From Anaerolineae bacterium (GTDB lineage: Bacteria; Chloroflexota; Anaerolineae; 4572-78; J111), in assembly GCA_020433805.1 (NCBI GenBank), contig JAGRBZ010000001.1, forward strand, positions 1 through 64,000: DNA of 64,000 nucleotides, written 5' to 3'. Positions 1-64,000 of this stretch are shown here, in pieces (positions within the stretch are counted from its first letter, which is position 1; every line of letters begins with the position of its first letter). A program made the translations under genes and the position numbers. Below the pieces are notes generated by a model that saw only the letters and a list, made by a program, of their open reading frames with translations, was not told where the DNA came from and did not search any database.

Positions 1-142
1 TAGAACTTACGCAGTTCGAGACCCTAAAGGTTTCCGAAGTCATCTATTAAGCAAAATTTTGACGCAATCGCGCTTGTATTTTGTCCTAAAGTCGACTTAT
101 AAAACCTTTAGGGTCTGATTTTTTCCAACTGCGTAACTCATA
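1..142. repeat. MITE-like palindromic element, copy 1
   Basis: The right end, AACTGCGTAACTCATA at 127-142, is identical to the right end of a second element at 61572-61691. The left end (1-16) matches its reverse complement at 13 of 16 positions. Inside lies a perfect 15-bp inverted repeat: AGACCCTAAAGGTTT at 19-33 pairs with 102-116. There is no coding sequence. The element abuts the 3' end of the minus-strand kinase gene and could act as its transcription stop. The left end coincides with the window edge, so it may extend further. Confidence 0.6.
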
Positions 143-174
143 TATATATCATTTTAACTTCGCTATTTGACGGC

Positions 175-1305
175 TTACAAAGGAAGTATAATCCGAAACG
201 TCGTTCCTTGCTTCTCGTTTGATTCAATGCTGATAGTGCCGTGCAGTAATTTCACAGATTTTTTTACAAGGCTGAGGCCAATACCGTTCCCTTCATAATT
301 GTCGTGCTGGTGAAGACGCTGAAAAATGTTAAAAACCTTGGAATGATAGCGAGTAGGTATTCCTAACCCATTATCAGCTATTCCTATTACAATGTGGCCT
401 GCTTCTGTGTGATGCGAAATAGAAATATGAGGTGGAAGAGTTGGTTGACGATAAATAATGGCATTTTCTATCAAGTTTGCGAAGATCTGATGCAGGAGGG
501 TTGGGTCGGTTTGAATAATTGGCATCGGGATCGGGAAATCGATCCGGGCTTGGGTTTCCTTAATCTGATCCGACAAAATAAAAAGAACTTGGTTGATTAG
601 CTCTTTGAGATCGACCAATTGGTAGCGGATAGTGCGGTGCCCAAGCCGGGAGTATGCTAACAAATCGTTGATGAGGTGATCCATATGGTCGCTGGCTTCA
701 ACAATATTATTTAAGAAATGTTGCGTTTCTTCATTAAGATCGTCCCAGTAACGGCGCGTAATAATTTGAGCAAAGCCGCTAATGGCTCTCAGTGGCGCAC
801 GTAAGTCGTGCGAAACAGAATAAGAGAGATCCTTTAGTTCTTCCTTTAATCGTTCTATATCCGACGCTTGAACGCGAAGACGACTATTTAAGCTTTCTTT
901 TATAGACTGCTCACCATCGTAAGTAATTAGGTCCCGGCTGTCGCGATTAATGGCTACAATACCAACAGGGACATCATTATTAGGGATTTTTATAAAAGAT
1001 AAGGCAGAAGCAATAGATAAATCAGTTCCATCGCGCTGCTTTTGAACAACATAGCCGTTCCAATTGCCATTCTTTGATATTTGAGCCATAACGGTTTGTC
1101 GGTTACAACGTGGATATACGGTGGCTACAATGTTATCTATATCTTTGCCGATGACTTCATCACAAGACCAGCCATAAAGTTTTTCAGCGGTTTTATTCCA
1201 ACTCGTAATAATGAAGTTTAAATCGGTGGCAATAATAGCGTCAGCGGCGTTTTCTAAAATATTAGATTGATACTGTAGCTTCTCCTTTGTCGACGTAATA
1301 TCCAT
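175..1305 (-). CDS. PAS-domain sensor histidine kinase (phytochrome-type HisKA)
   Basis: Soluble sensor kinase of about 376 residues that should autophosphorylate on histidine and pass phosphate to a receiver. An N-terminal PAS domain (about residues 15-130) is followed by a short coil, then HisKA with the H-box SYSVSHDLRAPLRAISGF and a HATPase_c domain with N-box NLIENAI, G1 box DNGLGIP and G2 box GNGIGLSLVKK. No membrane segment is visible, so the signal is cytoplasmic. The frame opens at an ATG at 1329, but AAAGGGG lies eight bases ahead of the ATG at 1305, so I prefer 1305. Similar kinases often work with Rcp1-like single receivers, and one is encoded at 4217-4675 on the same strand. The ligand is unknown. 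Confidence 0.9.
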   Translation of the reverse strand: MDITSTKEKLQYQSNILENAADAIIATDLNFIITSWNKTAEKLYGWSCDEVIGKDIDNIVATVYPRCNRQTVMAQISKNGNWNGYVVQKQRDGTDLSIASALSFIKIPNNDVPVGIVAINRDSRDLITYDGEQSIKESLNSRLRVQASDIERLKEELKDLSYSVSHDLRAPLRAISGFAQIITRRYWDDLNEETQHFLNNIVEASDHMDHLINDLLAYSRLGHRTIRYQLVDLKELINQVLFILSDQIKETQARIDFPIPMPIIQTDPTLLHQIFANLIENAIIYRQPTLPPHISISHHTEAGHIVIGIADNGLGIPTRYHSKVFNIFQRLHQHDNYEGNGIGLSLVKKSVKLLHGTISIESNEKQGTTFRIILPL

Positions 1306-1548
1306 TTGAGCATCCCCTTTAAAACTCATGTAGTTATTTTCGCAATATATTTATATCTTTTTACTTAGCTTTTTTTCACATTCAAAAAATAAGCTTTTTA
1401 GATATGTCGAGAAGAATATAAATCAGGTAGAGAAGTTGGGCGTTGAGAGGAATCTGAAGGCGAAAGAACTGGTCTGTTGGATAAGCTTACAGGATAGTTT
1501 ATAAAATAGTAGATTATGGTAAGCGGACAGCTAAAAAGATGGCCACAT
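1306..1548. other. intergenic gap with no recognised element
   Basis: AT-rich gap between two minus-strand genes. I see no convincing promoter, terminator or small gene in it. Confidence 0.5.
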
Positions 1549-2367
1549 TTAGGTAGATTGATGGAAAGATTCTTTGCTTGACTGAAACTTTAGTGTTTTG
1601 TTTTTCCATTTGGAGATATCTCGCAGAGAAGCTAAAAAGGCATTCTCCCCTTGCCCTCTAAGTTGAACAATCCGTACTTCTGTAGAAACGGTTTGTTTCG
1701 AGCTTGTTGGTCGATTAAACTCAACCTCTATAGCTTCTTGTGTATTTAATGGATAGTCAAACTTGGTTCCTATAATTTCATGTGTTGATTGTCCATATAT
1801 TTCTGCAGCAGCCGAATTAACAAATTGTATAATGCCCTTATTGTCGATAATAATGATACCGTCGGATGGTTGTTCAATCACATTTTGAAAGCTAAGTTCC
1901 CTATCTTGTTGGTGCGTAACTTGATGTTTGTTTTTTAATAAGGCTCGCTTTCGAGCGACGGCGTAGCGTATCGAGCGCATGGTTAAACTGCTGTTAAACT
2001 CGCCTTTGATGAGATAATCTTGCGCCCCAGCCTGGATAGCTTCGATAGCTAGATTTTCATCCTCGTTACCCGTTAACACAATAATGGGTATATCTGAAGC
2101 ATAACTGTTGAGTTTCTTTACGGCATCAATACCCCATACATCAGGCAGTGATAGATCGAGTAAGATAACATCAACTTGCTGGCGATGAAGATGGTGTAGA
2201 GCCTCTTTTAAGGTCTCTACCCGGACTAAATTTAGTGCGAGACAGTTAGCCCGCTTTAGCGTCAATTCGAGGAGTGTATAATCTCCCGGATTGTCTTCAA
2301 CTGCTAAAATTCTTAACTGTTCACTTTTCATAATATGTATTGTTATGTCGTCGATAATAGAAATCAT
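1549..2367 (-). CDS. response regulator with REC and PAS domains, no output domain
   Basis: 272-aa protein with an N-terminal receiver (about residues 15-140: acidic VEDNPGD, phospho-acceptor in ILLDLSLPD, switch region VLTGNEDE, lysine in YLIKG) and a PAS domain (about 160-255). It stops just after the PAS domain, where a kinase core would normally start. It is a close paralogue of the first half of the neighbour at 2371-3822, which does carry a kinase, so this looks like a tandem duplicate that lost or never had the kinase. The genes are 3 bp apart and probably co-transcribed. A second in-frame ATG at 2331 starts MKSEQLRI and could be the true start. It may act as a phosphate sink or a partner of the paralogous kinase. 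Confidence 0.85.
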   Translation of the reverse strand: MISIIDDITIHIMKSEQLRILAVEDNPGDYTLLELTLKRANCLALNLVRVETLKEALHHLHRQQVDVILLDLSLPDVWGIDAVKKLNSYASDIPIIVLTGNEDENLAIEAIQAGAQDYLIKGEFNSSLTMRSIRYAVARKRALLKNKHQVTHQQDRELSFQNVIEQPSDGIIIIDNKGIIQFVNSAAAEIYGQSTHEIIGTKFDYPLNTQEAIEVEFNRPTSSKQTVSTEVRIVQLRGQGENAFLASLRDISKWKNKTLKFQSSKESFHQST

Positions 2368-2370
2368 AAA

Positions 2371-3822
2371 TTAATCGTGGATGGATAATGTGAAAAAAAA
2401 TTGGCTACCTTGCCCCGAAACGCCAGGGCTTTTTACTCCCACCTCTCCCCCCAAGCGTTCTATAATACGTTTGACAATCGATAACCCTAACCCGTAACCT
2501 TCATTTTTTGAACTTTCTAAACGTGTAAATGGCTTAAACAAACATGTTTGTTCTTCAGGGTTTAGGCCCGGCCCGTTATCAGAAACCCAAAAACAAGCCA
2601 ACCTGTTTGATTGGATATTAGCGCCTAATTCAACTGTGGGAGAAGCCCCGCCGTATTTTATGGCGTTGCTGAGATAATTTGCCCATACCTGCTCAATCCA
2701 AGGGCGATAGCCAATAGCCACAGGCCATTGGGAGGGCATTACAAATTTTGGTTGATACGTCTCAATCAAAGGCCGTAATTGCTGTCGAACGTCTTGAATA
2801 ATGGATGTCATGTCAAGTGGCTCTAGTTCAACATTTTGGTTACGCAGTCCGGCCAATACGAGCAGTCCATCAACAATATGGCTCATTTTCTGGCCGGTGA
2901 GCGCGATGGTTCTCATCGTCTTTTGGATCTCCCCGGCTGAAAGCGAGTGATAGTCTTCTTCTAACATCTTGGCAAAACCAACGATTAGGGTTAGTGGATT
3001 CCGTAAATCATGAGCAGCTGAATGCGCAAATGCATCTAACTCTTCGTTACGAGCCTGTAACGCTTGCGTATATTCGCGCAGAGATTTTTCCGCCTCTTTA
3101 CGTTGGGTAATATCACGCAGTGAAGCCAAATAAGCCGGTTCGTCTTCCCACAACATTTCTACAACCCGCATTTCAGCAAACACAGCGCTATCTGTTTTGG
3201 CATCAGGTAAGCTAATTTCGGTGTCTTCACCCACTATTATCGGATACGTAAACTGCTTTTCCATAAGATGCTCGGCTGGGCTTTTAAATAGCTTTTCAGC
3301 AGCGGGATTAACAAACCGTATTGTATTATCTTGATCGATAATTATGATCGCATCAGCATTGTGTTCTATCATTTTGTGAAAGCGAACTTCGCTATGTAGC
3401 AACGCTGTAATTTGCTTTTCCAGATCTTTAAGCAGATGATGACGCTCAATAGCGTGGCGGATAGTCCTCACGATCATGGCGTCGCTGACTTGGCCTTTCA
3501 CCAGGTAATCTTGGGCACCCAATTTTACAGCCTCAAGGGCTATATTTTCGTCATCATTGCCGGTTAATACTACTACAGGAATGTTAGGAACTTGCGAGTT
3601 CACTTGAATTATTGTATCTAATCCCCAAACATCGGCGAGGGATAAATCGAGTAGAAGAAGATCAAATGCTTCCTGTCCTAGTATTTGAGCAGCTTTGCTA
3701 ATTGAGTCGACTTGGCGGCATTCAATTCGGCCAATATCACCCCTGGCCAAAGCTATTTGAATAAGCTGAACATCACCGGGATCATCTTCAACCAATAAAA
3801 CTTTTATTGGATCAGCATTCAT
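2371..3822 (-). CDS. hybrid REC-PAS-HisKA-HATPase histidine kinase
   Basis: 483-aa soluble protein with an N-terminal receiver (about residues 5-130; VEDDPGD, LLLDLSLAD, VLTGNDDE, YLVKG), a PAS domain (about 145-245), a HisKA domain with H-box AHSAAHDLRNPLTLIVGFAK, and HATPase_c with DNGPGLN and GYGLGLSIVKRI. A receiver in front of PAS and kinase usually lets an upstream phosphorelay set kinase activity. No membrane segment is present. It leads a minus-strand pair with the REC-PAS paralogue downstream. The start fits ATG at 3822, whose upstream gap holds the palindromic element at 4054-4189. Confidence 0.9.
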   Translation of the reverse strand: MNADPIKVLLVEDDPGDVQLIQIALARGDIGRIECRQVDSISKAAQILGQEAFDLLLLDLSLADVWGLDTIIQVNSQVPNIPVVVLTGNDDENIALEAVKLGAQDYLVKGQVSDAMIVRTIRHAIERHHLLKDLEKQITALLHSEVRFHKMIEHNADAIIIIDQDNTIRFVNPAAEKLFKSPAEHLMEKQFTYPIIVGEDTEISLPDAKTDSAVFAEMRVVEMLWEDEPAYLASLRDITQRKEAEKSLREYTQALQARNEELDAFAHSAAHDLRNPLTLIVGFAKMLEEDYHSLSAGEIQKTMRTIALTGQKMSHIVDGLLVLAGLRNQNVELEPLDMTSIIQDVRQQLRPLIETYQPKFVMPSQWPVAIGYRPWIEQVWANYLSNAIKYGGASPTVELGANIQSNRLACFWVSDNGPGLNPEEQTCLFKPFTRLESSKNEGYGLGLSIVKRIIERLGGEVGVKSPGVSGQGSQFFFTLSIHD

Positions 3823-4216
3823 GGTGGTACCTACGAGTAAATAGCGAAGCTAAACCTACCAGAGCTAAAACATCTCTCTTTAAGGCTAGAAATGAGCAAT
3901 TTTTGAAATCGCCCAGAAGGATATGATTTGAACTTTATCTGTTCTTAATAAATAACTATATCAGACCTTGGGTATTAAGTAAACCAACTTGACTGAAAGT
4001 TAGTAACAAAGCGAAATTTGTTTCAAGCGATGGTTATGCAACACGTTCACTTTGATGTTAGGTATTTACTCAGCAGACAGGTGACCGGTACTTAATCGCA
4101 GTAATTGGTGCGTTATATACCACGCAATATTCTCTATTTGAGCAAAAGTGCCAGTCACCTGAGGTGTTACGTTTATTATACCTAACATCGTTGATAAATG
4201 ATACTTCATTAAGATG
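3823..4216. other. intergenic gap holding a palindromic element
   Basis: 394-bp gap between two minus-strand genes. Apart from the 136-bp inverted-repeat element at 4054-4189 it contains no open frame or RNA gene that I can support. The promoter for the 2371-3822 gene should lie in 3823-4050, but I see no box pair good enough to name. Confidence 0.5.
4054..4189. repeat. 136-bp imperfect palindrome with 12-bp terminal inverted repeats
   Basis: GATGTTAGGTAT at 4054-4065 is a perfect inverted match to ATACCTAACATC at 4178-4189. Further in, CAGGTGACCGGTACTT (4078-4093) pairs at 14 of 16 positions with AAGTGCCAGTCACCTG (4146-4161), and the centre is again near-palindromic. The whole unit could fold into one long hairpin. 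It lies just 3' of the receiver gene at 4217-4675. It is either a small non-autonomous mobile element or a structured RNA/terminator. Confidence 0.55.
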
Positions 4217-4675
4217 TTATCGTGATGGGGGTAAAACAACAACCTCTAACCAAAAACTTTCGATAGATTTTACTACTTTCAAAAATTGGTCCAAATCAAC
4301 CGGCTTCGTAATGTAACAGTTTGCATTGAGTTCGTAACTTCTGAAAATATCTTCGTCCGCATTGGATGTGGTTAAAACAACCACGGGGATAAGTTTTAGA
4401 GTATCATCAGCCTTTATTTCTGTTAAAATTTCACGCCCATCTTTAAGGGGTAAATTTAAATCAAGTAAAATTAAATCGGGACGCGGAGCATCCGTGTATT
4501 TACCTTTTTTATAAAGAATTGCCATTGCTTCCAGACCGTCAGAGGCAACCATTAGGTTATTGCGCACTTTGGCGTCTTTGAAGGCTTCAATGGTCAATCG
4601 CACATCGCCAGGATTGTCTTCAATCAACAAAATTTCAATGGGTCGTCCCGAAAAAGAATGATAACCTGACATCAT
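4217..4675 (-). CDS. single-domain response regulator (Rcp1-like)
   Basis: 152-aa stand-alone receiver. It has the acidic cluster LIEDNPGD, the phospho-acceptor Asp in [13 protein letters not shown], the switch stretch [13 protein letters not shown] and the conserved lysine in YITKPVD. There is no output domain. Receivers of this type (Rcp1, CheY-like with NPGDV motif) typically take phosphate from phytochrome-like or PAS histidine kinases, so the kinases at 175-1305 and 2371-3822 are the natural partners. GAGGAG lies a few bases ahead of two adjacent ATG codons (4675 and 4672); the second has the better spacing. It is transcribed divergently from alaS. Confidence 0.9.
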
Positions 4676-5071
4676 CTACTCCTCTACTGCTAATTCAAAA
4701 AGTCATTTCAAAACCAAGTAGATTGTAGAATAGTAAGTTGGTAAGTTTTACAAAGCTTATCTGCTGGATGGGAGACATTACTAATATTGTACATTAAATA
4801 TGAGCAATATGCACTTATCTTTCTAAATCTTATCAAAATCGCATTCAAGCGCGTTTTAGAAACGCTTATTGAGAATTCTGCCTTAAATGACCATCCAGTT
4901 TAGTGCTTTGTATTCGTGTAGTGATAGCATATTGCCTTGTGAATGATGATACTTTTTATTGTAACTATTTATTGAAACATAGTACAGTTGAATGTAGAAG
5001 AATTTAAGATTGACATCCCCCTGTAATTGAATTAAAATCACCAATTGATTCTTTAAATGAGGTAAGTTGCC
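4676..5071. other. divergent intergenic region between receiver gene and alaS
   Basis: 396-bp AT-rich gap between divergent genes. The only clear signal is the alaS promoter at 5010-5038. A T-box leader is not supported, because the promoter leaves an untranslated leader of under 30 bases. An open frame on the minus strand at 4883-5134 overlaps alaS and has no family signature. Confidence 0.5.
5010..5038 (+). promoter_or_regulatory. sigma70-type promoter of alaS
   Basis: Perfect -35 box TTGACA (5010-5015), a 17-bp spacer, and -10 box TAAAAT (5033-5038). The predicted start is near 5045, giving a leader of about 27 bases. This is the clearest promoter in the window and points to constitutive expression of the alaS-to-ruvX group. 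Confidence 0.75.
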
Positions 5072-7801
5072 ATGACTATGACGAGCGCTGAAATTCGCCA
5101 GGCGTTTCTCGATTACTTTGCGAAAAACGGACACACTATTGTCGCCAGTTCATCACTGGTGCCCCATAATGACCCCACCCTGCTTTTTACTAACGCGGGA
5201 ATGGTGCAGTTTAAGGATACGTTTTTGGGCTTGGAAAAGCGACCCTACACCCGTGCAACAACATCTCAAAAATGTATGCGGGTTGCCGGTAAACATAACG
5301 ATTTGGAAAATGTGGGTCCTTCGCCGCGCCATCATACTTTTTTTGAAATGTTGGGCAACTTTTCTTTTGGTGACTATTTCAAAGCCGATGCCATTCGATT
5401 TGCCTATGAATGTGTTACAGAGGTTTATGGTATCTCTCCTGACCGGCTTTTCTATACGGTTCATACCAGTGATGATGAAGCCTACAATCTGTGGACGGAG
5501 ACAATGAGCATCGATCCGCGTCGCGTTTACCGGATGGGCGATGCCACCAACTTTTGGCAAATGGCCGATGTCGGCCCCTGTGGTCCCACCTCAGAGCTTC
5601 ATTATGATTGGGGCGAAGAAGCCTGTACCTGCGGCGATCCCAACTGTTCGGTTCTGATCGATAACGGCTGTGAGCGCTGGCTTGAAATTTGGAACCTGGT
5701 CTTTATGCAATTTAACCAACGCGAGGACGGCAGCCGTATTCCGTTGCCCAAACCCGGTGTCGATACCGGCATGGGGCTAGAGCGTATTATCTCCGTAGTG
5801 CAAGATAAGCAGGCCAATTACGAAACCGATCTCTTTACCCCCATTATCAATCATGTGCAAACCCTTTTAGGGCATACCGATGCTCAAATGCAAGAGCACT
5901 TAATTGCCTATCGGGTTATTGCCGACCATGGCCGGGCTATCACCTTTATGATTGGGGATGGGGTGATGCCCGGAAACGAAGGCCGTGCCTCGGTGCTGCG
6001 CCTTATTCTGCGCCGCGCTGCCCGATATGGTCGATTGGCCGGTTTTGATGGTCCTTTCCTGGCTAAAGTTGCCGAAAAAGTTATCGAGGAGATGGGCGAT
6101 CACTATATTGAACTCAAGGCTCGCCGTCAGTTTATTCTGAACGTCATTACCCAAGAGGAAGAACGCTTTTTGAAAACCTTTATTAATGGGTTAGACCTCA
6201 TTGGCGATTTGGTTAGCAAGCTTAAAGAAGCCGGTAAAAAGCAGATTCCCGGCGATGAAGTCTTTAAGTTGTACGCCACCTACGGCTTCCCAAAGGATCT
6301 TACCCGCGTCATTGCCGATGAAGAATATGGCTTTACTCTTGATGAAAAAGGGTACCAAAAAGCATTCGAGGAGCACGCCAAAATTTCCGGTGGCAGCAAA
6401 ATTGGCGAAATTGCTGTCGATACACTGCAAGTTTATGCCGATTTGCTCGACTCGCTTAAAAGTAGTAAAAACCTTTCTGACGGTGGCGTGATCTATAATC
6501 CTTATGATGAAACACCCACCCCAGCGACCGTAGTAGCTGTTTTGCGTGATGGTGAACCGGTTGAACAGGCCGAAGAAGGACAAAAAATAGAGATTATATT
6601 GAATACCACGCCGTTTTATGTGGAATCAGGTGGTCAGGTGAGTGACACCGGTAAAATTACGGCTGCCAATACAAACGGCTCAACGGCCTGGGAGGTTGAT
6701 ATATCGGACATTATCCGGCCCGTTAACGGTATCATCGCCCATCAAGGTATCGTAACCACCGGCAGTTTTAAGGTTGGCGATGCGGCTCTGGCTGTGGTTG
6801 ATGCTAAGCGGCGATGGAATATTAAGCGTAACCATACGGCTACCCATATTTTACATCGCGAACTGCGCCGAACATTGGGCCAACACGTTGCCCAGGCCGG
6901 CTCTTTGGTCGCGCCCGACCGTTTGCGTTTCGATTTTAGCCATCCTGACTCTGTTAAACCGGCTGAGTTGAGTGAAATTGAGGCGGCCGTCAATCAAGCC
7001 ATTTTAGCCGACCAACCGGTGTCCGCCAGCCAAAAAAGCTACGACGATCTCCGGTCGGCTATAAGCTCCGGCGAGATTATGGCTCTCTTCGGCGAAAAAT
7101 ATGGGGATGTCGTCCGTGTTGTTAAAATTGGTGACGATGGTTACACCTACAGTCAAGAATTGTGTGGCGGCACGCATGTCGATCGTACGGCCCAAATCGG
7201 TGGCTTGTACATCACCAGCGAAGGCAGTGCCGCCGCCGGTGTTCGCCGGATCGAGGCCGTGACCGGTGAGGCTGCTCAGGCTCTCGTTCAGCAAAGGCTT
7301 CATACGCTCGATAGAACAGCCGGCGCTCTTAAGGTCAAACCTGAAGAGGTGCATGAACGTACTATCGCGTTGCTGAACCAACTTCAGAGCAGTGACAAGC
7401 AAATTAAAGAATTGCAGCGTCGCTTGGCTCGGGCTGAGTTTGAGCAAATGCTCACCCAAGTGCATACAGTGAACGATGTCAACGTCGTTGCGCTTAAAGT
7501 TGATGTGCCGGATGTCTCTATGCTGCGTGAAATGAGCGACTGGTTCCGCGACAAACTCGGCTCGGCAGTGGTTGTACTGGGGGCGGTATCCGACGAGAAA
7601 CCGCTCATTATTGCTACCGTCACCGATGATTTAATTAAACGCGGACTGCATGCCGGAAAGTTAGTTAAATCTGTCGCTCAAGTTGTGGGTGGCGGTGGTG
7701 GTGGCCGGCCTAATATGGCCCAGGCCGGTGGTAAAGACCCATCTCGATTGGATGAGGCTCTAGAACAAGTTGATGCATTGGTCAATGAAATGGTAAATTA
7801 A
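5072..7801 (+). CDS. alaS: alanine--tRNA ligase
   Basis: Cytoplasmic enzyme that charges tRNA-Ala with alanine. The 909-aa length fits full-length bacterial AlaRS. The class II catalytic core opens with the typical IRQAFLDYFAKNGHTIVASS. The editing domain has the zinc-binding HTATHILH and LCGGTH motifs, and the C-terminal DHHA1-type region ends with the glycine-rich GGGGGGRPNMAQAGGKD. The start at 5072 follows GAGG and the short leader from the promoter at 5010. No frameshift or missing motif is visible. The actin-like ATPase gene follows after 9 bp, so the two are probably co-transcribed. Identification is secure. Confidence 0.98.
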   Translation: MTMTSAEIRQAFLDYFAKNGHTIVASSSLVPHNDPTLLFTNAGMVQFKDTFLGLEKRPYTRATTSQKCMRVAGKHNDLENVGPSPRHHTFFEMLGNFSFGDYFKADAIRFAYECVTEVYGISPDRLFYTVHTSDDEAYNLWTETMSIDPRRVYRMGDATNFWQMADVGPCGPTSELHYDWGEEACTCGDPNCSVLIDNGCERWLEIWNLVFMQFNQREDGSRIPLPKPGVDTGMGLERIISVVQDKQANYETDLFTPIINHVQTLLGHTDAQMQEHLIAYRVIADHGRAITFMIGDGVMPGNEGRASVLRLILRRAARYGRLAGFDGPFLAKVAEKVIEEMGDHYIELKARRQFILNVITQEEERFLKTFINGLDLIGDLVSKLKEAGKKQIPGDEVFKLYATYGFPKDLTRVIADEEYGFTLDEKGYQKAFEEHAKISGGSKIGEIAVDTLQVYADLLDSLKSSKNLSDGGVIYNPYDETPTPATVVAVLRDGEPVEQAEEGQKIEIILNTTPFYVESGGQVSDTGKITAANTNGSTAWEVDISDIIRPVNGIIAHQGIVTTGSFKVGDAALAVVDAKRRWNIKRNHTATHILHRELRRTLGQHVAQAGSLVAPDRLRFDFSHPDSVKPAELSEIEAAVNQAILADQPVSASQKSYDDLRSAISSGEIMALFGEKYGDVVRVVKIGDDGYTYSQELCGGTHVDRTAQIGGLYITSEGSAAAGVRRIEAVTGEAAQALVQQRLHTLDRTAGALKVKPEEVHERTIALLNQLQSSDKQIKELQRRLARAEFEQMLTQVHTVNDVNVVALKVDVPDVSMLREMSDWFRDKLGSAVVVLGAVSDEKPLIIATVTDDLIKRGLHAGKLVKSVAQVVGGGGGGRPNMAQAGGKDPSRLDEALEQVDALVNEMVN

Positions 7802-7810
7802 AGATGTAGC

Positions 7811-8983
7811 ATGAGGCTTCTGCACCCGTTCCAGCAGACAAAAGAACAAAGCCCAACGGCCTATAGTTTGCTGGATATTGGCCGTGATACGGTTAAAGCG
7901 GCGGTGGTTTTAATAACACCAGAACAGTCACCCCCTCAAGTTGTGGGGTATGGATTAGCCGATACCAACGGACACGATATTACGGGTGGTCGATTGGAAG
8001 CCGGAGCGGTTACCCGACCGGTCAATGAGGCTCTTACCCAGGCTGAAGATAGTGCCGAAAAATATGTTGGCCATAAGGTTGTACCTGATGATGTGATTTT
8101 GGCTTTGGCCGGTCGAGCAACCGTCGGTCAGCTTTTTACGGTCAAGCGCAATCGAGCAAAGCCAAATGGGCCTATTTCGACTAAAGAGCTGTCTAATCTA
8201 AGGCTCAGAGCCGAAAAGATGGCGCATAAGGGTTTAGCCCGTAACGCTTTTGAGGGAGGTCAGTGGCAGCCGCTAGCAGTGACCGACGCCGGCCTGCGTT
8301 TGGACACCCATCTGGTTTTGGATGGAGTTGGCCTAACCGGACGCACGCTAGCCTTTTCGGTTTTTGGGGTGGCGGGGCAGGCAGCAGCCTTGCGGGCTTT
8401 GGAAGTGGTTGCTAATCGGCTTGATCTTACAGTCTCTAATATTGTGGCCTCGCCTCAAGCTTTGGCTTCAACTATTCCATATGCCGAGTCTATTATTCTT
8501 GATGTGGGCTTTTCGGGAACAGACATCTGCTTGTTAAAAGATGATGCTTTAATTGGGGCTGATTGGACACCGTTTGGCGGATATTTTTTTACACAATCGT
8601 TGGCCCGATCGATGAATATTGACATCAATCAGGCCCGATTGCTGAAGCATGCGATGTCTACCGATGATCTGGATGTCAATAAGCGCGTTATGGTCGAAAC
8701 CTGTTTGGATGAACCTCGACAACGATGGTATGATGCCGTTATGGAACTTTTAATGGCTCTATCGGCAGGGCAGCCTTTGCCTAAACGGATCTATATGACG
8801 GGTGGTGGAAGTTTGCTACCTGGTCTTGATAAACTTCTACGCACCAATCCGGCTCCGTTTGATGCCGCTCCGGAGGTGCTCCGTCTAGGTGTTAACTCCT
8901 CTTTTCCACTCCAGGTTCTGACAGAGGCGCTCGATTTTAATATTTTTTCATTAACTTTAAGTTTAACCGTTGGTTTACCCTAA
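7811..8983 (+). CDS. FtsA/PilM-like actin-fold ATPase
   Basis: 390-aa protein of the ASKHA actin-like superfamily. The N-terminal nucleotide-binding phosphate 1 motif reads SLLDIGRDTVKAAVV, a second phosphate-like motif reads IILDVGFSGTDICLL (about residue 228), and the adenosine motif is RIYMTGGGSLLPGL (about 325). The middle resembles the SHS2 insertion of FtsA and PilM. A family role as a membrane-linked cytoskeletal or assembly ATPase follows from the fold. The direct neighbour is a single-pass membrane protein three bases downstream, mirroring PilM-PilN style pairing, but no pilus or divisome gene is visible here. I would not call it FtsA. Confidence 0.7.
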   Translation: MRLLHPFQQTKEQSPTAYSLLDIGRDTVKAAVVLITPEQSPPQVVGYGLADTNGHDITGGRLEAGAVTRPVNEALTQAEDSAEKYVGHKVVPDDVILALAGRATVGQLFTVKRNRAKPNGPISTKELSNLRLRAEKMAHKGLARNAFEGGQWQPLAVTDAGLRLDTHLVLDGVGLTGRTLAFSVFGVAGQAAALRALEVVANRLDLTVSNIVASPQALASTIPYAESIILDVGFSGTDICLLKDDALIGADWTPFGGYFFTQSLARSMNIDINQARLLKHAMSTDDLDVNKRVMVETCLDEPRQRWYDAVMELLMALSAGQPLPKRIYMTGGGSLLPGLDKLLRTNPAPFDAAPEVLRLGVNSSFPLQVLTEALDFNIFSLTLSLTVGLP

Positions 8984-8986
8984 TTG

Positions 8987-10639
8987 ATGATAGAAAAAGT
9001 TTTAGCTCTTGACGAAAATGACGATATTACGGCTATTCGCAGTCGAATAGAATATGCGTTACCACGAGTAACGCAGCAGGCTGTCCACAGTGGCAACGGT
9101 ATTGAGCGTGCCAAACTGTTGATTGTGGTACCGCGCAAAAATAAAGCGCTTAATAGCTTGGTTAATATGAAATTGTTGGCCCGCCAATTTCGAAATCGGG
9201 CGATTGAACTTGCCGTGGTAACATCGCATCCCACCATCCGTGATTATGCAAAAGCATCCGGCCTAAAAACGTTCAGCAGTTTGAAGAGTGCTAAACGCGC
9301 CGGCTGGGTAACGGATGAGCACGCCGTCACACCCCCGACAGCAACATTGCCTCCGCCGGCAATCCCGCAAACCGTGACTGAAGCATCGGGTGCTGTCGCC
9401 GGCAGGAAGCGTGTCGAAAAGAAAAAGTTTAAGGTTGTGGAAGGCGAAGGTCAAAAGAATTCAATTTTGCGCATAGCCCAACAGCTTGGACGACTGGTTT
9501 TGATAATTATCCTGGCCGTGTTGCTCGTATTAGGTGCGCTTCTCCTTTTCCCCAAAGCCACTGTAACCGTTACGCCTATTGCCCAGCCGGTCGAAACAGA
9601 ACTCATTGTCAAGGCCGACCCCGAAGTTGAGTCGGTTAATTTTCAGGAACTTACCTTTCCGGCCCGAACGGGGCAGGTAGAATTGGCGCTCTTTGATGAG
9701 ATTGAAACCGTAAAAACCGAGCTTGCCCCTGTCGGGCGAGCGACAGGACGCATCGTTTTTATTAATCGCACCGAAGATAGTTTTTTCGTGCCCATTAGCA
9801 CGACCGTTTCCACTTCTGCCGGAACGCCGGTTGAATTCAGAACGCTGCAAACGATAACGGTTCCGAGCGGCATCGGCTCAACCAGCTCGCCTATAGCGGT
9901 TATTGCTACCGAGCCGGGACCGCAAGGTAATGTGCCGCCAACGCAGATAAATCGCATTGTGGATGGCTCTTTTTCGCTGTTAGCGCGGGTTGTTAATGAA
10001 CAGGCTACCGGCGGCGGCAGTATGGAGCCGGCCCGAATTGTTGAAGAAAACGACAAAGAGCGATTAACAGCCTATCTCCGTCAGCGTATCCAACAAGAAG
10101 GGTTGGAGCAGTTGCAAGCATCGCTAACCGAACAGGAATTTATTCCCCCTGAAACCGTACAGGTTATCGTGCTCGATGTTAAATATCAAGAATTTTCGGG
10201 GGATTTTTCCGATACTTTTGGCGGTGAAATGCAGGCTGTGGTCAGGGCAACTGTAATCGGTGGCTATAACGCCAATCGGCTGGCTTTAGCCGCTTTAGAA
10301 GCCCAAGTTCCGCCCGGATTTGAGCTTGATCTGGATGGATTACAGTTCGGAGCCGGGGAAGTCTTGAACATCGAGGGGCAAACCGCGACCTTCAAAATTT
10401 TTGCTTCAGGCCAGGCGGTTCCTAATATTAGCGACCGTGAAGTCGCTAAAGATATTGTTGGGATGTCAATCGGCGAAGCACAAAACCTTTTAGAGCAACG
10501 CTACCCGCTGGCAACTGTGCCGGGAGTCGATTTACAACCCGATTGGCTGGTTGATTGGTTGGGACGACTACCTTTTTCATCGTTGCGGATAGAGGTCGTT
10601 ATCAATGACGCGGTCACATTTGTGGCCGATGGAGGATAA
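8987..10639 (+). CDS. single-pass membrane protein, baseplate J-like type
   Basis: About 550 residues. The cytoplasmic N-terminal 160 residues start with an alpha/beta region, followed by a proline-rich basic stretch. One membrane helix (around residues 172-192, RLVLIIILAVLLVLGALLLF) leads into a large external part of repeating beta-rich segments (PKATVTVTPIAQPVETELIV onward). Chloroflexota proteins of this shape are often annotated as baseplate J/gp47-like; I recall this from family knowledge and cannot confirm it here. TTG at 8984 is also in frame, but ATG at 8987 is preferable; it lies three bases after the ATPase stop, so translation is probably coupled. A structural or cell-envelope role with the upstream actin-like ATPase is inferred. 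Confidence 0.55.
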   Translation: MIEKVLALDENDDITAIRSRIEYALPRVTQQAVHSGNGIERAKLLIVVPRKNKALNSLVNMKLLARQFRNRAIELAVVTSHPTIRDYAKASGLKTFSSLKSAKRAGWVTDEHAVTPPTATLPPPAIPQTVTEASGAVAGRKRVEKKKFKVVEGEGQKNSILRIAQQLGRLVLIIILAVLLVLGALLLFPKATVTVTPIAQPVETELIVKADPEVESVNFQELTFPARTGQVELALFDEIETVKTELAPVGRATGRIVFINRTEDSFFVPISTTVSTSAGTPVEFRTLQTITVPSGIGSTSSPIAVIATEPGPQGNVPPTQINRIVDGSFSLLARVVNEQATGGGSMEPARIVEENDKERLTAYLRQRIQQEGLEQLQASLTEQEFIPPETVQVIVLDVKYQEFSGDFSDTFGGEMQAVVRATVIGGYNANRLALAALEAQVPPGFELDLDGLQFGAGEVLNIEGQTATFKIFASGQAVPNISDREVAKDIVGMSIGEAQNLLEQRYPLATVPGVDLQPDWLVDWLGRLPFSSLRIEVVINDAVTFVADGG

Positions 10640-10640
10640 T

Positions 10641-11051
10641 GTGCATCTTATGGCTTTGGATATCGGTGAGCGACGCATTGGCATCGCCATCAGTACCAGC
10701 GGTATCTTAGCCAGCCCGCATAGTGTTATTCACCGTACTTCCAAAAAGAAGGATTTCGTGAAGTTACAGCGATTAATCGCCGAGTTAGAGATAGAGCGGT
10801 TGATTGTGGGTTTGCCCTATTCTCTGAGCGGGCACGAGTCGCTCGGTCCCCAAGCCCGCCGGGTTATGCGATATACGGAAGCTTTGGCCGAACATATCAC
10901 CATCCCATACGAATATTTTGATGAAAGCTACTCCACCGTCGATGCCTCAGCCTTACAAGCATCCTCCGGCAGCAAGCGCATACCAATTGATGCCGCTGCT
11001 GCTGCCGTAATTTTACAGAATTATTTGAACGCTGCTGGAAATTCTGAATAA
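10641..11051 (+). CDS. ruvX: putative pre-16S rRNA nuclease / Holliday junction resolvase RuvX (YqgF family)
   Basis: RNase H-fold nuclease implicated in 16S rRNA 5' maturation and formerly in Holliday junction resolution. The N-terminal motif MALDIGERRIGIAIS gives the first catalytic Asp, LIVGLPYSLSG is the central YqgF motif, and FDESYSTVDA carries the second acidic site. I prefer the GTG at 10641 (136 aa), which has GGAGGA a few bases upstream; ATGs at 10629 and 10653 are alternatives, and the open frame reaches back to 10605 inside the previous gene. The start overlaps the previous stop region, so this gene is the likely end of the alaS group. In many bacteria ruvX also sits close to alaS. 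Confidence 0.9.
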   Translation: MHLMALDIGERRIGIAISTSGILASPHSVIHRTSKKKDFVKLQRLIAELEIERLIVGLPYSLSGHESLGPQARRVMRYTEALAEHITIPYEYFDESYSTVDASALQASSGSKRIPIDAAAAAVILQNYLNAAGNSE

Positions 11052-11285
11052 CTAGGCCAAGATTCCTATACGGTTTACACCGAACGCAAAGAAAAGTACT
11101 ATGGCTTATTCTCGATAGAGGTGGTACTGTTATCACAATGCATTAAAATGTTGTAGTAATTGTGACGGTATGATAAACTTAGTCATGAATATTAGACCAC
11201 ATCTATTTAAATCGTCTCGCACTTCGCTTACCCTCCACTATCCAACATAGAAATAATTGACGTCAGTCGTCATATAGGGGATCAC

Positions 11286-11705
11286 ATGAGCAGTTTTCCC
11301 AAGAAAATCGTCGAGATTTACCTGTGCAGCGAACTCGGTTATGAGAAAATAGCAATTGCTACAGCAGCTATTGTGGCCGAAAAAATGGGGTTTTCTCCCG
11401 ATCGAATTGAAGATCTAAAAACGGCTGTAGGTGAGGCCGTGATTAACGCTATAGAGCATGGTAACCAATTGGATGTTGAAACTAAAGTGCTGATCATGCT
11501 CACGGTTGAAGAGCGTTCTTTAGCTTTAAACGTCGTCGATCAAGGTACAAAGCCAATACCGGCCTTGCCGGCTACGGGGAACGTTCCAGAGAATTATCCG
11601 CGAGGCTGGGGTATGTTTTTAATTAAAAACCTGATGGATGAAGTAGAAGTTTCCTCCCTGCCAGGACGTAACGAAATAAAAATGGTTATTCATTTACAGC
11701 ATTAA
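11286..11705 (+). CDS. RsbW/SpoIIAB-like serine kinase or anti-sigma ATPase
   Basis: 139-aa GHKL ATPase of the HATPase_c_2 class. The N-box region reads DLKTAVGEAVINAIEHGNQ, the G1 area is DQGTKP, and a glycine-rich lid-like segment reads RGWGMFLIKNLMDEVEV. Family members bind sigma factors or phosphorylate STAS antagonists. No STAS antagonist or sigma factor gene lies next to it, so its partner is unknown. The ATG follows AGGGGATC with modest spacing. It stands alone between ruvX and the kinase at 12070, and is possibly a stand-alone switch protein of the partner-switching type. Confidence 0.8.
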   Translation: MSSFPKKIVEIYLCSELGYEKIAIATAAIVAEKMGFSPDRIEDLKTAVGEAVINAIEHGNQLDVETKVLIMLTVEERSLALNVVDQGTKPIPALPATGNVPENYPRGWGMFLIKNLMDEVEVSSLPGRNEIKMVIHLQH

Positions 11706-12069
11706 AAGGGTTTATCTCTAGAAATATCGATCTAATCCTTTAAGTTAGTTAACGCGTATTTAAACTTCGTAATAATTTTTGATCAAAAGTTAGAGGGTCA
11801 CTGTACTTTTCATAAATCTAGTAATATAATAGTAAAGATATTTACTTCGGTTTTATCAATTAAATATCTGAGTAATGTTCTCTTTACTGATAAAAGAGAG
11901 AACAATGATAAAAATTACTCCTTTTGACCTTTTACTTAATATCTAGTGCGACAAGAACTCCATTATGAGAACCCGCCATCATTTACATCATACTAGTTGC
12001 TAAGATTACAGAGACGAATACGTGACCTTTTGCGTATTCGTTTTTTGTTCTTTCTTAGGAGAAGGTTTT
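11706..12069. other. long leader region ahead of the GAF kinase, with two hairpins
   Basis: 364-bp non-coding gap. It contains a perfect -10 box TATAAT at 11825-11830 (its -35 is poor), a hairpin formed by GTTCTC (11877-11882) and GAGAAC (11898-11903), a terminator-like hairpin at 12014-12047, and a ribosome site AGGAGAAGG at 12057-12065. If transcription starts near 11837, the 230-base leader would place the terminator inside the leader of the downstream kinase. Confidence 0.4.
12014..12047 (+). terminator. intrinsic terminator or attenuator just upstream of the GAF kinase
   Basis: ACGAATACG (12014-12022) and CGTATTCGT (12033-12041) form a perfect 9-bp stem followed by a run of T (12041-12046). 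It lies only 23 bases before the start codon at 12070 and 308 bases beyond the RsbW-like gene. This position suits an attenuator at least as well as a plain terminator. Confidence 0.65.
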
Positions 12070-14700
12070 ATGGCAACTATTTTACATGTAAGCAGCGATG
12101 AAGAATCTCAACTATTTATTCAGGAAATGTTAGGGCAATACTATAATTTCCTTTCTGCAACGGATAGCCCTAGCGCTGTCCATTATTGCTCGATGATTCA
12201 GCCTGACTTAATCCTGATTGATTTAGATCTGCCTGATGACGATGGGCGTGAATTGACGCTTCGGCTGCAGATGTTTATGCCCAAAACACCTATTCTTAAC
12301 TTTATGACCGAGCAGTCAGCCCAGAACCAACCCACAACACTGGTGGCTAAGTCTGATGAAATATTGTTGAAACCGGTCAGCCCCAATGAACTTTTAGAAA
12401 AAATAAAATCGCTTCTGCCGGGATCAACACGGGGTGTCCGATCTTCCACAAGCCAGTTTACCGATCAAATTTCGGCGCTTAATCAAACTACGAAGCGTCT
12501 CGCTACACTAAATGCGGTAAGCGCCTTGATTGGCACCAGTATCGATCTCGATCATCTCACCGACCAAATTCTGGGGCAGATTCAAAAATCCATCGATTTT
12601 GATAGTGCTACGCTTTTTCTACTTCAAGGGCATCTTCTAGTGGCTGCTGCATCGCGGGGGTTGTCAGAGTATCAACGTGGGATGAACGTTTATCCTAAAA
12701 ATGAGCAAAACTCTGCATGGCGGGTTGTTGATAATAAACTTCCCTTGATCATCAATGATGTTCTTAGTAGTGAATTCTGGGAGTACAGACCCGAGCTTGA
12801 TAAAGTACGCTCCTGGCTTGGTGTTCCTCTGATTTATAAAGACCGGGTAGTTGGAGTTTTAACCCTAGATAAAAATGAAGTGGATGGCTTTGATGAAACA
12901 GACGCTCGCTATGTGTTCACATTAGCTTTTCAAATAGCCATTACGGTTGAGAATGCCCAACTCTTTGAAGAGTGGGAAAGTCAAGCAATGCGCTTGAAGC
13001 TCATTAATGAGGTTGCTCAAGAAATAACCACCATTCTTGACATCGATAATCTATTTGATGCGCTGGCTTGGGCGCTTCATCATCGGATAAGCTATGATCG
13101 CGTAGCCATTTTGGCTATCAAACCGGATCAGCTTTCCCTTGAATTGAAAGCGTATTATGGCGAACAACTGCCTAACCTTAATGCCAGTATTATCGCGCAG
13201 GACATCGAACGGAGTTTGATCGGCCGGGTCATTAAATCTGGTCTGCCTTTACTCATGAACGATGTTTCTCAAGAAGAGTATGCGGTTCCTCTAACCGGTA
13301 GAGATGTACGTTCTGAGCTTATTGTTCCTATTTTTGTCGACAATCGGGTTGAAGCCGTTATTAACATCGATAGCACCGAAACGGACAAATTTGGCGATCA
13401 AGACCTATGGACGCTATCGAGTTTAGCCAGCCAGGCAGCCACGGTTATTGAAAATGCGCGATTATATCATCATGTCGATTCTTACTCCAGTAAACTGGAG
13501 AGAATTGTTGAAGCACGAACGCAACGGCTGCAAGCCATCAAAAAAATCAGCCAGATTGTAAGCCAGGGATTGGATTTGGATGAACTACAGGCGGTTGTCG
13601 GTGAGCGAATTAGTCAGATTTTTACCTCAAAAGGTACTGAAAGTAAAGTTCACGTTACCATTGGATTGCTCAACGGGTCAAAACTGTCTATCAGAACCAT
13701 CTATGACCCGGAGCAGATTGAGCAAATTTTTCGAATGAATGGCGGAAACAAGCTTGATTTTACCTTTAAGCTCGATCCGCAAACGATTGCGGGCAGAGTA
13801 ATTAGCTTGTCCAAACCCACTATTGTTAATGATATAAACTCGCAACACATTTACATCTACGGTTCAGGCGAGGATGGGCGGACTACCAATTCTATGATGA
13901 TCGCGCCGCTTGTGACGGCAGGGAAAACGATTGGAATCATTGTTGTTGAGCAAGAGAAAACAAGGGCTTTTGATGAAAGTGATCTGGAAACCTTAGAAAC
14001 ATTAGCCTTTTTAGTAGCTTCCGCTATTGAGCACGCTCGGCTTCTGCGTAAAACGCGCGAATTGGCTATTGTCGATGAACGAACCCGACTGGCCCGAGAT
14101 ATGCACGATGGAGTTGCTCAAAACTTAGCGTATTTGCTTATTCAAGTTGATCGGTGTCTTAACATGGTCGATGAAGAGAGCAAACTAGGCCGTCAACTCG
14201 ATCAGGTTAGCGTTCTACTTACCCAAAATATTGAAGAAATACGGCGAAATATTTTTGATCTTCGTCCTGTAGAACTTGAGGGAAGATCGCTATTTGAAGT
14301 GTTAGAAAAATTTGTGGCCGACTTTGGGCGTCGGTGGAATTTGGAAACAACATGCTCTATTGTTGGGCAGGTTAAAGAGGTTCCAACGGAAGTAGAAAGC
14401 AGTCTCTACAGAATTTTACAAGAAACACTGGCCAATAGTCGGAAACATGCTCAATGTTCAAAAGTGTCGGTTAGGCTGGCAATTGAAGATAACCAAAATA
14501 TTACACTCGATATAATTGATAACGGGCAAGGGTTTGATTTGGATCGCGTTGATGAAATACGTAATAAAGGAAACGGTAGCAAAGGTTTAGGATTGGTATC
14601 AATGCGAGAACGAGCAGAGAATATAGGCGGTCGTCTTATTGTAGAAACCACTACAGGTAAAGGTACGCGTATACATGCCTGGCTTCCGCTTAGTCTTTAG
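12070..14700 (+). CDS. REC-GAF-GAF-GAF histidine kinase, NarX/HisKA_3 type
   Basis: 876-aa soluble kinase. Domains: degenerate-leaning receiver (residues 1-115, SSDEE acidic patch, Asp51 in LILIDLDLPD, lysine in LLKPVS), GAF1 (about 141-300), GAF2 (311-467), coiled coil, GAF3 (488-660), HisKA_3 with ARDMHDGVAQNLAYLL (His679), and HATPase_c with DNGQGFD and GLGLVSMRERAENIGG. This architecture is typical of NarX/LuxR-pair sensors. The next gene is a NarL-type regulator 47 bp downstream, the likely partner. The open frame extends to a GTG at 12022, but that falls in the terminator stem; the ATG at 12070 has AGGAGAAGG at good spacing. The GAF ligand is unknown. Confidence 0.92.
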   Translation: MATILHVSSDEESQLFIQEMLGQYYNFLSATDSPSAVHYCSMIQPDLILIDLDLPDDDGRELTLRLQMFMPKTPILNFMTEQSAQNQPTTLVAKSDEILLKPVSPNELLEKIKSLLPGSTRGVRSSTSQFTDQISALNQTTKRLATLNAVSALIGTSIDLDHLTDQILGQIQKSIDFDSATLFLLQGHLLVAAASRGLSEYQRGMNVYPKNEQNSAWRVVDNKLPLIINDVLSSEFWEYRPELDKVRSWLGVPLIYKDRVVGVLTLDKNEVDGFDETDARYVFTLAFQIAITVENAQLFEEWESQAMRLKLINEVAQEITTILDIDNLFDALAWALHHRISYDRVAILAIKPDQLSLELKAYYGEQLPNLNASIIAQDIERSLIGRVIKSGLPLLMNDVSQEEYAVPLTGRDVRSELIVPIFVDNRVEAVINIDSTETDKFGDQDLWTLSSLASQAATVIENARLYHHVDSYSSKLERIVEARTQRLQAIKKISQIVSQGLDLDELQAVVGERISQIFTSKGTESKVHVTIGLLNGSKLSIRTIYDPEQIEQIFRMNGGNKLDFTFKLDPQTIAGRVISLSKPTIVNDINSQHIYIYGSGEDGRTTNSMMIAPLVTAGKTIGIIVVEQEKTRAFDESDLETLETLAFLVASAIEHARLLRKTRELAIVDERTRLARDMHDGVAQNLAYLLIQVDRCLNMVDEESKLGRQLDQVSVLLTQNIEEIRRNIFDLRPVELEGRSLFEVLEKFVADFGRRWNLETTCSIVGQVKEVPTEVESSLYRILQETLANSRKHAQCSKVSVRLAIEDNQNITLDIIDNGQGFDLDRVDEIRNKGNGSKGLGLVSMRERAENIGGRLIVETTTGKGTRIHAWLPLSL

Positions 14701-14747
14701 TTCGTGGATGACTCAACACTGTTTGTAAAATGAGGAGTGGTTCAGTT

Positions 14748-15422
14748 ATGAAAAAAATAAAAGTCCTCTTAGCCGATGATCATTCTCTGTTTCGCGAGGG
14801 TGTTCGCTCTTTATTGGAAGATCAAGATGATATTGAGATTGTAGGCGAGGCAGAAGATGGTTTGGAAGTAGTTAAGTTAGTTTCGAAGCTTAACCCCTCT
14901 GTTGTGTTGATGGATATAAATATGCCGGTTATGGATGGGGTAGAGGCCACTCGTGCTATATTGGAAGCAGGTAAGAAAGCAGGAATCATTATCTTAACGA
15001 TGTATCCCCAAGATGAGCATGTCTTTGAGGGGTTAAGAGCCGGAGCGAAAGCCTATTTGCTAAAAGACACGCGTTCTAAAAAGTTGCTTGAGGTTATTCG
15101 TAAGGTTCATCAAGGCGAAGCGGTAATTGATCCGGAAATGACCACCCGTTTGCTTACTGAACTGAAACGTTTGGCCGAAAAGCCGGAGGAAGACGTTCCC
15201 AGAGTTCAAAGCCTGACAGAACAAGAGCGAAAGATTTTGACTTTAGTTGCTAATGGGGCCAGCAACAAAGATATTGCCTCGGAAATTGATTTGTCAGAAA
15301 GAACAATCAAAAATTATTTGTCGGTAATTTTTCAGAAACTACAAGTCAACAACCGAACCGAAGCGGCTATTCGTGCTGTGAAGGATGGCTTAGTAGAACA
15401 GAAAGATGTAAAGGGACTTTAA
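14748..15422 (+). CDS. NarL/FixJ-type response regulator with LuxR HTH
   Basis: 224-aa transcription factor. The receiver has ADDHS, Asp56 in VVLMDINMP, a threonine in IIILTMYPQ and the lysine in YLLKDTRS. A LuxR-type helix-turn-helix follows (LTEQERKILTLVANGASNKD, then SERTIKNYLSVIFQKL). It should bind DNA as a dimer after phosphorylation by the kinase encoded immediately upstream. The ATG at 14730 overlaps the ribosome site ATGAGGAG, so 14748 is the real start. Targets are unknown; the sensor array starting at 16200 is one candidate because of proximity. Confidence 0.92.
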   Translation: MKKIKVLLADDHSLFREGVRSLLEDQDDIEIVGEAEDGLEVVKLVSKLNPSVVLMDINMPVMDGVEATRAILEAGKKAGIIILTMYPQDEHVFEGLRAGAKAYLLKDTRSKKLLEVIRKVHQGEAVIDPEMTTRLLTELKRLAEKPEEDVPRVQSLTEQERKILTLVANGASNKDIASEIDLSERTIKNYLSVIFQKLQVNNRTEAAIRAVKDGLVEQKDVKGL

Positions 15423-15677
15423 GGCTTCATTCTTAAATAAATAAGGAGGAAAGTCTGGCGTATTACAACAGCCATAAAAATAACCTATCTATGATTATAA
15501 AAGTACTTTCGGGCAAAAAAAAAAGTACTTATTGACCTTCAAAAGAGGAATTTTTTCGGTACCTTTGCCTCTATAAATCTAATCCGTCATGATCTATAAT
15601 TTGTTGTATAACTTGATACCGACTCCTGTATCACCTGAAAACTCTATTTGTCAAGAAAAGGATACATAGATAAGGAC

Positions 15678-16109
15678 ATGCATAAGCCCATAAGACTATT
15701 AATTGCCGATAACGATATAAGATTTTTACATAGTTTCAAAACATTTCTCGACAGACAAAAAGATATTAAAGTCATCAATATGGTTAGAGACGGTCACGGT
15801 GCAGTGAAAGCTTGTAAAGATATGATGCCTGATATTACGTTATTAGACTTACATCTTCCTGTTGTAGATAGTGTTAGAGCGGTTCAATCGATTATCGCCC
15901 AGAATGAATTTTCTAAAATTCTGGTCACATCATCCACACCTAACGACCGGTATGCTCTTGAAGCCATTAAAGTGGGAGCATGCGGATTTGTCGAAAAGAA
16001 AGATGGAAACAACTATCAGGAAATTGCCCATGCAATCAACCAAATTGCTATCGGTGATGTTGTTCTTAATTCTACCCTTGCATCTCACATTTTGCGTGAG
16101 TTTTCGTAA
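15678..16109 (+). CDS. single receiver protein, NarL-like but lacking the HTH
   Basis: About 143 residues. The receiver core is recognisable (LLIADNDIRF, ITLLDLHLPVVDS, ILVTSST, FVEKKDG) and ends with GDVVLNSTLASHILREF, the segment that in NarL-family proteins leads to the linker and LuxR domain. The stop follows directly and no HTH is encoded in the next 90 bases in any frame I checked, so this is a NarL-type regulator shortened to its receiver. The acidic pair is written ADND rather than the usual ADDH. The open frame starts at TTG 15648; the ATG at 15678 begins the conserved region. It could compete for phosphate with the regulator at 14748. Confidence 0.75.
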   Translation: MHKPIRLLIADNDIRFLHSFKTFLDRQKDIKVINMVRDGHGAVKACKDMMPDITLLDLHLPVVDSVRAVQSIIAQNEFSKILVTSSTPNDRYALEAIKVGACGFVEKKDGNNYQEIAHAINQIAIGDVVLNSTLASHILREFS

Positions 16110-16199
16110 ATTTAGGGTGCAAGGATATTTTCATAAAAGCTTGACGAAGCTATATTGAATTAAAGAGTTGTTCTTTTCCAACTGAAGGAGTTTTGCTGA

Positions 16200-18188
16200 A
16201 TGGTACCGCTTAAAGAGTTTGCCAATTTTATTACTTTAGATGTGGCAAATTTAGCAGCAATTTATGCTCAATTATTAGCTGATAGTAGTGAAGAATATGG
16301 CTCTATTTCATATAATCAACGCATTGTATTGGCTCGTAGAAATTTAAATGCGGTTGTTGATTGCTGCTTGGCAGAAAGTTCAGTTCCTCTCCTTAAATTT
16401 TTTGATTCTAAAAATAATATAAGCAAGGTCTCCTATCAACCAAATAATACCTCTGTTAAAAGTGCTTTGCACGAAATAGAGTGTTTGGGGCAAACCTTAA
16501 CGCCTGTAGTTACCAGTTTAGAAGCCGGAAAGTTTTTTTGGAAACTGCTAGCTGATGCTCGTACGGTTATTGTAAAATCTCTTGAAACCCCCTTATCTCC
16601 TCAAAATGCTATTTATACGCAAGATACTACTCAGACTAAAGTATCAGAGCCGGACGTGACTGATCTGGCTCTAAAAACTTCTCTGCAGAAAGACGATCGG
16701 CTGTCAATTGCTATCAGTAATGCCGCAATCGGTGTTGTTATTACCGATCCGCACCTGCCTGATAATCCACTTATTTACGTTAATCCCGCTTTCACTCGGA
16801 TTACCGGTTACTCCGCAGAAGAGGCCATCGGTCTAAACTGTCGTTTTTTGCAAGGGCCGGATACCGATGCGTTATCTATTGCTACAATTAGAAAAGCAAT
16901 TAAAAACGAAAAATCCTGTTCAGTTGTTGTGCTCAATTATCGTAAGGATGGAACACCTTTTTGGAATGAAATAACCATTAACCCGGTTTTTGATGAAGAT
17001 AATAAATTAATAAGTTTTATAGGCATCCAGACAGATGTGACGGCCCGGCATCACGCTGAGGATGCCCTGTTAAGACGGGCCTCGGAACTGGAAACTGTAG
17101 CGCAGGTTAGCATTGCTACCTCAACGATTTTAGATGTAGACCAACTTTTGCAAGAGGTGGTTGATTTAACCAAAAAGCGCTTTAACCTCTACCACGTTCA
17201 TATTTATGTTTTTGATGAAAAAGAGGGTGACCTGAATCTCACGGCGGGTGCTGGGGATGTAGGGCGAACTATGATAAAACAAGGTTGGCAAATTCCTATT
17301 GATCGTGAGGATTCGCTTGTAGCACGTGCCGCCCGTAACCGGCAACCCATTATTGTCAATGATGTTAGTAAGGAGCCGGGGTTTTTACCCAACCCCTTAT
17401 TGCCCAATACGCATTCGGAAATGACAGTACCGATGATTGTCGGCGATAAGTTTTTGGGGGTACTGGATGTGCAGTCTGACCAAGTGGGGCGATTTACCAA
17501 AGATATCGCTCAGATAAAAACAACGCTTGCTTCCCAAATTGCTGTGGCCCTACAAAATGCAATTCAATATCAAGAAACGCAAAAAGCCTTGATAGAGATG
17601 GAAAACTCGCAGGATCTGTTACGTACCGTCATTGATGCGACTCCAGACTGGATATTTATTAAAGATCGTGAGCATCGCTATCGACTGGCTAACAAAGGTT
17701 ACTCAGACAGTATCAACATACCAATTGACGAGTTGATCGGTAAGAATGATTTGGAAGTTGGTTTTCCAGAAGATATTGTCAAAGGAAATCCAGAAAAAGG
17801 GATTGTAGGTTTTTGGCCGGACGACGACGAAGTCATGGCTAGCGGGCAGATTAAATTTATCGATGTTGAACCCGCTGAAATAGATGGTAAGCATTTGTAT
17901 CTTAGCACAGTTAAGGCCCCAGTTCGTAACGCCGAGGGCGATATTTGGGGTGTATTAGGCTATGTGCGTGATATTACCGAGCGTGAGCAACTTCTATCTC
18001 AAGTTCAATTTCGTGCCCGTCGCGAACAGACTCTCCGTGAGATTGCCGAAAAGATGCGTACTGCGACGAGCTTGGAAAATCTGGTGAAAGTGACTGCTGA
18101 GGAGTTGGGGCGGAGTTTCTCGGCCGATTATGTCCTGATTGATTTGGATAACGATCCGCCTGGCGAAAACTTGAACCGTGGTAATTGA
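16200..18188 (+). CDS. LOV-GAF-PAS sensor without output domain
   Basis: 662-aa soluble protein and first gene of the array. Residues 1-125 form a helical domain also found in the 20430 gene. A canonical LOV domain follows (about 172-285): GLNCRFLQGPDTD with the flavin-adduct cysteine Cys214, NYRKDGTPFWNE, and the glutamine in FIGIQTDVT. Then come GAF (about 290-460), PAS (475-600) and the C-terminal GAF-stub tail (605-655). No HisKA, GGDEF, EAL or HTH is present. The LOV signature predicts FMN binding and blue-light response. The ATG at 16200 follows GAAGGAG. The next gene begins 27 bp downstream, so co-transcription is likely. How it signals is unknown; partner binding through GAF surfaces is my inference. 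Confidence 0.9.
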   Translation: MVPLKEFANFITLDVANLAAIYAQLLADSSEEYGSISYNQRIVLARRNLNAVVDCCLAESSVPLLKFFDSKNNISKVSYQPNNTSVKSALHEIECLGQTLTPVVTSLEAGKFFWKLLADARTVIVKSLETPLSPQNAIYTQDTTQTKVSEPDVTDLALKTSLQKDDRLSIAISNAAIGVVITDPHLPDNPLIYVNPAFTRITGYSAEEAIGLNCRFLQGPDTDALSIATIRKAIKNEKSCSVVVLNYRKDGTPFWNEITINPVFDEDNKLISFIGIQTDVTARHHAEDALLRRASELETVAQVSIATSTILDVDQLLQEVVDLTKKRFNLYHVHIYVFDEKEGDLNLTAGAGDVGRTMIKQGWQIPIDREDSLVARAARNRQPIIVNDVSKEPGFLPNPLLPNTHSEMTVPMIVGDKFLGVLDVQSDQVGRFTKDIAQIKTTLASQIAVALQNAIQYQETQKALIEMENSQDLLRTVIDATPDWIFIKDREHRYRLANKGYSDSINIPIDELIGKNDLEVGFPEDIVKGNPEKGIVGFWPDDDEVMASGQIKFIDVEPAEIDGKHLYLSTVKAPVRNAEGDIWGVLGYVRDITEREQLLSQVQFRARREQTLREIAEKMRTATSLENLVKVTAEELGRSFSADYVLIDLDNDPPGENLNRGN

Positions 18189-18214
18189 GAATGGGAAATA
18201 GGAGAAGGGTTTAG

Positions 18215-20437
18215 ATGCAACGACTACTTTCCGGTAGTTTAAGAGTTCGCCTGACAATACTAGTTTTATTAGTTGTTACTGTCCCTATAGTATTGGTTAT
18301 TTTGATTACCAGTTACACCGTTAGTCAAGATTTGCGGGAGGAAGCAGAGCGAGACCTTAGACAAAGCGCTGAGGATTTAACGGATAGAGTATCGAGTTGG
18401 GATCAACAATTAACGTTAGCGCTCCGTAACCTGAGCAAGCAACCCGATATCGTTAGCATGGACGCTGATCGTCAAAAACCGGTTTTGTCTCAAATGGCCA
18501 GCGTCTATTCAAACCTGTATTTAGTTCATACAACCGATGAGACAGGTTTTAATATTGCACGAAATGATGATGAAGAACTTCGATATTACGGTGATCGTTC
18601 CTGGTTTAAGGAAGCGATAGTCGGCAATGAGTTTGCCCGCCAAACATTGATTGGGCGTACTACAGACGAACCTGCAATTTGTGTCGGTTCACCAATTCGA
18701 GATGAACAAGCTCAAAATCTTGGCGTGGTGAGTGTTTGTACCGATCTCGATGTTTTGACCGAGCAGATTGGGGCCACACGATTGGACAATACAGGTTTTG
18801 CATTCTTACTGAACGAGTCAAACCAGGTATTAGCCCATCCCAATGAGGCATATGCTAAAGACCTAGAAGATCTTAGCGACGATCTGCTGGTAAAACAAGC
18901 GCGGTCCGGACAACATGAGTTCAGTACATTTGTAGATGAAAATGGCACACGATGGTTGTTTTCCGCTCTTTCTCTTGATAATGATTGGATGGTCATTGTT
19001 CAACAAGAGGAAGCAGAAGTGTTGGCGCGAGTACGCACCCTTCAATTTGGCGCTTTAGGGTTAACGATATTGTTGATCTTAACACTTGCCGGTCTCATGT
19101 GGTGGGTAGCTGGTTATTTCGTAAATCCAATTGTCCGTTTGACCGACGCCGCAAAAAGTTTAAGTACAGGGCAGTTACGTCAGATTGAAACCGATCAACG
19201 CCGTGATGAAGTTGGCGTTTTAACGAACACCTTCAATGAAATGGCTCAACAACTCAACCATTTAATTGACAGCTTGGAGCATAGGGTAGCTAGTCGGACT
19301 CAACGTCTAGAAACGGTTGCTGCTATTAGCGAGCGCTTGAATAGCATCCTCAATTTTGAAGAATTGCTGGCTGCTATCGTTACTGAGGTTCAAGATAAAT
19401 TTGGCTACTATCATGCCCATATTTATCTTTTGGATGATAGCGGTGAGCGCTTAGTTGTAGCCGAAGGAACCGGGTCGGCCGGCAAGAAGATGAAAATGAG
19501 CGGTCACAATATACAACTCAACGCCGAAACAAGTTTGGTGGCACGTGCCGCTCGAACTGGCGAAATTGTTTGGGTTGACAACGTCCGTGAGACTCCAGAT
19601 TGGTTACCTAACGAACTGTTGCCCAATACCTATTCGGAAATGGCTGTTCCAATTGTGCTTGATGGACAAGTTGTAGGGGTTTTGGATGTGCAGTCAGACC
19701 AAATTAACGGGTTAGATGATGGTGACGCCAACGTACTGCGGTCTCTAGCCAACCAGGTAACCGTAGCTCTTCGTAACGCCCGCCTCTTTGAAAAAGTAGA
19801 AACTGCTCTGGCTGAAGCACATGAAGCGCAACGCCGTTACCAGCAAGAAGCGTGGCAAAAGGTGCGAAAGAGCCGTGGTACCCGCCGATACGTATTCACT
19901 CGCCCTGGTGTACAGCTCGATAAAACAGAAAAGGAGCGCCTCGATACTATTAAGCCTCAACAGCTAGCTAAAGATGGTTCAACCTTGGTTGATGTAAATA
20001 CGGGCCAATCTACCGGGCAAGCTATTACAGCTCCAATTAACCTGGGTGATTTAATGATTGGAAAATTGCAACTGCAAACGACCAGAGAGAATAGACAAAC
20101 TTGGTCGGATGAGGATTTATATCTTATTGAGGACATCTTAAATCAGTTTGTCCAAACCGCCGAGACTTTGCGTCTCTTTGATGAAACTCGTAAAAATGCC
20201 AGTCGAGAGACCACTATCCGCACGGTGACTGATAAACTCCGAGCCGCTCCCAGCCTGGATCGTTTATTAGAAATTGCTACTACAGAGATTAGTCAACTGT
20301 TCTCGGTAAACTATGCTGAGTTGGAGTTAGGTGCAGAAGGCCACTCTGGTAATGATAATGTTAACGGCTCCAATGGCACTCATTCCGTTGGTCCAATCCC
20401 TCCCATCCATCTAAAAGGAGATAACCAGGATGGATAA
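18215..20437 (+). CDS. membrane Cache-HAMP-GAF sensor without output domain
   Basis: 740-aa membrane sensor. TM1 (about 13-33) precedes a large extracytoplasmic dCache_1-like domain (34-275) with the typical YGDRSWFKEAIVG and GFAFLLNESNQVLAHPNE segments. TM2 (about 277-302) and HAMP (306-360, ending DEVGVLTNTFNEMAQQL) lead to a GAF domain (370-540), a divergent second GAF of the kind repeated in this array (560-670, with APINLGDLMIGKLQL), and the GAF-stub tail (675-725). dCache domains usually bind small metabolites such as amino acids or organic acids. There is no catalytic or methyl-accepting domain. Its last 8 bases overlap the next start (ATGGATAA), indicating translational coupling. Confidence 0.9.
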   Translation: MQRLLSGSLRVRLTILVLLVVTVPIVLVILITSYTVSQDLREEAERDLRQSAEDLTDRVSSWDQQLTLALRNLSKQPDIVSMDADRQKPVLSQMASVYSNLYLVHTTDETGFNIARNDDEELRYYGDRSWFKEAIVGNEFARQTLIGRTTDEPAICVGSPIRDEQAQNLGVVSVCTDLDVLTEQIGATRLDNTGFAFLLNESNQVLAHPNEAYAKDLEDLSDDLLVKQARSGQHEFSTFVDENGTRWLFSALSLDNDWMVIVQQEEAEVLARVRTLQFGALGLTILLILTLAGLMWWVAGYFVNPIVRLTDAAKSLSTGQLRQIETDQRRDEVGVLTNTFNEMAQQLNHLIDSLEHRVASRTQRLETVAAISERLNSILNFEELLAAIVTEVQDKFGYYHAHIYLLDDSGERLVVAEGTGSAGKKMKMSGHNIQLNAETSLVARAARTGEIVWVDNVRETPDWLPNELLPNTYSEMAVPIVLDGQVVGVLDVQSDQINGLDDGDANVLRSLANQVTVALRNARLFEKVETALAEAHEAQRRYQQEAWQKVRKSRGTRRYVFTRPGVQLDKTEKERLDTIKPQQLAKDGSTLVDVNTGQSTGQAITAPINLGDLMIGKLQLQTTRENRQTWSDEDLYLIEDILNQFVQTAETLRLFDETRKNASRETTIRTVTDKLRAAPSLDRLLEIATTEISQLFSVNYAELELGAEGHSGNDNVNGSNGTHSVGPIPPIHLKGDNQDG

Positions 20438-23400
20438 AATTGCAGTAACTATCAGATCACACCATGATAGCTTGATCGAGGCGTATAATCAGCATTTGCA
20501 GGCCATAAGCGGTGCTGTACTTCTGCCCAAGCAAGCCAGCGTTGAGATGGTTAGCCAGATGATGAAGCATCTGGCAGATACCACAGAAGTTGGCGATGAC
20601 ACCGAGTTTACTCAACGCTGGGTGGCTGACGCTTTGGCCGAAGGAATTGCTCCTGCAACTTTGCAAACGAATTTGACGGCGCTTGAACAAACCCTCATGC
20701 CTCTGGCGACCACGCTTGAAATAGCTACATTTTTATGGCAAATGTTCGCCCAGATGCGTGTTGAGGTTATAGCACAGACTGCCAAACAACCTTCATCCTT
20801 AATAGATGAACGATTAGATGAGGTCTTGAATATTGCTCAAGCGGCCTACTGGGAATTTGATATCGACACCCAAACTTTCACCTTTAACGATCAATTTTAC
20901 AGCTTATTCCATACCAGTGCTGCTCAAGAAGGCGGGTATGATATACCCGTTCAGACTTTTGCCGAAAAATTTGTGCACCACGAAGACATCCCCTTTGTCA
21001 CCGCAGCATTTCAAGGAGTCATAGAAACGACAGATCCCCACTTTTTATATGAGCGAGATTTTCGCGTAATCCGCGTTAATGGCGAACAGCGAATCCACTT
21101 GGTGAGATTTAGGGCCAAAAGAGATGAGCAGGGGCAGATTATCAAAATTGTGGGGACTACACAAGATATTACCGAGCAAAAACGAGCAGAGCAACAATTA
21201 CGCGACAACGAAGCTCGGCTGGCAGATGCGACCAACATCGCCAAGTTGTATTATTGGGAAATTGATTTTGCCACTGGGGAGATCATTGTTTCGCCGGAGT
21301 ATTACAAATTTTTGGGGATTGAGGATGACGGTATTTACAGGATGCCGGTTGAGGAATATGCCAAGACGTATGTTCATCCTGACTATGCTCCTTTGGTTAA
21401 GCAAGTCATTCAAGATGGGCTGGCCAGCACTGAAAAGGAGTCTTATAGAGAGCTGGAGAGCCGTTTGATCGCCACCGATGGCCGCGAGATACCGATTTTG
21501 GTTCGATTCAGGCTAGTAAGGGATGAGGCTGGTAACCCAATTAAGCTCATTGGTGCCAACCAAATCATTATTGAGCAGAAAGCGGCAGAAGCTGAATTAC
21601 GGAAGCGGGCCTCAGAATTGGCAGCCGTATCAGAGATTAGTACGCAAATAGGTCAGATTAGCGATCCGATAGAGATGTTGCAGCAAGTGGCCGATTTGAC
21701 TAAAAAGCGCTTTGATTTGTACCACGCTCACATTTATCTACTGGATGAGGCTGGAGAAACGCTAAACTTGGTCGCCGGAGCTGATGAAGCGGGGCGCACA
21801 ATGGTGGCGGAGGGGTGGAGTATCCCCTTTGGACACGAGAGTTCACTCGTGGCACTAACGGCTCGCAAACAAACCGGTACGATTGTGAATGATGTGCAGG
21901 CCAGCCCAGACTTTCTGCCGAATCCCCTGCTACCGAACACGCGCTCAGAAATGGCCGTGCCGATTTTGGTGAGTAAAAAGCTGCTAGGGGTGCTTGATGT
22001 GCAGGGGGATGTTGTAGGTCGTTTTACGGAACAAGACATCCAAATAGAAACAACGCTAGCCTCACAAGTGGCGATTGCGCTACAGAATGCCCGTCAATAT
22101 CAGCAAACGCAAGAAGCGCTGGGGGAGTTGAGGCAGTCTGAAGAGGTGCTGCGAGAGAGCGAGACGCGACTGTCTCAAGCAACAGCCGCTGCAAAATTGT
22201 ATGAATGGGAGCTTGATTTTGCCACGCAGACATTTACATTTTCACCGGAGTATTACAAACTGCTGAATATTCCGATAACAGACGAGACCGACTTTAAGAT
22301 GCCGGTAGAAGAGTATGCCCAGAAATACGTTAAAAACCCGGAGGTTGTTGGTCGGGAAGTTGAGAGAGTATTGGCTTCGACAGAAAGTAATTATAGTCAG
22401 GAAATCGAGGACTATAACATAACCACCGATGGGCGACTCATACCGATTATGGTGCGGTTTAGGGTCGTCAGAGACAAGGATGGTAACCCAATTAGGTCAG
22501 TTGGGGCCAACCAAGACATCACCGAGCAAAAACGGATCCAGGAAATTCTCGCCAAACAGGCTGGTGATTTGCAAAAAGTCGCTGAAATCAGCACTAGAAT
22601 AGCCACGACCCATAATGAAGCACAACTCCTGCAAGAGGTGGTTGATTTAACCAAGGAGCGCATTGGCTTATACCATGCCCATTTGTATTTGCTGGATGAA
22701 CGCGGTGAAACATTAGTGCTTACCGCCGGATCCGGAGAAGTAGGGCAAGCGATGGTGGCCGAAGGGCGAAGCATTCCTTTTAATCACCCCCGTTCCATTG
22801 TAGCACTAACATCTCGAACTGGTGAAGGAACTATTGTTAATAACGTGCATGAAAATCCTGATTTCTTGCCTCATCCCCTTTTACCGAAAACCCGCTCAGA
22901 GATGGCCGTGCCGATGATAGTGGGTGACCAGTTGTTGGGGGTATTTGATGTTCAAGCAGATGAAGTTGATCGCTTTACTGAAGATGACCGGCAGATCTTA
23001 ACGACACTGGCTGCCCAAGTGGCCGTTGCTTTGGAAAACGCACGTCTCTTCGCTCAGGTTGAGCGTGCTCTATCCGATGTGAAAATTGTCCAGCAGCAAT
23101 ACATTCAACAAGCCTGGGACAAAGCCGATCAGACCCAAAAACGAAACTATCGCTATGAGCGATCCGGGTTTGCGCCGCTGGCAGAGGAAATTAGACAAAA
23201 GGCCAAAGATTTGGCGCGTCAGAAAAAAGAACCGGCGCTGGTTACACTCGCCTCGGATACAGAGGAGAGTCGTCAAAAATCTGTGGTTGCTCCGGTTAGC
23301 TTGAGTGGGGCCATCATTGGTTCTCTGCAATTACATCTCGCTGAAGGACAGAATGAAGGCCAAACTCTGGACGAAGACGATCTGGCTTTGTTAGAAATCA

Positions 23401-23657
23401 TTCTGGATCAGGTAGCCCAAGCCGCCGAAAACCTGCGGCTTTTTGATGAAACCCGTCGGCAAGCCAATTACGAACGCCTGGCTGGAGAAATTACGCATAA
23501 AATCCGGCAAGCGCCCAGCTTTGAGATGTTGGCTCAGACAGCGGCTGAAGCACTGTGTGAAGTGTTGGATGTCCCTGCCGGATTGGTAAGTTTGAATGTG
23601 ACATCATCTCAGGGAACGGAGAAGATTGGCACTAATGGTCAGACCAAAAGGCGCTAA
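20430..23657 (+). CDS. PAS-PAS-GAF-PAS-GAF-GAF sensor without output domain
   Basis: 1075-aa soluble protein. Order: helical N-terminal domain (1-115, related to that of the 16200 gene), PAS (128-253), PAS (258-387), GAF (392-558), PAS (573-703), GAF (708-873), divergent GAF (883-1007) and GAF-stub tail (1010-1067). The three PAS domains are of the PAS_3 fold (YWEFDIDT, YYWEID, YEWELDFAT openings) and resemble each other, as do the two full GAFs (shared NPLLPNTRSEMAVP-type loop), so the protein grew by internal duplication. No enzyme domain is present. The start overlaps the stop of the membrane sensor upstream, so the two are probably made in equal amounts and could assemble together. Confidence 0.9.
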   Translation: MDKIAVTIRSHHDSLIEAYNQHLQAISGAVLLPKQASVEMVSQMMKHLADTTEVGDDTEFTQRWVADALAEGIAPATLQTNLTALEQTLMPLATTLEIATFLWQMFAQMRVEVIAQTAKQPSSLIDERLDEVLNIAQAAYWEFDIDTQTFTFNDQFYSLFHTSAAQEGGYDIPVQTFAEKFVHHEDIPFVTAAFQGVIETTDPHFLYERDFRVIRVNGEQRIHLVRFRAKRDEQGQIIKIVGTTQDITEQKRAEQQLRDNEARLADATNIAKLYYWEIDFATGEIIVSPEYYKFLGIEDDGIYRMPVEEYAKTYVHPDYAPLVKQVIQDGLASTEKESYRELESRLIATDGREIPILVRFRLVRDEAGNPIKLIGANQIIIEQKAAEAELRKRASELAAVSEISTQIGQISDPIEMLQQVADLTKKRFDLYHAHIYLLDEAGETLNLVAGADEAGRTMVAEGWSIPFGHESSLVALTARKQTGTIVNDVQASPDFLPNPLLPNTRSEMAVPILVSKKLLGVLDVQGDVVGRFTEQDIQIETTLASQVAIALQNARQYQQTQEALGELRQSEEVLRESETRLSQATAAAKLYEWELDFATQTFTFSPEYYKLLNIPITDETDFKMPVEEYAQKYVKNPEVVGREVERVLASTESNYSQEIEDYNITTDGRLIPIMVRFRVVRDKDGNPIRSVGANQDITEQKRIQEILAKQAGDLQKVAEISTRIATTHNEAQLLQEVVDLTKERIGLYHAHLYLLDERGETLVLTAGSGEVGQAMVAEGRSIPFNHPRSIVALTSRTGEGTIVNNVHENPDFLPHPLLPKTRSEMAVPMIVGDQLLGVFDVQADEVDRFTEDDRQILTTLAAQVAVALENARLFAQVERALSDVKIVQQQYIQQAWDKADQTQKRNYRYERSGFAPLAEEIRQKAKDLARQKKEPALVTLASDTEESRQKSVVAPVSLSGAIIGSLQLHLAEGQNEGQTLDEDDLALLEIILDQVAQAAENLRLFDETRRQANYERLAGEITHKIRQAPSFEMLAQTAAEALCEVLDVPAGLVSLNVTSSQGTEKIGTNGQTKRR

Positions 23658-23792
23658 ATAGTAAGAGAGGCGCTTTAAATAAGCTTTGAAAGTAGATGAA
23701 TTTTTTATGATCGCCTTTAAATATACGACGTGTTTAAATGATAAAATTTATTATTGATGTTGCATTAACTCTATCTTCGGAAAGGAAAACTC

Positions 23793-25358
23793 TTGAACCT
23801 GAAACAACCTTTTAACCTTATCTCTTGCCGAAGGGATACGGTAAGAATAACATCACTTAATCAAAATGCCACTCTGCTAAGCGTTTTTTTGATTATAATT
23901 TTCTTGTTGACTGCTTGTACAGGAGTGGCAGCCAGTTCCGTTTCCCAACCCACTGAGGTGGTTAATAATCCGGTTGCATCACAAGACTCCTCCAGTATAA
24001 GCTTCCTGGCCGAGGCAGCCCAACCCTATCGCGACATTGTTCTCCACGGTGTTACTGAGGATACCCCGGCCTCAGACTACGTTAAAGCTGTATTAGCCCC
24101 GGCATTTGAAGAGGAAACCGGTATTAAGATTGAGTTGGAGATAGTTCCTTGGGCTGATATGTATAGCAAAACCATTGAGGATATGGAAGCAAACTCGGGT
24201 ACGTATGACTTTGTCTACATTGAGCAGGATATTATTTATGCCTTCCTGGAGCAAAACTTCCTCGTTAATCTAACTCAAATGTTGGACCATAATCCCAATC
24301 TGGCTTCACCCGATTTTAAGCCGATTGATTTCACGACTTTCATCGAGGAGTTTAAAGACCCCGCTACGGGTGATCTCTACGGGGTGCCCATGGAGGCCTT
24401 TTTGAAGACTTATGTATACCGTAAGGACTTATTTGAGGATCTGTCCATTCAGGAAGCCTTTGCTACCGAATATGGCTATCCATTAGGTCCGGCGGTGACG
24501 TTTGACCAATACCACGACATTGCCGTATTTTTCACCCAGTACGGTCAGGACAATGATATGGAATTATGGGGCAGCACGGTGCAGGCAGCTAATGACCATC
24601 CTGCTTCATTCTATGAATTTAGTGAGACGATTTTACCCACTTTTGGAGTCTACAACTGGGGTATTAATCCGGATAATTACAAAGCTACCGTGGATAATAG
24701 CGGTCAGTTAAACAGCGAGCAAGCCAAGAACGCGCTTACCTTTTGGTTAGATTTGCTTCAGTATGCACCTCCAGAGTCTACTCGCAGCACTTGGACGGAA
24801 ACGGCTAAGACCTTTGCCGCCGGTCGAGTGGCTCAGGGGTGGATTTATGGAGAGAATGTGGCCTGGATTGCCACAGACCCCACTCGCTCTGAGATAGTGG
24901 GTAAAGTGGGTGTGGCGCTGCCGCCCACCACGCAGGGGGTTATTCAAGATGCCAGTATTGGTAAAGGCTACGTTGGTTACTACGATGGTGGTGCTTTTGG
25001 TATACCTTACTCTTCCAAAAAGCAAGAGGCTGCCTTACTCTGGCTACAATATATTAGCCAAGCCGACGTCCAACCGGAGTGGGCAGCCGCCAGTTCTCGC
25101 GTTGTTCAACTTGGTACCTTCGATGATCCACTAGTGCTGGAGCAGGACAAAAAAGTCGGCGGTTACTTTTCTTTAATGAAAAAAGAGGGGCGTCTCTATA
25201 GGGGGGCGCCGCCTTTTCCATTTCATTCCCAGATTCGTGATCTTGTTGCTTCTTATCTTTATCTAGCTATTGACGGTAAATTAACCCCGGAAGAAGCTCT
25301 GGATCAAGCGGCAACGGCGGTTGATGAAGAATTGGTTAAGTTAGGCTATGGGAAGTAG
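23793..25358 (+). CDS. ABC-type solute-binding lipoprotein (family 1, sugar type)
   Basis: 521-aa extracellular binding protein of the family 1 fold. The N-terminal signal has a hydrophobic stretch and lipobox LLTAC, giving an acylated Cys42. The mature part shows typical features: [48 protein letters not shown] and [22 protein letters not shown]. The start is a TTG with AAAGGA about seven bases upstream. No permease or ATPase gene is adjacent, which is unusual for an importer component. Its position inside the sensor array suggests that it presents a ligand (sugar or polyol by family) to one of the membrane sensors, or feeds a transporter encoded elsewhere. Confidence 0.9.
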
Positions 25359-25503
25359 TGGAAAATTTTATTGCAAGGTTTGAGCGTAGAAGTAGCAATA
25401 AGTTGAAAGATTTTGTGAGCGAGGGTCGGAGTGTACCCTATCCAACCTTCAGGCTTTTAGCTCTCCAACTGTAGTTTGAGTAAATAACTTATGAGAAATT
25501 ACT

Positions 25504-27933
25504 ATGAGTGATGTGAACTATTCTGGCTCTAGTGAAAAAACAAATCTGGGTTTTTCAAAGATATTAGACCGCCTATCTGAAGTTAGTGGGTTCAATAATC
25601 TTAAAATCGGTGACAAACTGATGGTTGGATTTAGTATTTTTGCCCTGATAACGCTTTCGGTGGTTGCCATTATATTTATCGCCAGCCAGGCGGCAACTAA
25701 AATTATTGGCACCGTTACCGAGGTTCGAGCTCCATCTGAACTGGCTCTGGCTCGGGCTCAATCCAGTTTGCTTAGAATGCAGGCCAGCGTACGGGGCTAC
25801 CTGGTTTTGAGCGACGTACAGAATATCGACGACTATAACAGGGCCAAAGAAACTTTTGAGCTTAATCTGGCTCAACTGGAAGAACTCTCAGCCAAATGGA
25901 CCGATGATGATGCGCAACGTCTTAAAGAGTTAAAAGATATTTACGAAGCTTGGGTGCCTATTCCCAACCGATTATTTGAGTTACATGATAGCCCCTCAGA
26001 GAACCAACCGGCATTGCGGATGGAGAGTCTGGAATTCCAGCCCCTTAGAGAAGAACTCGTTGATGAGATTAATTTATTGGTGGAACTTCAGCGGCAACGA
26101 GAATCCCCAATGCAGAGCGATGAACTGTTAGCCGATATGGCTGATTTTCAACTCTCTCTCCTGTCTATGGCAAGCGCTCTTCGAGCCTATGTTCTAACAG
26201 GTGATTTGACCTTTAAATTTGAATATTTTCAACATTTAGACACCAATAGTTCGGTCTGGCGAAATCTGCAGGCCAAAAAAGATCTGTTGCCCGACAATCA
26301 GCAAATCCTGATGGATAGCATCGCCCAGACCCGTCAGCAATTATTAGCGTTGGCACCGCAAATAGTTGAAATAATAGAAGGCGAACGCGTTTACGAAGAT
26401 TTATATTTGTTCAAGACTGAGGTCTCGCCCCAGGCTGAACACATGCTGCAATTGCTGGATATAATGACCACGGATCAAGGGGCGTTACTTGAGGCTGACT
26501 TGAATAGAGGGCGACAGAGTTTAACCAATGTGCAAACCCAGACCTTAGTGAGTGGCGTGCTGGCCTTAATCTTAGGGTTAGGCATGGGTTTTATGTTTAA
26601 AGAGACCATCATCGGTCCGATTCGACGTTTAACCAGCGTGGCTGAACAATTTGCTGTTGGCAATCTAACGGTGCAGGCCTCGGTAGAATCAGACGATGAG
26701 ATTGGTCAGTTAGCGAATACTTTCAATGTTATGTCGAACAAGTTGGGTAAAACTGTAGCGAACTTGGAAAAACGTGGTGAGCAAATTGAGACCTTGGTAA
26801 CAGTCAGCCAGCAGTTAACCAGTATATTGGATTTGAACGAACTGGTCCAGCAGGTTGTTACGGTCATTAAAGAGAAGTTTGATTATTACCACGTTCACAT
26901 CTACCTTCTGGATCAACAGGAAAAGACTCTGATCATGACTGCAGGTTATGGTCAGGCTGGGGCTGAGATGAAAGCCAGAGGTCACAGTATTCAACTGAAT
27001 GCCCCAACCAGCTTAGTAGCTCGGGCGGCCCGGAATGGTGAAGTGGTCCGGGTGAACAACGTACGTGAAGCACCGGATTGGCTACCTAATGAACTCCTAC
27101 CCAATACCTACTCTGAAATGGCTGTGCCGATTGTTCTGGAAGATCAGGTAGTTGGAGTGTTGGATGTGCAGCAGGACGCGATTGGCGGTCTTGATGAAGG
27201 GGATGAAAGTTTGGTGCGTTCTTTGGCTAACCAGGTAGCCGTCGCTATTCGAAATGCTCGGCTGTTTAGCGAGGTTGAGAAGCGTTTTGCTGAGGCGCGA
27301 GAAGCTCAAAAGAAATATGTGGAGCAAGCATGGCAGGCACGTGCCGATAGTGAAAAAGAGTACCGCTATCAGAAGTTCAGTCACGCTTTAGAAGAAGAAA
27401 CAGCTCAAACCCTAAAACAATTGGCTTACCAAGAAGACCAGGCAAGCGTTGTGCCGGCAGATGTTGCGGAGAATTATACAGCGGTTATTGCCCCTATTCG
27501 CTTTCAAGATCAGGTTATTGGGACAATGGCTTTTCAGGAACCGAACTTGCAGAAAAGACGAGATTGGAGCGAACAAGAGTTGGCCCTGGTACAGGCGATT
27601 GCCGATCAGGTGGCCCAAACCGCTGAAAACTTACGTCTATTTGATGAAACGCGTAAACAGGCGAGCCGTGAAAGGCTGATAGGACAAATCAGCAATAAAC
27701 TGCGTCAGGCATCGGATATGGAAACGCTGTTAAAGCTTGGTTTGGAAGAGTTATCTGGTGCTTTAGGATCAAAACGAGCATTTATACAATTAGGGTCGTT
27801 AAAGGAGTCAAACGATAGCGCATCCAATCTGGCTTCCATCCCTGCATTTGACTCTCCTGATAGTCAACTCCAAAATGAAGTGACCTCAACGAATGGGTAT
27901 AAACCTATGGCTAAAAATGGGTCTGGAGAATAG
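25504..27933 (+). CDS. membrane helical-bundle-HAMP-GAF sensor without output domain
   Basis: 809-aa membrane sensor. TM1 (about 36-62) is followed by an all-helical external domain (63-340) resembling CHASE3 or MCP four-helix bundles, in what looks like two repeats (SLLRMQASVRGYLVLSD and SLLSMASALRAYVLTGD). TM2 (343-363), HAMP (365-420, DEIGQLANTFNVMSNKL), GAF (428-588), divergent GAF (598-715) and GAF-stub tail (716-765) follow. It is the closest relative of the 18215 protein in the GAF region (shared LPNELLPNTYSEMAVPIVL). It follows the binding-protein gene by 145 bp, so it is a candidate receptor for that lipoprotein. The next gene starts 4 bp downstream. Confidence 0.9.
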   Translation: MSDVNYSGSSEKTNLGFSKILDRLSEVSGFNNLKIGDKLMVGFSIFALITLSVVAIIFIASQAATKIIGTVTEVRAPSELALARAQSSLLRMQASVRGYLVLSDVQNIDDYNRAKETFELNLAQLEELSAKWTDDDAQRLKELKDIYEAWVPIPNRLFELHDSPSENQPALRMESLEFQPLREELVDEINLLVELQRQRESPMQSDELLADMADFQLSLLSMASALRAYVLTGDLTFKFEYFQHLDTNSSVWRNLQAKKDLLPDNQQILMDSIAQTRQQLLALAPQIVEIIEGERVYEDLYLFKTEVSPQAEHMLQLLDIMTTDQGALLEADLNRGRQSLTNVQTQTLVSGVLALILGLGMGFMFKETIIGPIRRLTSVAEQFAVGNLTVQASVESDDEIGQLANTFNVMSNKLGKTVANLEKRGEQIETLVTVSQQLTSILDLNELVQQVVTVIKEKFDYYHVHIYLLDQQEKTLIMTAGYGQAGAEMKARGHSIQLNAPTSLVARAARNGEVVRVNNVREAPDWLPNELLPNTYSEMAVPIVLEDQVVGVLDVQQDAIGGLDEGDESLVRSLANQVAVAIRNARLFSEVEKRFAEAREAQKKYVEQAWQARADSEKEYRYQKFSHALEEETAQTLKQLAYQEDQASVVPADVAENYTAVIAPIRFQDQVIGTMAFQEPNLQKRRDWSEQELALVQAIADQVAQTAENLRLFDETRKQASRERLIGQISNKLRQASDMETLLKLGLEELSGALGSKRAFIQLGSLKESNDSASNLASIPAFDSPDSQLQNEVTSTNGYKPMAKNGSGE

Positions 27934-27937
27934 GTAA

Positions 27938-30127
27938 ATGGCACAACTAGGCAAGATCGAGACCGATCAGCAACTCGAAGAGCAAATGCACCGGTTAATG
28001 ATGTTAAATGAATTGGTGACCGACATCGTTACATCTGAAGATGTCGAGGAACTGTTTAAGCTAACTGCTGCAAAAATTGAAGAACTCTTTTGCGGTAACC
28101 GAGTGAGCCTTATTCTAACAGATGATAATGGAGTTACCTTTAAGATATTCGGCTTACATGGTTTAGCTGGCGCTTTACCAGAAGGTATAGATTTTCTTCT
28201 TGAGGGAACTGTAATTGAGTTGGCCATCACTAAAAATCAGGTGATAACAACGCCTGATCTTTCAAAAAGACTTGATTATCGCGAAAACCCAAAACTTATT
28301 GAAAAGGGTTTGCAATCCAGCCTGGTGGCCCCTCTTGTAACCAAGAAACAGATTTTGGGTTCTCTCAATGTTGCTAGCAAACAGATCGGTGCTTTCGATA
28401 AATTAGATGAGAACATTGCCCGGCATCTTGCCTCTTTATTAGCGACTACCATAGAAAATCGGCGATTGTTAGCTCAAGTAGAACAACAGGCTGCTGAGTT
28501 AGAAGAGTCGCTAAAAACGTTGCGTGAAAGCGAAGCGCGTTTAGAAAAGACGACAGAGAATGTGCCGGGAATGATCTACCAATTTCAAATGAACCCTGAT
28601 GGCACAACATTTTTCCCATACGCGAATGCATGGGTAAAAGAAACATTTGATGTCGAACCGGATACATTACGCACGAGTGCCAAACCTATTATCGACCGGA
28701 TCCATCCTGATGATATGGCTGAATTTGAGCAAACCGTGGTTCAGTCAGCTCAAACCCTAGAACCTTGGCATTGGGAGGGCAGGATTTTTACAAAGTCCGG
28801 TGCCATTACCTACATACGAGGTCAGTCTAAGCCGGAACTTCAGCCTGATGGCAGTATTGTATGGAGTGGTGTTTTAATTGATGTCTCTGACAGTAAGGAT
28901 TATGAAGCTGCTCTTACAACACGGGCAGTTGAATTGGAAACAGTTGCCGAAGTAAGTACAGCTGTGTCTACTATCCTGGAAACAGAGGCAGTTCTTCAAC
29001 AAATTTGCGATTTAACAAAGGATCGTTTTGGCCTTTATCACGTCCATATCTATTTACTAGATAACGATACCCAAGAACTTGCACTTGCCGCCGGAGCCGG
29101 AGAAATTGGACGTCAGATGATGTCTCAAGGCTGGATGATTCCATTTCACAAAGAACTGTCGTTAGTAGCGCAAGCCGCTAGAACAAAACAGGGGGTAATT
29201 GCCAATGACGTTCAACATACGCCAGGTTTTTTACAAAATCCCCTTCTACCAGAAACGCGATCAGAAATGGTAGTGCCCATGCTTGTCGCGGAGCGTGTTT
29301 TAGGCGTTCTTGATGTTCAATCAAATAAGATAAATAACTTTAACCAAGAAGATGTTCGGCTTTACACGATCTTAGCCGGAGAGGTTGCCAACGCTGTTAG
29401 AAATGCTCAATTATTTGAAATTGTGCATCAGGCTCAAGAGAATGCGGAAAATAGACTGAAAGAAGCTGAAACACTTCGTCGACTAACGGAAGCCTTGGCC
29501 GGAACTTTACGTGTCAATGAGGTTATTCAGGCATTTTTTGACTCCTGTACAAATATGTTAGGCTTTGATTATGTGCTGTTCTCTTTGGTAGACAAAGAGG
29601 AACTGCGAGTCAAAGCCGTCGCCGGATTAAATGTTACGGACGATCACATCCGTCGCGCTAATCACGCTCTCGATAGCGAAGATATTATGGCTGATATCGT
29701 GAGAAGCGGTAAAACCGAAGTTATAAATGGATGGGACCCACGATTTGACCAGAAGAATTTTGAAACCGAACAAATGGAGGCGTGGGGTGTACGTATCTTT
29801 ACGCCGATTGTCGTGCGTAGGGAAAATATTGGATTAGTTGAAGTTGGCTTTAAGACCGATTCAAACACGATCATGCAAGACAGTCAACTCCAATTACTTC
29901 GTGCCTTAATTGATCAAACATCTGTTGCTTTAGAGAGCGCCCAACGTTATGAAGCCAGTCGAAAGATGGCTAAGCGAGAACAGATGCTTCGCGAGATTAC
30001 ATCGCGCGTCAGAAGTTCTGTTGATGTTGACAGCGTAATGCGTATCGCTGCTCAGGAAGTAGGTAAGGCCTTAGGGCGTCCGGTTCATGTTCATCTGGGA
30101 CAAAAGCGAAACCAAGAAGATCATTAA
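27938..30127 (+). CDS. GAF-PAS-GAF-GAF sensor without output domain
   Basis: 729-aa soluble protein: GAF (15-185), PAS (200-328, opening VPGMIYQFQMNPDG), GAF (331-498, array type with NPLLPETRSEMVVP), GAF (508-671, opening RRLTEALAGTLRVNEVIQAF) and the C-terminal GAF-stub tail (673-725). Unlike most members it has a complete third GAF in place of the divergent GAF module. No catalytic domain or membrane helix is present. A 4-bp gap from the preceding membrane sensor implies a coupled pair, similar to 18215/20430 (membrane sensor followed by soluble sensor). Confidence 0.9.
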   Translation: MAQLGKIETDQQLEEQMHRLMMLNELVTDIVTSEDVEELFKLTAAKIEELFCGNRVSLILTDDNGVTFKIFGLHGLAGALPEGIDFLLEGTVIELAITKNQVITTPDLSKRLDYRENPKLIEKGLQSSLVAPLVTKKQILGSLNVASKQIGAFDKLDENIARHLASLLATTIENRRLLAQVEQQAAELEESLKTLRESEARLEKTTENVPGMIYQFQMNPDGTTFFPYANAWVKETFDVEPDTLRTSAKPIIDRIHPDDMAEFEQTVVQSAQTLEPWHWEGRIFTKSGAITYIRGQSKPELQPDGSIVWSGVLIDVSDSKDYEAALTTRAVELETVAEVSTAVSTILETEAVLQQICDLTKDRFGLYHVHIYLLDNDTQELALAAGAGEIGRQMMSQGWMIPFHKELSLVAQAARTKQGVIANDVQHTPGFLQNPLLPETRSEMVVPMLVAERVLGVLDVQSNKINNFNQEDVRLYTILAGEVANAVRNAQLFEIVHQAQENAENRLKEAETLRRLTEALAGTLRVNEVIQAFFDSCTNMLGFDYVLFSLVDKEELRVKAVAGLNVTDDHIRRANHALDSEDIMADIVRSGKTEVINGWDPRFDQKNFETEQMEAWGVRIFTPIVVRRENIGLVEVGFKTDSNTIMQDSQLQLLRALIDQTSVALESAQRYEASRKMAKREQMLREITSRVRSSVDVDSVMRIAAQEVGKALGRPVHVHLGQKRNQEDH

Positions 30128-30240
30128 TTGTAACCGCATAGCACATTTATTGTATTGTAGAAGTTTGCAGGAGAATATGACAGAAAAGTGGTTGATAATC
30201 AAATATCAATAAGTTTAGGTTTCAATCACAGGAGCAGTTG

Positions 30241-33200
30241 ATGTCAAACGAAATGAATGAAATACAGTTTGTTGAACAAGATAACGAGCAGGCCGAAGTG
30301 GATCAAAATAATTGGACGATCTTAATCGTTGATGACGATGATGAAGTTCATCAGGTTACAAAGTTAGCACTTCGAAACTTTAGGTTTCTTAATAAAGGCG
30401 TGGATTTTTTAAGCGCTTATACAGTTCAAGAAGCTAAGACTTTGCTCCAAGAAAGTGAATACAACATCGCTGTCGTCCTGCTGGATATTGTAATGAAAGG
30501 CCAGGACTCCGGCTTGAAACTGGTTGAATATATTCGTAATGAGTTGAACAATAATCTCGTGCGAATTATTTTACGGACAGGCCAGCCAGGGCAGATACCG
30601 GCCAAAGAGATCATCGTTAAGTATGAAATTAATGATTATAAACTAAAAACGGAACTTACTGCAGAAAAACTGTTTGGCTCACTTGTTACTGCTCTAAGAA
30701 CGTATGATGATCTTCTTTCTTTAGAACTTAGTAAAAGGGAATTGGCTAAAACTTACGAAGAGCTAAAGTCTGCAGAGCAAACTCTGGCCCAAAAAGAGGC
30801 GTACTTACGCCAAATCATAGATATAAATCCTCATTTTATTTTTGCCAAGGATAGAGAAGGGCGGTTTACCCTGGCGAATGAAGCTTTTGCCAAGGCCTAC
30901 GGCACAACCGTTGACAACTTAATTGGCAAAACTGACTCCGATTTTAATCCCCATACATCGCTGGTCGAAAGATACAATCGCGACGACTTCAGCGTTATCG
31001 AAACGGGACAGGATCTATTTATAGAAGAAGAACAGGTTACTAATATAGCGGGCCAAAGTCTTTGGCGCAAAACCGTTAAACGTCCAGTTTTGGACAAGAA
31101 TGGCAAGCCTTATCAAGTTTTAGGAATTGCCACCGATATTACGGAGCTAAAGAGGGCTGAATTGGCCTTGCGAGACAGTGAGGAACGACTACGCACTTTT
31201 GTAGAGGCTTTGCCGGACATTACCTTTATCAAAGATGAAAACGGCCTTTATGTTGAAGTTTTGGCTTCAAACGACAACCCTTTGTATGAAGGGGCTGTTG
31301 AGTTACTAAAAGGTAAATATTTGCACGATGTGTTACCGCAAGACAAAGCCGAACTGTTCCTAAAGATTATTCATACAACGCTCGAAACCGGTAAGCCTCA
31401 GACACTTGAATATGAAATCGATACGCCTATGGGACCGGCTTGGTTCGAAGGCCGTACATCGCCTATTAAATCGTATCGTGATGAACCACGCAGGATTGTT
31501 TGGTTAGCGCGTGATATTAGTATCCATAAACAAATGGAAGAGCGCATTCGTCAGTACCAATTGACGCAACAGCAAGCCGCTATTATCGACAGTGCTAAGG
31601 TTTTGATTGGTACTGCCTATCCAGATGGTCGTACTAATTATCTAAATAAGAGTGGTTTAGAATTGCTTGGCTATAGTAGTTTAACCGAAGTTGACAATAA
31701 ACCCATACTTGAGTTTGTGGACCCCAATGAGGTACCGCGATTTGAGCAAGAAGTTTTACCAACACTTTTTGCTAAAGGAAGCTGGCGTGGTGAGACCTCA
31801 TTTGTCACGAAGGATGGGAAGACTATTCCTGTTGATCAGACACTCTTCTTGGTAAAAGATGAGAATGACCAGGTGCAGTTGATTGCAACGAGTGTAACCG
31901 ACATCACAGAGCGTCAACGAGCTGTAGGCGCTCTTCAGGAAAGCGAAAGTCGATACCGGCAAATTCTTGACGCCATTACGCAGATGGTACTGGTTAAGGG
32001 AGAAAAATCTCGAATTGTGTGGGCTAATAAAGCATTCCGAGATTACTATGGAATGACGAATGATGAACTGCAAGCTTTAATCGATGCCCCTTTCAATGAG
32101 CCTGATTATACGCAACAGTATATCAAAGATGATGCATATGTGTTTGACAATGGTGAGGTTTTAGACATAACCGAAGAACCTGTGACACGATATGATGGAG
32201 TGGTGAAGCTGTTCCATACAGTGAAATCACCCATTTTTGATGCTGATGGTAAGGTAACCATGACTGTAGGTGTTTCTGAAGATATTACACATCGAAAACA
32301 AGCGGAAGCCGAGCTTGAAGCGCGGTTACAAGAATTAAATGCCCTGCAACGCGTTATGAGCCGTGAAGCCTGGCATTCTTATCTGGCCGTACAAGATGAT
32401 GCCATATCGGGTTATTTGTTTGAGCATGACACGGTCAAGCCCGTGCTCCGTGCAAGTGATTTGATTACTCTAGATCTATCAGAATCGAAGTCAGCAGATA
32501 AAACTAGTCACGTTGTCACGAAGCCAATATCGCTAGGAGGCGAGGTGATTGGTGAACTTGGGGTTTATGAAGATAGTTCTAATAGCACACTCTCTAGTGA
32601 AGATCAGGAATTTCTCAATCTGGTGACTGAACAGGTCGCCGAAGCAATGGAGCGTGCTCGACTGTTAGAGCAAACCCAAAAGCGTGCTATTGAGTTGGAA
32701 ACGGTGGCTCAAGTGGGTACCATCGCTTCGACAACATTGGAGGTGGATAAACTTCTCCAAACGGTGGTTGATCTGACCAAGAGCAGTTTTGATTTATACC
32801 ATGCGCATATCTATCTGCTTAATGATAGTCAGGATACGTTAGTTCTCACAGCTGGTGCAGACGAGGTAGGTCGGCAATTGGTTAGCCAAGGTTGGAGTAT
32901 TCCTTATGATAAAGAACATTCATTGGTTGCCTTGGCTGCACGTATTCAAGACGGTGTAATGGCAAACAACGTTCATTTAGAGCCTGATTTTCTTGCTAAC
33001 CCGCTTCTTCCCAACACGCAATCAGAATTAGCCGTTCCCTTAATTGTTGGTGAGCAGGTGCTGGGTGTGCTAGATGTTCAGGGTGATAAGATTAATCGTT
33101 TTACAGAAATTGACGTTCGAATTCAAAGTACGCTAGCCACGCAAATAGCGGTTGCCCTGGAAAATGCCCGCCTTTTTGAACAGCAACAGGCGGTGACTGT

Positions 33201-35319
33201 TGAAATCGAAGAACAGGTTAGCCGTTTAGGCGTGCTTAATGAGCTAAGCGTTGAATTAACAGCTGTGCGAACTTTAGATGACATATATAAAGTTGCTGCT
33301 GCCAGAGCAAAAGAAATTATTGATTGCGATAGAGTGAGCATTGCCAGGCTTACTGACTCTGGTAATGAATTTGAAATTGTTGATTTCGAAGAAAATATCT
33401 CTGTTTCTCGTAAAACCTGGTCTCTTGAAGAGACAGGTATAGGCCAAGTCTTCAAGTTCAACCAATTGGTCAATTATTCAGATTTTAGAAAATTAGACTG
33501 GGCTGACACCAACCAGCTTCTAAAGCAAGGTTTTTATTCTGCTTTGGTAATGCCTCTGTTGGTTGGTGGCAAGGTTATTGGTACTTTTAATATGGCGAGT
33601 AAAAATGTTGATGCTTTTTCAGCCTCTGCTGAAAGTCTCATGCGACAGCTAGGCTCAACATTTTCTTCAATTATTGAAAGTAGGCGTTTGTTTGAACAAA
33701 CACAAACCGCTCTGGCTGAGACAGAAACACTCTATGATTTGATCGGCATGTTAAGCGCAGCTAACAATCTTGAGGAAATTTTGAGTGTTATAGGAATTTC
33801 GAAACACGGTGTTACTTCGGCAGATTTCTTTATTATTGAAACCGATAGTGCTGGTGAACCGGAATGGCTTGAGTTAAGTGCTTCTTGGTCTTTTAACAAC
33901 CCACCCTTAGCCCAGGCTGGTTTGCGTGTCTCTGTTTCGGAATTTGTGGCATCTGATGTGTGGCTTAAGAATCCGGATGAACCTTTTTTTATAGATGACT
34001 GCCGTAACGATTCCCGCCTCAACCAAAGTGTAAAATCTGTGTTAGAACAATTAAATATTAGAGCTACGTTGATTATGCCGTTAAGAATGGGGAATAAATG
34101 GGTTGGCTTGATAACTTCAAACTGGCCCGAGGCTCAGCATTTTACAGATAAAGATAAGCGGCTGTACCAATCAATTGCAGCCCAGACAGCCGTTGTGTCT
34201 AATAACCTCTTGTTGCTTGAGCAAACTCGGCTCAACCTGGTTGAAACAGAAAGACGTTTTCAAGCAGCTAGTCGAATAAGCGAGACTCAAGACCTGCAGC
34301 AATTAATATCTGTGGTTATTAATGAAGGTCCCGTTCAGACTTTTAACCGGGCACTTCTCTTTGAATATGAGCGGTCAAATGATCAAAATGAGGTGCAGGC
34401 CTTGGTAGTGGTGGCAAATTGGTTTAGCGGGCAGGGTGTTTTACCTTCGCCCATCGGAAGGCGTTATCCACTTGCAGATTTTCCATCATTTCAATTAACG
34501 CTTAGTTCCGATCCGATTTTTATGAGTAACGCTCAAATGGATAAGCGGACTGATAGCGGTATTGCAGTTGTAGCCCAACAACAAGATATCAAAGCCTTGG
34601 TTGTGCTGCCATTGCGAGCTGGGGGAAGACCGCAAGGTACTTTGTTTTTAGAAGCAGAAGTAGCTTATGAATTTACACAGCGTGATATCCGAGAATATAT
34701 TGCCCTATCCCCGCAGATAGCAGCTGCTGTTGAGAACCATCGCTTGCTTGAAGAAACGCGCCAAGCGCTAAGTGAAGTTGAGGCTATCCAACGGCGCTAT
34801 ACGGTTCAATCATGGGAAACCTATCAGAACAAACAACAAATTTATGGTTATCAAAAGATTGAAGATGAAGTTGCACCTATAACGCGTAACGAATTACCTG
34901 TTTCATTAGAAAAGATTGATGGCGGAGCGAAAATTGTCGAGGGTGCTCCAAGCAGAGACCTCAATACAAATGAACAGTTCATGCAAAAGAAACCCTCTGC
35001 TAATCTGATCGTACCATTAACAATTCGTAACGAGATTATTGGATTGCTAGGACTGGAAGAAACAGGTGAAGAAATCGCCTGGTCTGCTGAAGAAGTGGCT
35101 TTAGTGGAAGCCGTTGCTGAACAGATAGCTCAAGTTGCCGAGAATATTCGCTTGCTTGATGAGACGCAAAGTCGTGCTGCTCGTGAACAACGTGTAAACG
35201 AGATTGGGGATAAAATTCAGGCAGCGCAGTCGTTGGAAGAAGCCTTGAGAATTGCAGCTAAGGAAGTGGGTTTAAGCTTGAAAGCGCCGCAAACAACAGC
35301 ACAATTGAAGATTGAATAG
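30241..35319 (+). CDS. giant REC-PAS4-GAF6 sensor without output domain
   Basis: 1692-aa soluble protein. Its N-terminal receiver (24-150) has VDDDDE, VVLLDIVMKGQDSG, and the signature ILRTGQPGQIPAKEI followed by NDYKLKTELTAEKL, the receiver type usually joined to DUF3369. Then PAS (187-310), PAS (313-430), PAS (437-560), PAS (563-690), divergent GAF (697-813), GAF (817-980), GAF (993-1150), GAF (1158-1327), GAF (1336-1507), divergent GAF (1513-1640) and GAF-stub tail (1641-1690). It is the only array sensor with its own receiver, so it could take phosphate from the array kinase as feedback. The ATG at 30241 follows AGGAG; an in-frame TTG lies directly before it. Confidence 0.88.
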   Translation: MSNEMNEIQFVEQDNEQAEVDQNNWTILIVDDDDEVHQVTKLALRNFRFLNKGVDFLSAYTVQEAKTLLQESEYNIAVVLLDIVMKGQDSGLKLVEYIRNELNNNLVRIILRTGQPGQIPAKEIIVKYEINDYKLKTELTAEKLFGSLVTALRTYDDLLSLELSKRELAKTYEELKSAEQTLAQKEAYLRQIIDINPHFIFAKDREGRFTLANEAFAKAYGTTVDNLIGKTDSDFNPHTSLVERYNRDDFSVIETGQDLFIEEEQVTNIAGQSLWRKTVKRPVLDKNGKPYQVLGIATDITELKRAELALRDSEERLRTFVEALPDITFIKDENGLYVEVLASNDNPLYEGAVELLKGKYLHDVLPQDKAELFLKIIHTTLETGKPQTLEYEIDTPMGPAWFEGRTSPIKSYRDEPRRIVWLARDISIHKQMEERIRQYQLTQQQAAIIDSAKVLIGTAYPDGRTNYLNKSGLELLGYSSLTEVDNKPILEFVDPNEVPRFEQEVLPTLFAKGSWRGETSFVTKDGKTIPVDQTLFLVKDENDQVQLIATSVTDITERQRAVGALQESESRYRQILDAITQMVLVKGEKSRIVWANKAFRDYYGMTNDELQALIDAPFNEPDYTQQYIKDDAYVFDNGEVLDITEEPVTRYDGVVKLFHTVKSPIFDADGKVTMTVGVSEDITHRKQAEAELEARLQELNALQRVMSREAWHSYLAVQDDAISGYLFEHDTVKPVLRASDLITLDLSESKSADKTSHVVTKPISLGGEVIGELGVYEDSSNSTLSSEDQEFLNLVTEQVAEAMERARLLEQTQKRAIELETVAQVGTIASTTLEVDKLLQTVVDLTKSSFDLYHAHIYLLNDSQDTLVLTAGADEVGRQLVSQGWSIPYDKEHSLVALAARIQDGVMANNVHLEPDFLANPLLPNTQSELAVPLIVGEQVLGVLDVQGDKINRFTEIDVRIQSTLATQIAVALENARLFEQQQAVTVEIEEQVSRLGVLNELSVELTAVRTLDDIYKVAAARAKEIIDCDRVSIARLTDSGNEFEIVDFEENISVSRKTWSLEETGIGQVFKFNQLVNYSDFRKLDWADTNQLLKQGFYSALVMPLLVGGKVIGTFNMASKNVDAFSASAESLMRQLGSTFSSIIESRRLFEQTQTALAETETLYDLIGMLSAANNLEEILSVIGISKHGVTSADFFIIETDSAGEPEWLELSASWSFNNPPLAQAGLRVSVSEFVASDVWLKNPDEPFFIDDCRNDSRLNQSVKSVLEQLNIRATLIMPLRMGNKWVGLITSNWPEAQHFTDKDKRLYQSIAAQTAVVSNNLLLLEQTRLNLVETERRFQAASRISETQDLQQLISVVINEGPVQTFNRALLFEYERSNDQNEVQALVVVANWFSGQGVLPSPIGRRYPLADFPSFQLTLSSDPIFMSNAQMDKRTDSGIAVVAQQQDIKALVVLPLRAGGRPQGTLFLEAEVAYEFTQRDIREYIALSPQIAAAVENHRLLEETRQALSEVEAIQRRYTVQSWETYQNKQQIYGYQKIEDEVAPITRNELPVSLEKIDGGAKIVEGAPSRDLNTNEQFMQKKPSANLIVPLTIRNEIIGLLGLEETGEEIAWSAEEVALVEAVAEQIAQVAENIRLLDETQSRAAREQRVNEIGDKIQAAQSLEEALRIAAKEVGLSLKAPQTTAQLKIE

Positions 35320-35324
35320 CTGGT

Positions 35325-37553
35325 ATGATTATGAACACAATAAAGAATCTAATTAATTCAAGTATTCGTAATAAGTTTATCGCCATCATCATTTTAATCG
35401 TAACGGTAGTCACTCTGATTGCCGGGGGGTATGGAACTTGGGTAACAGCAAGAGTGCTTCGCGATCAGGCGAAAAACGAGCAAATTTTCAAACTTCATAA
35501 TTCAGCATCAGATATTACCAACTTTTTAGCCCATTTAGAAGAAGATGTCATTTTTTTAAGCCAATCTCAGGCTCTGACTCAGTATTTGGAAAGTCATGAA
35601 CTCGACTCAGACTCGGTTTTGACAGCAGAAAGTCAAGCTGCTCTTGAACGGGAATTTTTAGCCTTTGCTCAAGCCCGGAAAATCTATGATCAGATTCGCT
35701 TTCTTGATACAACAGGTCAAGAAATTGTGCGAATTAATACAGGTTTTGAAGGTGAATCAACGGTTGTACCTCAAAAAGATTTGCAGAATAAAGCTGATCG
35801 TTACTATTTTGAAGATTCAATTTCATTGCCGCCGGGCGAAATTTTTGTATCTCCCCTCGATTTGAATGTTGAACAAGGTATGATCGAAATTTTGCCTGAT
35901 AAATCTAATAAACCGGTAATTCGCTATGGAACGCCAGTTGTTTTTAATGGAAAAATTGTTGGCGTAATTGTAACGAATGTTTTAGCTAAGAATTTTCTTG
36001 ATCTTCTTGAAGAAGTTGAGGAAACGATGTTTTTAGTGGATCAAGAGGGTTACTATCTCTACCATCCTGACGAGAGCAAACGATGGGGACGAGATTTAGG
36101 CACAAACATATCCTTGCAAAGTGATTATTCTCAAGAAATAACACAACGTCTATTATCTGGAAATGCTGGAACATTTACGGGTGATGGAAAATTTCTTGTG
36201 TACCAGCCGGTTGACCCAGAAGGAATTAAAGCTAATTGGTTCTTAGGTACAGTGCAATCTGAGGCCGAGTTGTTTACTCCTGCATTTAATTTCATACTTA
36301 TCACTTTGGTTGTGATAGTAGTGACTCTATCGTTAGGGATCATTTTTGCGATTAGTGTTGGGCGGGTTATTACTACTCCAATTATCGAGCTGGAGCAGTC
36401 AGCAATTCAGGTTGCTGAAGGAAATTTTGATACAAAATTTATTCGAACAAGTGAAGATGAGATTGGCTCATTAGCAGGATCTTTCAATACCATGACGGCG
36501 AAGTTGCGTGAGTTAGTGAGTGGTCTTGAGGAACAAGTTGTCGATAGAACTAGGGAACTTATTCTGACGACTGAGATTGGGAGACAAGCCTCGTCGATTA
36601 GGGACTTGGATGAGTTATTACCCTATATTGCTGAGTTTATTAATGATCGCTTTAACCTTTATTACACGCACATTTATTTTGTAGATGATCTTGGTCAGAG
36701 TCTGGCTATAAGGTCTGGTACTGGAACCGTGGGGCAGGAACTGCTGGCTCGACATCATACGGTACCAATTGGTTCAGGCTCTATTGTAGGTCAGGTTGCA
36801 GCGTCAGGTCAGTCGATTGTGGTTTCTGATACAGAAAATAGTGAAATACACAAACCTAATCCCTTATTACCCGATACCCGATCGGAGGTTGCCGTCCCTT
36901 TGATCGTTGAAGGGCAAGTTATTGGTGTGCTTGATATGCAATCGGCTCGAGTTAATACATTTACAGAGAATAATTTAACAGTATTCGAAGCGATGGCAAT
37001 TCAGCTAGCGATTTCCATTGATAGTGCCAAGCAGTGGGCTATCAGCCAGGAAGCCCAACAACGCGCGGAAGAAGCATTACAGCGACTAACTGGCGAAACC
37101 TGGGCTGAGACTTTGGCTGGTCGTCAAAAAGGAACCGCTTTCGGTTACGACTTATCCACTGTGACCTCTTTAGACTCTGAAATCCAGAATGGAAACGGAA
37201 ATGGCTACGAATCCGTTCCTGTTGTCGTGCAAAATAAAGCGATCGGTCAACTCTCTGTAAAAAAATCGGAGAACCATCGCTTAACGCTTGATGAGCATGC
37301 GCTACTGTCGGCCGTTGCCCAGCAGCTTGCTCAAAAAGCTGAAAATTTGCGACTTTTTGAGCAAACACAACAGCGGGCAACACGAGAGCAGATCGCCCGG
37401 CAAATTACAGATAAAATTCGATCAAGTAAAGATATTGAGAGCGCATTAAAAACGGCAGCCGTCGAATTAAGTAAAGCTCTCTCCACATCGCGAGCCGTGG
37501 TCGACATACAAGTACAACGACCATCCAATGACTTAGAAACCAACAATAAGTAG
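35325..37553 (+). CDS. membrane Cache-HAMP-GAF sensor without output domain (second)
   Basis: 742-aa membrane sensor. TM1 (17-38), a dCache-like ectodomain (39-315; YYFEDSISLPPGEIFVSP and the distal VDQEGYYLYHPDESKRWG), TM2 (322-345), HAMP (346-400; DEIGSLAGSFNTMTAKL), GAF (415-570; NPLLPDTRSEVAVPLIV), divergent GAF (578-682) and GAF-stub tail (683-735). The ectodomain differs clearly from the 18215 sensor, so another ligand is expected. It starts 5 bp after the giant REC sensor, which suggests translational coupling. No output domain is present. Confidence 0.9.
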   Translation: MIMNTIKNLINSSIRNKFIAIIILIVTVVTLIAGGYGTWVTARVLRDQAKNEQIFKLHNSASDITNFLAHLEEDVIFLSQSQALTQYLESHELDSDSVLTAESQAALEREFLAFAQARKIYDQIRFLDTTGQEIVRINTGFEGESTVVPQKDLQNKADRYYFEDSISLPPGEIFVSPLDLNVEQGMIEILPDKSNKPVIRYGTPVVFNGKIVGVIVTNVLAKNFLDLLEEVEETMFLVDQEGYYLYHPDESKRWGRDLGTNISLQSDYSQEITQRLLSGNAGTFTGDGKFLVYQPVDPEGIKANWFLGTVQSEAELFTPAFNFILITLVVIVVTLSLGIIFAISVGRVITTPIIELEQSAIQVAEGNFDTKFIRTSEDEIGSLAGSFNTMTAKLRELVSGLEEQVVDRTRELILTTEIGRQASSIRDLDELLPYIAEFINDRFNLYYTHIYFVDDLGQSLAIRSGTGTVGQELLARHHTVPIGSGSIVGQVAASGQSIVVSDTENSEIHKPNPLLPDTRSEVAVPLIVEGQVIGVLDMQSARVNTFTENNLTVFEAMAIQLAISIDSAKQWAISQEAQQRAEEALQRLTGETWAETLAGRQKGTAFGYDLSTVTSLDSEIQNGNGNGYESVPVVVQNKAIGQLSVKKSENHRLTLDEHALLSAVAQQLAQKAENLRLFEQTQQRATREQIARQITDKIRSSKDIESALKTAAVELSKALSTSRAVVDIQVQRPSNDLETNNK

Positions 37554-37580
37554 CGTAATTGCTGTTAGGTGAGCACGTTT

Positions 37581-39140
37581 ATGAGTGATTATAACAAATC
37601 TAAATCCGAATTAATCGAGGAACTGGTTCAGCTTCGTCAAGAGTTAGCTCAATTAAAGGCAGAGCAAAACGCAATAGAGCAAGAATCTGTCCAACAAAAA
37701 GAGTTGTTGGATATCATTATAGACGCTCTTCCTCTTGGTATATTTGTTAAAGATGTTCAGAACGATTATCGATTTATTATTTGGAACACTCAGATGGAAA
37801 CGTTTTTCGAAACCGAGCGCGTTAATATTTTAGGCAATAGCGATTATGATTTGTTTGGTAAGGAAAAGGCGGATTATTTTCGCTCCACAGATGTAAACGT
37901 GATGGGGAGTCGAGAATTATTTGATATTCCTACGGAAGAAGTACCGACCAGCCAAGGAGTAATTTTGGCGCATACAACCAAAGTGCCAATTTATGATGAT
38001 GATGGTCAGCCTCAATATTTACTTGGTTTACTAGAAGACATTACTGAACGAAAAAAAACGGAAGAGGAACGTCAGCACCTTATGACTGCGGTAGAACAGA
38101 GTGCTAACACGATAGTAATTACCGATCTTAAGGGAAATATTGAATATGCCAACCCCAGTTTTGAGCGGACGACGGGTTACACCTTAGATGAGGCACAGGG
38201 GAAGCATACGCGCATCTTAAAATCGGGGTATACAAATTCAGAGGAATACACAGAGTTGTGGGAAACGATTACCTCAGGAAAGATTTGGCAGGGTGAATTC
38301 TATAATAAAAGGAAAAATGGAGAATATTACTGGGAGTCCGCTTCTATTTCACCTATTCGCAATACTCAAGGCGAAATCACCCATTTTTTGGCAGTGAAAG
38401 AAGATATTACCGAGCGCAAAAAATCTGAAGAGATGCTGATAAAGAGGGCTTCGGAATTGGCTATGGTAACCCAGGTCGCGACCGCCTCGTCTAGCCTGCT
38501 TGATGCTGAAGCGATGCTGCAAACCGTGCTTGCGCTGACAAAAGAGCGATTTGATCTGTATCATGCGCATGCATATGTGTTGAATGAGAGCGGCACTGTA
38601 CTTAAATTAATTGCTGGTGCCGGTGAAAAAGGCGCAGAATTGGTTTCACAAGGCTGGAGTATTCCTCTTAACCACTCAACTTCGTTGGTGGCTCGTGTGG
38701 CGCGATCTCAACAAAGTGTTATTGTTTGCGATGTCGATAAAGGTGAATATTTAGCTAATCCGTTACTACCCGAGATACGTTCACAATTAGCTGTTCCAAT
38801 GATTGTAGGAAAACAGCTTTTAGGGGTCTTGGACTTTCAGTCGGATAAAACCGATCACTTTTCGGACGAGGATGCTAACATCAAGACTATTCTTGCTTCA
38901 CAAGTAGCGGTGGCGTTGCAAAATGCTAAACAGTTTGAATACAGTCGACGCCAGGCCGAGCGAGAGCAGCTTGTTAATACAATTACTCAGAAAATCCAAA
39001 ATACAGTCACTGTGGACAGGGCCTTACAGGTTGCCGTTCAAGAGCTGGGACAAGCGTTTCGTGCTCGTTCTACTCTCGTTCGATTAAAACAAGGGGATAA
39101 AAAAACGTTTGCCGAGACGCCATTAAAAGCAAATGATTAG
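37581..39140 (+). CDS. PAS-PAS-GAF sensor without output domain
   Basis: 519-aa soluble protein, the shortest sensor of the array. A short N-terminal coil (residues 1-38, ELIEELVQLRQELAQLKAEQ) is followed by PAS (39-160; a PAS_4-like domain), PAS (165-280; ITDLKGNIEYANPSFERTTG, PAS_9 type with KSGYTNSEEY), GAF (287-453) and GAF-stub tail (455-507). The divergent GAF module is absent, so the tail follows the GAF directly, showing that GAF plus tail is the minimal shared unit. The ATG at 37581 has AGGTGAG upstream; a GTG at 37569 is also in frame. Confidence 0.88.
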   Translation: MSDYNKSKSELIEELVQLRQELAQLKAEQNAIEQESVQQKELLDIIIDALPLGIFVKDVQNDYRFIIWNTQMETFFETERVNILGNSDYDLFGKEKADYFRSTDVNVMGSRELFDIPTEEVPTSQGVILAHTTKVPIYDDDGQPQYLLGLLEDITERKKTEEERQHLMTAVEQSANTIVITDLKGNIEYANPSFERTTGYTLDEAQGKHTRILKSGYTNSEEYTELWETITSGKIWQGEFYNKRKNGEYYWESASISPIRNTQGEITHFLAVKEDITERKKSEEMLIKRASELAMVTQVATASSSLLDAEAMLQTVLALTKERFDLYHAHAYVLNESGTVLKLIAGAGEKGAELVSQGWSIPLNHSTSLVARVARSQQSVIVCDVDKGEYLANPLLPEIRSQLAVPMIVGKQLLGVLDFQSDKTDHFSDEDANIKTILASQVAVALQNAKQFEYSRRQAEREQLVNTITQKIQNTVTVDRALQVAVQELGQAFRARSTLVRLKQGDKKTFAETPLKAND

Positions 39141-39216
39141 CGATGATGAGTCGATAATGATATACGCAACAGTTAATCACGTTCAGTTCGATGCGAAAAG
39201 GTTGGGGAGCTAGATT

Positions 39217-42200
39217 ATGGCCAGAGATAAGGAAGATAAGTCCCTTAATATTATTGATCACCAAAACGGTCACACGAAAGTAAACGGGTTTGAGCGTTTT
39301 TTTGACCTATCTCTGGATATGCTCTGTATTATTGATAGAGACGGTTATTTTAAGCACGTTAACTCTGCTTTCGAACATACGTTAGGTTGGTCTGCTCAGG
39401 ATCTGCTTGCGAAACCGTTTGTTGAATTTCTTCATGCAGACGATGTTGCAGAAGCTGAAAACGCAGTAAAAAAGTTCGATCAAAATGCTGAAATATTTCA
39501 ATTTGAATGCCGATTTGTTTGCCAAAATGGCTTGTACAAATGGTTAGTTTGGAAGGTTCAACCGACTCAAGATGAAACCGGCTACGCAGTTGTCCGCGAT
39601 GTGACTATATTTAGACAAACGGAAGCCGCGTTGGAAGGGAGCGAAGCACGTTTCCATCGTTTTGTCTCTTCTTTAGGTGATCATATTTATGTAACAGAGT
39701 TTACGACTAAAGGAGAGCAAATCAATCAGTATATCTCGCCCAATGTAGAAAGTTTGACTGGGCACTGTGTTGAGAAATTAACAAATGATTGGGAATTCTG
39801 GGGTCAGACCATAATCCACCCGGATGACAAGGGCAAAGCTGCACGTCAAGCGAAAAGATTTTCTGAGGGTTTAGATAGCGAGATTGAGTATCGAATAGTT
39901 CATGCTGATGGCCGAGTCATTTGGGTGCGTGATAGCGGACGGGTAGAGGTTGATGCTCAAAATCGCAGCCTAATTGTTTACGGCGTGGTTAGCGATATTA
40001 CCTCACGCAAGGTTGCTGAAGAGCAGCTCAAACAGCGAGAAGAACGTACCAGCCTGCTCAACAAAATTACCGCGCAAGTGTCAAAGGATCCACGTGAGCA
40101 GCTATCAGAAGCATTAGGCCTCACGCTTCAGTTACTTGATCTAGATATTGGTATTATTAGCCAGGTAGAAGGAACGCTTTACACAATCAAATATTTTTAC
40201 GCACCGAACGTTGACCTCGAAAAAGGACAAACGTTTGAGTTAGGCGATACGTATTGCAATATAACGCTACAAGCCAACGGTATTATCGCAATAGATCATA
40301 TGCAAGTATCCCGGTATCGCCAGCATCCTTGCTATGGCATCTTTAAACTAGAAGCCTATATTGGTATACCCATAGTTGTACATAACAATGTCTATGGTAC
40401 GCTTAACTTCTCCAGTTCTACCCCAAAAACATTCACCTCTGCCGATCGGGATTTTCTAAAACTTCTGGCAAGTTGGGTTGGAGCAGTTATTGAGCGTATT
40501 CAAGCCGAAGAAACATTGCAAGACAGTGAAGCACGTCTTTCTGAGGCGCAGCGTATGGCTAAGTTAGGGACTTGGGATTGGGATATTCGGAAAAATCAAG
40601 TCGTCTGGTCTGACCAACTGTATGAAATATTGGGGGTAGCTCGATCAACCAATGTCTCTAATGAACTGTATCAAGATCTGATCCATCCCGACGATAAAGA
40701 ACAAGTTCGTCGCGCGCTCGATAACTCTTTGAAATCAGAGAGAACAGCTTATGAATTTGAACATCGGCTTGTGCGTAGGAATGGTGAAGTGCGCTACATC
40801 GCCGGTATTAGCCGTATCCAAAGGGATAAAGACAATCAACCTATCCGCATGATTGGTGTTGCTCAAGACGTAACCGAGCGAAAGTTGGCGGAAGAAACAA
40901 TTAAAAAGCAGAATGTTGAATTAACACTACGTGAAGATAAATTGCGCCAGAATGTTGAAAAATTACAGGCTACCCAGAATGAAATGTCCAGGGTCTATGC
41001 GGAGTTAAAACAGCAGTCTGACCAAATGGGACTAGTACAACAGGTTGCCCGCATTGGAGCCTGGGAAATTAGTGTTGATAGTCACGCTGTGCAGTGGAAT
41101 GACATGATGTTCGACATTTTTAGAATGCCGAAGCGTGAACAACCTCCTGAGTTATATGAATTAACAGAATTTATTCACCCTGATGATCGAGAGCTTTATA
41201 AAACCAATTTGCAACTGCTTTTGCGTCAAGGTGTCCGATTAGACCAGGAGATGAAACTTCTTAAAGATGAGGAAGTAGTCCACGTTTATGTTGCAGGGTT
41301 GGCTCAGTTTGACTCTCGACAAAAAGTAACCAAGGTATTTGGTTTATTTCAGGATATAACAAAGCGAAAGCAAGTTGAAGAAACGCTGCGGGAAAGTGAG
41401 GCAAGCCTTTCAGAAGCCCAACAGATTGCTAAACTAGGAACGTGGACTTGGGACATCATCCCCGATAAAATATTGTGGAGTGATCAATTCTGTAAAATTT
41501 TTGGAGTCGATCCTGATATTTTGCCCGATTTCGATACATTCCAACGTTTAATACATCCTGATGATCGAAATTATGTAGTACAGACTATTCAGGATGCACT
41601 ACAATCGGGTGCTCCCTCTTATACCGTTGAACATCGAATTATCTGCGAAGATGGACAGGAGAAATTTATTGCCGGTATTGGTCATGTGGACTTCTCAAAA
41701 GAGGGTCAGCCAGTTAAATTAATTGGGGTAGCTCAGGATATTACGGATCAGAAGCGCTCGGAAGCTGTTTTAGCCAAACAGGCCCGCGAACTCGAGACTG
41801 TATCTAAAATTGCCACAACGGTTTCAACAATCTCTGAACCCAACCTTATGCTTCAGACTGTAGTGGATTTGACGAAGGATAATTTTAATCTTGACCACGT
41901 TCAGATTTATCTGTTCGATGAAACCGGCGAGCAATTAACATTATCTGCTGCTTCAGGTAATGCCAGTAACGCAAATATTTCTAAAAATGAAGCAATTTTA
42001 CTTGATGACCATTGTTCTCTTATAGCACAGGTAGCCCGTGAACGACGGGGAATTACAGTTAATTCTATCGATGGTGACAGTATTATCAATAGTTCTCAAA
42101 CAAAGGTGCCTTCCAGTGGTTCGGAGCTAGCTGTGCCAATTATGACAGGCGAGCAGGTGCTTGGGGTATTGGTCATGCGATCTGCCAAATTAGACGAATT

Positions 42201-45200
42201 CGCTGATGAGCACGTACGTGTCGAAATGACGTTGGCTTCTCAGGTTGCGGTTGCTTTGCAAAATGCTCGCTCTTTTGAAAAATCAGAAATTGCGCTGCAA
42301 GAACTGAATGCTTTAACCCGCCGTCTAACGAGAGAAGGATGGGATGATTTTCTCGATTATCAGCAAAACTCTGAAGTGGGTTACTTCTACGATCTTAAAC
42401 AGCTTTCTCCCCTTAAGAAAACCGGAATTTCAACAAACGGGGAAATAGCTTTCGATTATCCGCTCGTTACGCAGGGCGAGATAATTGGACAACTCGAACT
42501 AACCGATCCTCAACTGCCTGATGAAGATGCGTTAGAAATTGTCGAGGCAGTTGCCGCCCGTTTAAGCACCCATCTGGAAAACCTGCGCCTTTCGGAGCAA
42601 ACGCAGCGTGCCTTAATGGAACAGCAACAGGCCAGATTGCTTCTTAACAAACGGGTCAAAGAACTTAACTGCCTTAGCGATATTGGTCGTAAAATTTCTG
42701 AAGCGCCTTCCATAATCGAACTCCTTATGTGGATTGCTGATAGAATTCCGTCGACAATGCAATATCCGGAGCTGTGTCAGGTAGCCATACAATATCAAGG
42801 TGAATTTTATGGTTCATCAGAGGCTGTGCAGATACCTTCGCAAATTGTAAGCACCTTGAGTGTCGAGGGGAAGATTGTCGGCAAAATATATATTGCTTAT
42901 AAAGAAAAACGCGCTTTCTTAGATGAAGAGAGCACCCTTTTGGGAGGAATAGCTACACGGGTAAGTAGTTATTTGGAAACCCGCTATCTATTTGATCAAA
43001 CTCAGTCAGCCTTAGCCAGTACTGAAGCGCTTTACATGGTTGGACAAGTGATTAGTCGTTTAGATAGTGCTGAAACTATTATGCAAGATACAGCCGCCGT
43101 TTTGGTTGATCAACTGGGCTATGAAAGTTCGTGGTTGGCTATCATCAACGAAAAGGAGAAGACCCTCGATGTGATTGCCGGAGCCGGCCAAAGAATAACA
43201 GAACGCCTTATTAGACAGCGGTATTCGCTCGAAAAACAAACAGCGTCAAACACATTGGTGTCTAATGTGTTGGATGGGAAATCGGCAATTATCAACGATG
43301 TGATGAATGATGATCGTGCTGCACCCTTAGATGACCTGGTTAGGGCTAATCTGGGCCGAATGCTCCAAGTACCTATTCTAATCAGCGGTAGAGTTGTAGG
43401 TGTCATTTCAGCCAGTCGTCCAATGACTAAGCCGGTGCTAACTGAGCAAGATTTGAACTTGGTAGGCGCTATTGCTGACCAAGTTTCAATTGGCCTTCGG
43501 AATATTAAAGATATCGAACGGACGCAATCTGCACTCGAAGAGGCTCGGGTTTTCCGGCAGCTTGTTGAAGCATCCGGTCAGGGTATTGGTATGGCTACCC
43601 TGGCAGGCGATATTACATATGTCAATTCTACAATGGCCCATATTCTCGATGAATCTGATCGGCAAGCAGTCCGTGGCGAAAATTTCATGGGGTACTATCC
43701 GCAAAATTATCAGCAATTCATGGCAGATACAGTAATCCCTTCTGTTATGGAACAGGGTCAATGGACTGGTGAAACAGTTATTCAATCGACCCACGGTAAA
43801 AAAACTCCTGTTATTGAAAACTTGTTCCTGATACGTGACGAAGTCGGTGAGCCGCTTTACATTGCGGATGTTATTACTGATATTACGGAACGTAAACGGA
43901 CAGAAGAAGCTTTACAACGAACAGCTCAGGAGAATAGCCAGCTTGTGACAGCTATCAACAGTGCGGCTATTGGTGTTACCATTAGTGATGCGACCCAGCC
44001 AGATAACCCTTTAATATTCATCAACCCAGCCTTTACCAGTATTACTGGATATGCAGCTGAGGATGTTCTGGGTAAAAATTGCCGTTTTCTGCAGGGGGCT
44101 GATACCGATCCTGAAGCTTTGACTAAGATCCGTCAGGCTATTGATGAAGAGCGTTCGATAACTGTAGAACTATTAAACTATCGCAAAGATGGAACGGCGT
44201 TTTGGAATGAGTTAAGTATTAACCCCATTTTTGATGAGTACGGAAACCTTGTTAACTTCGTTGGCATACAGTTCGATGTCACTTTACGTAAACAGGGTGA
44301 AATTGAACGAGAACAACTTCTCGTAGAAACCCAAAAACTTTACAAAGAACGTAGTCAGGCAGAGCAAACCCTTCGTGAAAATGAGGAGCGTCTATCTGAA
44401 GCTTTAGAATTGTCTAAATTGGGATACTGGGAGTTTGATGTTGCATCTCAGGTGTTTACGTTTAACGATCCATTTTACAGCATTTTTAGAACGACCGCTG
44501 AACAAGAAGGTGGGTATACAATGTCGGTTGAACAGTATGCCCAAAAGTTTGTTCACCCTGATGATATGCACTTGGTTGGTGAAGGAGTTCAAAAAACTCT
44601 AGAGACCAATGATCCTAATTATTCAGCTCAGCTAGAACATAGGATGATGCGCGCTGATGGAGAATTAGGTTACATTAGCGTGCAGTTTAGTATTGAAAAA
44701 GATAGACAGGGTAATACCACAAAGTTATTGGGGATTAACCAAGACATAACCGAACGTAAATTAGCCGAAATTGAACGCGAACGGCTTCTAAATGAACAAA
44801 AAGAGACAGAACAAATTCTTCGTGAAAATGAGGAGCGACTGTCTGAAGCACTCGAAACGGCCAAATTGGGATACTGGGAATTTGATGTCGCTTCTCAGAT
44901 GTTTACGTTTAACGATCCATTTTACAGCATTTTTAGAACGACCGCTAAACAAGAAGATGGGTACACAATGTCGGTTGAACAATATGCTCAAAGGTTTGTT
45001 CACCCTGATGATGTGAATATGGTGGGAGAAGAAACGCAAAAATCAATAGAGACAACGGATCCTAACTATTCAGCTCGACTTGAACATCGGATAATTCGCG
45101 CCGATGGGCAATTAGGTTACATAAGCGTACAGCTTAAGATTGAAAAAGATAGCCAGGGTAAGACTACAAAGACATTAGGTATTAATCAAGATATAACCGA

Positions 45201-45831
45201 AAACAAAGTCGCTGAGATTGAACGAGAACAACTTTTAGAAGAAGTTGAAGAAGCTTATCGTCAATATGTGCGAGGCGAATGGGAGAAATTTTTAGGAGAT
45301 TACGGTCAAGATAGATTGCAAATTGAACTTAATCAAGTCAATCTCGAGTCCACACAGGCTTCCAAAGAAGCGCTCCTCAAAACGCGAGATTGGGTAGCTC
45401 AGTCAGGAAAACCTAAAGTTCTTTTAGGGGCAGGTGAGAATGGGCACAGCACGGAACCGGCTATTGTTGCTCCCATTTCGCTGCGTGGCGAAACTATAGG
45501 GACCTTGAGCTTACAGGATATTGACCCCAATCGTCACTGGACTTCTGAGGAGATTGCGTTAGTGGAGACGGTTTCCGAGCAATTAGCACTTACTATTGAG
45601 AACTTACGGCTTTTTGATGATACACAGAGACAAGCGACACGTGAACAGTTGACCCGAAAAATTGCCGATAAAATGCGTGCTTCTCCTGATATTGAGACAA
45701 TTATTGAGACGGGTTTAACAGAGTTAGCTGATGTCTTGAAGGTTCCCAGAACGTATGTGAAGCTCGTTTCAGATATGTCTTCTACAAAAGAAGCCGATGA
45801 TAATGAAGTAGATAACGCCAGTTCTAAATAG
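39217..45831 (+). CDS. giant 2204-aa LOV/PAS/GAF sensor without output domain
   Basis: The largest protein of the window. Approximate order: PAS (25-140), PAS (147-265), GAF (285-430, with LGDTYCN), PAS (445-565), PAS (605-725), PAS (735-850), GAF (853-1025), divergent GAF (1028-1131), GAF (1141-1265), GAF (1268-1435), PAS (1443-1565), LOV (1574-1695; GKNCRFLQGADTD, Cys1622, NYRKDGTAFWNE, GIQFDVT), PAS (1727-1848), near-duplicate PAS (1875-2002), divergent GAF (2012-2135) and GAF-stub tail (2136-2190). No catalytic domain or membrane helix is seen. The LOV signature predicts blue-light sensing. The last two PAS units come from a 447-bp tandem duplication. The start follows GGGGAG. Confidence 0.9.
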   Translation: MARDKEDKSLNIIDHQNGHTKVNGFERFFDLSLDMLCIIDRDGYFKHVNSAFEHTLGWSAQDLLAKPFVEFLHADDVAEAENAVKKFDQNAEIFQFECRFVCQNGLYKWLVWKVQPTQDETGYAVVRDVTIFRQTEAALEGSEARFHRFVSSLGDHIYVTEFTTKGEQINQYISPNVESLTGHCVEKLTNDWEFWGQTIIHPDDKGKAARQAKRFSEGLDSEIEYRIVHADGRVIWVRDSGRVEVDAQNRSLIVYGVVSDITSRKVAEEQLKQREERTSLLNKITAQVSKDPREQLSEALGLTLQLLDLDIGIISQVEGTLYTIKYFYAPNVDLEKGQTFELGDTYCNITLQANGIIAIDHMQVSRYRQHPCYGIFKLEAYIGIPIVVHNNVYGTLNFSSSTPKTFTSADRDFLKLLASWVGAVIERIQAEETLQDSEARLSEAQRMAKLGTWDWDIRKNQVVWSDQLYEILGVARSTNVSNELYQDLIHPDDKEQVRRALDNSLKSERTAYEFEHRLVRRNGEVRYIAGISRIQRDKDNQPIRMIGVAQDVTERKLAEETIKKQNVELTLREDKLRQNVEKLQATQNEMSRVYAELKQQSDQMGLVQQVARIGAWEISVDSHAVQWNDMMFDIFRMPKREQPPELYELTEFIHPDDRELYKTNLQLLLRQGVRLDQEMKLLKDEEVVHVYVAGLAQFDSRQKVTKVFGLFQDITKRKQVEETLRESEASLSEAQQIAKLGTWTWDIIPDKILWSDQFCKIFGVDPDILPDFDTFQRLIHPDDRNYVVQTIQDALQSGAPSYTVEHRIICEDGQEKFIAGIGHVDFSKEGQPVKLIGVAQDITDQKRSEAVLAKQARELETVSKIATTVSTISEPNLMLQTVVDLTKDNFNLDHVQIYLFDETGEQLTLSAASGNASNANISKNEAILLDDHCSLIAQVARERRGITVNSIDGDSIINSSQTKVPSSGSELAVPIMTGEQVLGVLVMRSAKLDEFADEHVRVEMTLASQVAVALQNARSFEKSEIALQELNALTRRLTREGWDDFLDYQQNSEVGYFYDLKQLSPLKKTGISTNGEIAFDYPLVTQGEIIGQLELTDPQLPDEDALEIVEAVAARLSTHLENLRLSEQTQRALMEQQQARLLLNKRVKELNCLSDIGRKISEAPSIIELLMWIADRIPSTMQYPELCQVAIQYQGEFYGSSEAVQIPSQIVSTLSVEGKIVGKIYIAYKEKRAFLDEESTLLGGIATRVSSYLETRYLFDQTQSALASTEALYMVGQVISRLDSAETIMQDTAAVLVDQLGYESSWLAIINEKEKTLDVIAGAGQRITERLIRQRYSLEKQTASNTLVSNVLDGKSAIINDVMNDDRAAPLDDLVRANLGRMLQVPILISGRVVGVISASRPMTKPVLTEQDLNLVGAIADQVSIGLRNIKDIERTQSALEEARVFRQLVEASGQGIGMATLAGDITYVNSTMAHILDESDRQAVRGENFMGYYPQNYQQFMADTVIPSVMEQGQWTGETVIQSTHGKKTPVIENLFLIRDEVGEPLYIADVITDITERKRTEEALQRTAQENSQLVTAINSAAIGVTISDATQPDNPLIFINPAFTSITGYAAEDVLGKNCRFLQGADTDPEALTKIRQAIDEERSITVELLNYRKDGTAFWNELSINPIFDEYGNLVNFVGIQFDVTLRKQGEIEREQLLVETQKLYKERSQAEQTLRENEERLSEALELSKLGYWEFDVASQVFTFNDPFYSIFRTTAEQEGGYTMSVEQYAQKFVHPDDMHLVGEGVQKTLETNDPNYSAQLEHRMMRADGELGYISVQFSIEKDRQGNTTKLLGINQDITERKLAEIERERLLNEQKETEQILRENEERLSEALETAKLGYWEFDVASQMFTFNDPFYSIFRTTAKQEDGYTMSVEQYAQRFVHPDDVNMVGEETQKSIETTDPNYSARLEHRIIRADGQLGYISVQLKIEKDSQGKTTKTLGINQDITENKVAEIEREQLLEEVEEAYRQYVRGEWEKFLGDYGQDRLQIELNQVNLESTQASKEALLKTRDWVAQSGKPKVLLGAGENGHSTEPAIVAPISLRGETIGTLSLQDIDPNRHWTSEEIALVETVSEQLALTIENLRLFDDTQRQATREQLTRKIADKMRASPDIETIIETGLTELADVLKVPRTYVKLVSDMSSTKEADDNEVDNASSK
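44371..45264 (+). repeat. 447-bp tandem duplication inside the giant sensor gene
   Basis: CTTCGTGAAAATGAGGAGCG occurs at 44371 and again at 44818, an offset of 447 bases (149 codons). Both units encode a PAS domain with almost the same sequence (YWEFDVASQ, FNDPFYSIFRTTA, YTMSVEQYAQ). The stretch around 44457 and 44904 is identical over more than 40 bases. The offset keeps the frame. The duplication is recent compared with the other PAS repeats of this protein. Confidence 0.85.
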
Positions 45832-45848
45832 AATTGTGAGAATTATTT

Positions 45849-47879
45849 ATGTCTGAAGAAAAAGTTGAGGCTCAATCCGGCTCACCTTATCGAGCCGACC
45901 CCCAAATAGCTGGTGAACAGATGACGGTAGAACTGCCTGAATTTGAAAGCGCAAATAAAACAATGCCTAATGGACTAACAGTTAGACAAAAGCTATTAGT
46001 AGCCATAGGTATTATTGGCCTTACTCTGCTCGTTGTTGCTATAACAGGCCGCTCATTGGTGATATCTTTAGCCGGTGAGTTTGAGGTTTTGGCTGCAGAG
46101 ACACTTGAGGAAGAGAGAGTTATTAGTCAACTTATAAAAAGCAGCCTTGCTCTGTTAAACGAAACACGTGAGTATTCGATTGAACGAAATGAAGCGACAT
46201 TGGAGCAGATTGCAAACGCCAATGGAGATCTTACAACTGCATTGCAAAGTTATGGTGCTTTAGATAATTTGCAGCGTGAATTCGAAGATCAGCCACTATC
46301 AGAAAGTCTTTTTGAGGAGATCGGAGAAGATGTAAGTCAGTTACAAAGCAAATCTGAAGAGATTGTTTTGTTGCTTGATTCGGGCAATACTGATGACGAA
46401 GAATTAGAAGAAGCTTTTGAAGCGCTGGAAGATGCTGAAATAAATTTGGGACTTCGTTTGGAACAAGCTGAAGAGACATTGCAAAAAGATATGTTCACGA
46501 GGATAAATGAGATCGGAAGCCAAATAGATATGGCAGAATTGTTGATCATATTCCTGCCCTTATTGGCCTTTTGTGTATTCCTGGGGATTTTCTATTTCCT
46601 TAATCGCTCAATTGTACATCGATTGACAGCACTTGAAGCTGTTACGCAGCGTATTTCAGCGGGAGAATTAAACATATCAGCAAATGTTGATAGTCGGGAT
46701 GAAATTGGTAAATTGGCTTACGCTTTCAATATTATGACAGATAGGTTGCGAGGGCTAGTCGGAAATTTGGAAGAAAAAGTTGCAGAGCGCACATATCAGC
46801 TTGAAACCGTTGTTGAAGTTTCCCAAAAGCTAAGTAGTATTTTAGATTTATCGGATCTGATGCATGAAGTTGTTTATCTTACTAAAGAAACCTTTAATTA
46901 TTACCACGTTCATATTTATCTACTCGATGAATTAGGTGAGAGTCTGGTTATGGTTGAGGGCTATGGGGAGGCCGGTGCCGAGATGAAGAAACGAGGGCAC
47001 AGCATTTTACTGGCTGCCCCAAGAAGCCTGGTAGCCCGAGCGGCTCGTGAAGGAAATATTATTAGTATTGACAATGTGCGTAAGAATCCTCATTGGTTGC
47101 CTAATCCGCTCTTGCCGGAAACACGCTCGGAGGCTGCTGTTCCTATTTATTTAGGTAGTGAAATTGTTGGAGTACTTGATGTGCAAAGTGACCATATTGC
47201 TGGTATCACTCCAGCAAGCCAAAGAATTTTAAGAGCGCTTGCCAGTCAAATCGCTACTGCCGTAGGAAACTCTCGTCTTTTTTCAAGGACTCAGGCAGCA
47301 TTAGTTAAAACAGAACGTTTGCAGAGTCTCTATACGGGCGATGCTTGGCAAAGATTAACGAAAAGCATAAACTCAAATTTTGAAATTAATCGATCTGGTT
47401 CGCTGCCACCATTGTCGGAAAAGTTTACGCCGGAAGCAGAAGCGGCTCTTCAGCAAAGACAAACGATAAACTTGAAATTAAATAATTTAGATGAGCAGAA
47501 GAATGAGCAAGATGTGGGAGAGGCGTTTAATGAAAAGGCGCACAGCATAGCCACGCCACTTATGCTTCGAAACCAAATCATAGGGGTTCTTGGACTTCAA
47601 GATAATAATCCCAATAGACGATGGACAAGTGAAGAAATAGCACTTATTGAAGCAGTTTCGGAACAAATGAGTTTAGCTCTTGAGAATGCTCGATTGTTTG
47701 AAGAAACAAGCCGCAGAGCGAGTCGAGAGCGGCTTGTCGCGGATGTGACCCAACAAGTTTGGTCAGCAGATGAGATAGAAGCGGTAATGCGGGCAGCCGT
47801 GACCGAGTTAGGCGAAAAGTTGCAAGCATCAGAAGTGATAATTCGTCTGGGGACAGAAGCGGATTCGGTATCCTTCTAA
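45849..47879 (+). CDS. membrane helical-bundle-HAMP-GAF sensor without output domain (second)
   Basis: 676-aa membrane sensor. A 49-residue cytoplasmic leader precedes TM1 (50-72), an acidic, leucine-rich helical ectodomain (73-225), TM2 (230-252), HAMP (253-308; DEIGKLAYAFNIMTDRL), GAF (315-478; NPLLPETRSEAAVPIYL), divergent GAF (488-618) and GAF-stub tail (619-672). The ectodomain is about half the size of that in the 25504 sensor, fitting a single four-helix bundle. It sits 17 bp after the giant sensor and 27 bp before the small membrane peptide that precedes the kinase. Confidence 0.88.
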   Translation: MSEEKVEAQSGSPYRADPQIAGEQMTVELPEFESANKTMPNGLTVRQKLLVAIGIIGLTLLVVAITGRSLVISLAGEFEVLAAETLEEERVISQLIKSSLALLNETREYSIERNEATLEQIANANGDLTTALQSYGALDNLQREFEDQPLSESLFEEIGEDVSQLQSKSEEIVLLLDSGNTDDEELEEAFEALEDAEINLGLRLEQAEETLQKDMFTRINEIGSQIDMAELLIIFLPLLAFCVFLGIFYFLNRSIVHRLTALEAVTQRISAGELNISANVDSRDEIGKLAYAFNIMTDRLRGLVGNLEEKVAERTYQLETVVEVSQKLSSILDLSDLMHEVVYLTKETFNYYHVHIYLLDELGESLVMVEGYGEAGAEMKKRGHSILLAAPRSLVARAAREGNIISIDNVRKNPHWLPNPLLPETRSEAAVPIYLGSEIVGVLDVQSDHIAGITPASQRILRALASQIATAVGNSRLFSRTQAALVKTERLQSLYTGDAWQRLTKSINSNFEINRSGSLPPLSEKFTPEAEAALQQRQTINLKLNNLDEQKNEQDVGEAFNEKAHSIATPLMLRNQIIGVLGLQDNNPNRRWTSEEIALIEAVSEQMSLALENARLFEETSRRASRERLVADVTQQVWSADEIEAVMRAAVTELGEKLQASEVIIRLGTEADSVSF

Positions 47880-47906
47880 AATGAGCTCATTAAGGAAACA
47901 ATAGTA

Positions 47907-48146
47907 ATGGATAAATTGAAAGCATTGTTTAGACACCCAGAGTTTCATGGGCTTTTCTTGTTTATTAGTGTATTGCTGTTTGTTTACCCCCTATTAATTG
48001 TATTAAATCACGGTGGGACAGCAATCGTGCTTCTTTCTTTCTTTTTTCCATGGGCACTTATCATCTTGATGTTATTTGCGGTGAGCAGGAGCTATACTCC
48101 CGAAGAGAACGAGGATGTGCAAAACGGAAGGACAGACGATGTTTAA
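47907..48146 (+). CDS. small two-helix membrane protein upstream of the transporter kinase
   Basis: 79-aa protein with two predicted membrane helices (about residues 15-35 and 41-62) and a short acidic tail. The ATG follows AAGGAAACAATA. Its last 8 bases overlap the kinase start (ATGTTTAA), so translation of the two is coupled. Small membrane proteins beside SSF-type transporters and kinases are known as accessory subunits, but I do not recognise this one by sequence. A role in assembly or gating of the transporter domain is inferred from the overlap. Confidence 0.75.
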   Translation: MDKLKALFRHPEFHGLFLFISVLLFVYPLLIVLNHGGTAIVLLSFFFPWALIILMLFAVSRSYTPEENEDVQNGRTDDV

Positions 48147-51100
48147 CTCCTGGCTTGTGCTCTCATTGATTGGTTTGTATGTGGGGATTTTGTTCGTGGT
48201 TGCTTTGTGGATCGAGCGCGGATCACCTCAAGGTAGACGCTTTGCTGAAAACCCCTGGATCTACTCCTTTGCCCTGGCTGTTTACTGTACCTCATGGACT
48301 TTCTATGGTAGTGTTGGTAGCGCGGCTAGCTCTGGCATGCTATTCCTTACCATCTACCTGGGACCGACCTTGGCTATCATTCTGTGGTGGTTTGGCCTTC
48401 GTAAATTAGTTCGGATAAAATCAACCCAGCGCATCACGAGTATAGCTGACTTTATTTCGGCTCGATACGGCAAATCTCAATCATTAGCAGCTATCGCGTC
48501 TTTGATTGCCATCACTGGTGCTACGCCGTATATTGCGCTACAGTTGAAAGCTATTACAACGACTTTTCCCCTTGTCACTGATCCAAGCGTTTCATCAACT
48601 ACCTGGATTAGCAACAACGTAGGGCCGATAGTCGTTGCCTTGATGATTATTTTTACCATCCTCTTTGGCGTTAGGCGTCTTGACCCTACCGAGCGTCACC
48701 AAGGTGTGGTGATGGCACTAGCCATCGAAAGTGTTGTCAAATTAATTGCTTTTCTAGCAGCCGGTATTTTTGTTACGTTCTTTTTGTACGATGGATTTGG
48801 CGATCTTCTTAATCAATTGGCGGTTAGCCCTTTTCATGATATGGTCGGCCGTGGCGGCCAAGACGTTTCTTCCTATTTGACCTGGATGAGTTATCTTGTT
48901 CTGGCTATGTCAGCTATTATGTTCTTGCCTCGTCAGTTTCACGTCGCCGTAATAGAGAATTCAAATGAGAAGAACATCCGAACTGCTATGTGGCTCTTTC
49001 CCTTATATCTGTTTCTGATCAATATTTTCGTTGTTCCTATTGCTGCTGGGGGATTGTTGCAAGGATATTCGGCTCAAGAAGCTGACACCTTTGTTCTTAC
49101 TTTACCACTACAGTACGGCCAACCCTGGCTGGCCTTACTGGTATTCATTGGCGGCTTTTCTGCAGCTACAGGGATGGTTATTGTTAGTGCGATGACATTG
49201 GCCACCATGTTCACCAACCATCTCTTGCTCCCTGTTATTGAGCAAGTTGGTCAGTTAAGTTTTATGCGTCAGTATCTACTGCAAGCGCGATGGCTGGCTG
49301 TAGCAGCAATTTTGATCACCAGTTATCTGTTCGAGCAAACAATCGGTGAGTCCTATACCCTAGTTAATATGGGGATTATCTCTTTTGCTGCGGTGCTTCA
49401 ATTTGCCCCTAGTATCGTGGGGGGCCTCTATTGGCGGCGAGCTAATAAGATGGGAGCGGTTTTAGGGTTAGTTAGTGGATTTTTGATTTGGTTTTATACA
49501 CTGCTGTTACCATCTTTTATTAAGAGTGGATGGTTCTCTACTACCCTATTAGATGAAGGCCCTTGGGGTATTGCCCTTCTTAATCCGGAGCAGCTTTTCG
49601 GTTTGGTTGGTCTGGCTCCCGTAGCGCATACGGTTTTTTGGACGATGCTATTCAACGTCAGCTTATTTATTGTTTGTTCGCTCTATTTTGAGCAGTCTGA
49701 GGAAGAGAAACGCGCAACAGACACATTTGTTGATGCTATAGCTGTGACGAAACGCTTTGCACCACATTCCGTTGGAATACCAAATATTGATCTAGCCAGT
49801 AAGCTTGAGATAATCAAAGCTTTATTAAGCCAATATCTCTCCCCGTCAGAAGTTACTGCTATGATCGAGAAGTCTCTCATTGCAACAGAGCTTAAAGGGA
49901 AAACGAAAGCTACTGTTATCGAATTGGCCAATCTAAGCGGTGAAGTAGAGAGATATCTGGCTGGCTCTATTGGAGCGGCTGTTGCATATCAAAGTTTCCG
50001 ACGCATTGAACTATTTAGCCAGCAAGAGGCAAGCTATCTATTACGATCATATAATGAAATACTCGCTGACCTAAGAATATCACCTCACGAGTTACGAGAG
50101 AGAATAAACTACTATCGCGAGCGAGATACATTGATAGCCGAGCAAGCCACGGTCTTAGAAAGAAGAATAGCAGAGCGGACACGCGTTCTTGAAGTTAGTG
50201 CAAAAATAAGCCGACAGCTAACCTCTATTTTGAATCTTAGTGAATTGCTACAGCTTTCGGTTGATTTGCTTCAAGAAGAATTTAATTATTATCATGCTCA
50301 TATCTACTTAGTTGATGAAGAAACTGGTGACTTGGTGATAGCGGAAGGCACTGGTAAGGTAGCTCAAAAACTTAAGGCCAAGGGACATCGGTTGGAAGAT
50401 GGTCTAGGCATTGTCGGCACGGTGGCAAGCACAAAGAAGGCCTTCAAGAGCAACAACGTCGACAAGATGCTAAATTTTGTTCGTAACCCGCTGTTGCCTG
50501 ATACTAAGTCAGAGTTGGCGATACCTTTGCTCAAAGGAAACCAGGTTTTGGGGGTGCTCGATATTCAAAGTGAGGAACTAGACCGATTTTCTGATGAAGA
50601 TGTAATTATGATGCAATCTGTTGCAAACCAAATTGCTATCGCAGTTGATAACGCGCGTTTGTTGAGCCAGTTTCAAACAGCCCTGCAGGAGGTCGAACGC
50701 CTCAACCGTCGCCTAACCCGCGAGGGTTGGGAGCAGGCCGTGGATAGGGTTTCAACCGTGGGGTATCGATACAACCGAGGAGCGAGCACAGCTCTTACCT
50801 CAACCTCAGATGCTTGGTTGTCTCCTATGAAAGAAGCCGCTGCCAAAAAAGCTTTAGTTAAGCACTCTCGGCCAGGTAACGGCCATCCGTCGGAGGTTGA
50901 GCTCGCTGTGCCATTAATTTTGAGAAATGAAGTTATTGGCATGTTAGGCGTCAAGCGGGAGGAAACGTCAGATTGGGTCGAGGAAGAAGTATCGGCTGTC
51001 GAGGCCGTCGCTGACCAAGTCTCTAGGGCCTTAGAAAATGCCAGATTGGCTAAAGAGCAGGAAAGAACGATTGAGCAGCTTAAAGAAGTTGACCGTCTGA

Positions 51101-51825
51101 AGTCAGAATTTTTGACGAGTATGAGTCACGAACTCCGTACCCCCTTAAATTCAATCATCGGTTTTGCTGATGTTTTATTACAAGGGATCGATGGTGACCT
51201 GCCGGACATGGCTACCAACGACATCAGATTAATTCATAATAGTGGTCAACACCTTCTTGCTTTAATCAACGATATTCTCGATTTGTCTAAAATTGAGGCT
51301 GGCAAAATGGAGTTGGTTCGTGAGCCGCTCGACATAAGCGAGTCGATTAACGATGTGCTGGCAGCATCCAATTCGTTGGTTAAAGATAAACCTGTAGAAA
51401 TCTTAGTCGATAGCACCAGCGAACTTCCCCTTGTTTACGCTGACAAACTGCGCCTCAACCAAATTTTGCTCAACTTGGTGAGTAATGCTGCTAAATTTAC
51501 CCATGAAGGGTCAATTACAATAAAGGCACGTTTAGATGACAAAAATCCGGATAGAATGCGTGTTGGCGTTATTGATACGGGTATCGGCATTCCCAAAGAT
51601 AAACAGCGTTCTATCTTTGACCGATTTCGACAGGCTGATGGTACAACGACTAGAAAATATGGCGGAACCGGTTTAGGGTTAGCTATTTCGATGAACTTGA
51701 CGGAAATGCACGGCGGTGAGCTTCAAGTCAAAAGTGAAGTCGACGTCGGCTCGGAATTTTATTTTACTATTCCCCTGGCGGACACTATTTCTGAGCAAAC
51801 CGACGTGAGTATTGTTGAAAATTAA
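48139..51825 (+). CDS. SLC5/SSF transporter-like histidine kinase (SSF-STAC-GAF-GAF-HisKA-HATPase)
   Basis: About 1228 residues; the only kinase in the array. Residues 1-518 form a 12-13 helix sodium:solute symporter domain (WTFYGSVGSAASSG near the start, GGFSAATGMVIVSAMT in the middle). A helical segment (544-651) ending LAGSIGAAVAYQSF looks like a STAC domain, which links SLC5 domains to kinases such as CbrA. Then GAF (681-845), divergent GAF (851-968), HisKA (LTSMSHELRTPLNSIIGFAD, His997) and HATPase_c (LVSNAAKF, DTGIGIP, GGTGLGLAIS). The GAF pair matches the array sensors, but the kinase replaces their GAF-stub tail. ATG 48139 has GGAAGGA upstream; the ATG at 48115 lies inside the previous gene. 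Confidence 0.92.
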   Translation: MFNSWLVLSLIGLYVGILFVVALWIERGSPQGRRFAENPWIYSFALAVYCTSWTFYGSVGSAASSGMLFLTIYLGPTLAIILWWFGLRKLVRIKSTQRITSIADFISARYGKSQSLAAIASLIAITGATPYIALQLKAITTTFPLVTDPSVSSTTWISNNVGPIVVALMIIFTILFGVRRLDPTERHQGVVMALAIESVVKLIAFLAAGIFVTFFLYDGFGDLLNQLAVSPFHDMVGRGGQDVSSYLTWMSYLVLAMSAIMFLPRQFHVAVIENSNEKNIRTAMWLFPLYLFLINIFVVPIAAGGLLQGYSAQEADTFVLTLPLQYGQPWLALLVFIGGFSAATGMVIVSAMTLATMFTNHLLLPVIEQVGQLSFMRQYLLQARWLAVAAILITSYLFEQTIGESYTLVNMGIISFAAVLQFAPSIVGGLYWRRANKMGAVLGLVSGFLIWFYTLLLPSFIKSGWFSTTLLDEGPWGIALLNPEQLFGLVGLAPVAHTVFWTMLFNVSLFIVCSLYFEQSEEEKRATDTFVDAIAVTKRFAPHSVGIPNIDLASKLEIIKALLSQYLSPSEVTAMIEKSLIATELKGKTKATVIELANLSGEVERYLAGSIGAAVAYQSFRRIELFSQQEASYLLRSYNEILADLRISPHELRERINYYRERDTLIAEQATVLERRIAERTRVLEVSAKISRQLTSILNLSELLQLSVDLLQEEFNYYHAHIYLVDEETGDLVIAEGTGKVAQKLKAKGHRLEDGLGIVGTVASTKKAFKSNNVDKMLNFVRNPLLPDTKSELAIPLLKGNQVLGVLDIQSEELDRFSDEDVIMMQSVANQIAIAVDNARLLSQFQTALQEVERLNRRLTREGWEQAVDRVSTVGYRYNRGASTALTSTSDAWLSPMKEAAAKKALVKHSRPGNGHPSEVELAVPLILRNEVIGMLGVKREETSDWVEEEVSAVEAVADQVSRALENARLAKEQERTIEQLKEVDRLKSEFLTSMSHELRTPLNSIIGFADVLLQGIDGDLPDMATNDIRLIHNSGQHLLALINDILDLSKIEAGKMELVREPLDISESINDVLAASNSLVKDKPVEILVDSTSELPLVYADKLRLNQILLNLVSNAAKFTHEGSITIKARLDDKNPDRMRVGVIDTGIGIPKDKQRSIFDRFRQADGTTTRKYGGTGLGLAISMNLTEMHGGELQVKSEVDVGSEFYFTIPLADTISEQTDVSIVEN

Positions 51826-51865
51826 TCAATCAATTTATGAATTTTTAGAAGATTAATTAGGGATA

Positions 51866-54010
51866 ATGAAATCTTATATTACTAAAGTTCAATGTTTGGA
51901 ATGCCAACATGAAATGTCGTTTTATCCGGGCTTAGATAAATGCCCCAATTGCAACGGAGTGTGGTTAGATGCTCAGTATGATTACGACAAGGTTGCTAAA
52001 ATTTGGCAAAACGGGATAGATAGACGTGGTTATTCTTTGTGGCGTTATATAGAACTGCTACCTGTTCTCGATACCGAACACCTCAACACAATGGGCGAAG
52101 GTTATACACCATTAACTCGCGCTACAAAGATCCAAAACAGATTGAGCCATCCATCTATTTTTATTAAGGACGAGCGTCAATCGCCGACAAGTTCCTTCAA
52201 AGATAGGCAAGCTGCTGTAGCAACTACAGCTATGAAGCAGGCTAATATTCAGGAATGTGTTTTAGCCTCAACTGGTAATGCAGCCGCTGCATATGCCTCT
52301 TATTGTGCTCGAGCGGATATTAAACTTTGGATATTCTTAACAAGTATGGTGCCCGCTGCAAAAATGCGCGAGGCAGCCTTATATGGGGCAGAGGTTGTTA
52401 AAGTAGCTGGTACGTATGATCAGGCCAAAAAAGTCGCTGCTGATTTTGCTGCTCATCGAGGTATTCACTTTGATAAAGGGGCCAAGGCTATTCCCGGTAA
52501 GGAAAGTATGAAAACCGTAGCTTTTGAAATAGCTGAGGAATTGGCCCGTCAGAAGGGTTTTCAAACTCCGTGGCAAGCGCCGGACTGGTATATTCAGGCG
52601 GTTAGCGGTGGGATTGGTCCCATTGGTGTGCAAAAAGGCTTTGAAGAGTTGTTCAAAATGGGCCTAATTGATCGAGTTCCCAAAATTGGTGTTGTCCAAG
52701 TTGCTGGGTGTTCGCCTATGGTTCGGGCTTATTCGGCTGGTAAGCCCACCGCCGCTCCGGTAGTACCAGAAACGCGTATTACGGTGTTATCGACCGGAGC
52801 ACCGGGGTTAGGTTATGAGTTGCTTTTCAAAGCCAACCAAACTTATGGGGGGCATATGTTAAGTGTAACCGACGAAGAAGCCTTTGAGTCGATGCGTTTG
52901 TTAGCTCAAACGGAAGGTTACTCAGTGGAACCGGCTACGGCTGTCGCTTTTGCCGGGTTAGATAAATTGGTTACACAAGGTATCATTAAATCCGATGAAA
53001 CGGTTGTTGTTAATTGCTCGGGGCATACGTTCCCCGTAGAAAAGCATATTATGGACGAGGAGAACCTGTTAGATGTGCAACTGTCAGGCTCTAAGGAAGC
53101 GTCGGCAAGTGTTCCTCTCGATGGTCTAGGCGCAGCACTCAAGCGTTTAGATGAACAGGTCACCACAATTGTTGTCATTGATGACAATCCTATGGATAGC
53201 CGTCTTATTCGTAGATTATTACAAGCTAAGAAACCTTACCGCGTATTTGAAGCAAATACAGCGTTGGAAGGTTTAAAGATAATTAGAGATCGCTTACCCG
53301 ATCTCGTTGTTAGCGATCTAACAATGCCGGAAATGGATGGCTTTGCCTTGTTGCAAGAGCTGAAAAGCGATCCTTTAACGGCGAATATTCCTGTCATTGT
53401 TGTATCTGCTAAAGATTTAACGAAGGATGATGAACAGCGACTGGCCGGGCAAACCTCGTCGGTTTGGATGAAAGGTTCTTTTTCTACCAAAGACCTTGTG
53501 GAACATGTTGTTGATACTTTATCAGGCACGATACCAGAGCAACCCGTTGAGCAAAACGAACGAACTAAAACCAAAGAATTGGTGATCCCTCCACCTAGTC
53601 AAGCCGATAATTCAATTGCTGATAAACTTCAATTAAAGAAAGTCGTTTTAATAGAGGATAGCTCTATTGATGCGCGTCTTATTAGCCGGATTTTACAAAT
53701 GAAATTACCGGTATCTATAACTCATGTGACAGATGGTGAAAATGCTATTGAGGTTATAAAAAAGGAAAAACCCCATCTTATTACACTTGATCTAAATATG
53801 CCTGATAAAAGTGGGTATCAAATTTTGGAAGACTTAAAAGATAATGAGGAATTGGATAGTATTCCAGTTATTGTAATCACATCTCAAATTTTATCTGACG
53901 CCGAAAAAGAGTTTTTGACTCGAAATGATGTCCGTTCTGTTTGGCAAAAAGGCGATATAAACCGCGAAAAGTTAATCGCTCATGTTGAGTCTGAGTTGCA
54001 ATATTCATAA
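51866..54010 (+). CDS. threonine-synthase-like PLP enzyme fused to two receiver domains
   Basis: 714 aa. A zinc-ribbon start (Cys10, Cys13, Cys26, Cys29) and fold-type II PLP domain of the threonine synthase type fill residues 1-420: TMGEGYTPLTRA, the PLP lysine Lys112 in SSFKDRQA, the cofactor phosphate loop STGNAAAAYAS and VSGGIGPIGV. Two receivers follow: about 431-550 (VVIDDNPMDSR, VVSDLTMPEMDG, VVSAKD, WMKGSF) and 595-712 (VLIEDSSIDAR, ITLDLNMPDKSG, VITSQ, WQKGD). All key residues appear intact in all three parts. Free threonine synthase converts O-phosphohomoserine to threonine; the actual substrate is uncertain. The gene follows the array kinase by 40 bp, so phospho-control of the enzyme is a strong inference. 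Confidence 0.9.
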   Translation: MKSYITKVQCLECQHEMSFYPGLDKCPNCNGVWLDAQYDYDKVAKIWQNGIDRRGYSLWRYIELLPVLDTEHLNTMGEGYTPLTRATKIQNRLSHPSIFIKDERQSPTSSFKDRQAAVATTAMKQANIQECVLASTGNAAAAYASYCARADIKLWIFLTSMVPAAKMREAALYGAEVVKVAGTYDQAKKVAADFAAHRGIHFDKGAKAIPGKESMKTVAFEIAEELARQKGFQTPWQAPDWYIQAVSGGIGPIGVQKGFEELFKMGLIDRVPKIGVVQVAGCSPMVRAYSAGKPTAAPVVPETRITVLSTGAPGLGYELLFKANQTYGGHMLSVTDEEAFESMRLLAQTEGYSVEPATAVAFAGLDKLVTQGIIKSDETVVVNCSGHTFPVEKHIMDEENLLDVQLSGSKEASASVPLDGLGAALKRLDEQVTTIVVIDDNPMDSRLIRRLLQAKKPYRVFEANTALEGLKIIRDRLPDLVVSDLTMPEMDGFALLQELKSDPLTANIPVIVVSAKDLTKDDEQRLAGQTSSVWMKGSFSTKDLVEHVVDTLSGTIPEQPVEQNERTKTKELVIPPPSQADNSIADKLQLKKVVLIEDSSIDARLISRILQMKLPVSITHVTDGENAIEVIKKEKPHLITLDLNMPDKSGYQILEDLKDNEELDSIPVIVITSQILSDAEKEFLTRNDVRSVWQKGDINREKLIAHVESELQYS

Positions 54011-54143
54011 GAAAATGTAAAAATTAAGAGGTGGGCGCTTAATAAACTAGCACCAAACAGTAAACTCCAAACCCGAACATTCATGAATATGAGAACAACG
54101 ACACCGCTACAATTTACAATTATGCGCTGGGAGGTCTATTGAA

Positions 54144-54524
54144 ATGTTGATTTTGTATGTAGAAGACAATTTTGAAAACAAACTATTTGTCCGGAGGGTC
54201 ATTGAGTCGATGGGCCATGAAATGGTGGAAGCCGAAACAGGTCTCGACAGCTTAATGCTAGCCGAAGAACGAAAACCGGATTTAGTGCTTATGGACGTCA
54301 ATATCCCAGGCATGGATGGTTTGGAAACAACCGCCAAGTTTAGAGAAAGCCCTAATCTAGCCGATATCCCTATTATTGCTCTAACGGCTAACGCTATGAA
54401 AGGGGACAGGGAACGGTGTTTGGCTGCCGGCTGCAATGGGTATATGCAAAAACCTGTTGGTGTTTCTGACTTACGGCGAGAAATAGAGTATTATGCCAAG
54501 CAATCTCAATTAGCAAACGAATAG
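54144..54524 (+). CDS. single-domain response regulator (DivK/CheY-like)
   Basis: 126-aa stand-alone receiver with YVEDNFENK, the phospho-acceptor in LVLMDVNIPGMDG, ALTANAMKGDRERC and the lysine in YMQKPVG. It lacks an output domain. This subtype is typical of phosphotransfer shuttles and of receivers appended to hybrid kinases. It is the last gene before the array terminator, 133 bp after the PLP-receiver fusion. It likely takes phosphate from the transporter kinase, either as shuttle or sink. Confidence 0.88.
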   Translation: MLILYVEDNFENKLFVRRVIESMGHEMVEAETGLDSLMLAEERKPDLVLMDVNIPGMDGLETTAKFRESPNLADIPIIALTANAMKGDRERCLAAGCNGYMQKPVGVSDLRREIEYYAKQSQLANE

Positions 54525-54627
54525 AAAGTAAACGGTCGTTTCTTCTTTGAAAAGTCTTTATTATAGTTGTATCGTAAGTTGACTTTACAAATAGTAAATG
54601 ATCTTTTTGTGCGTATAGACTTTTTCT

Positions 54628-54660
54628 TTAAGAGAGCCACCAGCCAGGCGGCTCTCTTAA
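54628..54660 (+). terminator. intrinsic terminator at the end of the sensor array
   Basis: TTAAGAGAGCC (54628-54638) and GGCTCTCTTAA (54650-54660) form a perfect 11-bp stem with an 11-base loop, followed by ATTTTAAATTT. It stands about 100 bases after the last receiver gene. It is the strongest terminator candidate between 16.2 and 54.8 kb and marks the 3' end of the array. Confidence 0.8.
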
Positions 54661-54695
54661 ATTTTAAATTTAAAGGTGGCAACAATCTTTATTTA

Positions 54696-54704
54696 TGGTA
54701 TAAT
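54696..54704 (+). promoter_or_regulatory. extended -10 promoter for the membrane-protein pair
   Basis: A perfect TATAAT (54699-54704) preceded by TGG gives an extended -10 element; the -35 region is poor, as usual for that class. It lies just after the array terminator and 77 bases before the start at 54781, so a new transcription unit begins here. Confidence 0.55.
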
Positions 54705-54780
54705 GGATAGTATCTTAACATAATTTTTCCTTGTATCATCGCTAGTATGCGTGCTTGTTTTTGGGAGGGAGTAGTTGTGA

Positions 54781-56550
54781 ATGGCAAAAAGTAAACGAGC
54801 GAGTATAAAAGATAAAAGCCCCGAGTCTCTAGGGATGACACAGAAAAAAAATAAGGGCATTGATCTGCTTTTCGGCGGTGCTGTGAATAAAGAAGGCTTT
54901 GATACTGATGATCAGCCCGAAGCAGAAGAAGAAAATGCAGAATTAAGTGCGCCAAGCAACATTAATGCAAACGACATGAATGATCAAGCCGATGAACGAT
55001 TGGTCGACGAACTTGGTCTACCTGTTGCGTTAGAGGCACCTCCTGATGATTTAATCTTAGCCTCTGCCCCTATTACATCTACTTCCCAAACTGAAGAGGT
55101 AAACTTCGAGCCTACCAATTCCCCCTTTGCTTATCCCGAGATAACAGAGATCAGTGACGATGCCAAGGAAGATGTAAATGATCTGTCTGGTCTTATTGAA
55201 GAGAGTCCAATACCACTGGAGGGAGTAAACTTGTCTGATTCAGAAGAAAAAGATAATTTGTCTGGTACTGTAGAGGCCGGTAATGTAGCTGAGAAAGATA
55301 TATCGATGCTTACAGCCAAGAATACGACCGGCATAGCCTCACCTCGATCAGAAGAGGAGATTGCTTCTAGCAATGTAGATACAGAAGTAGCAAATATGCC
55401 TACAGTAGATGATATTAATGATTTGTCTGGATTGGTTGTAGAAGAAACGGCAACAGATGCCACCATTCCTCACACCCCACCGCCGCCTGCTTCTCCCCCG
55501 CCATCTGCGTCAACGGATTTTGGCACATCTTCTGCCTACAACGATCCAACTTATACGTACGCACCTACTACAACGCCATCAAACGCGCCAACAGGTACCT
55601 CTGTACCGACTGCTGCTTCGAGCCTGCCCATTGACCAAGCTCCTGCCGGGGTTGTCAATGCACTCAGTACTTTTGCTGAAGCGGTGCCCGTAACCCGAGA
55701 AAGTTTTAGGCCGCAAGATGAATTTGCCGAAGTTGGCGATCACGTTCTCTCGGTAACTGAATTTCAAGCAGCTGAAAAAGACGCCGCGCTTGCGGAAAAG
55801 ATCGTAAATTATGTTGGCGAAGAACGTAGAGATAAACTTTTTAATGAAGTTGAAGCGCTTTACGAAGCCATAGCCAAAGAATTAAGCGGTAACAAAAAAG
55901 ACGCTAACTTTGCCCTTGATACATTGCGGCAGGCCCATAACCTTATCTTAGAAGATCCTCGTGAGTACGATGAAGCTTTTTATCGCGTAGCTATCGTAAA
56001 AACTATGCTCGACCGCAAAACCAACCTGCAACGGTGGTCTTATACCTGGGGCCTGTTCGTTCTGTTTTATGGCATTGCGTGGTTGGTATTGTGTATGGTT
56101 GGCTACTTTTTGCCTATCGACATGGAACAACTACAAGGAAATACCGTTACCTCAGTGGCGCTTCAAGCCTGGTTTTCCGGCCTAGCCGGTGGTATTGGTG
56201 GAGCTGTGGCTATTCTATGGACGCTTTACTATCGTGTATCGGTTAAACAAGATTTTGACCGCCAGTATTTAATGTGGTACATGGTTAAACCCATTTTGGG
56301 TTTTGTTCTTGGCCTGGTAATGTATTTCCTGCTTATTGCCGCAAGCTCAATGTTTGGAAATGCTGGCACTACCCCAGGCTTTGATACTTCTACAGGTATC
56401 TCCTTATCTATATTCTTTGGGTTTGTGGCTGGTTTCCGACAAGATAATGTTTACGACTGGATCTATGTCATCATCAAAGCTATTTCACCCAAGGCGACGG
56501 AAGAGTCGCAGAGTAAAACGCCGTTAATACCGTACGAACTACAAGAATAA
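54781..56550 (+). CDS. membrane protein with long acidic disordered N-terminus
   Basis: 589 aa of unrecognised family. Residues 1-300 are acidic and low in complexity, with three short repeats around a D/N-L-S-G core (NDLSGLIEE, DNLSGTVEA, NDLSGLVVEE) and then a proline/threonine/serine-rich stretch. A helical cytoplasmic segment (about 335-415, with VEALYEAIAKEL and ILEDPREYDEAFYRVA) precedes about four membrane helices (420-570). The C-terminal 250 residues are paralogous to the whole protein at 56702-57535. GGGAGGGAG lies upstream of the ATG. Function is unknown; the shape suggests a membrane platform with a flexible binding arm. Confidence 0.75.
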   Translation: MAKSKRASIKDKSPESLGMTQKKNKGIDLLFGGAVNKEGFDTDDQPEAEEENAELSAPSNINANDMNDQADERLVDELGLPVALEAPPDDLILASAPITSTSQTEEVNFEPTNSPFAYPEITEISDDAKEDVNDLSGLIEESPIPLEGVNLSDSEEKDNLSGTVEAGNVAEKDISMLTAKNTTGIASPRSEEEIASSNVDTEVANMPTVDDINDLSGLVVEETATDATIPHTPPPPASPPPSASTDFGTSSAYNDPTYTYAPTTTPSNAPTGTSVPTAASSLPIDQAPAGVVNALSTFAEAVPVTRESFRPQDEFAEVGDHVLSVTEFQAAEKDAALAEKIVNYVGEERRDKLFNEVEALYEAIAKELSGNKKDANFALDTLRQAHNLILEDPREYDEAFYRVAIVKTMLDRKTNLQRWSYTWGLFVLFYGIAWLVLCMVGYFLPIDMEQLQGNTVTSVALQAWFSGLAGGIGGAVAILWTLYYRVSVKQDFDRQYLMWYMVKPILGFVLGLVMYFLLIAASSMFGNAGTTPGFDTSTGISLSIFFGFVAGFRQDNVYDWIYVIIKAISPKATEESQSKTPLIPYELQE

Positions 56551-56701
56551 GTAGAAGCAAGTTGCTTCATTGTTGTTGTAAGCAATCTTTAAGTTTGTTT
56601 GCTTTATTTTGTTTCTAAATTCATGACGCTTATAGGTAATGTAACTGTGAGCGATTTTTTAGACGGTCGTTAATTTATTGACGCCAGTTTGATGACAAAT
56701 C

Positions 56702-57535
56702 ATGAGTGAAAAACCACCTACGTCTGACCACGAGATTTTACCTGAAGACATCCTTACAAAACAGCCCTCTTTACACCTTACCATTAAAAAAAGAGCCGAA
56801 GTAGAACGTGATCCCTCGCTGACAGAACACGTCGAGTCGTATACCAGCCGTGAGCGACGTGCCTATCTTGATCAGCAAGTTGAGGCGCTTTACGAACGGG
56901 CGATAAAAGAGTTAAATCACTTTCCGGCAGATGTCTCTTTGGCACTTAAGAAATTGAATAAAGCCCACGGCTTGGTGTTAGAAGATCCGGGACAGTATAA
57001 CGCGGCCCTAAATGAAGTCGCTGAAGTCAAAATGATGATTATTGAAAAAGAGATGCGTCGCCAATGGGCTTACACATGGGGGTTGCTGGTCTTTTTCTAC
57101 GCTGTTGTTTGGTTTGTCGTTTTGTCGATGGGCTTTTTTGTGGATATGAGCCAGTTAGCCGAAGGTGTAATTTATATTGCTGAAGGGTATACCACAATTT
57201 GGTATGTTGCTTTGGCCGGAGGCTTAGGCGGTGTGGTTGCCGTTTTATACGATCTCTCTGAAGATATGAGTAAAAACCAATTTGATCGACAAAAGGTGAT
57301 GATTTATCTCATCCATCCCGTAACCGGTCTTATGTTAGGTGTACTCATGTTTTTTGTTGCTAATACCGGCTTTCTGATTTTTGGCAATGCCACGCTGGGA
57401 ATGGAGAGTAGAAGCTTTTCATCCCCTCAGATCGTGTTGATTGTCTTAGCCTGGCTAGCCGGTTTTAGGCAGTTAGATATATATCAGCTTATTGATCAAA
57501 TGTTGGCCCGCGTGTTACCCAAACAAAAAATTTGA
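56702..57535 (+). CDS. four-helix membrane protein, paralogue of the preceding gene
   Basis: 277 aa, unrecognised family. A short polar N-terminus, a helical segment (about 40-115; VEALYERAIKELNHF, VLEDPGQYNAALNEVAEVK) and about four membrane helices (WAYTWGLLVFFYAVVWFVVL first). It aligns with the C-terminal half of the previous protein along its full length (EDP.(E/Q)Y, YTWGL, AGG.GG.VA.L), but lacks the acidic arm. The two genes are 151 bp apart on the same strand. They could form a hetero-oligomer. Confidence 0.75.
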   Translation: MSEKPPTSDHEILPEDILTKQPSLHLTIKKRAEVERDPSLTEHVESYTSRERRAYLDQQVEALYERAIKELNHFPADVSLALKKLNKAHGLVLEDPGQYNAALNEVAEVKMMIIEKEMRRQWAYTWGLLVFFYAVVWFVVLSMGFFVDMSQLAEGVIYIAEGYTTIWYVALAGGLGGVVAVLYDLSEDMSKNQFDRQKVMIYLIHPVTGLMLGVLMFFVANTGFLIFGNATLGMESRSFSSPQIVLIVLAWLAGFRQLDIYQLIDQMLARVLPKQKI

Positions 57536-57554
57536 CACCCTACGGAGGTAAAAC

Positions 57555-58004
57555 ATGGAAACCACGCAACTTAAAGAAGGACAGATTTATCTATTGGATG
57601 GCAGTATGTTGGTAGAGGCCTCCTTTAATGATAATACCGGACTTTGGCAGCTTCACGAACCGGAAGATCGCTCCAGTTGGTTGGTGTCACCCAACGGTAA
57701 ACTGTTGGGTATGCAGTTTGATGTTGCTCGTGATGTCTGGCTGCTTGAACCCGAACCCGATGTTTGGACCACCGGCAACCTGGCCGAGGCCGACAAAAAC
57801 GCTCCACGCTTGCCCAAGCTTTTGCGTCAGATTGAGCAAGTTGCTGAAGAACAGCACGGTGGGCAACTTGTCTTAATGCACGTTAGCACCGGCTGGAAGG
57901 CTATGTTTGGCAGCCCCAACTTGGACAGCGCTGAAGGCCAGCACGAAGTACAAAAGCTAAAAACCTACGAAACCCTTTATGAGGCGATTCAGTCATTACT
58001 GTAG
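57555..58004 (+). CDS. hypothetical soluble protein, 149 aa
   Basis: Not recognised. Small, acidic and tryptophan-rich (about seven Trp), with no signal peptide or membrane helix. The first half looks beta-rich (YLLDGSMLVEASFND, LWQLHEPEDRSSWLV), the second half helical (LPKLLRQIEQVAEEQ). It follows the membrane protein by 19 bp with GGAGGT seven bases ahead of its ATG and precedes a terminator, so it probably ends that transcription unit. Confidence 0.7.
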   Translation: METTQLKEGQIYLLDGSMLVEASFNDNTGLWQLHEPEDRSSWLVSPNGKLLGMQFDVARDVWLLEPEPDVWTTGNLAEADKNAPRLPKLLRQIEQVAEEQHGGQLVLMHVSTGWKAMFGSPNLDSAEGQHEVQKLKTYETLYEAIQSLL

Positions 58005-58046
58005 GCGGAACCGAGCCACATTTGGTCAACATTTTTAGATCATCAA

Positions 58047-58073
58047 GTCGAGGAAACCTCCTCGGCTTTTTTA
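58047..58073 (+). terminator. intrinsic terminator
   Basis: GTCGAGG (58047-58053) and CCTCGGC (58060-58066) form a 7-bp stem with one G-T pair and a 6-base loop, followed by TTTTTTATT. It sits 43 bases after the 149-aa gene. Confidence 0.75.
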
Positions 58074-58243
58074 TTCTTGTCTATTAATACCAGTTAGGCA
58101 ACCGACTTGATTTATGTTATATTTAAACGACTTAAATTACAGTTTTTGTGCTGTATGTCCTTAGCGCCGAATCTTGATTTGAGGGTCTAAGGATTATCCG
58201 ACTCTGAAGTAACAACAAACTCATAAGCTGGAGGTATTTTGTA

Positions 58244-58591
58244 ATGGTCCACTATATTGAAACTTTGACTAAAAACGGTCAATCGATTCGTATTGAAGTT
58301 GATGACACGGGGCGAACAGGCGCAGGTTTTGCCCGTCAATCGCCCTCATCCGATATATCGAGCGACGCTACCAAAGACGCTTACAACCAGATGCTCGACA
58401 CCATTCGCGGTTGTGCCGATGGAGTTATTGATGTTCTGCAAAGCTTAGAAACACAGCCTCAGTCCGCATCCGTCGTTTTCGACATAAAAGTCGATGCCGA
58501 AGCCGGCGCTATGATCGCCAAGTCGCGTGAAAGTGGTCACTTCCATATTTCTCTAAGTTGGAAACAACCTGACTCAGAAGACAAAGAATAG
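58244..58591 (+). CDS. CU044_2847 / Trypco1-like small protein
   Basis: 115 aa. The C-terminal half reads VVFDIKVDAEAGAMIAKSRE then FHISLSW, matching my memory of the trypsin-co-occurring domain 1 (CU044_2847 family), which ends in a 'sAEAGavia ka ... tltW' pattern. Such proteins often accompany trypsin-like proteases or effector ATPases in putative defence or conflict loci. No protease is seen nearby, so this is an orphan copy. GGAGG precedes the ATG at good spacing. It has its own short transcription unit between a terminator and a palindromic repeat. Function is unknown. Confidence 0.65.
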   Translation: MVHYIETLTKNGQSIRIEVDDTGRTGAGFARQSPSSDISSDATKDAYNQMLDTIRGCADGVIDVLQSLETQPQSASVVFDIKVDAEAGAMIAKSRESGHFHISLSWKQPDSEDKE

Positions 58592-58617
58592 TTTATAGGC
58601 TCAAATAGCCCTTGGTT

Positions 58618-58670
58618 CGTAGTAATAGCTTTAGCCTTTACAAGAGGGACATCGCTAAAGCGTTACTACG
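58618..58670. repeat. REP-like hairpin
   Basis: CGTAGTAATAGCTTTAGC at 58618-58635 pairs with GCTAAAGCGTTACTACG at 58654-58670 with a one-base bulge. It lies in the gap between the Trypco1-like gene and the DUF445 gene. There is no T run, so it is a repeat-type palindrome more than a classical terminator. Confidence 0.5.
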
Positions 58671-58720
58671 GCCCTTGATGGGACTTCGTGTACAGCCTCC
58701 CTTCATAACGACTCACATTC

Positions 58721-59977
58721 ATGAATATCAATCCACATCTTGAAGCCAACCGGCAGTCCGATCTGCGCAGGATGAAATTCCTGGCCACATCGTTACTTGT
58801 CGTGGCGGCTCTTATTTTTATTGTGGCCTCCGCCTTTGAAGATCAATACGTCTGGGCCGGTTTTATCCGGGCTACGGCGGAAGCATCTATGGTCGGTGCG
58901 ATTGCCGACTGGTTTGCCGTTACCGCCCTGTTTCGTTACCCGCTTGGTCTCAAAATTCCTCATACGGCCATCGTGCCGACTCGCAAAGATAGCATTGGCC
59001 GTATATTGGGCCACTTTGTGCGAACAAACTTTCTTAACAGCGAAGTCATTTCGGGCAAACTAAAATCCATCGATGTGACCCGCAGCTTGGCCCGCTGGCT
59101 TAGTCAACCTGATAACAGCGCGATGCTAGCCAACTATGTCGCCGTCGGCTTGGCCGGTGTGGTTCAGGTCGTGAAAGATGAAGAGATCCAAGGGTTGATC
59201 GAACAAAATATCGCGGCTCGAATACGGGCTACGAAAATAGCCCCCATCGTCGGTCAAATTTTGTCTCTCGTTATGTCCGGCAACCGGCAGCAAGAGCTGT
59301 TGGAAGGCGTTCTTAAGGTGGGGTCTACTTTTCTAGATGAAAATGGCGATGTTATTAAAAAGCGCATTAGCGAAGAAAGACCCTGGTGGTTGCCTAAAAA
59401 CGTCGATAACCTCATCTATCAGAAAATTGTTGATGCCAACAACCGAACCCTGCATGAGGTATCAAATAACCCTAATCACCCCCTGCGTGAGCGCTTTAAC
59501 CAAACGATCACCCGTTTTATTGACGATCTCAAACATTCGCCCGAAGTGCTGGCGAAAGAAGAAGCCTTTAAAGAAGATTTTCTGCAAAATCCGGTCGTAC
59601 AAGATTTTTCAAACTCATTGTGGCGCGATATCAAAGCGGCCTTGCTCAATACCGGCAGCGACTCGGATGTTGATGTCCGCAAACCCATTCAGGAAGGCAT
59701 TAGTCGTTTCGGTAAAACTATTCTGGAAAATGATGACTTGCTCAAAAAGATTGACCGCTGGGTGCACGAAGCCGCCCTCTATCTAGTAGAAGAGTACGGC
59801 CATGAAGTTGAGCAGCTCATCGCTCAAACCATCAGCAAATGGGACGCCGAAGAGACCTCCCGCAAGATTGAACTGCAAGTTGGCAAAGACCTACAGTATA
59901 TCCGCATCAACGGCACCGTGGTCGGTGGGTTGGTGGGGCTACTGATCCACACGGTTTCATTTCTGATGAAGGGTTAA
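58721..59977 (+). CDS. DUF445 family membrane protein
   Basis: 418 aa, full-length for the DUF445 (YjiN-like) family. N-terminal helix (about 21-42), then the family signature region with GAIADWFAVTALFRYPLG and IPHTAIVPTRKDSIGRILGH, a long helical middle and a C-terminal membrane helix (GTVVGGLVGLLIHTVSFLM). The family is widespread and its function is unknown. The gene stands alone. Confidence 0.92.
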   Translation: MNINPHLEANRQSDLRRMKFLATSLLVVAALIFIVASAFEDQYVWAGFIRATAEASMVGAIADWFAVTALFRYPLGLKIPHTAIVPTRKDSIGRILGHFVRTNFLNSEVISGKLKSIDVTRSLARWLSQPDNSAMLANYVAVGLAGVVQVVKDEEIQGLIEQNIAARIRATKIAPIVGQILSLVMSGNRQQELLEGVLKVGSTFLDENGDVIKKRISEERPWWLPKNVDNLIYQKIVDANNRTLHEVSNNPNHPLRERFNQTITRFIDDLKHSPEVLAKEEAFKEDFLQNPVVQDFSNSLWRDIKAALLNTGSDSDVDVRKPIQEGISRFGKTILENDDLLKKIDRWVHEAALYLVEEYGHEVEQLIAQTISKWDAEETSRKIELQVGKDLQYIRINGTVVGGLVGLLIHTVSFLMKG

Positions 59978-60085
59978 GAACTGCTTTAATTCATCCACCG
60001 TATTTCAATTTACTATTTACTATTTACCAGTTGCCATTTGCCGGACATACTTATTCAAATTGTTCTCTTTCATAAGGAGTCGCCT

Positions 60086-61477
60086 ATGCTTCCTGCTAAA
60101 ATTGTCGTCATCGGCGCGGGTAGCGCCATTTTTGGCCTCAACACCCTGGCCGCGTTGATGCGCAGCGAAAAGCTACGTGGCAGTACCTTGGCGTTGGTTG
60201 ATCGCAACGCCGAGACGTTGGCCCTGGTCCGCCAATTGGCTCAACGGCTCAACCGCGAATGGGTGGCGGACATGACCATCACTACCCATACCCATCACAA
60301 TAATGCTCTGTCCGAGGCCAACTTTGTGATCAGTTCAATCGAGGTGCCGCCGCGCGAAAAGCTGTGGCGCTCCGATTTTGAAATACCGCTTAAATACGGC
60401 GTGCGCCAGCCCTACGCTGAAAACGGCGGGCCGGGCGGTTTCGCCCATGCAGCCCGCAACATCGGGCCGGTCTTGGAGATTGTCCACGCGATGGAACAGG
60501 CTTGCCCCGACGCCTGGTTCATCAACTTTACTAATCCGATGATCCGCATCTGCGACGCTATCGCCCGCTACAGCACCATTCGTGTGGTGGGTTTGTGCCA
60601 CCAAATCGGGATGGGCTACGCTATGGCCGGCCGGGTGCTGGCCGGTGATTTGGGTTTGGACGTGATGGACAGTTTTACCAGCACCCATGCCTCACCTTCC
60701 TTTATCCCGGGTGCGCGCCACATCGCTGCCCAGGCGCTGGATCGACTGGATATTAAAGCCGCCGGACTGAACCATTTCACCTGGATGCTCGACATTCGTG
60801 ATAAACAGACCGGTGAAGATTTGTACCCCCGATTTGCCGAACGTTGGGCCGCCTTCGACCCCAATTTTGAGCCGCTCACCCGCCAGGTGTTTGATGCCTT
60901 CGGTCTGTTTCCCATCCCCGGCGATGAGCACCTGTGCGAGTATTTGCCCTGGTTGAGTGATCCGATCACCAAACCCTGGGAAAAGTACGACGTTAGTCTT
61001 TACGAGTGGGATGTGTGGGGCGAACTGCGCCAGCAAGGCCACGCCGATATCGCCCGATTAAGTGAGGATACCGCCAGCCTCAACGAGTTGCGCGATGCCG
61101 ACAGTGAGGGCGCGCTGGAGATGATCGAAAATATCGCCGCCGCCGGTAACCATTATCATTTAGCCGTCAATCTGCCCAATGAGGGCTACATCACCAATCT
61201 ACCGGCCGGTGCGATTGTGGAAACACCCGGCCTGGTTAGTGGAATGGGTATCCGGGGCGTGGGCGTGGGCGAACTGCCGGAGCCGGTGGCCGAACTGTGC
61301 CGCCGTGAGCTAACCGTCACCCGACTGTGTGTGGATGCCGCCGTTCTGGGCGACCGCCAAGCAGCGCTGCAATGTCTACTGCTCGACCCGGTCATCACCG
61401 ATCTGGATGTCGCTCGCCAAATTCTTGACGATTACTTGGTTACCTATCGCGATTATCTACCCCAGTTTTGGCAGTAG
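60086..61477 (+). CDS. glycoside hydrolase family 4 enzyme (alpha-galactosidase/6-phospho-glycosidase type)
   Basis: 463 aa. Cytoplasmic NAD- and metal-dependent glycosidase by family. The NAD-binding start reads KIVVIGAGSAIFG, the substrate/metal region has WFINFTNPM, and the metal-ligand cysteine and histidine appear in VGLCHQIGMG. Exact substrate cannot be told; alpha-galactosidase or alpha-glucuronidase-like activities are possible. The ATG at 60086 has AAGGAG upstream; the longer frame to 60038 lacks a ribosome site. The gene is visibly richer in G and C than the sensor array. Confidence 0.88.
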   Translation: MLPAKIVVIGAGSAIFGLNTLAALMRSEKLRGSTLALVDRNAETLALVRQLAQRLNREWVADMTITTHTHHNNALSEANFVISSIEVPPREKLWRSDFEIPLKYGVRQPYAENGGPGGFAHAARNIGPVLEIVHAMEQACPDAWFINFTNPMIRICDAIARYSTIRVVGLCHQIGMGYAMAGRVLAGDLGLDVMDSFTSTHASPSFIPGARHIAAQALDRLDIKAAGLNHFTWMLDIRDKQTGEDLYPRFAERWAAFDPNFEPLTRQVFDAFGLFPIPGDEHLCEYLPWLSDPITKPWEKYDVSLYEWDVWGELRQQGHADIARLSEDTASLNELRDADSEGALEMIENIAAAGNHYHLAVNLPNEGYITNLPAGAIVETPGLVSGMGIRGVGVGELPEPVAELCRRELTVTRLCVDAAVLGDRQAALQCLLLDPVITDLDVARQILDDYLVTYRDYLPQFWQ

Positions 61478-61877
61478 CAGGGAAGCGATCAACGTGAGTT
61501 TTATGTTGTCTTTGATAGCGTTAGCAAATACGCTGTATATGGCATCGCGAAACCATCAGCGGAGAAGTTTTTATGAGTTACGCAGTTCGTAGCACGATTT
61601 GCTAAATTGTTCGTATCCAGGCCAATGCGTGGCACAAATTAGCAATTTGTGCTACGAAACGCTCGTATTCTTGCTAACTGCGTAACTCATAATTTTTATA
61701 GATTCCGATAAAATTTTAAGACTTCCAACACCGAGCTAAGTCTTCCAATTCTGGAGAACAAAATCAAGATTGATGGTGCATTTGCTCACGAACCAGGATT
61801 AAACTTAGTTTTAGAGTTCCATCTCTTCGGCAGCATTGCCTCTTACTTCAGAATAAGCCTAATGTTTTTTAATTTGA
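61478..61877. other. intergenic gap with a TIR-bounded element
   Basis: 400-bp gap between converging genes. Apart from the element at 61572-61691 I see nothing. An open frame at 61329-61592 overlaps the glycosidase end and has no family signature. Confidence 0.5.
61572..61691. repeat. MITE-like palindromic element, copy 2
   Basis: A perfect 16-bp terminal inverted repeat, TATGAGTTACGCAGTT (61572-61587) against AACTGCGTAACTCATA (61676-61691), encloses a 120-bp unit. Inside, CGTAGCAC (61588-61595) pairs with GTGCTACG further on, flanking ATTTGCTAAATT / AATTAGCAAAT arms. The right end is identical to the element at 1-142, but the core is unrelated to that copy. There is no coding capacity. Confidence 0.65.
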
Positions 61878-62336
61878 TCAGGTTAAGGTCTTTGGACCGG
61901 ACTCTTTTTCTTCAGGGGCCGTCTGTGTCCGGTTATCTTTAGACTGTCGGGCTACGCGATGGATGACCGTTAATAACTGTTTAGAGAGAGTTCCTTTGAG
62001 CAAAACCTCATCAGCGCCGGCGGCGTGCATAACGCTTTGCTGGCCTCCGCGGTCAACCAGGGCAATGCAGCGGGCGTCAGGCCAAACTGCTCTAATTTGC
62101 CGGACCTGGTCAGAGGCTAGCTCGTCTCGTTCATCCACATCCAGCAGTACCAGATCAGGCGTTTTGTCTAGTGATAGCAATACCATGGTTTGTATCGTGG
62201 CCGTACAGGCCACCAACCTGACCGACTGATCTGATTTCAACAGCACCGCCAAAGCATCCTGTAGCCAGACCGGTACAATTGCTGCAATAGTTGCCGGACG
62301 TTCAACATTAGATCGGGCAGTTTGTTTTGGAGACAT
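61878..62336 (-). CDS. degenerate receiver-like protein
   Basis: 152 aa with a receiver fold: LVLLDVDERDEL holds a phospho-acceptor-like Asp and DEVLLKGTLS holds the lysine. The N-terminal acidic pair that binds magnesium is missing (the equivalent strand reads AAIVPVWLQDAL), so normal phosphorylation is doubtful. It lacks an output domain. It lies 259 bp downstream of the NarL-type regulator on the same strand. It may be a pseudo-receiver that works by protein contact. Confidence 0.75.
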   Translation of the reverse strand: MSPKQTARSNVERPATIAAIVPVWLQDALAVLLKSDQSVRLVACTATIQTMVLLSLDKTPDLVLLDVDERDELASDQVRQIRAVWPDARCIALVDRGGQQSVMHAAGADEVLLKGTLSKQLLTVIHRVARQSKDNRTQTAPEEKESGPKTLT

Positions 62337-62452
62337 AGTTCACCACAACATGCCTTAACGGGCTTTTCTAAATGACGATATATTCACTTTAACATGTTTG
62401 GGTGGAGGAGACATCAAAACAAAAACGTATATTGCGATTCTAAAAGAGGAAA

Positions 62453-62480
62453 CGGCCCTACGTAAAAATGCGTAGAGCCG
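62453..62480. terminator. hairpin, possible terminator
   Basis: CGGCCCTACG (62453-62462) pairs with CGTAGAGCCG (62471-62480) with one mismatch and an 8-base loop. It is one of three consecutive palindromes between two minus-strand genes. Confidence 0.4.
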
Positions 62481-62515
62481 CTTGGTGTTTAATTTGTCTC
62501 TCTCATGCCTCGTAG

Positions 62516-62533
62516 GGCAAACTTAAGTTTGCC
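62516..62533. repeat. 18-bp perfect palindrome
   Basis: GGCAAACTTAAGTTTGCC reads the same on both strands. It lies 5 bases before a much longer palindrome. It may be a repeat unit or a protein-binding site. Confidence 0.5.
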
Positions 62534-62538
62534 TTACT

Positions 62539-62581
62539 GCTTTTTCTCGTCCCCAAACTTAGTTTGGGGACGAGAAAAAGC
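62539..62581 (-). terminator. 43-bp near-perfect palindrome after the NarL-type gene
   Basis: Two perfect 21-bp arms (62539-62559 and 62561-62581) flank a single central base. The arms include CTCGTCCCC and GGGGACGAG and end in A/T-rich pairs (GCTTTTT, AAAAAGC). It lies 14 bases beyond the stop of the minus-strand regulator, so it is probably that gene's terminator. With almost no loop it would form a cruciform or very stable hairpin. Confidence 0.55.
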
Positions 62582-62595
62582 TCTTACTAGAGGGC

Positions 62596-63240
62596 TTAAG
62601 TAATACCCTTTTCGTAGGCATATAAGGCGGCCTGGGTGCGATTGGCCAAATGGAGCTTATCGAGAATGTTGCGAACGTGTGTCGTTACGGTTCGGGTGGA
62701 AACCGACAGCTCGGTCGCGATTTCCCGGTTTGACAAACCTTGGGCCAAACATTGCAGCACGTCTAATTCACGGGGCGTAAGCGGATCGGGGCTGGGCGGT
62801 AACACCGGCGGCTTTTTGATCTCTTGCATTAACTTACGGGCAATGGTGGGATGCAGGGCGCTTTCGCCGGCGTAGACGGTGCGGATGGCATCGAGCAGTT
62901 GATCCGGCGGATAATCCTTGAGTAAGAAGCCCATTGCGCCGCTCTTGATGGCCGTGAATACACTGTCGTCATCGGGAAAGCTGGTTAGGACCAGAATGCC
63001 GGTATCCGGTAGATGGTGGTCAATTTCCTTGATGGCGGTTAAACCATTTTTGACCGGCATCTTCAAATCCATAATGATGATGTCGGGCTGAAATTCTTGG
63101 GCTAAGTCGACCGCTTCTTGGCCGTTGGTGGCTTCGGCAATCAGTTCCATATCGGGCTGAGCGGCCAGTATTACGGCCATTCCCTGCCGCACTATCGGAT
63201 GATCGTCGGCGATTAAGACGCGAATTTTTTTAGTCATCAT
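62596..63240 (-). CDS. NarL/FixJ-type response regulator with LuxR HTH
   Basis: 214-aa transcription factor. Receiver: ADDHPIVRQG, Asp58 in IIIMDLKMPVKNG, VLTSFPDDDS and the lysine in FLLKDYPP. LuxR HTH: LTPRELDVLQCLAQGLSNRE and STRTVTTHVRNILDKL. The kinase gene directly upstream (63356 onward) is of the matching NarX type, and the two form a standard pair. Targets are unknown. Confidence 0.93.
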   Translation of the reverse strand: MMTKKIRVLIADDHPIVRQGMAVILAAQPDMELIAEATNGQEAVDLAQEFQPDIIIMDLKMPVKNGLTAIKEIDHHLPDTGILVLTSFPDDDSVFTAIKSGAMGFLLKDYPPDQLLDAIRTVYAGESALHPTIARKLMQEIKKPPVLPPSPDPLTPRELDVLQCLAQGLSNREIATELSVSTRTVTTHVRNILDKLHLANRTQAALYAYEKGIT

Positions 63241-63271
63241 CGTACCTTTATTATACAGGAGATGCGCAGAT

Positions 63272-63349
63272 CGTAGAACAATTTGCCAAATTGTTCTTGT
63301 TCCGGGTGTTGGGCCGTATCGAGGCGTAAATTAGCCATTTATGCTACAA
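63272..63349. repeat. palindromic core related to element copy 2
   Basis: The stretch CGTAGAACAATTTGCCAAAT ... GCTACAAAA resembles the core of the element at 61588-61660 (CGTAGCACGATTTGCTAAAT ... GTGCTACGAAA), but the terminal GAGTTACGCAGTT ends are absent. It fills the gap between the regulator and kinase genes. Confidence 0.45.
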
Positions 63350-63355
63350 AACTGG

Positions 63356-64000
63356 TCATCGCGTTTTTTCATCAGCTTCAAGCGTAACCGTTATCTCAAC
63401 TGTTGTGCCTTGACCGGGCGCAGAGGTGATCGACAGCGCGCCATCGATAGCTTCCGCGCGTTCGCGGAGCGAGGCCAACCCCAGCCCCATCGATGGCTCG
63501 TCGGTATCAAAACCGACGCCGTCATCTTGGACCGACAGCGTTAGACAATCGTTATCGGCCAAAATGTTGACGGTGACGGTCTCGGCTTTGGCGTGCCGCA
63601 GCGTGTTGTTGAGCGCCTCTAGCGTCATATGGAAAAGCTGTTCTTCGACAGCCGGCGGCAAGGTATCAACGACTCCCTTGGTGTACAAGCGAGTTTCAAC
63701 ATTCACCCGCTGCTCTACGGCATCCAGGCGCTGCTGCACCGCACCAACCAGGCCGGCCTCGGCCAGAACGGGGGGGCGCAGTTGGTGAATGAGCAGCCGC
63801 ATCTCCTTTAGCCCCTGCTGGCCGATTTCGCCCAACTGCCGCAGCGAGTCAACCACTTGCTGTTGGCTCAACTGTCCCTGGGTTGCCATCGTGCCCCAGC
63901 CGCTGGTTAATAAGGTCAGGCTGTAGAGCGATTGGGTGACCGAGTCGTGCAGTTCGCGGGCCAGCCGCTGCCGCTCGGCATCAACGGCGGCAGCGCGGGC
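63356..64000 (-). CDS. NarX-type histidine kinase, C-terminal part (gene runs past the window edge)
   Basis: The frame is open to the window edge, so the gene is partial at its 5' end. Reading back from 64000 the protein shows ERQRLARELHDSVTQSLYSL, the HisKA_3 H-box, then a dimerisation helix and HATPase_c with an N-box-like LEALNNTLRHAKAE, DDGVGFD and GLGLASLRERAEAIDG. An ATG at 63889 lies after the H-box and is not a true start. Phosphate should pass to the regulator encoded 115 bp downstream. The sensor domains lie outside the window. Confidence 0.92.
   Translation of the reverse strand, partial: ARAAAVDAERQRLARELHDSVTQSLYSLTLLTSGWGTMATQGQLSQQQVVDSLRQLGEIGQQGLKEMRLLIHQLRPPVLAEAGLVGAVQQRLDAVEQRVNVETRLYTKGVVDTLPPAVEEQLFHMTLEALNNTLRHAKAETVTVNILADNDCLTLSVQDDGVGFDTDEPSMGLGLASLRERAEAIDGALSITSAPGQGTTVEITVTLEADEKTR

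Follow-up and report, generated by a model that had tools for sequence, protein, structure and literature searches.

Ten kinase-less receptors with a shared half-GAF C-terminus are encoded beside one histidine kinase and a receiver-fused PLP enzyme in an Anaerolineae bacterium

Most two-component systems have one or few sensors per kinase. The locus described here, from an Anaerolineae bacterium, encodes ten sensors without any recognisable output domain, raising the question of whether they act together, and on what. The window, i.e., the whole 64,000-nucleotide stretch that was analysed, is contig C362 of a 9.8-Mb genome of 1248 contigs, which carries at least 150 HisKA kinases. According to the ORF list, fourteen co-directional genes (+) span 16200-54524 with intergenic gaps of -8 to 235 bp; the initial annotation had counted fifteen genes and gaps of -8 to about 145 bp, of which only the lower limit was borne out. 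The same list places the start of the kinase gene at 48115 instead of 48139. The terminator expected near 54628 was recovered at 54627-54661, identified by eye, its loop exceeding the limit of the terminator scanner. Scans for promoters and terminators inside the array were no better than chance, and searches for RNA families and tRNAs found none. The features are given below, where tail denotes a C-terminal module common to the ten receptors, which were assigned by domain and tail profiles, receptor 4 also having an AF2 model.

12022..14700 (+): bordering histidine kinase, REC-GAF-GAF-GAF-HisKA_3-HATPase (domain search; position kept in G005, G010 and G008)
14730..15422 (+): NarL/LuxR-type response regulator (domain search; conserved position)
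15648..16109 (+): receiver-only protein (domain search; conserved position)
16200..18188 (+): tail receptor 1, LOV-type PAS, GAF, PAS, tail
18215..20437 (+): tail receptor 2, TM-dCache-TM-HAMP-GAF-gafX-tail
20430..23657 (+): tail receptor 3, PAS/GAF repeats, gafX, tail
23793..25358 (+): orphan periplasmic solute-binding lipoprotein, SBP_bac_1 (domain search)
25504..27933 (+): tail receptor 4, TM-CHASE3/4HB-TM-HAMP-GAF-gafX-tail
27938..30127 (+): tail receptor 5, GAF-PAS-GAF-GAF-tail
30238..35319 (+): tail receptor 6, receiver, PAS and GAF repeats, gafX, tail
35325..37553 (+): tail receptor 7, TM-dCache-TM-HAMP-GAF-gafX-tail
37569..39140 (+): tail receptor 8, PAS-PAS-GAF-tail
39217..45831 (+): tail receptor 9, many PAS/GAF including a LOV motif, gafX, tail
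45849..47879 (+): tail receptor 10, TM-4HB-TM-HAMP-GAF-gafX-tail
48115..51825 (+): array kinase, SLC5 symporter-like domain, linker, GAF, gafX, HisKA (51100-51303), HATPase; without tail
51866..54010 (+): PALP-REC-REC, zinc-ribbon, threonine-synthase-like PLP enzyme (PALP 52091-53023), two receivers
54144..54524 (+): stand-alone CheY/DivK-like receiver (domain search)
54627..54661 (+): intrinsic terminator, perfect 12-bp stem, T-rich tail (by eye)

The ten kinase-less PAS/GAF sensors of the initial annotation were confirmed by domain profile search as ten plus-strand genes (523-2204 aa), starting at 16200, 18215, 20430, 25504, 27938, 30238, 35325, 37569, 39217 and 45849, and the four described as membrane proteins (18215, 25504, 35325 and 45849) each have two predicted TM helices. 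Only PAS, GAF, HAMP, Cache and CHASE3/4HB domains were matched, plus one N-terminal receiver (30238), and the LOV motif NCRFLQ is present in 16200 and 39217. The absence of catalytic, methyl-accepting and DNA-binding domains also held, as profile searches of all ten proteins found no hidden catalytic, MCP or HTH domain. The product of 23793 is a lipoprotein and not a sensor, and no permease or ATPase genes for it are present in the array. HisKA and HATPase occur within 16200-54524 only in 48115, in agreement with the single kinase proposed initially; however, a second kinase (12022) adjoins the array, making the expression "single kinase" dependent on the chosen locus boundary. Three receivers were rightly assigned to 51866 and 54144, but the former also encodes a PLP enzyme, so the output had been misread.

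Regarding the surroundings, the receiver gene 15648-16109 ends 90 bp before 16200, and the trio 12022-14730-15648 holds the matching place, immediately 5' of the array, in G005, G010 and G008. Further upstream, a HATPase_c_2 (anti-sigma-type) ATPase gene (11286-11705) has a homologue at the matching place in G010 (C7:341842), and a 551-aa protein with only a weak Baseplate_J match (8984-10639) adjoins an FtsA/PilM-like gene at 7811. On the 3' side of the terminator, two adjacent related membrane proteins (54781-56550 and 56702-57535) have no match in Pfam or NCBIfam; in G005 and G010, the array is followed by a similarly sized gene.

What the sensors have in common was missed by the initial annotation. 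Alignment of their C-termini revealed a module of ~50 residues in 10/10 receptors, with the consensus pattern AxRExxxxIxxKhxxAxxhExxhxxAxxELxxxL, consisting of the first two helices and the strand of a GAF domain, cut off there:

17988..18149 (+): half-GAF tail of receptor 1 (tail profile, E 2e-21)
20168..20332 (+): tail of receptor 2 (tail profile)
23433..23597 (+): tail of receptor 3 (tail profile)
27631..27795 (+): tail of receptor 4 (tail profile; AF2 model)
29939..30100 (+): tail of receptor 5 (tail profile)
35146..35310 (+): tail of receptor 6 (tail profile)
37347..37511 (+): tail of receptor 7 (tail profile)
38925..39089 (+): tail of receptor 8 (tail profile)
45604..45765 (+): tail of receptor 9 (tail profile)
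47688..47852 (+): tail of receptor 10 (tail profile)

In the PDB, the tail profile matched only the N-terminal ~41 residues of GAF domains from histidine kinases and related photoreceptors (best E 2e-10), and, when compared with the profiles of GAF domains from the window itself, aligned with their first ~50 columns; no Pfam model matched the tail alone. As only the N-terminal part of GAF is matched, the tail is the start of such a domain, ending before the ligand pocket; a complete GAF fold with this pocket was not found in it, the match stopping after the first ~50 positions. The preceding element varies, being gafX (a degenerate GAF), a full GAF or a PAS, so that the tail behaves as a separate module. 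The site after gafX is occupied by the tail in the receptors and by HisKA in the array kinase. In the monomeric AF2 model of the 25504 C-terminus (mean pLDDT 77 and about 75-85 in the tail, which is middling), the tail continues the preceding signalling helix and adds a second short helix. Completion of gafX by the tail in cis is disfavoured, since tails also stand behind PAS and full GAF domains and no strand pairing is seen in the model, whereas complementation of gafX by a tail in trans is conceivable; the profile comparison of gafX with GAF aligned flanking residues only, thus being uninformative.

The tail is restricted in its distribution. In 62 proteins from related loci, none of them kinase-bearing, only 2-42 residues separate it from the C-terminus. 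The genome has 12 confident copies, against at least 150 GAF_2 domains: the ten described here and two on contig C1137 beside a paralogous gene for a PLP enzyme fused to a receiver (PALP-REC). In the near-complete relatives G005, G010 and G008, confident tails sit near the two PALP-REC genes, and in these genomes and G050 at most about 35 kb separates them from such a gene. Across the class, tails (E<=1e-7) were detected in 38 of the 43 genomes that have PALP-REC, as opposed to 5 of the 76 that lack it (Fisher p 4e-20, for genomes that share ancestry and are not independent), and in a phylum-wide sample in 22/201 genomes, nearly all of this class. G157, from another class, has a true tail array; the matches in G177 and G276, from other classes, lie inside kinases as GAF starts, are not C-terminal and do not represent arrays. 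At the level of sequence, the shared tail is confined to arrays of this kind. A random-placement probability for the clustering was computed but not counted as evidence, since genes would also cluster through tandem duplication by itself.

The C1137 genes form a second, smaller system of the same kind (G000 C1137:880-20522; L052, L053), comprising tail receptors of 1339 and 1503 aa, a GAF hybrid kinase of 2366 aa that bears two receivers, a PALP-REC gene and a REC-HisKA kinase; this gene set recurs in G005 (C2:738123-756698).

In the relatives, tail sensors are encoded in one-strand runs that terminate in a single GAF histidine kinase, behind which the PALP-REC gene usually stands. The first recognisable gene after the last tail encodes a histidine kinase in 58/62 arrays (about 54/58 arrays with duplicates removed), none of the 62 has a kinase between its first and last tail, and two of the four exceptions (G141 and G206) still reach a kinase, past ORFs of the opposite strand. 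Domain labels of the relatives derive from single-sequence searches with the window's domains, and many of these genomes are fragmented; tail counts per array are thus lower bounds, the window itself scoring 7/10 by this procedure. The conservation of the sensor-kinase neighbourhood, suggested initially as a check, extends to other genera and to another class of the phylum. Additionally, periplasmic binding-protein genes of at least seven Pfam families are interspersed in 23 arrays, with no transporter genes beside them in the arrays read. A ParA/MinD-type ATPase, absent from the window's array, is encoded in 11 arrays, often directly before the kinase; examples from other families are L175:11922-12710 (-), L154:2139-2966 (+) and L133:5406-6254 (+). 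As ParA-like proteins (ParC, PpfA) position chemosensory arrays in Vibrio and Rhodobacter (PMC5706961), this ATPase hints at a positioned complex, in the relatives that carry it only.

Conservation was also evaluated slot by slot. Several receptor slots are reciprocal best hits and collinear in four other genomes, the orthology being less clear for 16200, 20430 and 37569. The last 330 residues of slot counterparts are 42-64% identical, whereas the remainder of the two-TM slots (18215, 25504, 35325 and 45849) is 25-32% identical, close to shuffled sequences (20-28%). In the long PAS/GAF slots 30238 and 39217 the remainder reaches 29-40%, owing in part to the alignment of generic PAS and GAF repeats. 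The kinase follows the same pattern, with a core 60-67% identical between counterparts and inputs only 24-26% identical. As judged from these alignments, the array has been kept slot by slot while its sensing parts turned over.

A cluster built by local tandem duplication, with each sensor working separately and without any joint complex, would also account for the homologous ends of all ten sensors and for the same-genome paralogues 18215 and 25504, which are 50% identical over their C-termini. This explanation is unlikely, since several slots have collinear orthologues in other genera, to which they are more similar than to their neighbours (65% against 32% identity for 35325; 60% against 39% for 45849). 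Moreover, the remainder of this GAF-rich genome lacks tails, save for the C1137 pair, sensors without outputs could not signal alone, and a kinase ends the array in nearly all genomes. Tandem duplication may nevertheless have started the array.

The strong co-occurrence of tails with PALP-REC, usually as neighbours, could instead mean that the tails dock on the enzyme or its receivers and not on the kinase, acting by direct ligand-induced allostery. We regard this as quite unlikely. The arrays of the f12 family, G077, G089 and G058 have no adjoining PALP-REC gene, yet lead into a GAF kinase, and in G089 and G058 no PALP-REC gene was found in the genome at all; conversely, PALP-REC exists without tails. 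These arrays indicate that the kinase is the most constant partner of the tails. Similarly, the tail arrays of one family (G141, G068 and G099) end at a hybrid kinase with no adjoining PALP-REC, hence the enzyme need not be the sole output.

A model in which the array is coupled to the bordering HisKA_3 kinase 12022 and its NarL-type regulator, and would mainly feed transcription, is very unlikely: the trio is conserved upstream in G005, G010 and G008, but most arrays of other families lack it and carry a GAF-HisKA kinase at the 3' end. Finally, that the sensors are decayed, non-functional leftovers of histidine kinases is hardly credible, even though HisKA and HATPase are missing from them and their tail is a truncated GAF, as all ten frames are open, the same truncated end occurs in dozens of genomes and the ends have retained 42-64% identity between genera, in contrast to the diversifying inputs.

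The array kinase 48115 has clear HisKA (E 1.5e-19) and HATPase (E 4.7e-29) domains and is encoded together with receivers in 51866 and 54144, as in two-component systems. Its residues 18-534 match the histidine-kinase chain 10ed_A of the PDB (E 7e-67), and 11 TM helices are predicted; an SLC5 symporter domain is joined here to a HisKA kinase, as in the SLC5/STAC histidine kinases CbrA and CrbS (PMC13022988, PMC9100948). A Pfam search of residues 1-667 up to E 5, in which STAC was looked for, gave only one chance match. Unlike in that family, the kinase slot carries HAMP-linked or other inputs in relatives, so the SLC5 domain is one exchangeable input.

The 51866 product combines an enzyme with two receivers. 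Its residues 76-386 form a PALP domain (Pfam PALP E 2e-64) with a fold match to threonine synthase, ThrC (Foldseek probability 1.00), and the fold, lysine and phosphate-binding motif assign it to PLP fold-type II. The PLP lysine 112, STGN and SGGxG, as well as Asp484 and Lys536 of the first receiver, are kept in 78/78 PALP-REC proteins, and the four zinc-ribbon cysteines are kept across the same set; a second, mostly intact receiver is present in about 45 of the 78. Despite sharing the ThrC fold and PLP motif, PALP-REC proteins differ by their fusion to one or two receivers, and 51866 lies below the curated ThrC cut-offs (PRK08197, 258.2 < 303; TIGR00260, 145 < 167.1 bits). Housekeeping threonine synthesis was considered and rejected as an explanation, because the genome has two other genes that each reach one or both of these cut-offs. 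Close relatives of the gene occur in Anaerolineae (Chloroflexota) records, mostly metagenome-assembled, e.g., Anaerolineales H5_CFX7 and HSG25. In several relatives an EamA-family transporter adjoins PALP-REC (L175:6005-6952 (-); L180:13195-14142 (+)) and in others GNAT acetyltransferases do; neither gene is present in the window's array. At L080-L082, L093 and L097, PALP-REC-REC is accompanied by a lone receiver, with neither tail receptors nor a kinase in the vicinity; the fusion of enzyme and receivers thus extends beyond the arrays. No description of PALP-receiver fusions was found in the open-access texts searched.

Taken together, the locus probably encodes a dedicated two-component system in which many receptors act through one kinase on a PLP enzyme, although the adjacency of the genes could reflect co-regulation only. 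In the many-receptor system, the ten receptors would feed 48115 through inputs that can be exchanged for one another: LOV for light, Cache/4HB domains and the orphan binding protein for extracellular ligands, and GAF/PAS for intracellular cues. Their helical C-termini and tails may let them co-assemble with each other and with the kinase through tail-kinase contact, and the kinase itself contains an SLC5 transporter-like sensor. Signals from ligands, light or transport would be combined and set its autophosphorylation, the phosphate passing to the two receivers of 51866 and to 54144, and receiver phosphorylation would switch the predicted amino-acid-type reaction. For this most likely reading, genomic logic argues for the co-assembly and general two-component knowledge for the later steps. 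The shared receptor complex suggested in the initial annotation came through both the search for hidden catalysis and the comparison with relatives, and the shared C-terminal module and slot-wise conservation strengthen it, although its output had been misread and a second kinase borders the array.

A bolder version, possible though doubtful, is a third, independently built receptor-array machine, unrelated to chemoreceptor arrays and stressosomes, where half-GAF tails would polymerise many kinds of receptor with one kinase, being positioned by ParA in some lineages, and the receiver-switched PLP enzyme would make or consume a small molecule resembling an amino acid, which the neighbouring EamA of some relatives may export.

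Found again in a large bacterial group, the arrangement suggests an undescribed way of funnelling many signals through one kinase onto metabolism. If true, up to a dozen output-less receptors with inputs freely exchanged above a constant C-terminal core, all acting on one kinase, would be a new solution to signal integration in bacteria, and a receiver-fused PLP enzyme a rare case of direct phospho-signalling on a metabolic enzyme. In addition, many proteins otherwise annotated as no more than "GAF domain-containing protein" would gain a function, and the claims can be tested gene by gene. No description of tail receptors, or of such arrays in Chloroflexota, was found in the open-access texts searched.

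Among known systems, the RetS/LadS-GacS multikinase networks have something in common with the proposal. RetS and LadS retain kinase-type domains, whereas the receptors here, up to about a dozen, have none. In those networks other sensors modulate a central kinase by direct contact (PMC5992135, PMC4866733), as would be the case for 48115.

The MCP-CheA/CheW arrays are alike in having many varied inputs, one conserved cytoplasmic end, one histidine kinase and CheY-like receivers, as well as binding-protein partners and, in some arrays of the present kind, ParA-type ATPases (PMC5706961). However, the MCPsignal profile found no MCP signalling domain in the ten receptors, no CheA-type kinase or CheW was detected among the array genes scanned, and 48115 has neither an Hpt nor a CheW-like domain; instead there are a truncated-GAF end, a GAF-HisKA kinase and an enzyme output in place of the motor. 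The stressosome (RsbR paralogues-RsbS-RsbT), where several sensors including the LOV-based YtvA act through one kinase (PMC9765535, PMC6614362), likewise has variable N-termini and a shared C-terminal domain. Meanwhile, the C-termini of the present sensors are half-GAFs with no match to STAS, no RsbS or RsbT gene lies in the array, the sole RsbW/RsbT-like ATPase (11286, HATPase_c_2) being outside it, and, unlike in stressosomes, signalling here involves a histidine kinase with receivers and some receptors are in the membrane. Thus, the array resembles both chemoreceptor arrays and stressosomes in its logic, being a member of neither.
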